From positions 11,596,001 through 11,660,000 of the forward strand of contig NC_079879.1 in the NCBI RefSeq assembly GCF_029227915.1: DNA of 64,000 nt, in the 5' to 3' direction. The notes beneath the pieces are model-generated. The model was not told the origin of the DNA. It saw only the letters and a list, made by a program, of their open reading frames with translations, and did no database searches. Origin of the DNA: Hydractinia symbiolongicarpus (taxonomy: Eukaryota; Cnidaria; Hydrozoa; Anthoathecata; Hydractiniidae). The position numbers were made by a program, and so were the translations under genes. Shown here piece after piece: positions 1-64,000 of this stretch (the first letter of the stretch is position 1; every line of letters begins with the position of its first letter).

Positions 1-160
1 ATAATGACACTCAGTGCTTCCCAGTATTGACAAGGCCTTTAATCTTCTCAACAAGATCTTAACTTTCGGAGTCGAGTTCCAAATTGTTCGTATGGAGTGG
101 TTCCTCGGGATTCTGCGTGACACCTCACATGGTGAAAAAAATTCATTCTTTTAGCTAAAT

Positions 161-269
161 GTTCCCGACCCCCAACCGAATCGAAAAATAACGAAATTGA
201 CGAATACCGTAGAGATGATACATACCTTAAACTCAGGGACCTAGATATAGTGTGAGTTTTTTTATCTGT
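161..269 (-). ncRNA. SL RNA gene copy 1 (S unit)
   Basis: Predicted spliced-leader RNA of about 109 nt, donating its 5' exon to mRNAs by trans-splicing in the nucleus. The exon is 226-269. Read on the minus strand it starts ACAGATAAAAAAACTCACAC and ends CTAGGTCCCTGAGTTTAAG, immediately before splice donor GTATGT (220-225). Exon nt 11-17 (AAACTCA) pair perfectly with nt 35-41 (TGAGTTT) around a 17-nt loop. The intron half has a U-run resembling an Sm site, then a G-rich 3' segment. The 5' end was set by alignment to Hydra SL-B as I remember it and may be off by a few nt; the 3' end was set from the 3'-box position. This copy has T24A in the exon. Alternative: a non-trans-spliced small RNA, unlikely given the exon/donor layout. 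Confidence 0.82.
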
Positions 270-522
270 AACCTGTTCAACATTGCCTACAGAGGCCATA
301 ATGTGCGTGTTTTTATTGCTTATGGTGTTGATTCATTTGCTCGTGCTGCGCATGTGCGAGAATTACTGTCATAAGAACGCTTAGTATGCCAAAATACCTC
401 AGCACACGTTGTTAACTTTCCCGATTTCAAATTTCAAAATGTTCACAAGTTGTTTAAAACTTTATTCCTGTTTTGCCAGTTTTGAACTTTAAAGGAGAAA
501 TTCAGTGCAACGCTAAAAGAAG

Positions 523-577
523 CAGAAATCTTTGACCATCCTTGGGACTGCTGCAGAAGCAAGGTAAAACTTGTAAG
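523..577. repeat. S-unit-specific ~55-bp segment (reference copy)
   Basis: S units have AGAAATCTTTGACCATCC through GTAAGC here. L units go straight from AGAAGC to TGTAACC. This reciprocal difference means S and L are not related by a single insertion. No function visible. Confidence 0.85.
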
Positions 578-885
578 CAGTAACCTTCTCTAGGAACACG
601 GGTATGCTTAGGAAAGACGTGCTTTTTAAGACCTGTCCTGTGTGAGGAATGCCCAATCCAAGATTTCCGATGGAAAACTGCAACGGGTGTTTGTCTGGAC
701 TGAGAAAACTGAGTCTACGATGTCCGCCCAGTACCGACGCATTCATAATGACACTCAGTGCTTCCCAGTATTGACAAGGCCTTTAATCTTCTCAACAAGA
801 TCTTAACTTTCGGAGTCGAGTTCCAAATGTACGTATGGAGTGGTTCCTCGGGAATCTGCGTGACAGCTCACATGGTGAAAAAAAT

Positions 886-902
886 TCATTCTTTTAGCTA
901 AA
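886..902 (-). promoter_or_regulatory. snRNA-type 3' box downstream of SL RNA
   Basis: Minus strand reads TTTAGCTAAAAGAATGA just past the predicted RNA 3' end. It matches the metazoan snRNA 3'-end formation element GTTTN0-3AAARNNAGA in layout, with AAAGAATGA differing at one base from AAARNNAGA. The equivalent sits at the same offset (2-18 bp beyond the 3' end) in nearly all units. Copies 47, 48 and 51 have an altered TTTAGGTATATC on plus. This supports Pol II snRNA-like transcription; function is inferred. Confidence 0.55.
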
Positions 903-923
903 TGTTCCCGACCCCCAACCGAA

Positions 924-934
924 TCGAAAAATTT
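924..934 (-). other. candidate Sm-protein binding site in SL RNA
   Basis: Minus strand reads AAATTTTTCGA, in the intron half about 30 nt after the splice donor. The Sm consensus is RAU4-6GR; here a C follows the U-run, so the match is imperfect. Other units have TTATTTTTCGA at the same place. The downstream G-rich tract can pair with it (UUUUCGA with UCGGGAA, two G-U pairs), so the true Sm core could instead be the adjacent AATTTCG. Confidence 0.4.
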
Positions 935-962
935 CGAAATTGACGAATAACGTAGAGATGAT

Positions 963-968
963 ACATAC
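963..968 (-). other. SL 5' splice site GTATGT
   Basis: GTATGT on the minus strand directly after the AAG that ends the leader exon. I checked all 70 units by eye and found the hexamer unchanged in each, although neighbouring exon and intron bases vary. It is a good U1-type or U6-type donor. Confidence 0.8.
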
Positions 969-1089
969 CTTAAACTCAGGGACCTAGAAATAGTGTGAGT
1001 TTTTTTATCTGTAACCTGTTCAACATTGCGTACAGAGGCCATAATGCGCGTGTTTTTATTGCTTATGGTGTTTATTCATTTGCTCGTGC

Positions 1090-1101
1090 TGCGCATGTGC
1101 G
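1090..1101. promoter_or_regulatory. NRF1-like GC palindrome upstream of SL RNA
   Basis: TGCGCATGTGCG on plus, one mismatch from the NRF1/alpha-Pal half-site palindrome YGCGCAYGCGCR. It lies 78-89 nt upstream of the predicted SL start and is present at the same offset in S and L units. Copy 42 has lost it, and copies 28 (GTGCATGTGCG) and 44 (GCGCATGTGTG) have base changes. Binding is inferred from sequence only. Between it and the start is an A-rich AGCAATAAAAACACG stretch on minus at the distance of an snRNA proximal element. Confidence 0.45.
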
Positions 1102-1111
1102 GGAATTACTG

Positions 1112-1485
1112 AACACCTCGATGACACAGATAAACTGGGGAAGCGCTCAGAAATTAAAACTGGAATGACCGTGGTTACAAAATCGCTTCAGTGTAATCAA
1201 AATAAAAGTAGGACTGTTCGTATTCTATCTACTTTGAGGAGACATCTCGGGTGAAAAAAAGATGATCATCAAACAAACAATCCGTAAAGAGATACTGGAG
1301 TTACTTCTTGCTGCTCGACAATGATGACTATACAGACATTTTTAGGCAACAAATCCGTTAATTCAACAATTCTCTCAATGCACTCTTGCCTGCATAGCTT
1401 GTTAGTATTTGCTTAAGATTGCACCTTAATTATCAGGAAGCGCGAACTTAGTACGACAAAGATGACTGTACTACAAGGCTTTTAC
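1112..1485. repeat. L-unit-specific 374-bp segment (reference copy)
   Basis: Present in all 27 L units, absent from S units. It is inserted after AATTACTG and ends before TCATAAGAACGCT, which are adjacent in S. Plus strand begins AACACCTCGATGACACAG and ends CAAGGCTTTTAC. I see no terminal repeats, coding frame, tRNA, 5S rRNA or snRNA in it. It is strongly conserved between L copies. It may be an old insertion in an ancestral L unit or a segment deleted from S. Confidence 0.9.
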
Positions 1486-1965
1486 TCATAAGAACGCTCA
1501 ACATACCAAGATACTTCATCAAACGTTCTTGACTTTCCCGATTTGAATTTTCAAAATGTTCTTAAATTGTTTTTAACTTTCTCCTTATTTTGCAAATTTT
1601 GAACTTTAGAGGAGAATTTCAGTGCAACGATAAAAGAAGCTGTAACCTTCTCTGAAAACACGGGTATGCTTAGGGAAGACGTACTTTTCAAGACCTGGCC
1701 TGTCTAACGTTTGCGCAATGCAAGTTTTCCGATGAAAAACTGCAACGGGTGCTTGTCTGGACCGAGAAAACTGAGTCTACGATGTCCGCGCAGTACCGAC
1801 GCATTCATAATGATACTCAGTGCTTCCCAGTATTGAAAAGGCCTTTAATCTTCTCAACATGATCTTAACTTTCGTAGTTGAGTTCCAAATGTACGTATGG
1901 AGTGGTTCCTCGGGATTCTGCGTGACACCTCACATGGTGAAAAAAATTCAATCTTTTAGCTAAAT

Positions 1966-2074
1966 GTTCCCGACCCCCAACCGAATCGAAAAATAACGAA
2001 ATTGACGAATACCGTAGAGATGATACATACCTTAAACTCAGAGATCTAGAAATAGTGTGAGTTTTTTTATCTGT
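1966..2074 (-). ncRNA. SL RNA gene copy 3 (S unit)
   Basis: Exon 2031-2074 carries G30A and C33T, both in the otherwise conserved GGTCCC loop core. The pairing arms and donor are intact. A 6-bp spacer deletion lies upstream in this unit. Confidence 0.75.
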
Positions 2075-2703
2075 AACCTGTTCAACATTGCCTACAGAGG
2101 CCATAATGTGCGTGTTTTTATTGCTTATGGTGTTGATTCATTTGCTCGTGCTGCGCATGTGCGAGAATTACTGTCATAAGAACGCTTAGCATGCCAAAAT
2201 ACCTCAGCACACGTTGTTAACTTTCCCGATTTAAAATTTCAAAATGTTGTTGTTTAAAACTTTATTCCTGTTTTGCCAGTTTTGAACTTTAAAGGAGAAA
2301 TTCAGTGCAACGCTAAAAGAAGCAGAAATCTTTGACCATCCTTGGGACTGCTGCAGAAGCAAGGTAAAACTTGTAAGCAGTAACCTTCTCTAGGAACACG
2401 GGTATGCTTAGGAAAGACGTGCTTTTTAAGACCTGTCCTGTGTGAGGAATGCCCAATCCAAGATTTCCGATGGAAAACTGCAACGGGTGTTTGTCTGGAC
2501 TGAGAAAACTGAGTCTACGATGTCCGCGCAGTACCGACGCATTCATAATGATACTCAGTGCTTCCCAGTATTGACAAGGCCTTTAATCTTCTCAACAAGA
2601 TCTTAACTTTCGGAGTCGAGTTCCAAATGTACGTATGGAGTGGTTCCTCGGGAATCTGCGTGACACCTCACATGGTGAAAAAAAATCATTCTTTTAGCTA
2701 AAT

Positions 2704-2812
2704 GTTCCCGACCCCCAACCGAATCGAAAAATTTCGAAATTGACGAATACCTTAGAGATGATACATACCTTAAACTCAGGGACCTAGAAATAGTGTGAGT
2801 TTTTTTATCTGT
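2704..2812 (-). ncRNA. SL RNA gene copy 4 (L unit)
   Basis: Exon 2769-2812, majority sequence. One intron change (CTTAGAG for CGTAGAG on plus). Confidence 0.86.
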
Positions 2813-3765
2813 AACCTGTTCAACATTGCGTACAGAGGCCATAATGCGCGTGTTTTTATTGCTTATGGTGTTTATTCATTTGCTCGTGCTGCGCATGTGC
2901 GGGAATTACTGAACACCTCGATGACACAGATAAACTGGGGAAGCGCTCAGAAATTAAAACTGGAATGACCGTGGTTACAAAATCGCTTCAGTGTAATCAA
3001 AATAAAAGTAGGACTGTTCGTATTCTATCTACTTTGAGGAGACATCTCGGGTGAAAAAAAGATGATCATCAAACAAACAATCCGTAAAGAGATACTGGAG
3101 TTACTTCTTGCTGCTCGAAAATGATGACTATACAGACATTTTTAGGCAACAAATCCGTTAATTCAACAATTCTCTCAATGCACTCTTGCCTGCATAGCTT
3201 GTTAGTATTTGCTTAAGATTGCACCTTAATTATCAGGAAGCGCGAACTTAGTACGACAAAGATGACTGTACTACAAGGCTTTTACTCATAAGAACGCTCA
3301 ACATACCAAGATACTTCATCAAACGTTCTTGACTTTCCCGATTTGAATTTTCAAAATGTTCTTAAATTGTTTTTAACTTTCTCCTTATTTTGCAAATTTT
3401 GAACTTTAGAGGAGAATTTCAGTGCAACGATAAAAGAAGCTGTAACCTTCTCTGAAAACACGGGTATGCTTAGGGAAGACGTACTTTTCAAGACCTTGCC
3501 TGTCAAACGTTTGCGCAATGCAAGTTTTCCGATGAAAAACTGCAACGGGTGCTTGTCTGGACCGAGAAAACTGAGTCTACGATGTCCGCGCAGTACCGAC
3601 GCATTCATAATGATACTCAGTGCTTCCCAGTATTGACAAGGCCTTTAATCTTCTCAACATGATCTTAACTTTCGGAGTCGAGTTCCAAATGTACGTATGG
3701 AGTGGTTCCTCGGGATTCTGCGTGATACCTCACATGGTGAAAAAATTTCAATCTTTTAGCTAAAT

Positions 3766-3874
3766 GTTCCCGACCCCCAACCGAATCGAAAAATAACGAA
3801 ATTGACGAATACCGTAGAGATGATACATACCTTAAACTCAGGGACCTAGAAATAGTGTGAGTTTTTTTATCTGT
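3766..3874 (-). ncRNA. SL RNA gene copy 5 (S unit interrupted upstream)
   Basis: Exon 3831-3874, majority sequence. The transposon lies about 215 bp upstream of the predicted start. The NRF1-like element at 3952-3963 and everything to -200 are retained, so the copy may still be expressed unless a distal element is needed. Confidence 0.84.
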
Positions 3875-4080
3875 AACCTGTTCAACATTGCCTACAGAGG
3901 CCATAATGTGCGTGTTTTTATTGCTTATGGTGTTGATTCATTTGCTCGTGCTGCGCATGTGCGAGAATTACTGTCATAAGAACGCTTAGCATGCCAAAAT
4001 ACCTCAGCACACGTTGTTAACTTTCCCGATTTCAAATTTCAAAATGTTCACAAGTTGTTTAAAACTTTATTCCTGTTTTG

Positions 4081-4089
4081 CCAGTTTTG
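4081..4089. repeat. target site duplication, left
   Basis: CCAGTTTTG, repeated perfectly at 7551-7559. Uninterrupted S units have it once at this place (CCAGTTTTGAACTTT). Confidence 0.95.
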
Positions 4090-4167
4090 CAATCTCGTTC
4101 CCAGGGCTTCTTTTTCTCTTTCTGATATGTGGCTGGCGCGAAAGAAGTAGCTCTGGGACTGGCCGGT
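4090..4167 (+). repeat. left terminal inverted repeat
   Basis: About 78 bp, beginning CAATCTCGTTCCCAGGG and ending near GGGACTGGCCGGT. Aligned with the other end it differs by roughly six changes, including one 1-bp length difference. Confidence 0.93.
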
Positions 4168-4199
4168 CAAAATACCCACCTATAGTGGGTATTTTTGAA
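4168..4199. repeat. hairpin-forming inverted repeat inside left end
   Basis: AAAATACCCAC and GTGGGTATTTT flank a 5-base CTATA loop, giving an 11-bp perfect stem, extendable with one bulge. It sits directly inside the left TIR and has no partner at the right end. Possible transposase-binding or structural site; no function shown. Confidence 0.6.
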
Positions 4200-4307
4200 A
4201 GAGCCGTTTGTCTTGCTTGTCCAGATTTTACGGAAGGAATATAGGAAGGTAACTGAGCATAAAAACAAGCATATGGCGAGTAAAAATTTAGTTAGCTGGC
4301 TAACAAG

Positions 4308-6061
4308 ATGGAAAATATAATACAACTTTTTTCCAAACTTCGACTTGCTCTAGAGAAAGGTTTTGACCCAAATTTTGTGTTAAAGCCCAAACAAATCATT
4401 TGCTTTGAACAACTAATTAATGGAAACGATACTCTTGCGGTTTTGCCTACTGGATATGGGAAATCCATTTTGTACCAGTTACTTCATTTTGTAATGCCTT
4501 TACAGAAGAAAAGAAACATAGTGATTGTTGTTAGCCCTCTCAACGCTATCATTGAGGATCAACAAAAAATTTTGAGCCAAAGAGGTGTAGAAGTTGCTAC
4601 ACTTACTTATGAAAGGGAAGAATGTACAGAAGATCCTTTTGCACATTTGAATACGGAAGATCCTGTCGAACCAAATTTCAAAGTTTCACATGAAATAAAA
4701 AATGGAGATATTGATTTTTTATTTGGACATCCAGAAGCATTTTTGTCACACACAGGAAGAAATTTACTAAAATCAAAAATTTATCAGGATAATGTTGTTG
4801 CATGTGTAGTAGACGAGGCACATTGTGTGGAATTGTGGTAAGTAAATTTTATATATAGCTAGCTACAAAATGTACAAAAACTATCAGCTAAAAATATAAA
4901 TGTATATATATACTCTTTTTGTTACTATGTATATACTATAATTTACATATTTAGGTATATATATATATATATATTATGTTTTTATATCGTTTCAGGGGAC
5001 TGGAATTTAGAAAAAGCTTTCAAGATTTGGTTGTCTTAAACACCATCTTTCAAGATCGCTCTATGCTTGCATTAACCGCAACTGCGGGAGATAAAATGAT
5101 TTCCAAAATTATAAAAGACTTATCTCTACAGAACTGCAAAATTGTAAAAGCCTCACCAAATCGTAGAAATGTGTTTCTAAGTGTAAAAAAACGACTTCCA
5201 AACAACTATGGTGTAAAAAGTTATGAACAAATTCTATTACTAATAGCAACAGAATTAAACGAAACAAGACGAGATTACCCTATCACAATTATATATATGG
5301 GTTTAAAATATTGTGGATATGCATATAAACTTTTTGATATGGTTATTGAAAATCCCTTCTGTGAAAACGAGATAACTCCAAGAGCTAAATTGTATGCTCA
5401 ATTTCATGCATCAACCACTTCGTGTATGAAAGAAGATATTTTGGAAGAATTGAAATCCTTAAACTCTCGAATAAGGGTAGTATTTGCAACCACTGCTTTT
5501 GGTATGGGTGTTAATGTACCTCAGGTTACTAACATTATTCATATTTCTCCCCCATCAAAACTGGAAAGTTACATACAAGAAATTGGACGTGCAGGGAGAA
5601 ATGGTGCACAATCAAATGCCATATTGTACTACAACAACTCTGACATCAGTAAAAATAATTTAAAAATGGATGAATCAATTAAAAAATATTGTCAAGAGAC
5701 TGATTGTCTCAGAAAATCATTGCTCAAATACTTCAGTTTTAAATGCGAAACACAAGACAATTGTTGTGAAAACTGTAATCCTACGACAACTGAAGATTTT
5801 TCTCCTGTTCATCATATACAAATGTCAGATATTGATAGAGAATCAATACGTTTAGAGCTAGAAATGATTAATGTTGAAAAGGAAGAAGACTCTCATTTAT
5901 TAACATTTGAGTTTAATTTGACACATGATGTTATTGGAAAAATTTCCAACAATTTTCATTTAATAACTTGTGAACGTGATTTATTGCATAAATTTGATGT
6001 TTGGGATGAAAGGTATTCGACAAAAATTTTTGATGTCATCAGAAAATATTTGAATCTATAA
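4308..6061 (+). CDS. RecQ-like ATP-dependent DNA helicase (two exons, transposon-borne)
   Basis: SF2 3'-5' DNA helicase core of 531 aa, coded by 4308-4837 joined to 4996-6061. Joining restores the split Trp codon, giving DEAHCVELWGLEFRKS, the RecQ pattern DEAHC..W(G)..FR. Motifs in order: Walker A LPTGYGKS (aa 46-53; RecQ usually has GGGKS), VVSPL (aa 74-78), DEAH (169-172), LTATA (about 203), motif IV TIIYMG, motif V TTAFGMGVN (342-350), motif VI QEIGRAGRNG (371-380). A Cys cluster (C409, C414, C427, C433, C434, C437) fits the RecQ zinc-binding subdomain. No HRDC domain is seen and the C-terminal ~90 aa are not recognised. No stop or frameshift interrupts it. Similar short RecQ-like proteins are common in cnidarian genomes. 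The start ATG is the first in frame, after CTAACAAG. Probably acts on transposition or replication intermediates; the role is inferred. Confidence 0.88.
4838..4995 (+). other. intron of RecQ-like helicase gene
   Basis: 158 bp, GTAAGT at 4838-4843 and TTTCAG at 4990-4995. Phase 2. AT-rich with a TA run near its 3' end. Removal joins TG|G to restore the invariant Trp after DEAHC. Confidence 0.88.
4956..4975. repeat. (TA)n microsatellite in intron
   Basis: About 20 bp of alternating TA between the branch region and the acceptor of the helicase intron. Confidence 0.8.
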
Positions 6062-6383
6062 GTATATAAATAATATATATAGTTTTTATTTCTTCTTTTA
6101 TTTTGTTGAAAACATTTTTTATTGGTAAGGTTGGACCATTAGAATTTTTGTGAAGCAGATTGTGTATATATATACTCTAGATAGCTAGTTTGATTATGCA
6201 ACAAATTTATAATCAAATAAGATTTTTGATGGGGTCAAACAACATTTATCTGTAAAGATATTTTAGACATCCTATATCAGCAATATTTTTTAAAGTCCAG
6301 CTTGCAATAAAAAGTTTATGTTTTTATGCGTATTCACATTCTAATAATGTATATATATATAACACATTGTGTGTAAGAATATT
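6062..6383. other. AT-rich interval between convergent genes
   Basis: Lies between the stop of the helicase (plus) and the last stop of the DUF6589-like segment (minus). It holds TA-rich tracts and an AATAAA at 6306-6311 that could serve as the helicase poly(A) signal. No coding region seen. Confidence 0.6.
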
Positions 6384-6971
6384 TTACTGATAAATACCTA
6401 TTTCATTTTTATGATTATCAAGCCATTTATGAAAGTCACTCACATTTAAATAGCGTAGTGGATTACTCTTTATATTGCAAAAGCTTGCATGAAATCTATC
6501 AGGTATCGAATCGAAGGGTTTTACTCTCAGCAATTCTTCAATTATTTCGATCTCATCATTTTTACTATTAGCAGTTGCATGTTGAACAGATTTTGCATGT
6601 TTCTCCAGTTCTTTATCGTAATTTTCAGTTATTTCTTAAATCCCACTTGTTGCTTTGCATATTTTACTAATAGAACTAAAGGTTTTGTTTGGTCCCATAT
6701 GATGTACAATATTTTTACTGATTTTATTTGTTATTTCCTGTGCTAAATCTTCTTCAATATTTTGACCAGGACCGCCTCTCCAATTTACAAAATAACTCCA
6801 CTTTTGTTGTTCAGCAAGCCTTGGTGTTAATAAGCTTTCCACTTGAGCTATTGATACAAACATTTCAAGTGCATACTTGCTGTAAAGACCCAGTGATTTG
6901 AAGATTGATAGCAACAGCTTTTGATTAACAAGGTTACAATCACCATCCCCTTCTTTTGCAGTATCCTTCAT
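6384..6971 (-). pseudogene. DUF6589-like C-terminal coding remnant with in-frame stop
   Basis: The open segment reads MKDTAKEGDGDCNLVNQKLL from 6971, followed by a YALEMFVSIAQ..LLTPRLAEQQKW..F.NWRGGPGQNIEEDL pattern and MGPNKTFSSISKICKATSGI. I recognise this as the C-terminal part of the DUF6589 family found in many cnidarian repeat-associated proteins. A TAA at 6636-6638 interrupts it. The same frame then continues coherently (EITENYDKELEKHAK.., LRVKPFDSIPDRFH.., NPLRYLNVSDFHKWLDNH) to a TAA at 6384-6386, so this looks like a point nonsense change. A TTGGTGTTGCAG acceptor directly precedes 6971, so it is probably an internal or last exon. The large N-terminal part expected for the family is absent. 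Family function is unknown; a transposition role is inferred from context. Confidence 0.7.
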
Positions 6972-7323
6972 CTGCAACACCAAAACTGTTGATGCATGGT
7001 TACATGATGAGAATATATAGCTAGTCTAGCTCTAGTTTTTTCACTACCTGAGTTTTTCTTACTAGTTATAACCTTTCCTTTTAAGAACACATAAGATCAT
7101 GATTAACTTTTTGTCAGATTTAAAGCCAGCTGTAGGGTATAAACAGGTGTAAAAAAGCATAGAAAAAAAGTGTGAAAAAAATTTAGCTAAACAAAAGGTG
7201 AGAAAAACCTATTTATAAGTACCTTGCATTATATCTTTTTACAGGTATCTTTTCAACATGGTCGTAAGCATTACCAAAATAATATTTTTTTAAATTTTAT
7301 TCTTTATGTAATAAAAATCTTCA

Positions 7324-7380
7324 AACTTCAACCATTAACAAACAGCAACATAACAAATCCCGCACATCATCTTCCGCCAT
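7324..7380 (-). other. possible 5' exon of the minus-strand transposon gene
   Basis: ATG at 7378-7380 opens a 19-codon frame (MAEDDVRDLLCCCLLMVEV), placed 90 bp inside the right TIR where a first exon would be expected. I see no convincing donor linking it to the exon ending at 6971. The rest of 6972-7471 is AT-rich without a recognisable coding segment. Confidence 0.2.
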
Positions 7381-7471
7381 TTTAAATTAACTCACGGCCG
7401 TTACGTTCTCGCCTTGAAGCAACTCGTCTTAAAACTCGCGTAATTGAAGAGCCAATGAAATTCAAACTTTA

Positions 7472-7550
7472 ACCAGCCAGTCCCAGAGCTACTTCTTTCG
7501 CGCCAGCACGCATATCAGAAAGGGAAAAAGAAGCTCTGGGGACGAGATTG
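7472..7550 (-). repeat. right terminal inverted repeat
   Basis: Reverse complement begins CAATCTCGTCCCCAGAGC and runs to GGGACTGGCTGGT, about 79 bp. It matches the left TIR with about six differences, so the element is not brand new, yet its target duplication is still perfect. Confidence 0.93.
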
Positions 7551-7559
7551 CCAGTTTTG
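7551..7559. repeat. target site duplication, right
   Basis: CCAGTTTTG, identical to 4081-4089. S-unit sequence resumes here. Confidence 0.95.
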
Positions 7560-7978
7560 AACTTTAAAGGAGAAATTCAGTGCAACGCTAAAAGAAGCAG
7601 AAATCTTTGACCATCCTTGGGACTGCTGCAGAAGCAAGGTAAAACTTGTAAGCAGTAACCTTCTCTAGGAACACGGGTATGCTTAGGAAAGACGTGCTTT
7701 TTAAGACCTGTCCTGTGTGAGGAATGCCCAATCCAAGATTTCCGATGGAAAACTGCAACGGGTGTTTGTCTGGACTGAGAAAACTGAGTCTACGATGTCC
7801 GCGCAGTACCGACGCATTCATAATGATACTCAGTGCTTCCCAGTATTGACAAGGCCTTTAATCTTCTCAACAAGATCTTAACTTTCGGAGTCGAGTTCCA
7901 AATGTACGTATGGAGTGGTTCCTCGGGAATCTGCGTGACACCTCACATGGTGAAAAAAATTCATTCTTTTAGCTAAAT

Positions 7979-8087
7979 GTTCCCGACCCCCAACCGAATC
8001 GAAAAATTTCGAAATTGACGAATACCGTAGAGATGATACATACCTTAAACTCAGGGACCTAGAAATAGTGTGAGTTTTTTTATCTGT
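7979..8087 (-). ncRNA. SL RNA gene copy 6 (L unit)
   Basis: Exon 8044-8087, majority sequence. First complete unit to the right of the transposon. Confidence 0.87.
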
Positions 8088-9040
8088 AACCTGTTCAACA
8101 TTGCGTACAGAGGCCATAATGCGCGTGTTTTTATTGCTTATGGTGTTTATTCATTTGCTCGTGCTGCGCATGTGCGGGAATTACTGAACACCTCGATGAC
8201 ACAGATAAACTGGGGAAGCGCTCAGAAATTAAAACTGGAATGACCGTGGTTACAAAATCGCTTCAGTGTAATCAAAATAAAAGTAGGACTGTTCGTATTC
8301 TATCTACTTTGAGGAGACATCTCGGGTGAAAAAAAGATGATCATCAAACAAACAATCCGTAAAGAGATACTGGAGTTACTTCTTGCTGCTCGACAATGAT
8401 GACTATACAGAGATTTTTAGGCAACAAATCCGTTAATTCAACAATTCTCTCAATGCACTCTTGCCTGCATAGCTTGTTAGTATTTGGTTAAGATTGCACC
8501 TTAATTATCAGGAAGCGCGAACTTAGTACGACAAAGATGACTGTACTACAAGGCTTTTACTCATAAGAACGCTCAACATACGAAGATACTTCATCAAACG
8601 TTCTTGACTTTCCCGATTTGAATTTTCAAAATGTTCTTAAATTGTTTTTAACTTTCTCCTTATTTTGCAAATTTTGAACTTTAGAGGAGAATTTCAGTGC
8701 AACGATTAAAGAAGCTGTAACCTTCTCTGAAAACACGGGTATGCTTAGGGAAGACGTACTTTTCAAGACCTGGCCTGTCAAACGTTTGCGCAATGCAAGT
8801 TTTCCGATGAAAAACTGCAACGGGTGCTTGTCTGGACCGAAAAAACTGAGTCTACGATGTCCGCGCAGTACCGACGCATTCATAATGATACTCAGTGCTT
8901 CCCAGTATTGACAAGGCCTTTAATCTTCTCAACATGATCTTAACTTTCGGAGTCGAGTTCCAAATGTACGTATGGAGTGGTTCCTCGGGATTCTGCGTGA
9001 CACCTCACATGGTGAAAAAAATTCATTCTTTTAGCTAAAT

Positions 9041-9149
9041 GTTCCCGACCCCCAACCGAATCGAAAAATAACGAAATTGACGAATACCGTAGAGATGATA
9101 CATACCTTAAACTCAGGGACCTAGAAATAGTGTGAGTTTTTCTATCTGT
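9041..9149 (-). ncRNA. SL RNA gene copy 7 (S unit)
   Basis: Exon 9106-9149 has A8G in the 5' A-run, outside the pairing arms. Confidence 0.8.
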
Positions 9150-9783
9150 AACCTGTTCAACATTGCCTACAGAGGCCATAATGTGCGTGTTTTTATTGCT
9201 TATGGTGTTGATTCATTTGCTCGTGCTGCGCATGTGCGAGAATTACTGTCATAAGAACGCTTAGCATGCCAAAATACCTTAGCACACGTTGTTAACTTTC
9301 CCGATTTAAAATTTCAAAATGTTCACAAGTTGTTTAAAACTTTATTCCTGTTTTGCCAGTTTTGAACTTTAAAGGAGAAATTCAGTGCAACGCTAAAAGA
9401 AGCAGAAATCTTTGACCATCCTTGGGACTGCTGCAGAAGCAAGGTAAAACTTGTAAGCAGTAACCTTCTCTAGGAACACGGGTATGCTTAGGAAAGACGT
9501 GCTTTTTAAGACCTGTCCTGTGTGAGGAATGCCCAATCCAAGATTTCCGATGGAAAACTGCAACGGGTGTTTGTCTGGACTGAGAAAACTGAGTCTACGA
9601 TGTCCGCGCAGTACCGACGCATTCATAATGACACTCAGTGCTTCCCAGTATTGACAAGGCTTTTAATCTTCTCAACAAGATCTTAACTTTCGGAGTCGAG
9701 TTCCAAATGTACGTATGGAGTGGTTCCTCGGGAATCTGCGTGACACCTCACATGGTGAAAAAAATTCATTCTTTTAGCTAAAT

Positions 9784-9892
9784 GTTCCCGACCCCCAACC
9801 GAATCGAAAAATTTCGAAATTGACGAATACCGTAGAGATGATACATACCTTAAACTCAGGGACCTAGAAATAGTGTGAGTTTTTTTATCTGT
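9784..9892 (-). ncRNA. SL RNA gene copy 8 (L unit)
   Basis: Exon 9849-9892, majority sequence. One upstream change close to the start (TGTTTAACATT on plus). Confidence 0.86.
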
Positions 9893-10845
9893 AACCTGTT
9901 TAACATTGCGTACAGAGGCCATAATGCGCGTGTTTTTATTGCTTATGGTGTTTATTCATTTGCTCGTGCTGCGCATGTGCGGGAATTACTGAACACCTCG
10001 ATGACACAGATAAACTGGGGAAGCGCTCAGAAATTAAAACTGGAATGACCGTGGTTACAAAATCGCTTCAGTGTAATCAAAATAAAAGTAGGACTGTTCG
10101 TATTCTATCTACTTTGAGGAGACATCTCGGGTGAAAAAAAGATGATCATCAAACAAACAATCCGTAAAGAGATACTGGAGTTACTTCTTGCTGCTCGACA
10201 ATGATGACTATACAGACATTTTTAGGCAACAAATCCGTTAATTCAACAATTCTCTCAATGCACTCTTGCCTGCATAGCTTGTTAGTATTTGCTTAAGATT
10301 GCACATTAATTATCAGGAAGCGCGAACTTAGTACGACAAAGATGACTGTACTACAAGGCTTTTACTCATAAGAACGCTCAACATACCAAGATACTTCATC
10401 AAACGTTCTTGACTTTCCCGATTTGAATTTTCAAAATGTTCTTAAATTGTTTTTAACTTTCTCCTTATTTTGCAAATTTTGAACTTTAGAGGAGAATTTC
10501 AGTGCAACGATAAAAGAAGCTGTAACCTTCTCTGAAAACACGGGTATGCTTAGGGAAGACGTACTTTTCAAGACCTGGCCTGTCAAACGTTTGCGCAATG
10601 CAAGATTTCCGATGGAAAACTGCAACGGGTGTTTGTCTGGACTGAGAAAACTGAGTCTACGATGTCCGCGCAGTACCGACGCATTCATAATAATACTCAG
10701 TGCTTTCCAGTATTGACAAGGCCTTTAATCTTCTCAACAAGATCTTAACTTTCGGAGTCGAGTTCCAAATGTACGTATGGAGTGGTTCCTCGGGAATCTG
10801 CGTGACACCTCACATGGTGAAAAAAATTCATTCTTTTAGCTAATT

Positions 10846-10954
10846 GTTCCCGACCCCCAACCGAATCGAAAAATTTCGAAATTGACGAATACCGTAGAGA
10901 TGATACATACCTTAAACTCAGGGACCTAGAAATAGTGTGAGTTTTTTTATCTGT
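10846..10954 (-). ncRNA. SL RNA gene copy 9 (L unit)
   Basis: Exon 10911-10954, majority sequence. The 3' box has one change (AGCTAATTG on plus). Second member of an L-L pair. Confidence 0.86.
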
Positions 10955-11907
10955 AACCTGTTCAACATTGCGTACAGAGGCCATAATGCGCGTGTTTTTA
11001 TTGCTTATGGTGTTTATTCATTTGCTCGTGCTGCGCATGTGCGGGAATTACTGAACACCTCGATGACACAGATAAACTGGGGAAGCGCTCAGAAATTAAA
11101 ACTGGAATGACCGTGGTTACAAAATCGCTTCAGTGTAATCAAAATAAAAGTAGGACTGTTCGTATTCTATCTACTTTGAGGAGACATCTCGGGTGAAAAA
11201 AAGATGATCATCAAACAAACAATCCGTAAAGAGATACTGGAGTTACTTCTTGCTGCTCGACAATGATGACTATACAGAGATTTTTAGGCAACAAATCCGT
11301 TAATTCAACAATTCTCTCAATGCACTCTTGCCTGCATAGCTTGTTAGTATTTGCTTAAGATTGCACCTTAATTATCAGGAAGCGCGAACTTAGTACGACA
11401 AAGATGACTGTACTACAAGGCTTTTACTCATAAGAACGCTCAACATACAAAGATACTTCATGAAACGTTCTTGACTTTCCCGATTTGAATTTTCAAAATG
11501 TTCTTAAATTGTTTTTAACTTTCTCCTTATTTTGCAAATTTTGAACTTTAGAGGAGAATTTCAGTGCAACGATAAAAGAAGCTGTAACCTTCTCTGAAAA
11601 CACGGGTATGCTTAGGGAAGACGTACTTTTCAAGACTTGGCCTGTCAAACGTTTGCGCAAGGCAAGTTTTCCGATGAAAAACTGCAACGGGTGCTTGTCT
11701 GGACCGAGAAAACTGAGTCTACGATGTCCGCGCAGTACCGACGCATTCATAATGATACTCAGTGCTTCCCAGTATTGACAAGGCCTTTAATCTTCTCAAC
11801 ATGATCTTAACTTTCGGAGTCGAGTTCCAAATGTACGTATGGAGTGGTTCCTCGGGATTCTGCGTGACACCTCACATGGTGAAAAAAATTCATTCTTTTA
11901 GCTAAAT

Positions 11908-12016
11908 GTTCCCGACCCCCAACCGAATCGAAAAATAACGAAATTGACGAATACCGTAGAGATGATACATACCTTAAACTCAGGGACCTAGAAATAGTGT
12001 GAGTTTTTTTATCTGT
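11908..12016 (-). ncRNA. SL RNA gene copy 10 (S unit)
   Basis: Exon 11973-12016, majority sequence. Upstream GGCTATAATG replaces GGCCATAATG at about -30. Confidence 0.86.
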
Positions 12017-12650
12017 AACCTGTTCAACATTGCCTACAGAGGCTATAATGTGCGTGTTTTTATTGCTTATGGTGTTGATTCATTTGCTCGTGCTGCGCAT
12101 GTGCGAGAATTACTGTCATAAGAACGCTTAGCATGCCAAAATACCTCAGCACACGTTGTTAACTTTCCCGATTTAAAATTTCAAAATGTTCACAAGTTGT
12201 TTAAAACTTTATTCCTGTTTTGCCAGTTTTGAACTTTAAAGGAGAAATTCAGTGCAACGCTAAAAGAAGCAGAAATCTTTGACCATCCTTGGGACTGCTG
12301 CAAAAGCAAGGTAAAACTTTTAAGCAGTAACCTTCTCTAGGAACACGGGTATGCTTAGGAAAGACGTGCTTTTTAAGACCTGTCCTGTGTGAGGAATGCC
12401 CAATCCGAGATTTCCGATGGAAAACTGCAACGGGTGTTTGTCTGGACTGAGAAAACTGAGTCTACGATGTCCGCGCAGTACCGACGCATTCATAATGACA
12501 CTCAGTGCTTCCCAGTATTGACAAGGCCTTTAATCTTCTCAACAAGATCTTAACTTTCGGAGTCGAGTTCCAAATGTACGTATGGAGTGGTTCCTCGGGA
12601 ATCTGCGTGACACCTCACATGGTGAAAAAAATTCATTCTTTTAGCTAAAT

Positions 12651-12759
12651 GTTCCCGACCCCCAACCGAATCGAAAAATTTCGAAATTGACGAATACCGT
12701 AGAGATGATACATACCTTAAACTCAGGGACCTAGAAATAGTGTGAGTTTTTTTATCTGT
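12651..12759 (-). ncRNA. SL RNA gene copy 11 (L unit)
   Basis: Exon 12716-12759, majority sequence. Partner of copy 16 in the 3,996-bp duplication. Confidence 0.87.
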
Positions 12760-13712
12760 AACCTGTTCAACATTGCGTACAGAGGCCATAATGCGCGTGT
12801 TTTTATTGCTTATGGTGTTTATTCATTTGCTCGTGTTGCGCATGTGCGGGAATTACTGAACACCTCGATGACACAGATAAACTGGGGAAGCGCTCAGAAA
12901 TTAAAACTGGAATGACCGTGGTTACAAAATCGCTTCAGTGTAATCAAAATAAAAGTAGGACTGTTCGTATTCTATCTACTTTGAGGAGACATCTCGGGTG
13001 AAAAAAAGATGATCATCAAACAAACAATCCGTAAAGAGATACTGGAGTTACTTCTTGCTGCTCGACAATGATGACTATACAGAGATTTTTAGGCAACAAA
13101 TCCGTTAATTCAACAATTCTCTCAATGCACTCTTGCCTGCATAGCTTGTTAGTATTTGCTTAAGATTGCACCTTAATTATCAGGAAGCGCGAACTTAGTA
13201 CGACAAAGATGACTGTACAACAAGGCTTTTACTCATAAGAACGCTCAACATACCAAGATACTTCATCAAACGTTCTTGACTTTCCCGATTTGAATTTTCA
13301 AAATGTTCTTAAATTGTTTTTAACTTTCTCCTTATTTTGCAAATTTTGAACTTTAGAGGAGAATTTCAGTGCAACGATAAAAGAAGCTGTAACCTTCTCT
13401 GAAAACACGGGTATGCTTAGGGAAGACGTACTTTTCAAGACCTGGCCTGTCAAACGTTTGCGCAATGCAAGATTTCCGATGGAAAACTGCAACGGGTGTT
13501 TGTCTGGACTGAGAAAACTGAGTCTACGATGTCCGCGCAGTACCGACGCATTCGTAATGATACTCAGTGCTTCCCAGTATTGACAAGGCCTTTAATCTTC
13601 TCAACATGATCTTAACTTTCGGAGTCGAGTTTCAAATGTACGTAAGGAGTGGTTCCTCGGGATTCTGCGTGACACCTCACATGGTGAAAAAATTTCATTC
13701 TTTTAGCTAAAT

Positions 13713-13821
13713 GTTCCCGACCCCCAACCGAATCGAAAAATTTCGAAATTGACGAATACCGTAGAGATGATACATACCTTAAACTCAGGGACCTAGAAAT
13801 AGTGTGAGTTTTTTTATCTGT
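13713..13821 (-). ncRNA. SL RNA gene copy 12 (short S unit)
   Basis: Exon 13778-13821, majority sequence. The unit is 706 bp because of a 37-bp spacer deletion near 14187. Its RNA half carries L-type markers (AAATTTCG, TTGCGTAC on plus) joined to an S spacer, so it is a recombinant. Confidence 0.85.
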
Positions 13822-14418
13822 AACCTGTTCAACATTGCGTACAGAGGCCATAATGTGCGTGTTTTTATTGCTTATGGGGTTGATTCATTTGCTCGTGCTG
13901 CGCATGTGCGAGAATTACTGTCATAAGAACGCTTAGCATGCCAAAATACCTCAGCACACGTTGTTAACTTTCCCGATTTCAAATTTCAAAATGTTCACAA
14001 GTTGTTTAAAACTTTATTCCTGTTTTGCCAGTTTTGAACTTTAAAGGAAAAATTCAGTGCAACGCTAAAAGAAGCAGAAATCTTTGACCATCCTTGGGAC
14101 TGCTGCAGAAGCAAGGTAAAACTTGTAAGCAGTAACCTTCTCTAGGAACACGGGTATGCTTAGGAAAGACGTGCTTTTTAAGACCTGCAAAACTGCAACG
14201 GGTGCTTGTCTGGACCGAGAAAACTGAGTCTACGATGTCCGCGCAGTACCGACGCATTCATAATGATACTCAGTGCTTCCCAGTATTGACAAGGCCTTTA
14301 ATCTTCTCAACATGATCTTAACTTTCGGAGTCGAGTTCCAAATGTACGTATGGAGTGGTTCCTCGGGATTCTGCGTGACACCTCACATGGTGAAAAAAAT
14401 TCATTCTTTTAGCTAAAT

Positions 14419-14527
14419 GTTCCCGACCCCCAACCGAATCGAAAAATAACGAAATTGACGAATACCGTAGAGATGATACATACCTTAAACTCAGGGACCT
14501 AGAAATAGTGTGAGTTTTTTTATCTGT
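14419..14527 (-). ncRNA. SL RNA gene copy 13 (S unit)
   Basis: Exon 14484-14527, majority sequence. Upstream GCTTCTGGTG and GTGCAAGAATT variants are shared with copy 18. Confidence 0.86.
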
Positions 14528-15161
14528 AACCTGTTCAACATTGCCTACAGAGGCCATAATGTGCGTGTTTTTATTGCTTCTGGTGTTGATTCATTTGCTC
14601 GTGCTGCGCATGTGCAAGAATTACTGTCATAAGAACGCTTAGCATGCCAAAATACCTCAGCACACGTTGTTAACTTTCCCGATTTAAAATTTCAAAATGT
14701 TCACAAGTTGTTTAAAACTTTATTCCTGTTTTGCCAGTTTTGAACTTTAAAGGAGAAATTCAGTGCAACGCTAAAAGAAGCAGAAATCTTTGACCATCCT
14801 TGGGACTGCTGCAGAAGCAAGGTAAAACTTGTAAGCAGTAACCTTCTCTAGGAACACGGGTATGCTTAGGAAAGACGTGCTTTTTAAGACCTGTCCTGTG
14901 TGAGGAATGCCCAATCCAAGATTTCCGATGGAAAACTGCGACGGGTGTTTGTCTGGACTGAGAAAACTGAGTCTACGATGTCCGCGCAGTACCGACGCAT
15001 TCATAATGACACTCAGTGCTTCCCAGTATTGACAAGGCCTTTAATCTTCTCAACAAGATCTTAACTTTCGGAGTCGAGTTCCAAATGTACGTATGGAGTG
15101 GTTCCTCGGGAATCTGCGTGACATCTCACATGATGAAAAAAATTCATTCTTTTAGCTAAAT

Positions 15162-15270
15162 GTTCCCGACCCCCAACCGAATCGAAAAATTTCGAAATTG
15201 ACGAATACCGTAGAGATGATACATACCTTAAACTCAGGGACCTAGAAATAGTGTGAGTTTTTTTATCTGT
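15162..15270 (-). ncRNA. SL RNA gene copy 14 (S unit)
   Basis: Exon 15227-15270, majority sequence. Sm-like haplotype AAATTTTTCG. Upstream GCTTAGTGTGTTG variant shared with copy 19. Confidence 0.86.
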
Positions 15271-15904
15271 AACCTGTTCAACATTGCCTACAGAGGCCAT
15301 AATGTGCGTGTTTTTATTGCTTAGTGTGTTGATTCATCTGCTCGTGCTGCGCATGTGCGAGAATTACTGTCATAAGAACGCTTAGCATGCCAAAATACCT
15401 CAGCACACGTTGTTAACTTTCCCGATTTAAAATTTCAAAATGTTCACAAGTTGTTTAAAACTTTATTCCTGTTTTGCCAGTTTTGAACTTTAAAGGAGAA
15501 ATTCAGTGCAACGCTAAAAGAAGCAGAAATCTTTGACCATCCTTGGGACTGCTGCAGAAGCCAGGTAAAACTTGTAAGCAGTAACCTTCTCTAGGAACAC
15601 GGGTATGCTTAGGAAAGACGTGCTTTTTAAGACCTGTCCTGTGTGAGGAATGCCCAATCCAAGATTTCCGATGGAAAACTGCAACGGGTGTTTGTCTGGA
15701 CTGAGAAAACTGAGTCTACGATGTCCGCGCAGTACCGACGCATTCATAATGACACTCAGTGCTTCCCAGTATTGACAAGGCCTTTAATCTTCTCAACAAG
15801 ATCTTAACTTTCGGAGTCGAGTTCCAAATGTACGTATGGAGTGGTTCCTCGGGATTCTGCGTGACACCTCACATGGTGAAAAAAATTCATTCTTTTAGCT
15901 AAAT

Positions 15905-16013
15905 GTTCCCGACCCCCAACCGAATCGAAAAAAAACGAAATTGACGAATGCCGTAGAGATGATACATACCTTAAACTCAGGGACCTAGATATAGTGTGAG
16001 TTTTTTTATCTGT
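15905..16013 (-). ncRNA. SL RNA gene copy 15 (S unit)
   Basis: Exon 15970-16013 has T24A. The Sm-like region is an unusual GTTTTTTTTCG on minus. Upstream AACCAGTTC change sits next to the start. Confidence 0.78.
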
Positions 16014-16647
16014 AACCAGTTCAACATTGCCTACAGAGGCCATAATGTGCGTGTTTTTATTGCTTATGGTGTTGATTCATTTGCTCGTGCTGCGCATGTG
16101 CGAGAATTACTGTCATAAGAACGCTTAGCATGCCAAAATACCTCAGCACACGTTGTTAACTTTATCGATTTCAAATTTCAAAATGTTCACAAGTTGTTTA
16201 AAATTTTATTCCTGTTTTGCCAGTTTTGAACTTTAAAGGAGAAATTCAGTGCAACGCTAAAAGAAGCAGAAATCTTTGACCATCCTTGGGACTGCTGCAG
16301 AAGCAAGGTAAAACTTTTAAGCAGTAACCTTCTCTAGGAACACGGGTATGCTTAGGAAAGACGTGCTTTTTAAGACCTGTCCTGTGTGAGGAATGCCCAA
16401 TCCGAGATTTCCGATGGAAAACTGCAACGGGTGTTTGTCTGGACTGAGAAAACTGAGTCTACGATGTCCGCGCAGTACCGACGCATTCATAATGACACTC
16501 AGTGCTTCCCAGTATTGACAAGGCCTTTAATCTTCTCAACAAGATCTTAACTTTCGGAGTCGAGTTCCAAATGTACGTATGGAGTGGTTCCTCGGGAATC
16601 TGCGTGACACCTCACATGGTGAAAAAAATTCATTCTTTTAGCTAAAT

Positions 16648-16756
16648 GTTCCCGACCCCCAACCGAATCGAAAAATTTCGAAATTGACGAATACCGTAGA
16701 GATGATACATACCTTAAACTCAGGGACCTAGAAATAGTGTGAGTTTTTTTATCTGT
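16648..16756 (-). ncRNA. SL RNA gene copy 16 (L unit)
   Basis: Exon 16713-16756, majority sequence. The unit is 1,061 bp. Confidence 0.87.
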
Positions 16757-17708
16757 AACCTGTTCAACATTGCGTACAGAGGCCATAATGCGCGTGTTTT
16801 TATTGCTTATGGTGTTTATTCATTTGCTCGTGTTGCGCATGTGCGGGAATTACTGAACACCTCGATGACACAGATAAACTGGGGAAGCGCTCAGAAATTA
16901 AAACTGGAATGACCGTGGTTACAAAATCGCTTCAGTGTAATCAAAATAAAAGTAGGACTGTTCGTATTCTATCTACTTTGAGGAGACATCTCGGGTGAAA
17001 AAAAGATGATCATCAAACAAACAATCCGTAAAGAGATACTGGAGTTACTTCTTGCTGCTCGACAATGATGACTATACAGAGATTTTTAGGCAACAAATCC
17101 GTTAATTCATTAATTCTCTCAATGCACTCTTGCCTGCATAGCTTGTTAGTATTTGCTTAAGATTGCACCTTAATTATCAGGAAGCGCGAACTTAGTACGA
17201 CAAAGATGACTGTACAACAAGGCTTTTACTCATAGGACGCTCAACATACCAAGATACTTCATCAAACGTTCTTGACTTTCCCGATTTGAATTTTCAAAAT
17301 GTTCTTAAATTGTTTTTAACTTTCTCCTTATTTTGCAAATTTTGAACTTTAGAGGAGAATTTCAGTGCAACGATAAAAGAAGCTGTAACCTTCTCTGAAA
17401 ACACGGGTATGCTTAGGGAAGACGTACTTTTCAAGACCTGGCCTGTCAAACGTTTGCGCAATGCAAGATTTCCGATGGAAAACTGCAACGGGTGTTTGTC
17501 TGGACTGAGAAAACTGAGTCTACGATGTCCGCGCAGTACCGACGCATTCGTAATGATACTCAGTGCTTCCCAGTATTGACAAGGCCTTTAATCTTCTCAA
17601 CATGATCTTAACTTTCGGAGTCGAGTTTCAAATGTACGTAAGGAGTGGTTCCTCGGGATTCTGCGTGACACCTCACATGGTGAAAAAATTTCATTCTTTT
17701 AGCTAAAT

Positions 17709-17817
17709 GTTCCCGACCCCCAACCGAATCGAAAAATTTCGAAATTGACGAATACCGTAGAGATGATACATACCTTAAACTCAGGGACCTAGAAATAGTG
17801 TGAGTTTTTTTATCTGT
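17709..17817 (-). ncRNA. SL RNA gene copy 17 (short S unit)
   Basis: Exon 17774-17817, majority sequence. Duplicate of copy 12, with the same 37-bp spacer deletion near 18183. Confidence 0.85.
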
Positions 17818-18414
17818 AACCTGTTCAACATTGCGTACAGAGGCCATAATGTGCGTGTTTTTATTGCTTATGGGGTTGATTCATTTGCTCGTGCTGCGCA
17901 TGTGCGAGAATTACTGTCATAAGAACGCTTAGCATGCCAAAATACCTCAGCACACGTTGTTAACTTTCCCGATTTCAAATTTCAAAATGTTCACAAGTTG
18001 TTTAAAACTTTATTCCTGTTTTGCCAGTTTTGAACTTTAAAGGAAAAATTCAGTGCAACGCTAAAAGAAGCAGAAATCTTTGACCATCCTTGGGACTGCT
18101 GCAGAAGCAAGGTAAAACTTGTAAGCAGTAACCTTCTCTAGGAACACGGGTATGCTTAGGAAAGACGTGCTTTTTAAGACCTGCAAAACTGCAACGGGTG
18201 CTTGTCTGGACCGAGAAAACTGAGTCTACGATGTCCGCGCAGTACCGACGCATTCATAATGATACTCAGTGCTTCCCAGTATTGACAAGGCCTTTAATCT
18301 TCTCAACATGATCTTAACTTTCGGAGTCGAGTTCCAAATGTACGTATGGAGTGGTTCCTCGGGATTCTGCGTGACACCTCACATGGTGAAAAAAATTCAT
18401 TCTTTTAGCTAAAT

Positions 18415-18523
18415 GTTCCCGACCCCCAACCGAATCGAAAAATAACGAAATTGACGAATACCGTAGAGATGATACATACCTTAAACTCAGGGACCTAGAA
18501 ATAGTGTGAGTTTTTTTATCTGT
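18415..18523 (-). ncRNA. SL RNA gene copy 18 (S unit)
   Basis: Exon 18480-18523, majority sequence. Duplicate of copy 13. Confidence 0.86.
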
Positions 18524-19157
18524 AACCTGTTCAACATTGCCTACAGAGGCCATAATGTGCGTGTTTTTATTGCTTCTGGTGTTGATTCATTTGCTCGTGC
18601 TGCGCATGTGCAAGAATTACTGTCATAAGAACGCTTAGCATGCCAAAATACCTCAGCACACGTTGTTAACTTTCCCGATTTAAAATTTCAAATTGTTCAC
18701 AAGTTGTTTAAAACTTTATTCCTGTTTTGCCAGTTTTGAACTTTAAAGGAGAAATTCAGTGCAACGCTAAAAGAAGCAGAAATCTTTGACCATCCTTGGG
18801 ACTGCTGCAGAAGCAAGGTAAAACTTGTAAGCAGTAACCTTCTCTAGGAACACGGGTATGCTTAGGAAAGACGTGCTTTTTAAGACCTGTCCTGTGTGAG
18901 GAATGCCCAATCCAAGATTTCCGATGGAAAACTGCGACGGGTGTTTGTCTGGACTGAGAAAACTGAGTCTACGATGTCCGCGCAGTACCGACGCATTCAT
19001 AATGACACTCAGTGCTTCCCAGTATTGACAAGGCCTTTAATCTTCTCAACAAGATCTTAACTTTCGGAGTCGAGTTCCAAATGTACGTATGGAGTGGTTC
19101 CTCGGGAATCTGCGTGACATCTCACATGATGAAAAAAATTCATTCTTTTAGCTAAAT

Positions 19158-19266
19158 GTTCCCGACCCCCAACCGAATCGAAAAATTTCGAAATTGACGA
19201 ATACCGTAGAGATGATACATACCTTAAACTCAGGGACCTAGAAATAGTGTGAGTTTTTTTATCTGT
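19158..19266 (-). ncRNA. SL RNA gene copy 19 (S unit)
   Basis: Exon 19223-19266, majority sequence. Duplicate of copy 14. Confidence 0.86.
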
Positions 19267-19900
19267 AACCTGTTCAACATTGCCTACAGAGGCCATAATG
19301 TGCGTGTTTTTATTGCTTAGTGTGTTGATTCATCTGCTCGTGCTGCGCATGTGCGAGAATTACTGTCATAAGAACGCTTAGCATGCCAAAATACCTCAGC
19401 ACACGTTGTTAACTTTCCCGATTTAAAATTTCAAAATGTTCACAAGTTGTTTAAAACTTTATTCCTGTTTTGCCAGTTTTGAACTTTAAAGGAGAAATTC
19501 AGTGCAACGCTAAAAGAAGCAGAAATCTTTGACCATCCTTGGGACTGCTGCAGAAGCCAGGTAAAACTTGTAAGCAGTAACCTTCTCTAGGAACACGGGT
19601 ATGCTTAGGAAAGACGTGCTTTTTAAGACCTGTCCTGTGTGAGGAATGCCCAATCCAAGATTTCCGATGGAAAACTGCAACGGGTGTTTGTCTGGACTGA
19701 GAAAACTGAGTCTACGATATCCGCGCAGTACCGACGCATTCATAATGACACTCAGTGCTTCCCAGTATTGACAAGGCCTTTAATCTTCTCAACAAGATCT
19801 TAACTTTCGGAGTCGAGTTCCAAATGTACGTATGGAGTGGTTCCTCGGGATTCTGCGTGACACCTCACATGGTGAAAAAAATTCATTCTTTTAGCTAAAT

Positions 19901-20009
19901 GTTCCCGACCCCCAACCGAATCGAAAAATAACGAAATTGACGAATGCCGTAGAGATGATACATACCTTAAACTCAGGGACCTAGATATAGTGTGAGTTTT
20001 TTTATCTGT
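19901..20009 (-). ncRNA. SL RNA gene copy 20 (S unit)
   Basis: Exon 19966-20009 with T24A as in copy 15, but with the ordinary TTATTTTTCG Sm-like site. Confidence 0.8.
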
Positions 20010-20643
20010 AACCTGTTCAACATTGCCTACAGAGGCCATAATGTGCGTGTTTTTATTGCTTATGGTGTTGATTCATTTGCTCGTGCTGCGCATGTGCGAG
20101 AATTACTGTCATAAGAACGCTTAGCATGCCAAAATACCTCAGCACACGTTGTTAACTTTCCCGATTTAAAATTTCAAAATGTTCACAAGTTGTTTAAAAC
20201 TTTATTCCTGTTTTGCCAGTTTTGAACTTTAAAGGAGAAATTCAGTGCAACGCTAAAAGAAGCAGAAATCTTTGACCATCCTTGGGACTGCTGCAGAAGC
20301 CAAGTAAAACTTGTAAGCAGTAACCTTCTCTAGGAACACGGGTATGCTTAGGAAAGACGTGCTTTTTAAGACCTGTCCTGTGTGAGGAATGCCCAATCCA
20401 AGATTTCCGATGGAAAACTGCAACGGGTGTTTGTCTGGACTGAGAAAACTGAGTCTACGATGTCCGCGCAGTACCGACGCATTCATAATGACAGTCAGTG
20501 CTTCCCAGTATTGACAAGGCCTTTAATCTTCTCAACAAGATCTTAACTTTCGGAGTCGAGTTCCAAATGTACGTATGGAGTGGTTCCTCGGGATTCTGCG
20601 TGACACCTCACATGGTGAAAAAAATTCATTCTTTTAGCTAAAT

Positions 20644-20752
20644 GTTCCCGACCCCCAACCGAATCGAAAAATAACGAAATTGACGAATACCGTAGAGATG
20701 ATACATACCTTAAACTCAGGGACCTAGAAATAGTGTGAGTTTTTTTATCTGT
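20644..20752 (-). ncRNA. SL RNA gene copy 21 (S unit)
   Basis: Exon 20709-20752, majority sequence. The upstream spacer has the TTATCGATTTC variant also found upstream of copy 15. Confidence 0.86.
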
Positions 20753-21387
20753 AACCTGTTCAACATTGCCTACAGAGGCCATAATGTGCGTGTTTTTATT
20801 GCTTATGGTGTTGATTCATTTGCTCGTGCTGCGCATGTGCGAGAATTACTGTCATAAGAACGCTTAGCATGCCAAAATACCTCAGCACACCTTGTTAACT
20901 TTATCGATTTCAAATTTCAAAATGTTCACAAGTTGTTTAAAATTTTATTCCTGTTTTGCCAGTTTTGAACTTTAAAGGAGAAATTCAGTGCAACGCTAAA
21001 AGAAGCAGAAATCTTTGACCATCCGTGGGACTGCTGCAGAAGCAAGGTAAAACTTGTAAGCAGTAACCTTCTCTAGGAACACGGGTATGCTTAGGAAAGA
21101 CGTGCTTTTTAAGACCTGCCCTGTGTGAGGAATGCCCAATCCAAGATTTCCGATGGAAAACTGCAACGGGTATTTGTTTGGACTGAGAAAACTGAGTCTA
21201 CGATATCCGCGCAGTACCGACGCATTCATAATGATACTCAGTGCTTCCCAGTATTGACAAGGCCTTTAATCTTCTCAACAAGATCTTAAACTTCCGGAGT
21301 CGAGTTCCAAATGTACGTATGGAGTGGTTCCTCGGGAATCTGCGTGACACCTCACATGGTGAAAAAAATTTATTCTTTTAGCTAAAT

Positions 21388-21496
21388 GTTCCCGACCCCC
21401 AACCGAATCGAAAAATTTCGAAATTGACGAATACCGTAGAGATGATACATACCTTAAACTCAGGGACCTAGAAATAGTGTGAGTTTTTTTATCTGT
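21388..21496 (-). ncRNA. SL RNA gene copy 22 (L unit)
   Basis: Exon 21453-21496, majority sequence. The unit is 1,063 bp; an extra A and a C lie in the phase-marker block at 21286-21296. Confidence 0.86.
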
Positions 21497-22449
21497 AACC
21501 TGTTCAACATTGCGTACAGAGGCCATAATGCGCGTGTTTTTATTGCTTATGGTGTTGATTCATTCGCTCGTGTTGCGCATGTGCGGGAATTACTGAACAC
21601 CTCGATGACACAGATAAACTGGGGAAGCGCTCAGAAATTAAAACTGGAATGACCGTGGTTACAAAATCGCTTCAGTGTAATCAAAATAAAAGTAGGACTG
21701 TTCGTATTCTATCTACTTTGAGGAGACATCTCGGGTGAAAAAAAGATGATCATCAAACAAACAATCCGTAAAGAGATACTGGAGTTACTTCTTGCTGCTC
21801 GACAATGATGACTATACAGAGATTTTTAGGCAACAAATCCGTTAATTCAACAATTCTCTCAATGCACTCTTGCCTGCATAGCTTGTTAGTATTTGCTTAA
21901 GATTGCACCTTAATTATCAGGAAGCGCGAACTTAGTACGACAAAGATGACTGTACTACAAGGCTTTTACTCATAAGAACGCTCAACATACCAAGATACTT
22001 CATCAAACGTTCTTGACTTTCCCGATTTGAATTTTCAAAATGTTCTTAAATTGTTTTTAACTTTCTCCTTATTTTGCAAATTTTGAACTTTAGAGGAGAA
22101 TTTCAGTGCAACGATAAAAGAAGCTGTAACCTTCTCTGAAAACACGGGTATGCTTAGGGAAGACGTACTTTTCAAGACCTGGCCTGTCAAACGTTTGCGC
22201 AATGCAAGTTTTCCGATGAAAAACTGCAACGGGTGCTTGTCTGGACCGAGAAAACTGAGTCTACGATGTCCGCGCAGTACCGACGCATTCATAATAATAC
22301 TCAGTGCTTTCCAGTATTGACAAGGCCTTTAATCTTCTCAACAAGATCTTAACTTTCGGAGTCGAGTTCCAAATGTACGTATGGAGTGGTTCCTCGGGAA
22401 TCTGCGTGACACCTCACATGGTGAAAAAAATTTATTCTTTTAGCTAAAT

Positions 22450-22558
22450 GTTCCCGACCCCCAACCGAATCGAAAAATGTCGAAATTGACGAATACCGTA
22501 GAGATAATACATACCTTAAACTCAGGGACCTAGAAATAGTGTGAGTTTTTTTATCTGT
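22450..22558 (-). ncRNA. SL RNA gene copy 23 (L unit)
   Basis: Exon 22515-22558, majority sequence. Intron has GACATTTTTCG at the Sm-like site and GAGATAATAC beside the donor (plus). Confidence 0.85.
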
Positions 22559-23511
22559 AACCTGTTCAACATTGCGTACAGAGGCCATAATGCGCGTGTT
22601 TTTATTGCTTATGGTGTTGATTCATTCGCTCGTGCTGCGCATGTGCGGGAATTACTGAACACCTCGATGACACAGATAAACTGGGGAAGCGCTCAGAAAT
22701 TAAAACTGGAATGACCGTGGTTACAAAATCGCTTCAGTGTAATCAAAATAAAAGTAGGACTGTTCGTATTCTATCTACTTTGAGGAGACATCTCGGGTGA
22801 AAAAAAGATGATCATCAAACAAACAATCCGTAAAGAGATACTGGAGTTACTTCTTGCTGCTCGACAATGATGACTATACAGAGATTTTTAGGCAACAAAT
22901 CCGTTAATTCAACAATTCTCTCAATGCACTCTTGCCTGCATAGCTTGTTAGTATTTGCTTAAGATTGCACCTTAATTATCAGGAAGCGCGAACTTAGTAC
23001 GACAAAGATGACTGTACTACAAGGCTTTTACTCATAAGAACGCTCAACATACCAAGATACTTCATCAAACGTTCTTGACTTTCCCGATTTGAATTTTCAA
23101 AATGTTCTTAAATTGTTTTTAACTTTCTCCTTATTTTGCAAATTTTGAACTTTAGAGGAGAATTTCAGTGCAACGATAAAAGAAGCTGTAACCTTCTCTG
23201 AAAACACGGGTATGCTTAGGGAAGACGTACTTTTCAAGACCTGGCCTGTCAAACGTTTGCGCAATGCAAGTTTTCCGATGAAAAACTGCAACGGGTGCTT
23301 GTCTGGACCGAGAAAACTGAGTCTACGATGTTCGCGCAGTACCGACGCATTCATAATGATACTCAGTGCTTCCCAGTATTGACAAGGCCTTTAATCTTCT
23401 CAACATGATCTTAACTTTCGGAGTCGAGTTCCAAATGTACGTATGGAGTGGTTCCTCGGGATTCTGCGTGACACCTCACATGGTGAAAAAAATTCAATCT
23501 TTTAGCTAAAT

Positions 23512-23620
23512 GTTCCCGACCCCCAACCGAATCGAAAAATAACGAAATTGACGAATACCGTAGAGATGATACATACCTTAAACTCAGGGACCTAGAAATA
23601 GTGTGAGTTTTTTTATCTGT
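23512..23620 (-). ncRNA. SL RNA gene copy 24 (S unit)
   Basis: Exon 23577-23620, majority sequence. Confidence 0.87.
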
Positions 23621-24254
23621 AACCTGTTCAACATTGCCTACAGAGGCCATAATGTGCGTGTTTTTATTGCTTATGGTGTTGATTCATTTGCTCGTGCTGC
23701 GCATGTGCGAGAATTACTGTAATAAGAACGCTTAGCATGCCAAAATACCTCAGCACACGTTGTTAACTTTCCCGATTTCAAATTTCAAAATGTTCACAAG
23801 TTGTTTAAAACTTTATTCCTGTTTTGCCAGTTTTGAACTTTAAAGGAGAAATTCAGTGCAACGCTAAAAAAAGCAGAAATCTTTGACCATCCTTGGGACT
23901 GCTGCAGAAGCAAGGTAAAACTTTTAAGCAGTAACCTTCTCTAGGAACACGGGTATGCTTAGGAAAGACGTTCTTTTTAAGACCTGTCCTGTGTGAGGAA
24001 TGCCCAATCCAAGATTTCCGATGGAAAACTGCAACGGGTGTTTGTCTGGACTGAGAAAACTGAGTCTACGATGTCCGCGCAGTACCGACGCATTCATAAT
24101 GATACTCAGTGCTTCCCAGTATTGACAAGGCCTTTAATCTTCTCAACAAGATCTTAACTTTCGGAGTCGAGTTCCAAATGTACGTATGGAGTGGTTCCTC
24201 GGGATTCTGCGTGACACCTCACATGGTGAAAAATATTCATCCTTTTAGCTAAAT

Positions 24255-24363
24255 CTTCCCGACCCCCAACCGAATCGAAAAATAACGAAATTGATGAACA
24301 CCGTAGAGATGATACATACCTTAAACTCAGGGACCTAGAAATAGTGTGAGTTTTTTTATCTGT
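24255..24363 (-). ncRNA. SL RNA gene copy 25 (S unit)
   Basis: Exon 24320-24363, majority sequence. First copy with the CATCCTTTTAGCTAAATC (plus) 3' flank that becomes common further right; the last RNA base is accordingly G rather than C. Confidence 0.86.
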
Positions 24364-24997
24364 AACCTGTTCAACATTGCCTACAGAGGCCATAATGTGC
24401 GTGTTTTTATTGCTTATGGTGTTGATTCATTTGCTCGTGCTGCGCATGTGCGCGAATTACTGTAATAAGAACGCTTAGCATGCCAAAATACCTCAGCACA
24501 CGTTGTTAACTTTCCCGATTTCAAATTTCAAAATGTTCACAAGTTGTTTAAAACTTTATTCCTATTTTGCCAGTTTTGAACTTTAAAGGAGAAATTCAGT
24601 GCAACGCTAAAAGAAGCAGAAATCTTTGACCATCCTTGGGACTGCTGCAGAAGCAAGGTAAAACTTGTAAGCATTAACCTTCTCTAGGAACACGCGTACG
24701 CTTAGGAACGACGTGCTTTTTAAGACCTGTCCTGTGTGAGGAATGCCCAATCCAAGATTTCCGATGGAAAACTGCAACGGGTGTTTGTCTGGACTGAGAA
24801 AACTGAGTCTACGATGTCCGCGCAGTACCGACGCATTCGTAATGATACTCAGTGCGTCCCAGTATTGACAAGGCCTTTAATCTTCTCAACATGATCTTAA
24901 CTTTCGGAGTCGAGTTTCAAATGTAAGTAAGGAGTGGTTCCTCGGGATTCTGCGTGACACCTCACATGGTGAAAAAATTTCATTCTTTTAGCTAAAT

Positions 24998-25106
24998 GTT
25001 CCCGACCCCCAACCGAATCGAAAAATTTCGAAATTGACGAATACCGTAGAGATGATACATACCTTAAACTCAGGGACCTAGAAATAGTGTGAGTTTTTTT
25101 ATCTGT
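24998..25106 (-). ncRNA. SL RNA gene copy 26 (L unit)
   Basis: Exon 25063-25106, majority sequence. Its spacer tail (about 25860-25925) is the first with the CCCTGCAGTCCCGCTGCG variant. Confidence 0.86.
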
Positions 25107-26059
25107 AACCTGTTCAACATTGCGTACAGAGGCCATAATGCGCGTGTTTTTATTGCTTATGGTGTTGATTCATTCGCTCGTGCTGCGCATGTGCGGGAAT
25201 TACTGAACACCTCGATGACACAGATAAACTGGGGAAGCGCTCAGAAATTAAAACTGGAATGACCGTGGTTACAAAATCGCTTCAGTGTAATCAAAATAAA
25301 AGTAGGACTGTTCGTATTCTATCTACTTTGAGGAGACATCTCGGGTGAAAAAAAGATGATCATCAAACAAACAATCCGTAAAGAGATACTGGAGTTACTT
25401 CTTGCTGCTCGACAATGATGACTATACAGAGATTTTTAGGCAACAAATCCGTTAATTCAACAATTCTCTCAATGCACTCTTGCCTGCATAGCTTGTTAGT
25501 ATTTGCTTAAGATTGCACCTTAATTATCAGGAAGCGCGAACTTAGTACGACAAAGATGACTGTACTACAAGGCTTTTACTCATAAGAACGCTCAACATAC
25601 CAAGATACTTCATCAAACGTTCTTGACTTTCCCGATTTGAATTTTCAAAATGTTCTTAAATTGTTTTTAACTTTCTCCTTATTTTGCAAATTTTGAACTT
25701 TAGAGGAGAATTTCAGTGCAACGATAAAAGAAGCTGTAACCTTCTCTGAAAACACGGGTATGCTTAGGGAAGACGTACTTTTCAAGACCTGGACTGTCAA
25801 ACGTTTGCGCAATGCAATTTTTCCGATGAAAAACTGCAACGGGTGCTTGTCTGGACCGAGAAAACTGAGTCTACGATGTCCCTGCAGTCCCGCTGCGATC
25901 ATAATGATACTCAGTGCTTCCCAGCATTGACAAGGCCCTTAATCTTCTCAACATGATCTTAACTTTCAGAGTCTAGTTCCAAATGTACGTATGGAGTGGT
26001 TCCTCGGGAATCTGCGTGACACCTCACATGGTGAAAAATATTCATTCTTTTAGCTAAAT

Positions 26060-26168
26060 CTTCCCGACCCCCAACCGAATCGAAAAATAACGAAATTGAC
26101 GAATACCGTAGAGATGATACATACCTTAAGCTCAGGGACCTAGAAATAGTGTGAGTTTTTTTATCTGT
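26060..26168 (-). ncRNA. SL RNA gene copy 27 (S unit)
   Basis: Exon 26125-26168 has T39C, which breaks the A13-U39 pair of the leader hairpin. Confidence 0.77.
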
Positions 26169-26802
26169 AACCTGTTCAACATTGCCTACAGAGGCCATAA
26201 TGTGCGTGTTTTTATTGCTTATGGTGTTGATTCATTTGCTCGTGCTGCGCATGTGCGAGAATTACTGTCATAAGAACGCTTAGCATGCCAAAATACCTCA
26301 GCACACGTTGTTAACTTTCCCGATTTCAAATTTCAAAATGTTCACAAGTTGTTTAAAACTTTATTCCTGTTTTGCCAGTTTTGAACTTTAAAGGAGAAAT
26401 TCAGTGCAACGCTAAAAGAAGCAGAAATCTTTGACCATCCTTGGGACTGCTGCAGAAGCAAGGTAAAACTTGTAAGCAGTAACCTTCTCTAGGAACACGG
26501 GTATGCTTAGGAAAGACGTTCTTTTTAAGACCTGTCCTGTGTGAGGAATGCCCAATCCAAGATTTCCGATGGAAAACTGCAACGGGTGTTTGTCTGGACT
26601 GAGAAAACTGAGTCTACGATGTCCGCGCAGTACCGACGCATTCATAATGATACTCAGTGCTTCCCAGTATTGACAAGGCCTTTAATCTTCTCAACAAGAT
26701 CTTAACTTTCGGAGTCGAGTTCCAAATGTACGTATGCAGTGGTTCCTCGGGAATCTGCGTGACACCTCACATGGTGAAAAAAATTCATTATTTTAGCTAA
26801 AT

Positions 26803-26911
26803 GTTCCCGACCCCCAACCGAATCGAAAAATTTCGAAATTGACGAATACCGTAGAGATGATACATACCTTAAACTCAGGGACCTAGAAATAGTGTGAGTT
26901 TTTTTAACTGT
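26803..26911 (-). ncRNA. SL RNA gene copy 28 (L unit)
   Basis: Exon 26868-26911 has A5T near the 5' end. The upstream NRF1-like element has a change (GTGCATGTGCG). Confidence 0.77.
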
Positions 26912-27864
26912 AACCTGTTCAACATTGCGTACAGAGGCCATAATGCGCGTGTTTTTATTGCTTATGGTGTTTATTCATTTGCTCGTGCTGTGCATGTGCG
27001 GGAATTACTGAACACCTCGATGACACAGATAAACTGGGGAAGCGCTCAGAAATTATAACTGGAATGACCGTGGTTACAAAATCGCTTCAGTGTAATCAAA
27101 ATAAAAGTAGGACTGTTCGTATTCTATCTACTCTGAGGAGACATCTCGGGTGAAAAAAAGATGATCATCAAACAAACAATCCGTAAAGAGATACTGGAGT
27201 TACTTCTTGCTGCTCGACAATGATGACTATACAGAGATTTTTAGGCAACAAATCCGTTAATTCAACAATTCTCTCAATGCACTCTTGCCTGCATAGCTTG
27301 TTAGTATTTGCTTAAGATTGCACCTTAATTATCAGGAAGCGCGAACTTAGTACGACAAAGATGACTGTACTACAAGGCTTTTACTCATAAGAACGCTCAA
27401 CATACCAAGATACTTCATCAAACGTTCTTGACTTTCCCGATTTGAATTTTCAAAATGTTCTTAAATTGTTTTTAACTTTCTCCTTATTTTGCAAATTTTG
27501 AACTTTAGAGGAGAATTTCAGTGCAACGATAAAAGAAGCTGTAACCTTCTCTGAAAACACGGGTATGCTTAGGGAAGACGTACTTTTCAAGACCTGGCCT
27601 GTCAAACGTTTGCGCAATGCAAGTTTTCCGATGAAAAACTGCAACGGGTGCTTGTCTAGACCGAGAAAACTGAGTCTACGATGTCCGCGCAGTACCGACG
27701 CATTCATAATGATACTCAGTGCTTCCCAGTATTGACAAGGCCTTTAATCTTCTCAACATGATCTTAACTTTCGGAGTCGAGTTCCAAATGTACGTATGGA
27801 GTGGTTCCTCGGGATTCTGCGTGACACCTCACATGGTGAAAAAAATTCATTCTTTTAGCTAAAT

Positions 27865-27972
27865 GTTCCCGACCCCCAACCGAATCGAAAAATAACGAAA
27901 TTGACGAATACCGTAGAGATGATACATACCTTAAACTCAGGGACCTAGAAATAATGTGAGTTTTTTATCTGT
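27865..27972 (-). ncRNA. SL RNA gene copy 29 (S unit)
   Basis: Exon 27930-27972 is 43 nt: one A lost from the A-run, plus C20T in the loop. Confidence 0.76.
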
Positions 27973-28606
27973 AACCTGTTCAACATTGCCTACAGAGGCC
28001 ATAATGTGCGTGTTTTTATTGCTTATGGTGTTCATTCATTTGCTCGTGCTGCGCATGTGCGAGAATTACTGTCATAAGAACGCTTAGCATGCCAAAATAC
28101 CTCAGTACACGTTGTTAACTTTCCCGATTTCAAATTTCAAAATGTTCACAAGTTGTTTAAAACTTTATTCCTGTTTTGCCAGTTTTGAACTTTAAAGGAG
28201 AAATTCAGTGCAACGCTAAAAGAAGCAGAAATCTTTGACCATCCTTGGGACTGCTGCAGAAGCAAGGTAAAACTTGTAAGCAGTAACCTTCTCTAGGAAC
28301 ACGGGTATGCTTAGGAAAGACGTGCTTTTTAAGACCTGTCCTGTGTGAGGAATGCCCAATCCAAGATTTCCGATGGAAAACTGCAACGGGTGTTTGTCTG
28401 GACTGAGAAAACTGAGTCTACGATGTCCGCGCAGTACCGACGCATTCATAATGATACTCAGTGCTTCCCAGTATTGACAAGGCCTTTAATCTTCTCAACA
28501 AGGTCTTAGCTTTCGGAGTCGAGTTCCAAATGTACGTATGGAGTGGTTCCTCGGGAATCTGCGTGACACCTCACATGGTGAAAAATATTCATCCTTTTAG
28601 CTAAAT

Positions 28607-28715
28607 CTTCCCGACCCCCAACCGAATCGAAAAATAACGAAATTGACGAATACCGTAGAGATGATACATACCTTAAACTCAGGGACCTAGAAATAGTGTG
28701 AGTTTTTTTATCTGT
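28607..28715 (-). ncRNA. SL RNA gene copy 30 (S unit)
   Basis: Exon 28672-28715, majority sequence. The phase marker reads GGTCTTAGC. Confidence 0.86.
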
Positions 28716-29349
28716 AACCTGTTCAACATTGCGTACAGAGGCCATAATGTGCGTGTTTTTATTGCTTATGGTGTTGATTCATTTGCTCGTGCTGCGCATG
28801 TGCGCGAATTACTGTCATAAGAACGCTTAGCATGCCAAAATACCTCAGCACACGTTGTTAACTTTCCCGATTTCAAATTTCAAAATGTTCACAAGTTGTT
28901 TAAAACTTTATTCCTATTTTGCCAGTTTTGAACTTTAAAGGAGAAATTCAGTGCAACGCTAAAAGAAGCAGAAATCTTTGACCATCCTTGTGACTGCTGC
29001 AGAAGCAAGGTAAAACTTGTAAGCATTAACCTTCTCTAGGAACACGCGTACGCTTAGGAAAGACGTGCTTTTTAAGACCTGCCCTGTGTGAGAAATGCCC
29101 AATCCAAGATTTCCGATGGAAAACTGCAACGGGTGTTTGTCTGGACTGAGAAAACTGAGTCTACGATGTCCGCGCAGTACCGACGCATTCGTAATGATAC
29201 TCAGTGCTTCCCAGTATTGACAAGGCCTTTAATCTTCTCAACATGATCTTAACTTTCGGAGTCGAGTTTCAAATGTAAGTAAGGAGTGGTTCCTCGGGAT
29301 TCTGCGTGACACCTCACATGGTGAAAAAATTTCATTCTTTTAGCTAAAT

Positions 29350-29458
29350 GTTCCCGACCCCCAACCGAATCGAAAAATTTCGAAATTGACGAATACCGTA
29401 GAGATGATACATACCTTAAACTCAGGGACCTAGAAATAGTGTGAGTTTTTTTATCTGT
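29350..29458 (-). ncRNA. SL RNA gene copy 31 (L unit)
   Basis: Exon 29415-29458, majority sequence. Confidence 0.87.
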
Positions 29459-30411
29459 AACCTGTTCAACATTGCGTACAGAGGCCATAATGCGCGTGTT
29501 TTTATTGCTTATGGTGTTTATTCATTTGCTCGTGCTGCGCATGTGCGGGAATTACTGAACACCTCGATGACGCAGATAAACTGGGGAAGCGCTCAGAAAT
29601 TAAAACTGGAATGACCGTGGTTACAAAATCGCTTCAGTGTAATCAAAATAAAAGTAGGACTGTTCGTATTCTATCTACTTTGAGGAGACATCTCGGGTGA
29701 AAAAAAGATGATCATCAAACAAACAATCCGTAAAGAGATACTGGAGTTACTTCTTGCTGCTCGACAATGATGACTATACAGAGATTTTTAGGCAACAAAT
29801 CCGTTAATTCAACAATTCTCTCAATGCACTCTTGCCTGCATAGCTTGTTAGTATTTGCTTAAGATTGCACCTTCATTATCAGGAAGCGCGAACTTAGTAC
29901 GACAAAGATGACTGTACTACAAGGCTTTTACTCATAAGAACGCTCAACATACCAAGATACTTCATCAAACGTTCTTGACTTTCCCGATTTGAATTTTCAA
30001 AATGTTCTTAAATTGTTTTTAACTTTCTCCTTATTTTGCAAATTTTGAACTTTAGAGGAGAATTTCAGTGCAACGATAAAAGAAGCTGTAACCTTCTCTG
30101 AAAACACGGGTATGCTTAGGGAAGACGTACTTTTCAAGACCTGGCCTGTCAAACGTTTGCGCAATGCAATTTTTCCGATGAAAAACTGCAACGGGTGCTT
30201 GTCTGGACCGAGAAAACTGAGTCTACGATGTCCCTGCAGTCCCGCTGCGATCATAATGATACTCAGTGCTTCCCAGCATTGACAAGGCCCTTAATCTTCT
30301 CAACATGATCTTAACTTTCGGAGTCTAGTTCCAAATGTACGTATGGAGTGGTTCCTCGGGAATCTGCGTGACACCTCACATGGTGAAAAATATTCATCCT
30401 TTTAGCTAAAT

Positions 30412-30520
30412 CTTCCCGACCCCCAACCGAATCGAAAAATAACGAAATTGACGAACACCGTAGAAATGATACATACCTTAAACTCAGGGACCTAGAAATA
30501 GTGTGAGTTTTTTAATCTGT
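30412..30520 (-). ncRNA. SL RNA gene copy 32 (S unit)
   Basis: Exon 30477-30520 has A7T. The intron has TAGAAATG for TAGAGATG on plus. Confidence 0.78.
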
Positions 30521-31154
30521 AACCTGTTCAACATTGCGTACAGAGGCCATAATGTGCGTGTTTTTATTGCTTATGGTGTTGATTCATTTGCTCGTGCTGC
30601 GCATGTGCGCGAATTACTGTCATAAGAACGCTTAGCATGCCAAAATACCTCAGCACACGTTGTTAACTTTCCCGATTTCAAATTTCAAAATGTTCACAAG
30701 TTGTTTAAAACTTTATTCCTATTTTGCCAGTTTTGAACTTTAAAGGAGAAATTCAGTGCAACGCTAAAAGAAGCAGAAATCTTTGACCATCCTTGTGACT
30801 GCTGCAGAAGCAAGGTAAAACTTGTAAGCATTAACCTTCTCTAGGAACACGCGTACGCTTAGGAAAGACGTGCTTTTTAAGACCTGTCCTGTGTGAGGAA
30901 TGCCCAATCCAAGATTTCCGATGGAAAACTGCAACGGGTGTTTGTCTGGACTGAGAAAACTGAGTCTACGATGTCCGCGCAGTACCGACGCATTCGTAAT
31001 GATACTCAGTGCTTCCCAGTATTGACAAGGCCTTTAATCTTCTCAACATGATCTTAACTTTCGGAGTCGAGTTTCAAATGTAAGTAAGGAGTGGTTCCTC
31101 GGGATTCTGCGTGACACCTCACATGGTGAAAAAATTTCATTCTTTTAGCTAAAT

Positions 31155-31263
31155 GTTCCCGACCCCCAACCGAATCGAAAAATTTCGAAATTGACGAATA
31201 CCGTAGAGATGATACATACCTTAAACTCAGGGACCTAGAAATAGTGTGAGTTTTTTTATCTGT
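31155..31263 (-). ncRNA. SL RNA gene copy 33 (L unit)
   Basis: Exon 31220-31263, majority sequence. Confidence 0.87.
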
Positions 31264-32216
31264 AACCTGTTCAACATTGCGTACAGAGGCCATAATGCGC
31301 GTGTTTTTATTGCTTATGGTGTTTATTCATTTGCTCGTGCTGCGCATGTGCGGGAATTACTGAACACCTCGATGACACAGATAAACTGGGGAAGCGCTCA
31401 GAAATTAAAACTGGAATGACCGTGGTTACAAAATCGCTTCAGTGTAATCAAAATAAAAGTAGGACTGTTCGTATTCTATCTACTTTGAGGAGACATCTCG
31501 GGTGAAAAAAAGATGATCATCAAACAAACAATCCGTAAAGAGATACTGGAGTTACTTCTTGCTGCTCGACAATGATGACTATACAGAGATTTTTAGGCAA
31601 CAAATCCGTTAATTCAACAATTCTCTCAATGCACTCTTGCCTGCATAGCTTGTTAGTATTTGCTTAAGATTGCACCTTAATTATCAGGAAGCGCGAACTT
31701 AGTACGACAAAGATGACTGTACTACAAGGCTTTTACTCATAAGAACGCTCAACATACCAAGATACTTCATCAAACGTTCTTGACTTTCCCGATTTGAATT
31801 TTCAAAATGTTCTTAAATTGTTTTTAACTTTCTCCTTATTTTGCAAATTTTGAACTTTAGAGGAGAATTTCAGTGCAACGATAAAAGAAGCTGTAACCTT
31901 CTCTGAAAACACGGGTATGCTTAGGGAAGACGTACTTTTCAAGACCTGGCCTGTCAAACGTTTGCGCAATGCAATTTTTCCGATGAAAAACTGCAACGGG
32001 TGCTTGTCTGGACCGAGAAAACTGAGTGTACGATGTCCCTGCAGTCCCGCTGCGATCATAATGATACTCAGTGCTTCCCAGCATTGACAAGGCCCTTAAT
32101 CTTCTCAACATGATCTTAACTTTCGGAGTCTAGTTCCAAATGTACGTATGGAGTGGTTCCTCGGGATTCTGCGTGACACCTCACATGGTGAAAAATATTC
32201 ATTCTTTTAGCTAAAT

Positions 32217-32324
32217 CTTCCCGACCCCCAACCGAATCGAAAAATAACGAAATTGACGAATACCGTAGAGATGATACATACCTTAAACTCAGGGATCTAG
32301 AAATAGTGTGAGTTTTTTAACAGT
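32217..32324 (-). ncRNA. SL RNA gene copy 34 (S unit, most divergent leader)
   Basis: Exon 32282-32324 begins ACTGTTAAAAAACTC instead of ACAGATAAAAAAACTC and also has G30A in the loop. Pairing arms and donor are kept. Either a decaying copy or a minor leader variant. Confidence 0.7.
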
Positions 32325-32957
32325 AACCTGTTCAACATTGCCTACAGAGGCCATAATGTGCGTGTTTTTATTGCTTATGGTGTTGATTCATTTGCTCGTG
32401 CTGCGCATGTGCGCGAATTACTGTCATAAGAACGCTTAGCATGCCAAAATACCTCAGCACACGTTGTTAACTTTCCCGATTTCAAATTTCAAAATGTTCA
32501 CAAGTTGTTTAAAACTTTATTCCTATTTTGCCAGTTTTGAACTTTAAAGGAGAAATTCAGTGCAACGCTAAAAGAAGCAGAAATCTTTGACCATCCGTGG
32601 GACTGCTGCAGAAGCAAGGTAAAACTTGTAAGCAGTAACCTTCTCTAGGAACAAGGGTATGCTTAGGAAAGACGTGCTTTTTAAGACCTGCCCTGTGTGA
32701 GGAATGCCCAATCCAAGATTTCCGATGGAAAACTGCAACGGGTGTTTGTCTGGACTGAGAAAACTGAGTCTACGATGTCCGCGCAGTACCGACGCATTCA
32801 TAATGATACTCAGTGCTTCCCAGTATTGACAAGGCCTTTAATCTTCTCAACAAGATCTTAACTTTCGGAGTCGAGTTCCAAATGTACGTATGGAGTGGTT
32901 CCTCGGGAATCTGCGTGACACCTCACATGGTGAAAAAATTCATTCTTTTAGCTAAAT

Positions 32958-33066
32958 GTTCCCGACCCCCAACCGAATCGAAAAATTTCGAAATTGACGA
33001 ATACCGTAGAGATGATACATACCTTAAACTCAGGGACCTAGAAATAGTGTGAGTTTTTTTATCTGT
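32958..33066 (-). ncRNA. SL RNA gene copy 35 (L unit)
   Basis: Exon 33023-33066, majority sequence. Confidence 0.86.
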
Positions 33067-34019
33067 AACCTGTTCAACATTGCGTACAGAGGCCATAATG
33101 CGCGTGTTTTTATTGCTTATGGTGTTGATTCATTTGCTCGTGCTGCGCATGTGCGCGAATTACTGAACACCTCGATGACACAGATAAACTGGGGAAGCGC
33201 TCAGAAATTAAAACTGGAATGACCGTGGTTACAAAATCGCTTCAGTGTAATCAAAATAAAAGTAGGACTGTTCGTATTCTATCTACTTTGAGGAGACATC
33301 TCGGGTGAAAAAAAGATGATCATCAAACAAACAATCCGTAAAGAGATACTGGAGTTACTTCTTGCTGCTCGACAATGATGACTATACAGAGATTTTTAGG
33401 CAACAAATCCGTTAATTCAACAATTCTCTCAGTGCACTCTTGCCTGCATAGCTTGTTAGTATTTGCTTAAGATTGCACCTTAATTATCAGGAAGCCCAAA
33501 CTTAGTACGACAAAGATGACTGTACTACAAGGCTTTTACTCATAAGAACGCTCAACATACCAAGATACTTCATCAAACGTTCTTGACTTTCCCGATTTGA
33601 ATTTTCAAAATGTTCTTAAATTGTTTTTAACTTTCTCCTTATTTTGCAAATTTTGAACTTTAGAGGATAATTTCAGTGCAACGATAAAAGAAGCTGTAAC
33701 CTTCTCTGAAAACACGGGTATGCTTAGGGAAGACGTACTTTTTAAGACCTGGCCTGTCAAACGTTTGCGCAATGCAAGTTTTCCGATGAAAAACTGCAAC
33801 AGGTGCTTGTCTGGACCGAGAAAACTGAGTCTACGATGTCCGCGCAGTACCGACGCATTCATAATGATACTCAGTGCTTCCCAGTATTGACAAGGCCTTT
33901 AATCTTCTCAACATGATCTTAACTTTCGGAGTCGAGTTCCAAATGTACGTATGGAGTGGTTCCTCGGGATTCTGCGTGACACCTCACATGGTGAAAAAAA
34001 TTCATTCTTTTAGCTAAAT

Positions 34020-34128
34020 GTTCCCGACCCCCAACCGAATCGAAAAATAACGAAATTGACGAATACCGTAGAGTTGATACATACCTTAAACTCAGGGACC
34101 TAGAAATAGTGTGAGTTTTTTTATCTGT
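34020..34128 (-). ncRNA. SL RNA gene copy 36 (S unit)
   Basis: Exon 34085-34128, majority sequence. Changes flank both ends: GAGTTGATAC beyond the donor and CCTGCTAAAC upstream of the start (plus). Confidence 0.84.
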
Positions 34129-34762
34129 AACCTGCTAAACATTGCCTACAGAGGCCATAATGTGCGTGTTTTTATTGCTTATGGTGTTGATTCATTTGCT
34201 CGTGCTGCGCATGTGCGAGAATTACTGTCATAAGAACGCTTAGCATGCCAAAATACCTCAGCACACGTTGTTAACTTTCCCGATTTCAAATTTCAAAATG
34301 TTCACAAGTTGTTTAAAACTTTATTCCTGTTTTGCCAGTTTTGAACTTTAAAGGAGAAATTCAGTGCAACGCTAAAAGAAGCAGAAATCTTTGACCATCC
34401 TTGGGACTGCTGCAGAAGCAAGGTAAAACTTGTAAGCAGTAACCTTCTCTAGGAACACGGGTATGCTTAGGAAAGACGTGCTTTTTAAGACCTGTCCTGT
34501 GTGAGGAATGCCCAATCCAAGATTTCCGATGGAAAACTGCAACGGGTGTTTGTCTGGACTGAGAAAACTGAGTCTACGATGTCCGCGCAGTACCGACGCA
34601 TTCATAATGATACTCAGTGCTTCCCAGTATTGACAAGGCCTTTAATCTTCTCAACAAGATCTTAACTTTCGGAGTCGAGTTCCAAATGTACGTATGGAGT
34701 GGTTCCTCGGGAATCTGCGTGACACCTCACATGGTGAAAAATATTCATCCTTTTAGCTAAAT

Positions 34763-34871
34763 CTTCCCGACCCCCAACCGAATCGAAAAATAACGAAATT
34801 GACGAACACCGTAGAGATGATACATACCTTAAACTCAGGGACCTAGAAGTAGTGTGAGTTTTTTCATCTGT
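34763..34871 (-). ncRNA. SL RNA gene copy 37 (S unit)
   Basis: Exon 34828-34871 has A7G and T23C; the pairing arms are intact. Confidence 0.76.
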
Positions 34872-35505
34872 AACCTGTTCAACATTGCCTACAGAGGCCA
34901 TAATGTGCGTGTTTTTATTGCTTATGGTGTTGATTCATTTGCTCGTGCTGCGCATGTGCGCGAATTACTGTCATAAGAACGCTTAGCATGCCAAAATACC
35001 TCAGCACACGTTGTTAACTTTCCCGATTTCAAATTTCAAAATGTTCACAAGTTGTTTAAAACTTTATTCCTATTTTGCCAGTTTTGAACTTTAAAGGAGA
35101 AATTCAGTGCAACGCTAAAAGAAGCAGAAATCTTTGACCATCCTTGGGACTGCTGCAGAAGCAAGGTAAAACTTGTAAGCATTAACCTTCTCTAGGAACA
35201 CGCGTACGCTTAGGAAAGACGTGCTTTTTAAGACCTGCCCTGTGCGAGGAATACCCAATCCAAGATTTCCGATGGAAAACTGCAACGGGTGTTTGTCTGG
35301 ACTGAGAAAACTGAGTCTACGATGTCCGCGCAGTACCGACGCATTCGTAATGATACTCAGTGCTTCCCAGTATTGACAAGGCCTTTAATCTTCTCAACAT
35401 GATCTTAACTTTCGGAGTCGAGTTTCAAATGTACGTATGGAGTGGTTCTTCGGGATTCTGCGTGACACCTCACATGGTGAAAAAAATTCATTCTTTTAGC
35501 TAAAT

Positions 35506-35614
35506 GTTCCCGACCCCCAACCGAATCGAAAAATTTCGAAATTGACGAATACCGTAGAGATGATACATACCTTAAACTCAGGGACCTAGAAATAGTGTGA
35601 GTTTTTTTATCTGT
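35506..35614 (-). ncRNA. SL RNA gene copy 38 (L unit)
   Basis: Exon 35571-35614, majority sequence. GTAAGCTG just upstream of the start is shared with copy 40. Confidence 0.86.
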
Positions 35615-36567
35615 AAGCTGTTCAACATTGCGTACAGAGGCCATAATGCGCGTGTTTTTATTGCTTATGGTGTTTATTCATTTGCTCGTGCTGCGCATGT
35701 GCGGGAATTACTAAACACCTCGATGACACAGATAAACTGGGGAAGCGCTCAGAAATTAAAACTGGAATGACCGTGGTTACAAAATCGCTTCAGTGTAATC
35801 AAAATAAAAGTAGGACTGTTCGTATTCTATCTACTTTGAGGAGACATCTCGGGTGAAAAAAAGATGATCATCAAACAAACAATCCGTAAAGAGATACTGG
35901 AGTTACTTCTTGCTGCTCGACAGTGATGACTATACAGAGATTTTTAGGCAACAAATCCGTTAATTCAACAATTCTCTCAATGCACTCTTGCCTGCATAGC
36001 TTGTTAGTATTTGCTTAAGATTGCACCTTAATTATCAGGAAGCGCGAACTTAGTACGACAAAGATGACTGTACTACAAGGCTTTTACTCATAAGAACGCT
36101 CAACATACCAAGATACTTCATCAAACGTTCTTGACTTTCCCGATTAGAATTTTCAAAATGTTTTTAAATTGTTTTTAACTTTCTCCTTATTTTGCAAATT
36201 TTGAACTTTAGAGGAGAATTTTAGTGCAACGATAAAAGAAGCTGTAACCTTCTCTGAAAACACGGGTATGTTTAGGGAAGACGTACTTTTCAAGACCTGG
36301 CCTGTCAAACGTTTGCGCAATGCAATTTGTCCGATGAAAAACTGCAACGGGTGCTTGTCTGGACCGAGAAAACTGAGTGTACGATGTCCCTGCAGTCCCG
36401 CTGCGATCATAATGATACTCAGTGCTTCCCAGCATTGACAAGGCCCTTAATCTTCTCAACATGATCTTAACTTTCGGAGTCTAGTTCCAAATGTACGTAT
36501 GGAGTGGTTCCTCGGGATTCTGCGTGACACCTCACATGGTGAGAAATATTCATTCTTTTAGCTAAAT

Positions 36568-36676
36568 CTTCCCGACCCCCAACCGAATCGAAAAATAACG
36601 AAATTGACGAACACCGTAGAGATGATACATACCTTAAGCTCAGGGACTTAGAAATAGTGTGAGTTTTTTTATCTGT
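36568..36676 (-). ncRNA. SL RNA gene copy 39 (S unit)
   Basis: Exon 36633-36676 has G29A (TAAGTCCC, closer to the Hydra core) and T39C, which removes one hairpin pair. Confidence 0.76.
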
Positions 36677-37310
36677 AACCTGTTCAACATTGCCTACAGA
36701 GGCCATAATGTGCATGTTTTTATTGCTTATGGTGTTGATTCATTTGCTCGTGCTGCGCATGTGCGCGAATTACTGTCATAAGAACGCTTAGCATGCCAAA
36801 ATACCTCAGCACACGTTGTTAACTTTCCCGATTTCAAATTTCAAAATGTTCACAAGTTGTTTAAAACTTTATTCCTATTTTGCCAGTTTTGAACTTTAAA
36901 GGAGAAATTCAGTGCAACGCTAAAAGAAGCAGAAATCTTTGACCATCCGTGGGACTGCTGCAGAAGCAAGGTAAAACTTGTAAGCAGTAACCTTCTCTAG
37001 GAACACGGGTATGCTTAGGAAAGACGTGTTTTTCAAGACCTGCCCTGTGTGAGGAATGCCCAATCCAAGATTTCCGATGGAAAACTGCAACGGGTGTTTG
37101 TCTGAACTGAGAAAACTGAGTCTACGATGTCCGCGCAGTACCAACGCATTCATAATAATACTCAGTGCTTCCCAGTATTGACAAGGCCTTTAATCTTCTC
37201 AACATGATCTTAACTTTCGGAGTCTAGTTCCAAATGTACGTATGGAGTGGTTCCTCGGGATTCTGCGTGACACCTCACATGGTGAAAAATATTCATTCTT
37301 TTAGCTAAAT

Positions 37311-37419
37311 GTTCCCGACCCCCAACCGAATCGAAAAATTTCGAAATTGACGAATACCGTAGAGATGATACATACCTTAAACTCAGGGACCTAGAAATAG
37401 TGTGAGTTTTTTTATCTGT
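37311..37419 (-). ncRNA. SL RNA gene copy 40 (L unit)
   Basis: Exon 37376-37419, majority sequence. Confidence 0.86.
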
Positions 37420-38372
37420 AAGCTGTTCAACATTGCGTACAGAGGCCATAATGCGCGTGTTTTTATTGCTTATGGTGTTTATTCATTTGCTCGTGCTGCG
37501 CATGTGCGGGAATTACTGAACACCTCGATGACACAGATAAACTGGGGAAGCGCTCAGAAATTAAAACTGGAATGACCGTGGTTACAAAATCGCTTCAGTG
37601 TAATCAAAATAAAAGTAGGACTGTTCGTATTCTATCTACTTTGAGGAGACATCTCGGGTGAAAAAAAGATGATCATCAAACAAACAATCCGTAAAGAGAT
37701 ACTGGAGTTACTTCTTGCTGCTCGACAATGATGACTATACAGAGATTTTTAGGCAACAAATCCGTTAATTCAACAATTCTCTCAATGCACTCTTGCCTGC
37801 ATAGCTTGTTAGTATTTGCTTAAGATTGCACCTTAATTATCAGGAAGCGCGAACTTAGTACGACAAAGATGACTGTACTACAAGGCTTTTACTCATAAGA
37901 ACGCTCAACATACGAAGATACTTCATCAAACGTTCTTGACTTTCCCGATTTGAATTTTCAAAATGTTCTTAAATTGTTTTTAACTTTCTCCTTATTTTGC
38001 AAATTTTGAACTTTAGAGGAGAATTTCAGTGCAACGATAAAAGAAGAAGTAACCTTCTCTGAAAACACGGGTATGCTTAGGGAAGACGTACTTTTCAAGA
38101 CCTGGCCTGTCAAACGTTTGCGCAATGCAATTTTTCCGATGAAAAACTGCAACGGGTGCTTGTCTGGACCGAGAAAACTGAGTGTACGATGTCCCTGCAG
38201 TCCCGCTGCGATCATAATGATACTCAGTGCTTCCCAGCATTGACAAGGCCCTTAATCTTCTCAACATGATCTTAACTTTCGGAGTCTAGTTCCAAATGTA
38301 CGTATGGAGCGGTTCCTTGGGATTCTGCGTGACACCTCACATGGTGAAAAATATTCATTCTTTTAGCTAAAT

Positions 38373-38481
38373 GTTCCCGACCCCCAACCGAATCGAAAAA
38401 TAACGAAATTGACGAATACCGTATAGATGATACATACCTTAAACTCAGGGACCTAGAAATAGTGTGAGTTTTTTTATCTGT
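38373..38481 (-). ncRNA. SL RNA gene copy 41 (S unit)
   Basis: Exon 38438-38481, majority sequence. Intron GTATAGATG on plus; upstream GGCCCTAATG. Confidence 0.84.
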
Positions 38482-39115
38482 AACCTGTTCAACATTGCCT
38501 ACAGAGGCCCTAATGTGCGTGTTTTTATTGTTTATGGTGTTGATTCATTTGCTCGTGCTGCGCATGTGCGCGAATTACTGTCATAAGAACGCTTAGCATG
38601 CCAAAATACCTCAGCACACGTTGTTAACTTTCACGATTTCAAATTTCAAAATGTTCACAAGTTGTTTAAAACTTTATTCCTATTTTGCCAGTTTTGAACT
38701 TTAAAGGAGAAATTCAGTGCAACGCTAAAAGAAGCAGAAATCTTTGACCATCCGTGGGACTGCTGCAGAAGCAAGGTAAAACTTGTAAGTAGTAACCTTC
38801 TCTAGGAACACGGGTATGCTTAGGAAAGACGTGCTTTTTAAGACCTGCCCTGTGTGAGGAATGCCCAATCCAAGATTTCCGATGGAAAACTGCAACGGGT
38901 GTTTGTCTGGACTGAGAAAACTGAGTCTACGATGTCCGCGCAGTACCGACGCATTCATAATGATACTCAGTGCTTCCCAGTATTGACAAGGCCTTTAATC
39001 TTCTCAACAAGATCTTAACTTTCGGAGTCGAGTTCCAAATGTACGTATGGAGTGGTTCCTCGGGAATCTGCGTGACACCTCACATGATGAAAAAAATTCA
39101 TTCTTTTAGCTAAAT

Positions 39116-39224
39116 GTTCCCGACCCCCAACCGAATCGAAAAATTTCGAAATTGACGAATACCGTAGAGATGATACATACCTTAAACTCAGGGACCTAGA
39201 AATAGTGTGAGTTTTTTTATCTGT
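39116..39224 (-). ncRNA. SL RNA gene copy 42 (L unit, promoter deletion)
   Basis: Exon 39181-39224, majority sequence. An 8-bp loss upstream (TTTGCTTCATGTGCGGG near 39291-39307) destroys the NRF1-like palindrome, making this a natural promoter mutant. The unit is 1,054 bp. Confidence 0.83.
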
Positions 39225-40169
39225 AACCTGTTCAACATTGCGTACAGAGGCCATAATGCGCGTGTTTTTATTGCTTATGGTGTTGATTCATTTGCTTCAT
39301 GTGCGGGAATTACTGAACACCTCGATGACACAGATAAACTGGGGAAGCGCTCAGAAATTAAAAGTGGAATGACCGTGGTTACAAAATCGCCTCAGTGTAA
39401 TCAAAATAAAAGTAGGACTGTTCGTATTCTATCTACTTTGAGGAGACATCTCGGGTGAAAAAAAGATGATCATCAAACAAACAATCCGTAAAGAGATACT
39501 GGAGTTACTTCTTGCTGCTCGACAATGATGACTATACAGAGATTTTTAGGCAACAAATCCGTTAATTCAACAATTCTCTCAGTGCACTCTTGCCTGCATA
39601 GCTTGTTAGTATTTGCTTAAGATTGCACCTTAATTATCAGGAAGCGCGAACTTAGTACGACAAAGATGACTGTACTACAAGGCTTTTACTCATAAGAACG
39701 CTCAACATACCAAGATACTTCATCAAACGTTCTTGACTTTCCCGATTTGAATTTTCAAAATGTTCTTAAATTGTTTTTAACTTTCTCCTTATTTTGCAAA
39801 TTTTGAACTTTAGAGGAGAATTTCAGTGCAACGATAAAAGAAGCTGTAACCTTCTCTGAAAACACGGGTATGCTTAGGGAAGACGTACTTTTCAAGACCT
39901 GGCCTGTCAAACGTTTTCGCAATGCAAGATTTCCGATGGAAAACTGCAACGGGTGTTTGTCTGGACTGAGAAAACTGAGTCTACGATGTCCGCGCAGTAC
40001 CGACGCATTCATAATAATACTCAGTGCTTTCCAGTATTGACAAGGCCTTTAATCTTCTCAACAAGATCTTAACTTTCGGAGTCGAGTTCCAAATGTACGT
40101 ATGGAGTGGTTCCTCGGGAATCTGCGTGACACCTCACATGGTGAAAAAAATTCATTCTTTTAGCTAAAT

Positions 40170-40277
40170 GTTCCGACCCCCAACCGAATCGAAAAATTTC
40201 GAAATTGACGAATACCGTAGAGATGATACATACCTTAAACTTAGGGACCTAGAAATAGTGTGAGTTTTTTTATCTGT
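40170..40277 (-). ncRNA. SL RNA gene copy 43 (L unit)
   Basis: Exon 40234-40277 has G36A, breaking the C16-G36 pair. One C is missing from the 3' G/C-rich segment, so the RNA is 108 nt. Confidence 0.74.
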
Positions 40278-41230
40278 AACCTGTTCAACATTGCGTACAG
40301 AGGCGATAATGCGCGTGTTTTTATTGCTGATGGTGTTTATTCATTTGCTCGTGCTGCGCATGTGCGGGAATTGCTGAACACCTCGATGACACAGATAAAC
40401 TGGGGAAGCGCTCAGAAATTAAAACTGGAATGACCGTGGTTACAAAATCGCTTCAGTGTAATCAAAATAAAAGTAGGACTGTTCGTATTCTATCTACTTT
40501 GAGGAGACATCTCGGGTGAAAAAAAGATGATCATCAAACAAACAATCCGTAAAGAGATACTGGAGTTACTTCTTGCTGCTCGACAATGATGACTATACAG
40601 AGATTTTTAGGCAACAAATCCGTTAATTCAACAATTCTCTCAATGCACTCTTGCCTGCATAGCTTGTTAGTATTTGCTTAAGATTGCACCTTAATTATCA
40701 GGAAGCGCGAACTTAGTACGACAAAGATGACTGTACTACAAGGCTTTTACTCATAAGAACGCTCAACATACGAAGATACTTCATCAAACGTTCTTGACTT
40801 TCCCGATTTGAATTTTCAAAATGTTCTTAAATTGTTTTTAACTTTCTCCTTATTTTGCAAATTTTGAACTTTAGAGGAGAATTTCAGTGCAACGATAAAA
40901 GAAGCTGTAACCTTCTCTGAAAACACGGGTATGCTTAGGGAAGACGTACTTTTCAAGACCTGGCCTGTCAAACGGTTGTGCAATGCAAGTTTTCCGATGA
41001 AAAACTGCAACGGGTGCTTGTCTGGACCGAGAAAACTGAGTCTACGATGTCCGCGCAGTACCGACGCATTCATAATGATACTCAGTGCTTCCCAGTATTG
41101 ACAAGGCCTTTAATCTTCTCAACATGATCTTAACTTTCGGAGTCGAGTTCCAAATGTACGTATGGAGTGGTTCCTCGGGATTCTGCGTGACACCTCACAT
41201 GGTGAAAAAAATTCATTCTTTTAGCTAAAT

Positions 41231-41339
41231 GTTCCCGACCCCCAACCGAATCGAAAAATAACGAAATTGACGAATACCGTAGAGATGATACATACCTTAA
41301 ACTCAGGGACCTAGAAATAGTGTGAGTTTTTTTATCTGT
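41231..41339 (-). ncRNA. SL RNA gene copy 44 (S unit)
   Basis: Exon 41296-41339, majority sequence. NRF1-like element changed to GCGCATGTGTG. Confidence 0.85.
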
Positions 41340-41973
41340 AACCTGTTCAACATTGCCTACAGAGGCCATAATGTGCGTGTTTTTATTGCTTATGGTGTTG
41401 ATTCATTTGCTCGTGCTGCGCATGTGTGAGAATTACTGTCATAAGAACGCTTAGCATGCCAAAATACCTCAGCACACGTTGTTAACTTTCCCGATTTAAA
41501 ATTTCAAAATGTTCACAAGTTGTTTAAAACTTTATTCCTGTTTTGCCAGTTTTGAACTTTAAAGGAGAAATTCAGTGCAACGCTAAAAGAAGCAGAAATC
41601 TTTGACCATCCGTGGGACTGCTGCAGAAGCAAGGTAAAACTTGTAAGCAGTAACCTTCTCTAGGAACACGGGTATGCTTAGGAAAGACGTGCTTTTTAAG
41701 ACCTGCCCTGTGTGAGGAATGCCCAATCCAAGATTTCCGATGGAAAACTGCAACGGGTGTTTGTCTGGACTGAGAAAACTGAGTCTACGATGTCCGCGCA
41801 GTACCGACGCATTCATAATGATACTCAGTGCTTCCCAGTATTGACAAGGCCTTTAATCTTCTCAACAAGATCTTAACTTTCGGAGTCGAGTTCCAAATGT
41901 ACGTATGGAGTGGTTCCTCGGGAATCTGCGTGACACCTCACATGGTGAAAAAAATTCATTCCTTTAGCTAAAT

Positions 41974-42082
41974 GTTCCCGACCCCCAACCGAATCGAAAA
42001 ATTTCGAAATTGACAAATACCGTAGAGATTATACATACCTTAAACTCAGGGACCTAGAAATAGTGTGAGTTTTTTTATCTTT
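41974..42082 (-). ncRNA. SL RNA gene copy 45 (L unit)
   Basis: Exon 42039-42082 has C2A (5' AAAG). It shares GACAAATACC and GATTATACAT intron markers with copies 50, 53 and 59. Confidence 0.78.
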
Positions 42083-43034
42083 AACCTGTTCAACATTGCG
42101 TACAGAGGCCATAATGCGCGTGCTTTTATTGTTTATGGTGTTGATTCATTTGCTCGTGCTGCGCATGTGCGGGAATTACTGAACACCTCGATGACACAGA
42201 TAAACTGGGGAAGCGCTCAGAAATTAAAACTGGAATGACCGTGGTTACAAAATCGCTTCAGTGCAATCAAAATAAAAGTAGGACTGTTCGTATTCTATCT
42301 ACTTTGAGGAGACATCTCGGGTGAAAAAAAGATGATCATCAAACAAACAATCCGTAAAGAGATAGTGGAGTTACTTCTTGCTGCTCGACAATGATGACTA
42401 TACAGAGATTTTTAGGCAACAAATCCGTTAATTCAACAATTCTCTCAGTGCACTCTTGCCTGCATAGCTTGTTATATTTGCTTAAGATTGCACCTTAATT
42501 ATCAGGAAGCGCGAACTTAGTACGACAAAGATGACTGTACTACAAGGCTTTTACTCATAAGAACGCTCAACATACCAAGATACTTCATCAAACGTTCTTG
42601 ACTTTCCCGATTTGAATTTTCAAAATGTTCTTAAATTGTTTTTAACTTTCTCCTTATTTTGCAAATTTTGAACTTTAGAGGAGAATTTCAGTGCAACGAT
42701 AAAAGAAGCTGTAACCTTCTCTGAAAACACGGGTATGCTTAGGGAAGACGTACTTTTCAAGACCTGGCCTGTCAAACGTTTGCGCAATGCAATTTTTCCG
42801 ATGAAAACCTGCAACGGGTGCTTGTCTGGACCGAGAAAACTGAGTGTACGATGTCCCTGCAGTCCCGCTGCGATCATAATGATACTCAGTGCTTCCCAGC
42901 ATTGACAAGGCCCTTAATCTTCTCAACATGATCTTAACTTTCGGAGTCTAGTTCCAAATGTACGTATGGAGTGGTTCCTCGGGATTCTGCGTGGCACCTC
43001 ACATGGTGAAAAAAAATCATTCTTTTAGCTAAAT

Positions 43035-43143
43035 GTTCCCGACCCCCAACCGAATTGAAAAATAACGAAATTGACGAATACCGTAGAGATGATACATACC
43101 TTAAACTCAGGGACCTAGAAATAGTGTGAGTTTTTTTATCTGT
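43035..43143 (-). ncRNA. SL RNA gene copy 46 (S unit)
   Basis: Exon 43100-43143, majority sequence. GAATTGAAAAAT (plus) replaces GAATCGAAAAAT at the Sm-like site. Confidence 0.84.
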
Positions 43144-43777
43144 AACCTGTTCAACATTGCCTACAGAGGCCATAATGTGCGTGTTTTTATCGCTTATGGT
43201 GTTGATTCATTTGCTCGTGCTGCGCATGTGCGAGAATTACTGTCATAAGAACGCTTAGCATGCCAAAATACCTCAGCACACGTTGTTAACTTTCCCGATT
43301 TCAAATTTCAAAATGTTCACAAGTTGTTTAAAACTTTATTCCTATTTTGCCAGTTTTGAACTTTAAAGGAGAAATTCAGTGCAACGCTAAAAGAAGCAGA
43401 AATCTTTGACCATCCGTGGGACTGCTGCAGAAGCAAGGTAAAACTTGTAAGCAGTAACCTTCTCTAGGAACACGGGTATGCTTAGGAAAGACGTGCTTTT
43501 TAAGACCTGTCCTGTGTGAGGAATGCCCAATCCAAGATTTCCGATGGAAAACTGCAACGGGTGTTTGTCTGGACTGAGAAAACTGAGTCTACGATGTCCG
43601 CGCAGTACCGACGCATTCATAATGATACTCAGTGCTTCCCAGTATTGACAAGGCCTTTAATCTTCTCAACAAGATCTTAACTTTCGGAGTCGAGTTCCAA
43701 CAGTACGTATGGAGTGGTTTCTCGGGAATCTGCGTGACACCTCACATGGTGAAAAATATTCATCCTTTTAGGTATAT

Positions 43778-43886
43778 CTTCCCGACCCCCAACCGAAACG
43801 AAAAATAACGAAATTGACGAACACCGTAGAGATGATACATACCTTAAACTCAGGGACCTAGAAATAGTGTGAGTTTTTTTATCTGT
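43778..43886 (-). ncRNA. SL RNA gene copy 47 (S unit)
   Basis: Exon 43843-43886, majority sequence. The 3' box is altered (TTTAGGTATATC on plus), as in copies 48 and 51. Confidence 0.83.
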
Positions 43887-44520
43887 AACCTGTTCAACAT
43901 TGCCTACAGAGGCCATAATGTGCGTGTTTTTATTGCTTATGGTGTTGATTCATTTGCTCGTGCTGCGCATGTGCGCGAATTACTGTCATAAGAACGCTTA
44001 GCATGCCAAAATACCTCAGCACACGTTGTTAACTTTCCCGATTTCAAATTTCAAAATGTTCACAAGTTGTTTAAAACTTTATTCCTATTTTGCCAGTTTT
44101 GAACTTTAAAGGAGAAATTCAGTGCAACGCTAAAAGAAGCAGAAATCTTTGACCATCCGTGGGACTGCTGCAGAAGCAAGGTAAAACTTGTAAGCAGTAA
44201 CCTTCTCTAGGAACACGGGTATGCTTAGGAAAGACGTGCTTTTTAAGACCTGTCCTGTGTGAGGAATGCCCAATCCAAGATTTCCGATGGAAAACTGCAA
44301 CGGGTGTTTGTCTGGACTGAGAAAACTGAGTCTACGATGTCCGCGCAGTACCGACGCATTCATAATGATACTCAGTGCTTCCCAGTATTGACAAGGCCTT
44401 TAATCTTCTCAACAAGATCTTAACTTTCGGAGTCGAGTTCCAACAGTACGTATGGAGTGGTTTCTCGGGAATCTGCGTGACACCTCACATGGTGAAAAAT
44501 ATTCATCCTTTTAGGTATAT

Positions 44521-44629
44521 CTTCCCGACCCCCAACCGAATCGAAAAATAACGAAATTGACGAACACCGTAGAGATGATACATACCTTAAACTCAGGGAC
44601 CTAGAAATAGTGTGAGTTTTTTTATCTGT
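44521..44629 (-). ncRNA. SL RNA gene copy 48 (S unit)
   Basis: Exon 44586-44629, majority sequence. Altered 3' box. The unit is almost identical to unit 47. Confidence 0.83.
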
Positions 44630-45263
44630 AACCTGTTCAACATTGCCTACAGAGGCCATAATGTGCGTGTTTTTATTGCTTATGGTGTTGATTCATTTGC
44701 TCGTGCTGCGCATGTGCGCGAATTACTGTCATAAGAACGCTTAGCATGCCAAAATACCTCAGCACACGTTGTTAACTTTCCCGATTTCAAATTTCAAAAT
44801 GTTCACAAGTTGTTTAAAACCTTATTCCTATTTTGCCAGTTTTGAACTTTAAAGGAGAAATTCAGTGCAACGCTAAAAGAAGCAGAAATCTTTGACCATC
44901 CTTGGGACTGCTGCAGAAGCAAGGTAAAACTTGTAAGCATTAACCTTCTCTAGGAACACGCGTACGCTTAGGAAAGACGTGCTTTTTAAGACCTGCCCTG
45001 TGTGAGGAATACCCAATCCAAGATTTCCGATGGAAAACTGCAACGGGTGTTTGTCTGGACTGAGAAAACTGAGTCTACGATGTCCGCGCAGTACCAACGC
45101 ATTCATAATGATACTCAGTGCTTCCCAGTATTGACAAGGCCTTTAATCTTCTCAACATGATCTTAACTTTCGGAGTCTAGTTCCAAATGTACGTATGGAG
45201 TGGTTCCTCGGGATTCTGCGTGACACCTCACATTGTGAAAAATATTCATTCTTTTAGCTAAAT

Positions 45264-45372
45264 GTTCCCGACCCCCAACCGAATCTAAAAATAACGAAAT
45301 TGACGAATACCGTAGAGATGATACATACCTTAAACTCAGGGACCTAGAAAAAGTGTGAGTTTTTTTATCTGT
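45264..45372 (-). ncRNA. SL RNA gene copy 49 (S unit)
   Basis: Exon 45329-45372 has A22T, lengthening the loop U-run. The Sm-flanking base is changed (GAATCTAAAAATAACG on plus). Confidence 0.77.
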
Positions 45373-46006
45373 AACCTGTTCAACATTGCCTACAGAGGCC
45401 ATAATGTGCGTGTTTTTATTGCTTATGGTGTTGATTCATTTGCTCGTGCTGCGCATGTGCGCGAATTACTGTCATAAGAAAGCTTAGCATGTCAAAATAC
45501 CTCAGCACACGTTGTTAACTTTCCCGATTTCAAATTTCAAAATGTTCACAAGTTGTTTAAAACTTTATTCCTATTTTGCCAGCTTTGAACTTTAAAGGAG
45601 AAATTCAGTGCAACGCTAAAAGAAGCAGAAATCTTTGACCATCCGTGGGACTGCTGCAGAAGCAAGGTAAAACTTGTAAGCACTAACCTTCTCTAGGAAC
45701 ACGGGTATGCTTAGGAAAGACGTGCTTTTTAAGACCTGCCCTGTGTGAGGAATGCCCAATCCAAGATTTCCGATGGAAAACTGCAACGGGTGTTTGTCTG
45801 GACTAAGAAAACTGAGTATACGATGTCCGCGCAGTACCGACGCATTCATAATGATACTCAGTGCTTCCCAGTATTGACAAGGCCTTTAATCTTCTCAACA
45901 AGATCTTAACTTTCGGAGTCGAGTTCCAAATGTACGTATGGAGTGGTTCCTCGGGAATCTGCGTGACACCTCAGATGGTGAAAAAAATTCATTCTTTTAG
46001 CTAAAT

Positions 46007-46115
46007 GTTCCCGACCCCCAACCGAATCGAAAAATTTCGAAATTAACAAATACCGTAGAGATTATACATACCTTAAACTCAGGGACCTAGAAATAGTGTG
46101 AGTTTTTTTATCTTT
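46007..46115 (-). ncRNA. SL RNA gene copy 50 (S-length chimeric unit)
   Basis: Exon 46072-46115 has C2A. L-type RNA half with AATTAACAAATACC (plus) fused to an S spacer. Confidence 0.77.
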
Positions 46116-46749
46116 AACCTGTTCAACATTGCGTACAGAGGCCATAATGCGCGTGTTTTTATTGCTTATGGTGTTGATTCATTTGCTCGTGCTGCGCATG
46201 TGCGCGAATTACTGTCATAAGAACGCTTAGCATGCCAAAATACCTCAGCACACGTTGTTAACTTTCCCGATTTCAAATTTCAAAATGTTCACAAGTTGTT
46301 TAAAACTTTATTCCTATTTTGCCAGTTTTGAACTTTAAAGGAGAAATTCAGTGCAACGCTAAAAGAAGCAGAAATCTTTGACCATCCGTGGGACTGCTGC
46401 AGAAGCAAGGTAAAACTTGTAAGCAGTAACCTTCTCTAGGAACACGGGTATGCTTAGGAAAGACGTGCTTTTTAAGACCTGTCCTGTGTGAGGAATGCCC
46501 AATCCAAGATTTCCGATGGAAAACTGCAACGGGTGTTTGTCTGGACTGAGAAAACTGAGTCTACGATGTCCGCGCAGTACCGACGCATTCATAATGATAC
46601 TCAGTGCTTCCCAGTATTGACAAGGCCTTTAATCTTCTCAACAAGATCTTAACTTTCGGAGTCGAGTTCCAACAGTACGTATGGAGTGGTTTCTCGGGAA
46701 TCTGCGTGACACCTCACATGGTGAAAAATATTCATCCTTTTAGGTATAT

Positions 46750-46858
46750 CTTCCCGACCCCCAACCGAATCGAAAAATAACGAAATTGACGAACACCGTA
46801 GAGATGATACATACCTTAAACTCAGGGACCTAGAAATAGTGTGAGTTTTTTTATCTGT
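46750..46858 (-). ncRNA. SL RNA gene copy 51 (S unit)
   Basis: Exon 46815-46858, majority sequence. Duplicate of copy 48 with the altered 3' box. Confidence 0.83.
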
Positions 46859-47492
46859 AACCTGTTCAACATTGCCTACAGAGGCCATAATGTGCGTGTT
46901 TTTATTGCTTATGGTGTTGATTCATTTGCTCGTGCTGCGCATGTGCGCGAATTACTGTCATAAGAACGCTTAGCATGCCAAAATACCTCAGCACACGTTG
47001 TTAACTTTCCCGATTTCAAATTTCAAAATGTTCACAAGTTGTTTAAAACTTTATTCCTATTTTGCCAGTTTTGAACTTTAAAGGAGAAATTCAGTGCAAC
47101 GCTAAAAGAAGCAGAAATCTTTGACCATCCTTGGGACTGCTGCAGAAGCAAGGTAAAACTTGTAAGCATTAACCTTCTCTAGGAACACGCGTACGCTTAG
47201 GAAAGACGTGCTTTTTAAGACCTGCCCTGTGTGAGGAATACCCAATCCAAGATTTCCGATGGAAAACTGCAACGGGTGTTTGTCTGGACTGAGAAAACTG
47301 AGTCTACGATGTCCGCGCAGTACCAACGCATTCATAATGATACTCAGTGCTTCCCAGTATTGACAAGGCCTTTAATCTTCTCAACATGATCTTAACTTTC
47401 GGAGTCTAGTTCCAAATGTACGTATGGAGTGGTTCCTCGGGATTCTGCGTGACACCTCACATTGTGAAAAATATTCATTCTTTTAGCTAAAT

Positions 47493-47601
47493 GTTCCCGA
47501 CCCCCAACCGAATCTAAAAATAACGAAATTGACGAATACCGTAGAGATGATACATACCTTAAACTCAGGGACCTAGAAAAAGTGTGAGTTTTTTTATCTG
47601 T
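47493..47601 (-). ncRNA. SL RNA gene copy 52 (S unit)
   Basis: Exon 47558-47601 with A22T, duplicate of copy 49. Confidence 0.77.
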
Positions 47602-48235
47602 AACCTGTTCAACATTGCCTACAGAGGCCATAATGTGCGTGTTTTTATTGCTTATGGTGTTGATTCATTTGCTCGTGCTGCGCATGTGCGCGAATTACTG
47701 TCATAAGAAAGCTTAGCATGTCAAAATACCTCAGCACACGTTGTTAACTTTCCCGATTTCAAATTTCAAAATGTTCACAAGTTGTTTAAAACTTTATTCC
47801 TATTTTGCCAGCTTTGAACTTTAAAGGAGAAATTCAGTGCAACGCTAAAAGAAGCAGAAATCTTTGACCATCCGTGGGACTGCTGCAGAAGCAAGGTAAA
47901 ACTTGTAAGCAGTAACCTTCTCTAGGAACACGGGTATGCTTAGGAAAGACGTGCTTTTTAAGACCTGCCCTGTGTGAGGAATGCCCAATCCAAGATTTCC
48001 GATGGAAAACTGCAACGGGTGTTTGTCTGGACTAAGAAAACTGAGTATACGATGTCCGCGCAGTACCGACGCATTCATAATGATACTCAGTGCTTCCCAG
48101 TATTGACAAGGCCTTTAATCTTCTCAACAAGATCTTAACTTTCGGAGTCGAGTTCCAAATGTACGTATGGAGTGGTTCCTCGGGAATCTGCGTGACACCT
48201 CAGATGGTGAAAAAAATTCATTCTTTTAGCTAAAT

Positions 48236-48344
48236 GTTCCCGACCCCCAACCGAATCGAAAAATTTCGAAATTAACAAATACCGTAGAGATTATACATAC
48301 CTTAAACTCAGGGACCTAGAAATAGTGTGAGTTTTTTTATCTTT
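48236..48344 (-). ncRNA. SL RNA gene copy 53 (L unit)
   Basis: Exon 48301-48344 with C2A. Confidence 0.78.
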
Positions 48345-49294
48345 AACCTGTTCAACATTGCGTACAGAGGCCATAATGCGCGTGTTTTTATTGCTTATGG
48401 TGTTGATTCATTTGCTCGTGCTGCGCATGTGCGGGAATTACTGAACACCTCGATGACACAGATAAACTGGGAAAGCGCTCAGAAATTAAAACTGGAATGA
48501 CCGTGGTTACAAAATCGCTTCAGTGTAATCAAAATAAAAGTAGGACTGTTCGTATTCTATCTACTTTGAGGAGACATCTCGGGTGAAAAAAAGATGATCA
48601 TCAAACAAACAATCCGTAAAGAGATAGTGGAGTTACTTCTTGCTGCTCGACAATGATGACTATACAGAGATTTTTAGGCAACAAATCCGTTAATTCAACA
48701 ATTCTCTCAGTGCACTCTTGCCTGCATAGCTTGTTATATTTGCTTAAGATTGCACCTTAATTATCAGGAAGCGCGAACTTAGTACGACAAAGATGACTGT
48801 ACTACAAGGCTTTTACTCATAAGAACGCTCAACATACCAAGATACTTCATCAAACGTTCTTGACTTTCCCGATTTGAATTTTCAAAATGTTCTTAAATTG
48901 TTTTTAACTTTCTCCTTATTTTGCAAATTTTGAACTTTAGAGGAGAATTTCAGTGCAACGATAAAAGAAGCTGTAACCTTCTCTGAAAACACGGGTATGC
49001 TTAGGGAACACGTACTTTTCAAGACCTGGCCTGTCAAACGTTTGCGCAATGCAATTTTTCCGATGAAAACCTGCAACGGGTGCTTGTCTGGACCGAGAAA
49101 ACTGAGTGTACGATGTCCCTGCAGTCCCGCTGCGATCATAATGATACTCAGTGCTTCCCAGCATTGACAAGGCCCTTAATCTTCTCAACATGATCATAAC
49201 TTTCGGAGTCTAGTTCCAAATGTACGTATGGAGTGGTTCCTCGGGATTCTGCGTGACACCTCACATGGTGAAAAAATCATTCTTTTAGCTAAAT

Positions 49295-49404
49295 GTTCCC
49301 GACCCCCAACCGAATCGAAAAATAACGAAATTGACGAACACCGTAGAGATGATACATACCTTAAACTCAGGGACCTAGAAATAGTGTGAGTTTTTTTTAT
49401 CTGT
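49295..49404 (-). ncRNA. SL RNA gene copy 54 (S unit)
   Basis: Exon 49360-49404 is 45 nt, with one extra A in the 5' A-run. Confidence 0.8.
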
Positions 49405-50038
49405 AACCTGTTCAACATTGCGTACAGAGGCCATAATGTGCGTGTTTTTATTGCTTATGGTGTTGATTCATTTGCTCGTGCTGCGCATGTGCGCGAATTA
49501 CTGTCATAAGAACGCTTAGCATGCCAAAATACCTCAGCACACGTTGTTAACTTTCCCGATTTCAAATTTCAAAATGTTCACAAGTTGTTTAAAACTTTAT
49601 TCCTATTTTGCCAGTTTTGAACTTTAAAGGAGAAATTCAGTGCAACGCTAAAAGAAGCAAAAATCTTTGACCATCCGTGGGACTGCTGCAGAAGCAAGGT
49701 AAAACTTGTAAGCAGTAACCTTCTCTAGGAACACGGGTATGCTTAGGAAAGACGTGCTTTTTAAGACCTGTCCTGTGTGAGGAATGCCCAATCCAAGATT
49801 TCCGATGGAAAACTGCAACGGGTGTTTGTCTGGACTGAGAAAACTGAGTCTACGATGTCCGCGCAGTACCGACGCATTCATAATGATACTCAGTGCTTCC
49901 CAGTATTGACAAGGCCTTTAATCTTCTCAACAAGATCTTAACTTTCGGAGTCGAGTTCCAAATGTACGTATGGAGTGGTTCCTCGGGAATCTGCGTGACA
50001 CCTCACATGGTGAAAAATATTCATCCTTTTAGCTAAAT

Positions 50039-50147
50039 CTTCCCGACCCCCAACCGAATCGAAAAATAACGAAATTGACGAACACCGTAGAGATGATACA
50101 TACCTTAAACTCAGGGACCTAGAAATAGTGTGAGTTTTTTTATCTGT
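50039..50147 (-). ncRNA. SL RNA gene copy 55 (S unit)
   Basis: Exon 50104-50147, majority sequence. Confidence 0.86.
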
Positions 50148-50781
50148 AACCTGTTCAACATTGCCTACAGAGGCCATAATGTGCGTGTTTTTATTGCTTA
50201 TGGTGTTGAATCATTTGCTCGTGCTGCGCATGTGCGCGAATTACTGTCATAAGAACGCTTAGCATGCCAAAATACCTCAGCACACGTTGTTAACTTTCCC
50301 GATTTCAAATTTCAAAATGTTCACAAGTTGTTTAAAACTTTATTCCTATTTTGCCAGTTTTGAACTTTAAAGGAGAAATTCAGTGCAACGCTAAAAGAAG
50401 CAGAAATCTTTGACCATCCTTGGGACTGCTGAAGAAGCAAGGTAAAACTTGTAAGCATTAACCTTCTCTAGGAACACGCGTACGCTTAGGAAAGACGTGC
50501 TTTTTAAGACCTGCCCTGTGTGAGGAATACCCAATCCAAGATTTCCGATGGAAAACTGCAACGGGTGTTTGTCTGGACTGAGAAAACTGACTCTACGATG
50601 TCCGCGCAGTACTGACGCATTCGTAATGATACTCAGTGCTTCCCAGTATTGACAAGGCCTTTAATCTTCTCAACATGATCTTAACTTTCGGAGTCGAGTT
50701 TCAAATGTACGTATGGAGTGGTTCCTCGGGATTCTGCGTGACACCTCACATGGTGAAAAAAATTCATTCTTTTAGCTAAAT

Positions 50782-50890
50782 GTTCCCGACCCCCAACCGA
50801 ATCGAAAAATTTCGAAATTGACGAATACCGTAGAGATGATACATACCTTAAACTCAGGGACCTAGAAATAGTGTGAGTTTTTTTATCTGT
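50782..50890 (-). ncRNA. SL RNA gene copy 56 (L unit)
   Basis: Exon 50847-50890, majority sequence. Confidence 0.87.
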
Positions 50891-51843
50891 AACCTGTTCA
50901 ACATTGCGTACAGAGGCCATAATGCGCGTGTTTTTATTGCTTATGGTGTTTATTCATTTGCTCGTGCTGCGCATGTGCGGGAATTACTAAACACCTGGAT
51001 GACACAGATAGACTGGGGAAGCGCTCAGAAATTAAAACTGGAATGACCGTGGTTACAAAATCGCTTCAGTATAATCAAAATAAAAGTAGGACTGTTCGTA
51101 TTCTATCTACTTTGAGGAGACATCTCGGGTGAAAAAAAGATGATCATCAAACAAACAATCCGTAAAGAGATACTGGAGTTACTTCTTGCTGCTCGACAAT
51201 GATGACTATACAGAGATTTTTAGGCAACAAATCCGTTAATTCAACAATTCTCTCAATGCACTCTTGCCTGCATAGCTTGTTAGTATTTGCTTAAGATTGC
51301 ACCTTAATTATCAGGAAGCGCGAACTTAGTACGACAAAGATGACTGTACTACAAGGCTTTTACTCATAAGAACGCTCAACATACCAAGATACTTCATCAA
51401 ACGTTCTTGACTTTCCCGATTTGAATTTTCAAAATGTTCTTAAATTGTTTTTAACTTTCTCCTTATTTTGCAAATTTTGAACTTTAGAGGAGAATTTCAG
51501 TGCAACGATAAAAGAAGCTGTAACCTTCTCTGAAAACACGGGTATGCTTAGGGAAGACGTACTTTTCAAGACCTGGCCTGTCAAACGTTTGCGCAATGCA
51601 ATTTTTCCGATGAAAAACTGCAACGGGTGCTTGTCTGGACCGAGAAAACTGAGTGTACGATGTCCCTGCAGTCCCGCTGCGATCATAATGATACTCAGTG
51701 CTTCCCAGCATTGACAAGGCCCTTAATCTTCTCATTATGATCTTTACTTTCGGAGTCTAGTTCCAAATGTACGTATGGAGTGGTTCCTCGGGATTCTGCG
51801 TGACACCTCACATGGTGAAAAATATTCATTCTTTTAGCTAAAT

Positions 51844-51952
51844 CTTCCCGACCCCCAACCGAATCGAAAAATAACGAAATTGACGAACACCGTAGAGATG
51901 ATACATACCTTAAACTCAGGGACCTAGAAATAGTGTGAGTTTTTTTATCTGT
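51844..51952 (-). ncRNA. SL RNA gene copy 57 (S unit)
   Basis: Exon 51909-51952, majority sequence. The phase marker has ATTATGATCTTTAC. Confidence 0.86.
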
Positions 51953-52586
51953 AACCTGTTCAACATTGCCTACAGAGGCCATAATGTGCGTGTTTTTATT
52001 GCTTATGGTGTTGATTCATTTGCTCGTGCTGCGCATGTGCGCGAATTACTGTCATAAGAACGCTTAGCATGCCAAAATACCTCAGCACACGTTGTTAACT
52101 TTCCCGATTTCAAATTTCAAAATGTTCACAAGTTGTTTAAAACTTTATTCCTATTTTGCCAGTTTTGAACTTTAAAGGAGAAATTCAGTGCAACGCTAAA
52201 AGAAGCAGAAATCTTTGACCATCCGTGGGACTGCTGCAGAAGCAAGGTAAAACTTGTAAGCAGTAACCTTCTATAGGAACACGGGTATGCTTAGGAAAGA
52301 CGTGCTTTTTAAGACCTGCCCTGTGTGAGGAATGCCCAATCCAAGATTTCCGATGGAAAACTGCAACGGGTGTTTGTCTGGACTGAGAAAACTGAGTCTA
52401 CGATGTCCGCGCAGTACCAACGCATTCATAATGATACTCAGTGCTTCCCAGTATTGACAAGGCCTTTAATCTTCTCAACATGATCTTAACTTTCGGAGTC
52501 TAGTTCCAAATGTACGTATGGAGTGGTTCCTCGGGATTCTGCGTGACACCTCACATGGTGAAAAATATTCATTCTTTTAGCTAAAT

Positions 52587-52695
52587 GTTCCCGAACCCCA
52601 ACCGAATCGAAAAATTTCGAAATTGACGAATACCGTAGAGATGATACATACCTTAAACTCAGGGACCTAGAAATAGTGTGAGTTTTTTTATCTGT
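52587..52695 (-). ncRNA. SL RNA gene copy 58 (chimeric unit at duplication junction)
   Basis: Exon 52652-52695, majority sequence. The 3' G-rich segment has CCGAACCCC on plus, shared with copy 64. L-type head, S-type spacer. Confidence 0.85.
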
Positions 52696-53329
52696 AACCT
52701 GTTCAACATTGCGTACAGAGGCCATAATGCGCGTGTTTTTATTGCTTATGGTGTTTATTCATTTGCTCGTGCTGCGCATGTGCGGGAATTACTGTCATAA
52801 GAAAGCTTAGCATGTCAAAATACCTCAGCACACGTTGTTAACTTTCCCGATTTCAAATTTCAAAATGTTCACAAGTTGTTTAAAACTTTATTCCTATTTT
52901 GCCAGCTTTGAACTTTAAAGGAGAAATTCAGTGCAACGCTAAAAGAAGCAGAAATCTTTGACCATCCGTGGGACTGCTGCAGAAGCAAGGTAAAACTTGT
53001 AAGCAGTAACCTTCTCTAGGAACACGGGTATGCTTAGGAAAGACGTGCTTTTTAAGACCTGCCCTGTGTGAGGAATGCCCAATCCAAGATTTCCGATGGA
53101 AAACTGCAACGGGTGTTTGTCTGGACTAAGAAAACTGAGTATACGATGTCCGCGCAGTACCGACGCATTCATAATGATACTCAGTGCTTCCCAGTATTGA
53201 CAAGGCCTTTAATCTTCTCAACAAGATCTTAACTTTCGGAGTCGAGTTCCAAATGTACGTATGGAGTGGTTCCTCGGGAATCTGCGTGACACCTCAGATG
53301 GTGAAAAAAATTCATTCTTTTAGCTAAAT

Positions 53330-53438
53330 GTTCCCGACCCCCAACCGAATCGAAAAATTTCGAAATTAACAAATACCGTAGAGATTATACATACCTTAAA
53401 CTCAGGGACCTAGAAATAGTGTGAGTTTTTTTATCTTT
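53330..53438 (-). ncRNA. SL RNA gene copy 59 (L unit)
   Basis: Exon 53395-53438 with C2A; duplicate of copy 53. Confidence 0.78.
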
Positions 53439-54388
53439 AACCTGTTCAACATTGCGTACAGAGGCCATAATGCGCGTGTTTTTATTGCTTATGGTGTTGA
53501 TTCATTTGCTCGTGCTGCGCATGTGCGGGAATTACTGAACACCTCGATGACACAGATAAACTGGGAAAGCGCTCAGAAATTAAAACTGGAATGACCGTGG
53601 TTACAAAATCGCTTCAGTGTAATCAAAATAAAAGTAGGACTGTTCGTATTCTATCTACTTTGAGGAGACATCTCGGGTGAAAAAAAGATGATCATCAAAC
53701 AAACAATCCGTAAAGAGATAGTGGAGTTACTTCTTGCTGCTCGACAATGATGACTATACAGAGATTTTTAGGCAACAAATCCGTTAATTCAACAATTCTC
53801 TCAGTGCACTCTTGCCTGCATAGCTTGTTATATTTGCTTAAGATTGCACCTTAATTATCAGGAAGCGCGAACTTAGTACGACAAAGATGACTGTACTACA
53901 AGGCTTTTACTCATAAGAACGCTCAACATACCAAGATACTTCATCAAACGTTCTTGACTTTCCCGATTTGAATTTTCAAAATGTTCTTAAATTGTTTTTA
54001 ACTTTCTCCTTATTTTGCAAATTTTGAACTTTAGAGGAGAATTTCAGTGCAACGATAAAAGAAGCTGTAACCTTCTCTGAAAACACGGGTATGCTTAGGG
54101 AACACGTACTTTTCAAGACCTGGCCTGTCAAACGTTTGCGCAATGCAATTTTTCCGATGAAAACCTGCAACGGGTGCTTGTCTGGACCGAGAAAACTGAG
54201 TGTACGATGTCCCTGCAGTCCCGCTGCGATCATAATGATACTCAGTGCTTCCCAGCATTGACAAGGCCCTTAATCTTCTCAACATGATCATAACTTTCGG
54301 AGTCTAGTTCCAAATGTACGTATGGAGTGGTTCCTCGGGATTCTGCGTGACACCTCACATGGTGAAAAAATCATTCTTTTAGCTAAAT

Positions 54389-54498
54389 GTTCCCGACCCC
54401 CAACCGAATCGAAAAATAACGAAATTGACGAACACCGTAGAGATGATACATACCTTAAACTCAGGGACCTAGAAATAGTGTGAGTTTTTTTTATCTGT
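54389..54498 (-). ncRNA. SL RNA gene copy 60 (S unit)
   Basis: Exon 54454-54498 is 45 nt; duplicate of copy 54. Confidence 0.8.
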
Positions 54499-55132
54499 AA
54501 CCTGTTCAACATTGCGTACAGAGGCCATAATGTGCGTGTTTTTATTGCTTATGGTGTTGATTCATTTGCTCGTGCTGCGCATGTGCGCGAATTACTGTCA
54601 TAAGAACGCTTAGCATGCCAAAATACCTCAGCACACGTTGTTAACTTTCCCGATTTCAAATTTCAAAATGTTCACAAGTTGTTTAAAACTTTATTCCTAT
54701 TTTGCCAGTTTTGAACTTTAAAGGAGAAATTCAGTGCAACGCTAAAAGAAGCAAAAATCTTTGACCATCCGTGGGACTGCTGCAGAAGCAAGGTAAAACT
54801 TGTAAGCAGTAACCTTCTCTAGGAACACGGGTATGCTTAGGAAAGACGTGCTTTTTAAGACCTGTCCTGTGTGAGGAATGCCCAATCCAAGATTTCCGAT
54901 GGAAAACTGCAACGGGTGTTTGTCTGGACTGAGAAAACTGAGTCTACGATGTCCGCGCAGTACCGACGCATTCATAATGATACTCAGTGCTTCCCAGTAT
55001 TGACAAGGCCTTTAATCTTCTCAACAAGATCTTAACTTTCGGAGTCGAGTTCCAAATGTACGTATGGAGTGGTTCCTCGGGAATCTGCGTGACACCTCAC
55101 ATGGTGAAAAATATTCATCCTTTTAGCTAAAT

Positions 55133-55241
55133 CTTCCCGACCCCCAACCGAATCGAAAAATAACGAAATTGACGAACACCGTAGAGATGATACATACCTT
55201 AAACTCAGGGACCTAGAAATAGTGTGAGTTTTTTTATCTGT
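55133..55241 (-). ncRNA. SL RNA gene copy 61 (S unit)
   Basis: Exon 55198-55241, majority sequence; duplicate of copy 55. Confidence 0.86.
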
Positions 55242-55875
55242 AACCTGTTCAACATTGCCTACAGAGGCCATAATGTGCGTGTTTTTATTGCTTATGGTGT
55301 TGAATCATTTGCTCGTGCTGCGCATGTGCGCGAATTACTGTCATAAGAACGCTTAGCATGCCAAAATACCTCAGCACACGTTGTTAACTTTCCCGATTTC
55401 AAATTTCAAAATGTTCACAAGTTGTTTAAAACTTTATTCCTATTTTGCCAGTTTTGAACTTTAAAGGAGAAATTCAGTGCAACGCTAAAAGAAGCAGAAA
55501 TCTTTGACCATCCTTGGGACTGCTGAAGAAGCAAGGTAAAACTTGTAAGCATTAACCTTCTCTAGGAACACGCGTACGCTTAGGAAAGACGTGCTTTTTA
55601 AGACCTGCCCTGTGTGAGGAATACCCAATCCAAGATTTCCGATGGAAAACTGCAACGGGTGTTTGTCTGGACTGAGAAAACTGACTCTACGATGTCCGCG
55701 CAGTACTGACGCATTCGTAATGATACTCAGTGCTTCCCAGTATTGACAAGGCCTTTAATCTTCTCAACATGATCTTAACTTTCGGAGTCGAGTTTCAAAT
55801 GTACGTATGGAGTGGTTCCTCGGGATTCTGCGTGACACCTCACATGGTGAAAAAAATTCATTCTTTTAGCTAAAT

Positions 55876-55984
55876 GTTCCCGACCCCCAACCGAATCGAA
55901 AAATTTCGAAATTGACGAATACCGTAGAGATGATACATACCTTAAACTCAGGGACCTAGAAATAGTGTGAGTTTTTTTATCTGT
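55876..55984 (-). ncRNA. SL RNA gene copy 62 (L unit)
   Basis: Exon 55941-55984, majority sequence; duplicate of copy 56. Confidence 0.87.
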
Positions 55985-56937
55985 AACCTGTTCAACATTG
56001 CGTACAGAGGCCATAATGCGCGTGTTTTTATTGCTTATGGTGTTTATTCATTTGCTCGTGCTGCGCATGTGCGGGAATTACTAAACACCTGGATGACACA
56101 GATAGACTGGGGAAGCGCTCAGAAATTAAAACTGGAATGACCGTGGTTACAAAATCGCTTCAGTATAATCAAAATAAAAGTAGGACTGTTCGTATTCTAT
56201 CTACTTTGAGGAGACATCTCGGGTGAAAAAAAGATGATCATCAAACAAACAATCCGTAAAGAGATACTGGAGTTACTTCTTGCTGCTCGACAATGATGAC
56301 TATACAGAGATTTTTAGGCAACAAATCCGTTAATTCAACAATTCTCTCAATGCACTCTTGCCTGCATAGCTTGTTAGTATTTGCTTAAGATTGCACCTTA
56401 ATTATCAGGAAGCGCGAACTTAGTACGACAAAGATGACTGTACTACAAGGCTTTTACTCATAAGAACGCTCAACATACCAAGATACTTCATCAAACGTTC
56501 TTGACTTTCCCGATTTGAATTTTCAAAATGTTCTTAAATTGTTTTTAACTTTCTCCTTATTTTGCAAATTTTGAACTTTAGAGGAGAATTTCAGTGCAAC
56601 GATAAAAGAAGCTGTAACCTTCTCTGAAAACACGGGTATGCTTAGGGAAGACGTACTTTTCAAGACCTGGCCTGTCAAACGTTTGCGCAATGCAATTTTT
56701 CCGATGAAAAACTGCAACGGGTGCTTGTCTGGACCGAGAAAACTGAGTGTACGATGTCCCTGCAGTCCCGCTGCGATCATAATGATACTCAGTGCTTCCC
56801 AGCATTGACAAGGCCCTTAATCTTCTCATTATGATCTTTACTTTCGGAGTCTAGTTCCAAATGTACGTATGGAGTGGTTCCTCGGGATTCTGCGTGACAC
56901 CTCACATGGTGAAAAATATTCATTCTTTTAGCTAAAT

Positions 56938-57046
56938 CTTCCCGACCCCCAACCGAATCGAAAAATAACGAAATTGACGAACACCGTAGAGATGATACAT
57001 ACCTTAAACTCAGGGACCTAGAAATAGTGTGAGTTTTTTTATCTGT
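56938..57046 (-). ncRNA. SL RNA gene copy 63 (S unit)
   Basis: Exon 57003-57046, majority sequence; duplicate of copy 57. Confidence 0.86.
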
Positions 57047-57680
57047 AACCTGTTCAACATTGCCTACAGAGGCCATAATGTGCGTGTTTTTATTGCTTAT
57101 GGTGTTGATTCATTTGCTCGTGCTGCGCATGTGCGCGAATTACTGTCATAAGAACGCTTAGCATGCCAAAATACCTCAGCACACGTTGTTAACTTTCCCG
57201 ATTTCAAATTTCAAAATGTTCACAAGTTGTTTAAAACTTTATTCCTATTTTGCCAGTTTTGAACTTTAAAGGAGAAATTCAGTGCAACGCTAAAAGAAGC
57301 AGAAATCTTTGACCATCCGTGGGACTGCTGCAGAAGCAAGGTAAAACTTGTAAGCAGTAACCTTCTATAGGAACACGGGTATGCTTAGGAAAGACGTGCT
57401 TTTTAAGACCTGCCCTGTGTGAGGAATGCCCAATCCAAGATTTCCGATGGAAAACTGCAACGGGTGTTTGTCTGGACTGAGAAAACTGAGTCTACGATGT
57501 CCGCGCAGTACCAACGCATTCATAATGATACTCAGTGCTTCCCAGTATTGACAAGGCCTTTAATCTTCTCAACATGATCTTAACTTTCGGAGTCTAGTTC
57601 CAAATGTACGTATGGAGTGGTTCCTCGGGATTCTGCGTGACACCTCACATGGTGAAAAATATTCATTCTTTTAGCTAAAT

Positions 57681-57789
57681 GTTCCCGAACCCCAACCGAA
57701 TCGAAAAATTTCGAAATTGACGAATACCGTAGAGATGATACATACCTTAAACTCAGGGACCTAGAAATAGTGTGAGTTTTTTTATCTGT
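57681..57789 (-). ncRNA. SL RNA gene copy 64 (L unit)
   Basis: Exon 57746-57789, majority sequence. CCGAACCCC variant in the G-rich 3' segment. Confidence 0.85.
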
Positions 57790-58742
57790 AACCTGTTCAA
57801 CATTGCGTACAGAGGCCATAATGCGCGTGTTTTTATTGCTTATGGTGTTTATTCATTTGCTCGTGCTGCGCATGTGCGGGAATTACTGAACACCTCGATG
57901 ACACAGATAAACTGGGGAAGCGCTCAGAAATTAAAACTGGAATGACCGTGGTTACAAAATTGCTTCAGTGTAATCAAAATAAAAGTAGGACTGTTCGTAT
58001 TCTATCTACTTTGAGGAGACATCTCGGGTGAAAAAAAGATGATCATCAAACAAACAATCCGTAAAGAGATACTGGAGTTACTTCTTGCTGCTCGACAATG
58101 ATGACTATACAGAGATTTTTAGGCAACAAATCCGTTAATTCAACAATTCTCTCAATGCACTCTTGCCTGCATAGCTTGTTAGTATTTGCTTAAGATTGCA
58201 CCTTAATTATCAGGAAGCGCGAACTTAGTACGACAAAGATTACTGTACTACAAGGCTTTTACTCATAAGAACGCTCACCATACCAAGATACTTCATCAAA
58301 CGTTCTTGACTTTCCCGATTTGAATTTTCAAAATGTTCTTAAATTGTTTTTAACTTTCTCCTTATTTTGCAAATTTTGAACTTTAGAGGAGAATTTCAGT
58401 GCAACGATAAAAGAAGCTGTAACCTTCTCTGAAAACACGGGTATGCTTAGGGAAGACGTACTTTTCAAGACCTGGCCTGTCAAACGTTTGCGCAATGCAA
58501 TTTTTCCGATGGAAAACTGCAACGGGTGTTTGTCTGGACTGAGAAAACTGAGTCTACGATGTCCGCGCAGTACCGACGCATTCATAATGATACTCAGTGC
58601 TTCCCAGTATTGACAAGGCCTTTAATCTTCTCAACAAGATCTTAACTTTCGGAGTCGAGTTCCAAATGTACGTATGGAGTGGTTCCTCGGGATTCTGCGT
58701 GACACCTCACATGGTGAAAAAAATTCATTCTTTTAGCTAAAT

Positions 58743-58851
58743 CTTCCCGACCCCCAACCGAATCGAAAAATTTCGAAATTGACGAATACCGTAAAGATGA
58801 TACATACCTTAAACTCAGGGACCTAGAAATAGTGTGAGTTTTTTTATCTTT
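58743..58851 (-). ncRNA. SL RNA gene copy 65 (L unit)
   Basis: Exon 58808-58851 with C2A. GTAAAGATG (plus) by the donor, shared with copy 69, which has the majority 5' end. Confidence 0.78.
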
Positions 58852-59804
58852 AACCTGTTCAACATTGCGTACAGAGGCCATAATGCGCGTGTTTTTATTG
58901 CTTATGGTGTTTATTCATTTGCTCGTGCTGCGCATGTGCGGGAATTACTGAACACCTCGATGACACAGATAAACTGGGGAAGCGCTCAGAAATTAAAACT
59001 GGAATGACCGTGGTTACAAAATCGCTTCAGTGTAATCAAAATAAAAGTAGGACTGTTCGTATTCTATCTACTTTGAGGAGACATCTCGGGTGAAAAAAAG
59101 ATGATCATCAAACAAACAATCCGTAAAGAGATACTGGAGTTACTTCTTGCTGCTCGACAATGATGACTATACAGAGATTTTTAGGCAACAAATCCGTTAA
59201 TTCAACAATTCTCTCAATGCACTCTTGCCTGCATAGCTTGTTAGTATTTGCTTAAGATTGCACCTTAATTATCAGGAAGCGCGAACTTAGTACGACAAAG
59301 ATGACTGTACTACAAGGCTTTTACTCATAAGAACGCTCAACATACCAAGATACTTCATCAAACGTTCTTGACTTTCCCGATTTGAATTTTCAAAATGTTC
59401 TTAAATTGTTTTTAACTTTCTCCTTATTTTGCAAATTTTGAACTTTAGAGGAGAATTTCAGTGCAACGATAAAAGAAGCTGTAACCTTCTCTGAAAACAC
59501 GGGTATGCTTAGGGAAGACGTACTTTTCAAGACCTGGCCTGTCAAACGTTTGCGCAATGCAATTTTTCCGATGAAAAACTGCAACGGGTGCTTGTCTGGA
59601 CCGAGAAAACTGAGTGTACGATGTCCCTGCAGTCCCGCTGCGATCATAATGATACTCAGTGCTTCCCAGCATTGACAAGGCCCTTAATCTTCTCAACATG
59701 ATCTTAACTTTCGGAGTCTAGTTCCAAATGTACGTATGGAGTGGTTCCTCGGGATTCTGCGTGACACCTCACATGGTGAAAAATATTCATTTTTTTAGCT
59801 AAAT

Positions 59805-59913
59805 CTTCCCGACCCCCAACCGAATCGAAAAATAACGAAATTGACGAACACCGTAGAGATGATACATACCTTAAACTCAGGGACCTAGAAATAGTGTGAG
59901 TTTTTTTATCTGT
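59805..59913 (-). ncRNA. SL RNA gene copy 66 (S unit, chimeric spacer)
   Basis: Exon 59870-59913, majority sequence. The spacer switches from S to L type at about 60257-60264. Confidence 0.86.
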
Positions 59914-60547
59914 AACCTGTTCAACATTGCCTACAGAGGCCATAATGTGCGTGTTTTTATTGCTTATGGTGTTGATTCATTTGCTCGTGCTGCGCATGTG
60001 CGCAAATTACTGTCATAAGAACGCTTAGCATGCCAAAATACCTCAGCACACGTTGTTAACTTTCCCGATTTCAAATTTCAAAATGTTCACAAGTTGTTTA
60101 AAACTTTATTCCTATTTTGCCAGTTTTGAACTTTAAAGGAGAAATTCAGTGCAACGCTAAAAGAAGCAGAAATCTTTGACCATCCGTGGGACTGCTGCAG
60201 AAGCAAGGTAAAACTTGTAAGCAGTAACCTTCTCTAGGAACACGGGTATGCTTAGGAAAGACGTACTTTTCAAGACCTGGCCTGTCAAACGTTTGCGCAA
60301 TGCAATTTTTCCGATGAAAACCTGCAACGGGTGCTTGTCTGGACCGAGAAAACTGAGTGTACGATGTCCCTGCAGTCCCGCTGCGATCATAATGATACTC
60401 AGTGCTTCCCAGCATTGACAAGGCCCTTAATCTTCTCAACATGATCTTTACTTTCGGAGTCTAGTTCCAAATGTACGTATGGAGTGGTTCCTCGGGATTC
60501 TGCGTGACACCTCACATGGTGAAAAATATTCATTCTTTTAGCTAAAT

Positions 60548-60656
60548 CTTCCCGACCCCCAACCGAATCGAAAAATAACGAAATTGACGAACACCGTAGA
60601 GATGATACATACCTTAAACTCAGGGACCTAGAAATAGTGTGAGTTTTTTTATCTGT
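60548..60656 (-). ncRNA. SL RNA gene copy 67 (S unit)
   Basis: Exon 60613-60656, majority sequence. Confidence 0.87.
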
Positions 60657-61290
60657 AACCTGTTCAACATTGCCTACAGAGGCCATAATGTGCGTGTTTT
60701 TATTGCTTATGGTGTTGATTCATTTGCTCGTGCTGCGCATGTGCGCGAATTACTGTCATAAGAACGCTTAGCATGCCAAAATACCTCAGCACACGTTGTT
60801 AACTTTCCCGATTTCAAATTTCAAAATGTTCACAAGTTGTTTAAAACTTTATTCCTATTTTGCCAGTTTTGAACTTTAAAGGAGAAATTCAGTGCAACGC
60901 TAAAAGAAGCAGAAATCTTTGACCATCCGTGGGACTGCTGCAGAAGCAAGGTAAAACTTGTAAGCAGTAACCTTCTATAGGAACACGGGTATGCTTAGGA
61001 AAGACGTGCTTTTTAAGACCTGCCCTGTGTGAGGAATGCCCAATCCAAGATTTCCGATGGAAAACTGCAACGGGTGTTTGTCTGGACTGAGAAAACTGAG
61101 TCTACGATGTCCGCGCAGTACCAACGCATTCATAATGATACTCAGTGCTTCCCAGTATTGACAAGGCCTTTAATCTTCTCAACATGATCTTAACTTTCGG
61201 AGTCTAGTTCCAAATGTACGTATGGAGTGGTTCCTCGGGATTCTGCGTGACACCTCACATGGTGAAAAATATTCATTCTTTTAGCTAAAT

Positions 61291-61399
61291 GTTCCCGACC
61301 CCCAACCGAATCGAAAAATTTCGAAATTGACGAATACCGTAGAGATGATACATACCTTAAACTCAGGGACCTAGAAATAGTGTGAGTTTTTTTATCTGT
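61291..61399 (-). ncRNA. SL RNA gene copy 68 (L unit)
   Basis: Exon 61356-61399, majority sequence. Confidence 0.87.
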
Positions 61400-62352
61400 A
61401 ACCTGTTCAACATTGCGTACAGAGGCCATAATGCGCGTGTTTTTATTGCTTATGGTGTTTATTCATTTGCTCGTGCTGCGCATGTGCGGGAATTACTGAA
61501 CACCTCGATGACACAGATAAACTGGGGAAGCGCTCAGAAATTAAAACTGGAATGACCGTGGTTACAAAATCGCTTCAGTGTAATCAAAATAAAAGTAGGA
61601 CTGTTCGTATTCTATCTACTTTGAGGAGACATCTCGGGTGAAAAAAAGATGATCATCAAACAAACAATCCGTAAAGAGATACTGGAGTTACTTCTTGCTG
61701 CTCGACAATGATGACTATACAGAGATTTTTAGGCAACAAATCCGTTAATTCAACAATTCTCTCAATGCACTCTTGCCTGCATAGCTTGTTAGTATTTGCT
61801 TAAGATTGCACCTTAATTATCAGGAAGCGCGAACTTAGTACGACAAAGATGACTGTACTACAAGGCTTTTACTCATAAGAACGCTCAACATACCAAGATA
61901 CTTCATCAAACGTTCTTGACTTTCCCGATTTGAATTTTCAAAATGTTCTTAAATTGTTTTTAACTTTCTCCTTATTTTGCAAATTTTGAACTTTAGAGGA
62001 GAATTTCAGTGCAACGATAAAAGAAGCTGTAACCTTCTCTGAAAACACGGGTATGCTTAGGGAAGACGTACTTTTCAAGACCTGGCCTGTCAAACGTTTG
62101 CACAATGCAATTTTTCCGATGGAAAACTGCAACGGGTGTTTGTCTGGACTGAGAAAACTGAGTCTACGATGTCCGCGCAGTACCGACGCATTCATAATGA
62201 TACTCAGTGCTTCCCAGTATTGACAAGGCCTTTAATCTTCTCAACAAGATCTTAACTTTCGGAGTCGAGTTCCAAATGTACGTATGGAGTGGTTCCTCGG
62301 GATTCTGCGTGACACCTCACATGGTGAAAAAAATTCATTCTTTTAGCTAAAT

Positions 62353-62461
62353 CTTCCCGACCCCCAACCGAATCGAAAAATTTCGAAATTGACGAATACC
62401 GTAAAGATGATACATACCTTAAACTCAGGGACCTAGAAATAGTGTGAGTTTTTTTATCTGT
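62353..62461 (-). ncRNA. SL RNA gene copy 69 (L unit)
   Basis: Exon 62418-62461, majority sequence. Confidence 0.87.
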
Positions 62462-63414
62462 AACCTGTTCAACATTGCGTACAGAGGCCATAATGCGCGT
62501 GTTTTTATTGCTTATGGTGTTTATTCATTTGCTCGTGCTGCGCATGTGCGGGAATTACTGAACACCTCGATGACACAGATAAACTGGGGAAGCGCTCAGA
62601 AATTAAAACTGGAATGACCGTGGTTACAAAATCGCTTCAGTGTAATCAAAATAAAAGTAGGACTGTTCGTATTCTATCTACTTTGAGGAGACATCTCGGG
62701 TGAAAAAAAGATGATCATCAAACAAACAATCCGTAAAGAGATACTGGAGTTACTTCTTGCTGCTCGACAATGATGACTATACAGAGATTTTTAGGCAACA
62801 AATCCGTTAATTCAACAATTCTCTCAATGCACTCTTGCCTGCATAGCTTGTTAGTATTTGCTTAAGATTGCACCTTAATTATCAGGAAGCGCGAACTTAG
62901 TACGACAAAGATGACTGTACTACAAGGCTTTTACTCATAAGAACGCTCAACATACCAAGATACTTCATCAAACGTTCTTGACTTTCCCGATTTGAATTTT
63001 CAAAATGTTCTTAAATTGTTTTTAACTTTCTCCTTATTTTGCAAATTTTGAACTTTAGAGGAGAATTTCAGTGCAACGATAAAAGAAGCTGTAACCTTCT
63101 CTGAAAACACGGGTATGCTTAGGGAAGACGTACTTTTCAAGACCTGGCCTGTCAAACGTTTGCGCAATGCAATTTTTCCGATGAAAAACTGCAACGGGTG
63201 CTTGTCTGGACCGAGAAAACTGAGTGTACGATGTCCCTGCAGTCCCGCTGCGATCATAATGATACTCAGTGCTTCCCAGCATTGACAAGGCCCTTAATCT
63301 TCTCAACATGATCTTAACTTTCGGAGTCTAGTTCCAAATGTACGTATGGAGTGGTTCCTCGGGATTCTGCGTGACACCTCACATGGTGAAAAATATTCAT
63401 TTTTTTAGCTAAAT

Positions 63415-63523
63415 CTTCCCGACCCCCAACCGAATCGAAAAATAACGAAATTGACGAACACCGTAGAGATGATACATACCTTAAACTCAGGGACCTAGAA
63501 ATAGTGTGAGTTTTTTTATCTGT
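63415..63523 (-). ncRNA. SL RNA gene copy 70 (S unit, runs off window)
   Basis: Exon 63480-63523, majority sequence. The RNA and its NRF1-like element are complete; the unit's far spacer has CCAATATTTCAGATGG near 63910 and ends at the window edge. Confidence 0.86.
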
Positions 63524-64000
63524 AACCTGTTCAACATTGCCTACAGAGGCCATAATGTGCGTGTTTTTATTGCTTATGGTGTTGATTCATTTGCTCGTGC
63601 TGCGCATGTGCGCGAATTACTGTCATAAGAACGCTTAGCATGCCAAAATACCTCAGCACACGTTGTTAACTTTCCCGATTTCAAATTTCAAAATGTTCAC
63701 AAGTTGTTTAAAACTTTATTCCTATTTTGCCAGTTTTGAACTTTAAAGGAGAAATTCAGTGCAACGCTAAAAGAAGCAGAAATCTTTGACCATCCGTGGG
63801 ACTGCTGCAGAAGCAAGGTAAAACTTGTAAGCAGTAACCTTCTCTAGGAACACGGGTATGCTTAGGAAAGACGTGCTTTTTAAGACCTGCCCTGTGTGAG
63901 GAATGCCCAATCCAATATTTCAGATGGAAAACTGCAACGGGTGTTTGTCTGGACTGAGAAAACTGAGTCTACGATGTCCGCGCAGTACCGACGCATTCAT

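Follow-up and report, generated by a model that had tools for sequence, protein, structure and literature searches.

A large tandem array of probable spliced-leader RNA genes in the genome of Hydractinia symbiolongicarpus

Array units and gene anatomy in the window

The 64,000-bp stretch of Hydractinia symbiolongicarpus DNA analyzed here (the window) contains 70 matches to GTTTAAGGTATGT, all on the minus strand, 68 of them exact and two with one mismatch, compared with a mean of 0.15 and a maximum of 2 in the shuffle control. A purpose-built covariance model also gave 70 matches in the window. A sequence-only reading of this DNA had claimed at least 70 spliced-leader (SL) RNA genes, with one conserved minus-strand block in every unit of 743 or 1,062 bp. 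Both the count in the window and the single minus-strand block per unit were borne out, while 'at least 70' was too low for the whole locus. The two unit lengths applied to 33 spacings of exactly 743 bp and 22 of exactly 1,062 bp among the 69 between copies, but not to the remaining ones, which measured 706 bp (2), 738–744 bp (6), 1,053–1,061 bp (5) and 4,213 bp (1). At the longest of these, one unit contains a 3,461-bp mobile element. The features of the window, with one representative gene copy, were as follows.

1..64000, minus strand: 70 predicted SL RNA genes in tandem, the unit length being 743 or 1,062 bp with minor variants of 706–1,061 bp, from motif matches, spacings and covariance model
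4090..7550, no strand assigned: 3,461-bp mobile element within one unit, having a 9-bp target duplication CCAGTTTTG, RecQ-like helicase pieces and a DUF6589 piece
15318..15326, minus strand: predicted location of the proximal element CCATAAGCA, from its exact −56 position in 58/70 window copies
15161..15270, minus strand: one SL RNA gene taken as an example, with a predicted product of ~110 nt and an inferred 3′ end, from covariance-model match, sequence and fold
15227..15270, minus strand: its 44-nt leader exon, matching GTTTAAGGTATGT, with the start backed by the −56 element and by where the donor-less copies elsewhere begin (exon nt 1–3 in 18 of 28)
15221..15226, minus strand: its GTATGT donor, directly after the exon, from sequence
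15183..15190, minus strand: its Sm-type site ATTTTTCG, position counted from sequence, motif in 66/70 window copies
15144..15154, minus strand: predicted location of the 3′-box-like TAAAAGAATGA, from the consensus of copies

The anatomy of the gene agreed well with that described earlier, i.e. a 44-nt exon directly before GTATGT, followed by a U-run, a G-rich segment and a 3′-box-like element. The commonest form of the exon was identical in 48 of the 70 window copies, with 22 copies differing and 15 variants overall, and its last 32 nt were identical in 58 copies; the GTATGT donor was found in all 70, which had been selected by G[TC]ATGT. The U-run, the G-rich segment and the 3′-box-like element were all present. 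A Sm-like A..TTTTTCG motif, with predicted Sm binding, occurred in 66 copies about 37 nt 3′ of the donor (allowed distance 20–60 nt). The start of the predicted RNA reads ACAGATAA.

Stems around the donor and the Sm-type site could be drawn with 96.4% of cells paired, but the predicted 110-nt RNA had a fold no better than that of shuffles (z = +0.64; 141 of 200 shuffles as stable) and no covariation was found among the SL RNA copies, and RNA structure thus lent no support. Rfam at gathering scores gave no match anywhere in the window, and its SL families gave none in the first 9 kb of the window at E values up to 10. A 5S-linked SL repeat was ruled out, with no 5S rRNA match in the window using Rfam. 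The exon core had no exact match in the collections of viral contigs and genome contigs, from which the records nearest to this genome may be absent, and none of three exon strings occurred in the papers searched.

Pairwise identity between units dropped slightly with distance, from 0.972 to 0.963–0.965 for short units and from 0.982 to 0.975–0.981 for long units, and six pairs of units (four short, two long) were identical with their members 5–6 units apart. Block exchange between units is likely, and unequal exchange together with gene conversion would maintain the similarity of hundreds of copies.

Relation to snRNA genes and to known spliced leaders

The element CCATAAGCA was located 56 nt upstream of the exon, exactly at −56 in 58 of the 70 window copies, and the U1, U2 and U5 genes of the same genome were found to carry CCACAAGC at the matching site (U2 at −54, U1 at −57 and U5 at −55). 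The SL gene and these three snRNA genes have in common a CCAYAAGC element at like distance, as in a snRNA-type promoter. The U2 gene in addition shares the 3′-box 9-mer TAAAAGAAT with the SL array, and the U1, U2 and U5 genes are tandem or clustered, as are the SL genes. The unit containing U2 also holds U1, 5S, a tRNA and a histone stem-loop, whereas no 5S, tRNA or snRNA gene was detected by Rfam or ARAGORN in the SL units of the window. The constellation of U2, U1, 5S, tRNA and histone stem-loop has reportedly been published for Hydractinia echinata.

Comparison of the exon with known leaders singled out Hydra SL-B1, with which it could be aligned better than all of 2000 shuffles (0/2000 as good) and with TAG-TCCCTG and the final AAG in common; the corresponding numbers were 648/2000 for Hydra SL-A and 89/2000 for Nematoda 2. 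According to the Hydra report, the SL-B-type RNAs of that genus (SL-B to SL-G) have a leader of 46 nt, an RNA of 107 nt and a AAUUUUCG-type Sm site, similar to the 44 nt, about 110 nt and Sm-site type seen here (PMC7986045). The leader sequence is nonetheless partly different, and in Hydractinia a single leader dominates, encoded by a very large array. Spliced leaders, obtained from mRNA data, and SL genes have already been reported for Hydractinia in the genome paper, in a passage that does not give the leader sequence, and its authors also state that leaders disturb 5′ UTR prediction (PMC11067881). The array provides the sequence of a major spliced leader in this much-used stem-cell model, together with the anatomy of its gene and a predicted start site.

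Donor-less exon copies elsewhere in the genome

Outside the cluster we found 28 exon copies without a donor, compared with 0 for a reversed-pattern control; three more donor-less copies lie within it. All 28 stop exactly at the donor position, by the search pattern used, and continue into 15–17 unrelated downstream sequence families. The 5′ part of the exon was kept in 20 of them, 18 started at exon nt 1–3, and the promoter side was absent upstream of all of the first 20 loci where it was sought. Judged from these junctions, the copies look like reverse-transcribed trans-spliced RNAs and suggest, indirectly, that the leader has been used. In one copy (L060) two leaders stand head to tail, the inner one lacking its first four letters ACAG, which fits a second round of trans-splicing whose acceptor was the AG within the earlier leader, i.e. 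a passage from RNA to DNA to RNA and to DNA again.

On balance we favor the view that trans-spliced RNAs, probably including retrotransposon RNAs, re-enter the genome still carrying the leader, leaving leader fossils that tag retrocopies genome-wide as in dinoflagellates. Dinoflagellate retrogenes are likewise reported to have remnants of a relic leader in the DNA of their 5′ ends (PMC6050394, PMC12014239), with the differences that Hydractinia is an animal with a different leader and that putative retrocopies were here recognized by their leader junctions. A less probable, but still sizeable, alternative for these 28 copies is that mobile elements captured the leader a few times and that these captures were afterwards amplified, either as DNA or along with the element, in which case they would tell little about the number of trans-spliced RNAs. 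Five downstream families indeed have two to five members, and in two of them (the L054 group and L059/L061) the 5′ flanks are also common among members. Against this, 10–12 copies have their own, unique downstream sequence, no other shared 5′ flanks were found, and the captures themselves would also require trans-splicing. If they are proved, leader-tagged retrocopies would allow counting of animal retroposition from DNA alone.

Identity and extent of the locus

With high confidence we regard the window as an inner part of the SL RNA locus of Hydractinia symbiolongicarpus, the sequence-only reading having taken it for the SL RNA locus of a hydrozoan, and the snRNA-type upstream element, the donor, the Sm-type site, the match to Hydra SL-B1 and the 28 dispersed donor-less exons all support that identity. 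Speaking against it are the absence of a fold or covariation signal and of any Rfam match in the window, the frequency of exon variants, and a terminal stem that differs between arrays as strongly as spacer does. A long and homogenised array having neither Rfam match nor fold signal could also be a plain satellite or dead repeat, with SL-like features that are chance or relics and with dispersed exons that are scattered pieces, yet this is very improbable considering that the dispersed copies end at the donor (by pattern) and in 18 of 28 cases start at exon nt 1–3, without promoter or intron, that the upstream element is placed as in U1, U2 and U5, and that the exon matches Hydra SL-B1. Slighter still is the chance that the block encodes some other small nuclear RNA of the Sm class, one that donates no leader, for which the upstream element and 3′ box in common with U1, U2 and U5 would speak, but no Rfam snRNA match was obtained, the donor directly follows a Hydra-like leader, and it is the exon alone, cut at the donor, that is joined to other sequences.

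For an SL RNA gene, the small gene in each unit would start about 56 nt after the snRNA-type upstream element and end before the snRNA-type 3′ box, with presumed Pol II transcription and a predicted cap. Sm proteins would bind this RNA of ~110 nt, and trans-splicing, whose present-day use and extent we infer, would place its 44-nt exon at the 5′ ends of other RNAs. Many copies would supply a large demand for leader RNA, a possible reason for the array size, and SL function would explain why the repeat is maintained.

The cluster around the window spans about 645 kb or more, with array units read from C5:11,392,420 to about 12,037,000 and unread gaps between the pieces, and a diagnostic 19-mer has 504 exact copies in the whole genome, in an assembly that may have merged or separated some copies. 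Flatworm SL RNA genes are likewise tandem and homogenised, with concerted evolution proposed; S. mansoni has 111 SL RNAs and E. granulosus 93 loci (PMC12582326), and another paper cites as many as 200 copies for S. mansoni (PMC7986045). Compared with the animal SL clusters described in the passages considered from these two papers, the Hydractinia array is the larger one, and 504 exact 19-mers, two unit lengths that interleave and a diverged array on the opposite strand set it apart from the flatworm clusters. These properties make it a good case for concerted evolution. The opposite-strand units form the right-hand part of the cluster, and for the bin that covers the terminal stem (+50 to +69) the divergence between the two arrays was 0.215, as high as in spacer. 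The leader of the main array is marked by ACTCACACTATTTC and that of the second array by ACTCACATTTTTC.

Organization and extent of the array

The minus-strand junction GTTTAAG/GTATGT occurred in 70 copies in the window (68 exact and 2 with one mismatch; mean in shuffled sequence 0.15), and a covariance model built on 13 selected sequences likewise found 70 copies, in agreement with the sequence-only reading of at least 70 spliced leader (SL) genes as minus-strand blocks with GTTTAAG directly before GTATGT. The proposed unit lengths were also borne out, with exactly 743 bp in 33 and exactly 1,062 bp in 22 of the 69 spacings, as was the 44-nt exon, found with the same sequence in 48 of the 70 copies. 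Short and long units were interleaved along the window, with mean pairwise identities of 0.969 among 41 short and 0.979 among 27 long units. Their consensus sequences were near-identical from about -127 to +292 relative to the donor and differed elsewhere, with the long unit carrying about 375 bp extra directly upstream of this common block, as judged from match coordinates. One SL unit contained a mobile element:

Window 4090-7550: mobile element, 3,461 bp, inside one SL unit; terminal inverted repeats long, target duplication of 9 bp

DEAD, Helicase_C and RecQ zinc-binding pieces were seen in this element, together with a DUF6589 piece on the strand opposite to these.

Across the 480.9-Mb genome (76 contigs), GTTTAAGGTATGTATCATC had 504 exact copies (457 reverse and 47 forward; none for the reversed-pattern control), and among the matches listed 100 of 100 were on contig C5, where the window itself occupies positions 11,596,001-11,660,000; for comparison, excerpts of PMC12582326 give 111 SL RNAs in S. 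mansoni and 93 loci in E. granulosus. The 200 kb left of the window held 197 anchors and zero N, the first anchor being at C5:11,392,420, and a C5 piece at 11.76 Mb was also array (4 anchors). The cluster was read in pieces, which cover only a minor part of the intervals 11.58-11.596, 11.66-11.97 and 11.979-12.04 Mb. Near C5:11,970,770, within the piece L029, the orientation flipped, and plus-strand units of a second array were seen in L029, L030, L045 and L046. They extended at least as far as about 12.037 Mb, the right end lying beyond the pieces read. L029 (C5:11970001-11979000) spans an inverted junction of the main and diverged arrays, with several GC-donor copies.

Near-full-length matches in L029 and L030 had about 86-88% identity to one short window unit (shorter pieces up to 90%), and the second-array leader was mostly ACTCACATTTTTC. 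With the covariance model, L029 gave 10 copies and L030 gave 7; six of the ten scored just 91-112 bits, compared with about 142 for the best main-array copies. Among copies found by exon pattern, the donor was GCATGT in 3 of 4 in L029 and GTATGT in 7 of 7 in L030, one of the latter being preceded by CAG, not AAG. We read the second array as an older one, decaying in part. Comparing 31 window units with 8 second-array units in 20-nt bins, we found divergences of 0.03-0.16 in bins -130 to +49 versus 0.02-0.24 in bins from +50 on, so that the contrast between gene and downstream sequence was modest; upstream of -130 the values were 0.24-0.40, inflated by the mixing of unit types. The high divergence of the terminal-stem bin, 0.215, was counted against the SL gene reading. 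The bin at +190 to +209 from the donor had a divergence of 0.022, below any gene bin; this position corresponds to TTGTCAATACTGGGAAGCAC, with conservation between the arrays equal to that of the gene.

Gene anatomy and kinship of the leader

The upstream element came to light when one SL copy was set beside a U1 promoter and a U2 promoter, one of each; U5 served as a later check. In the same genome, CCACAAGC was found upstream of U2, U1 and U5 genes at -54, -57 and -55, respectively; for U5 this held for five of six loci by pattern, all five alike, the sixth showing CCACAAGCT by eye. The corresponding element of the SL block was CCATAAGCA at -56, assuming an RNA start at ACAGAT. It lay exactly at -56 in 58 of the 70 window copies and 188 of the 196 left-piece copies, and in the window it was exact at -55 to -57 in 62 and present with at most one mismatch in 68. 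Allowing one mismatch, CCACAAGC matched 66 of 64,000 places on the window sense strand, with backgrounds, in 11-position windows, of 11/19,964 in the flank L009 and 22/6,884 in the mobile element. The TAAAAGAAT of the SL 3' box was common to U2, and U1 had one-mismatch relatives. In the left pieces, the exact donor was absent from 2 and the exact Sm motif from 17 of the 196 copies. Counted against the reading were an RNA fold no better than shuffles (z +0.64, with 141 of 200 shuffles as stable) and a search of the SL RNA for compensatory changes, which found none.

With regard to kinship, the alignment of the exon to Hydra SL-B1 (a 35-nt query joined from excerpts of PMC3273482 and PMC3795323) beat 2000 of 2000 shuffles, in which the last three letters were kept. 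For seven other leaders, the shuffles scoring as well numbered 648 (Hydra SL-A), 89 (Nematoda 2), 237 (Nematoda 1) and at least 1,345 for each of the four remaining. The Hydra SL-B types, as described in part of PMC7986045, have a leader of 46 nt, compared with 44 nt in Hydractinia, and an RNA 107 nt long whose Sm sites read AAUUUUGA or AAUUUUCG.

Donor-less leader copies elsewhere in the genome

If mRNAs carry the leader, their reverse-transcribed genomic copies would be expected to contain the exon without a donor. The pattern CTAGGTCCCTGAGTTTAAG followed by a letter other than G had 31 genome occurrences (reversed control 0), 3 inside the cluster and 28 outside, spread over 12 contigs; our analysis covers these 28, with short flanks (20 of 180 bp and 8 of 110 bp). 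The 5' part of the exon was retained in 20 of them (a local score of 18 or more out of 25, where the best among 1,000 random pieces reached 15), with likeness starting at exon nt 1-3 in 18, which is the RNA start predicted from the upstream element. At the first 20 loci the promoter side was gone, 2 to 12 of 25 letters matching where chance gives about 6. In the eight copies other than the 20 with a retained 5' part, this part was worn or short; five of the eight form the L054 group, one element family. Grouping the downstream sequences of the 28 copies gave 17 families at E 0.001, of which 12 had one member, or 15 at E 0.01, of which 10 did. The 5' flanks were shared within the L054 group and between L059 and L061, and each of these two sets counts as copies of one event. 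No shared 5' flanks were found in the family of L064, L065, L067, L068 and L071, a pattern suggesting that a single leader-bearing RNA was inserted independently more than once. At L060 (C6:16810840-16811019) two leaders stood head to tail, ACAGATAAAAAAACTCACACTATTCCTAGGTTCCTGAGTTTAAG followed by ATAAAAAAACTCACACTATTTCTAGGTCCCTGAGTTTAAG and then other sequence, with the inner leader lacking ACAG; splicing of a new leader to the AG inside the old leader's ACAG would give this arrangement, seen in a single case. Excerpts of PMC12220107 report SL sequences on about 30% of Hydra TE Iso-Seq reads, a figure that fits leader-bearing retrotransposon copies in Hydractinia.

According to PMC11067881, SL sequences are present in Hydractinia mRNA data and spliced leader genes were identified; the portions concerned print neither a leader sequence nor an array. 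Three exact exon strings had no match in the literature text searched, where we also found no description of the array size and make-up or of leader-tagged retrocopies, which is no proof of their being undescribed.

Other small-RNA gene clusters

All 46 U2 candidates scored were on contig C9, many at 5.85-kb steps, and two scanned loci (L031 and L036) showed a 5.85-kb unit with tRNA, U2, U1, 5S and a histone 3' stem-loop. Copies of this unit formed runs in both orientations. The same constellation is described in H. echinata, in an excerpt of PMC5011920, as a repeat of 5,998 bp. The U5 genes were clustered too, at C11:18.2-18.8 Mb, many of them spaced by roughly 669 bp, as judged from 46 scored candidates.
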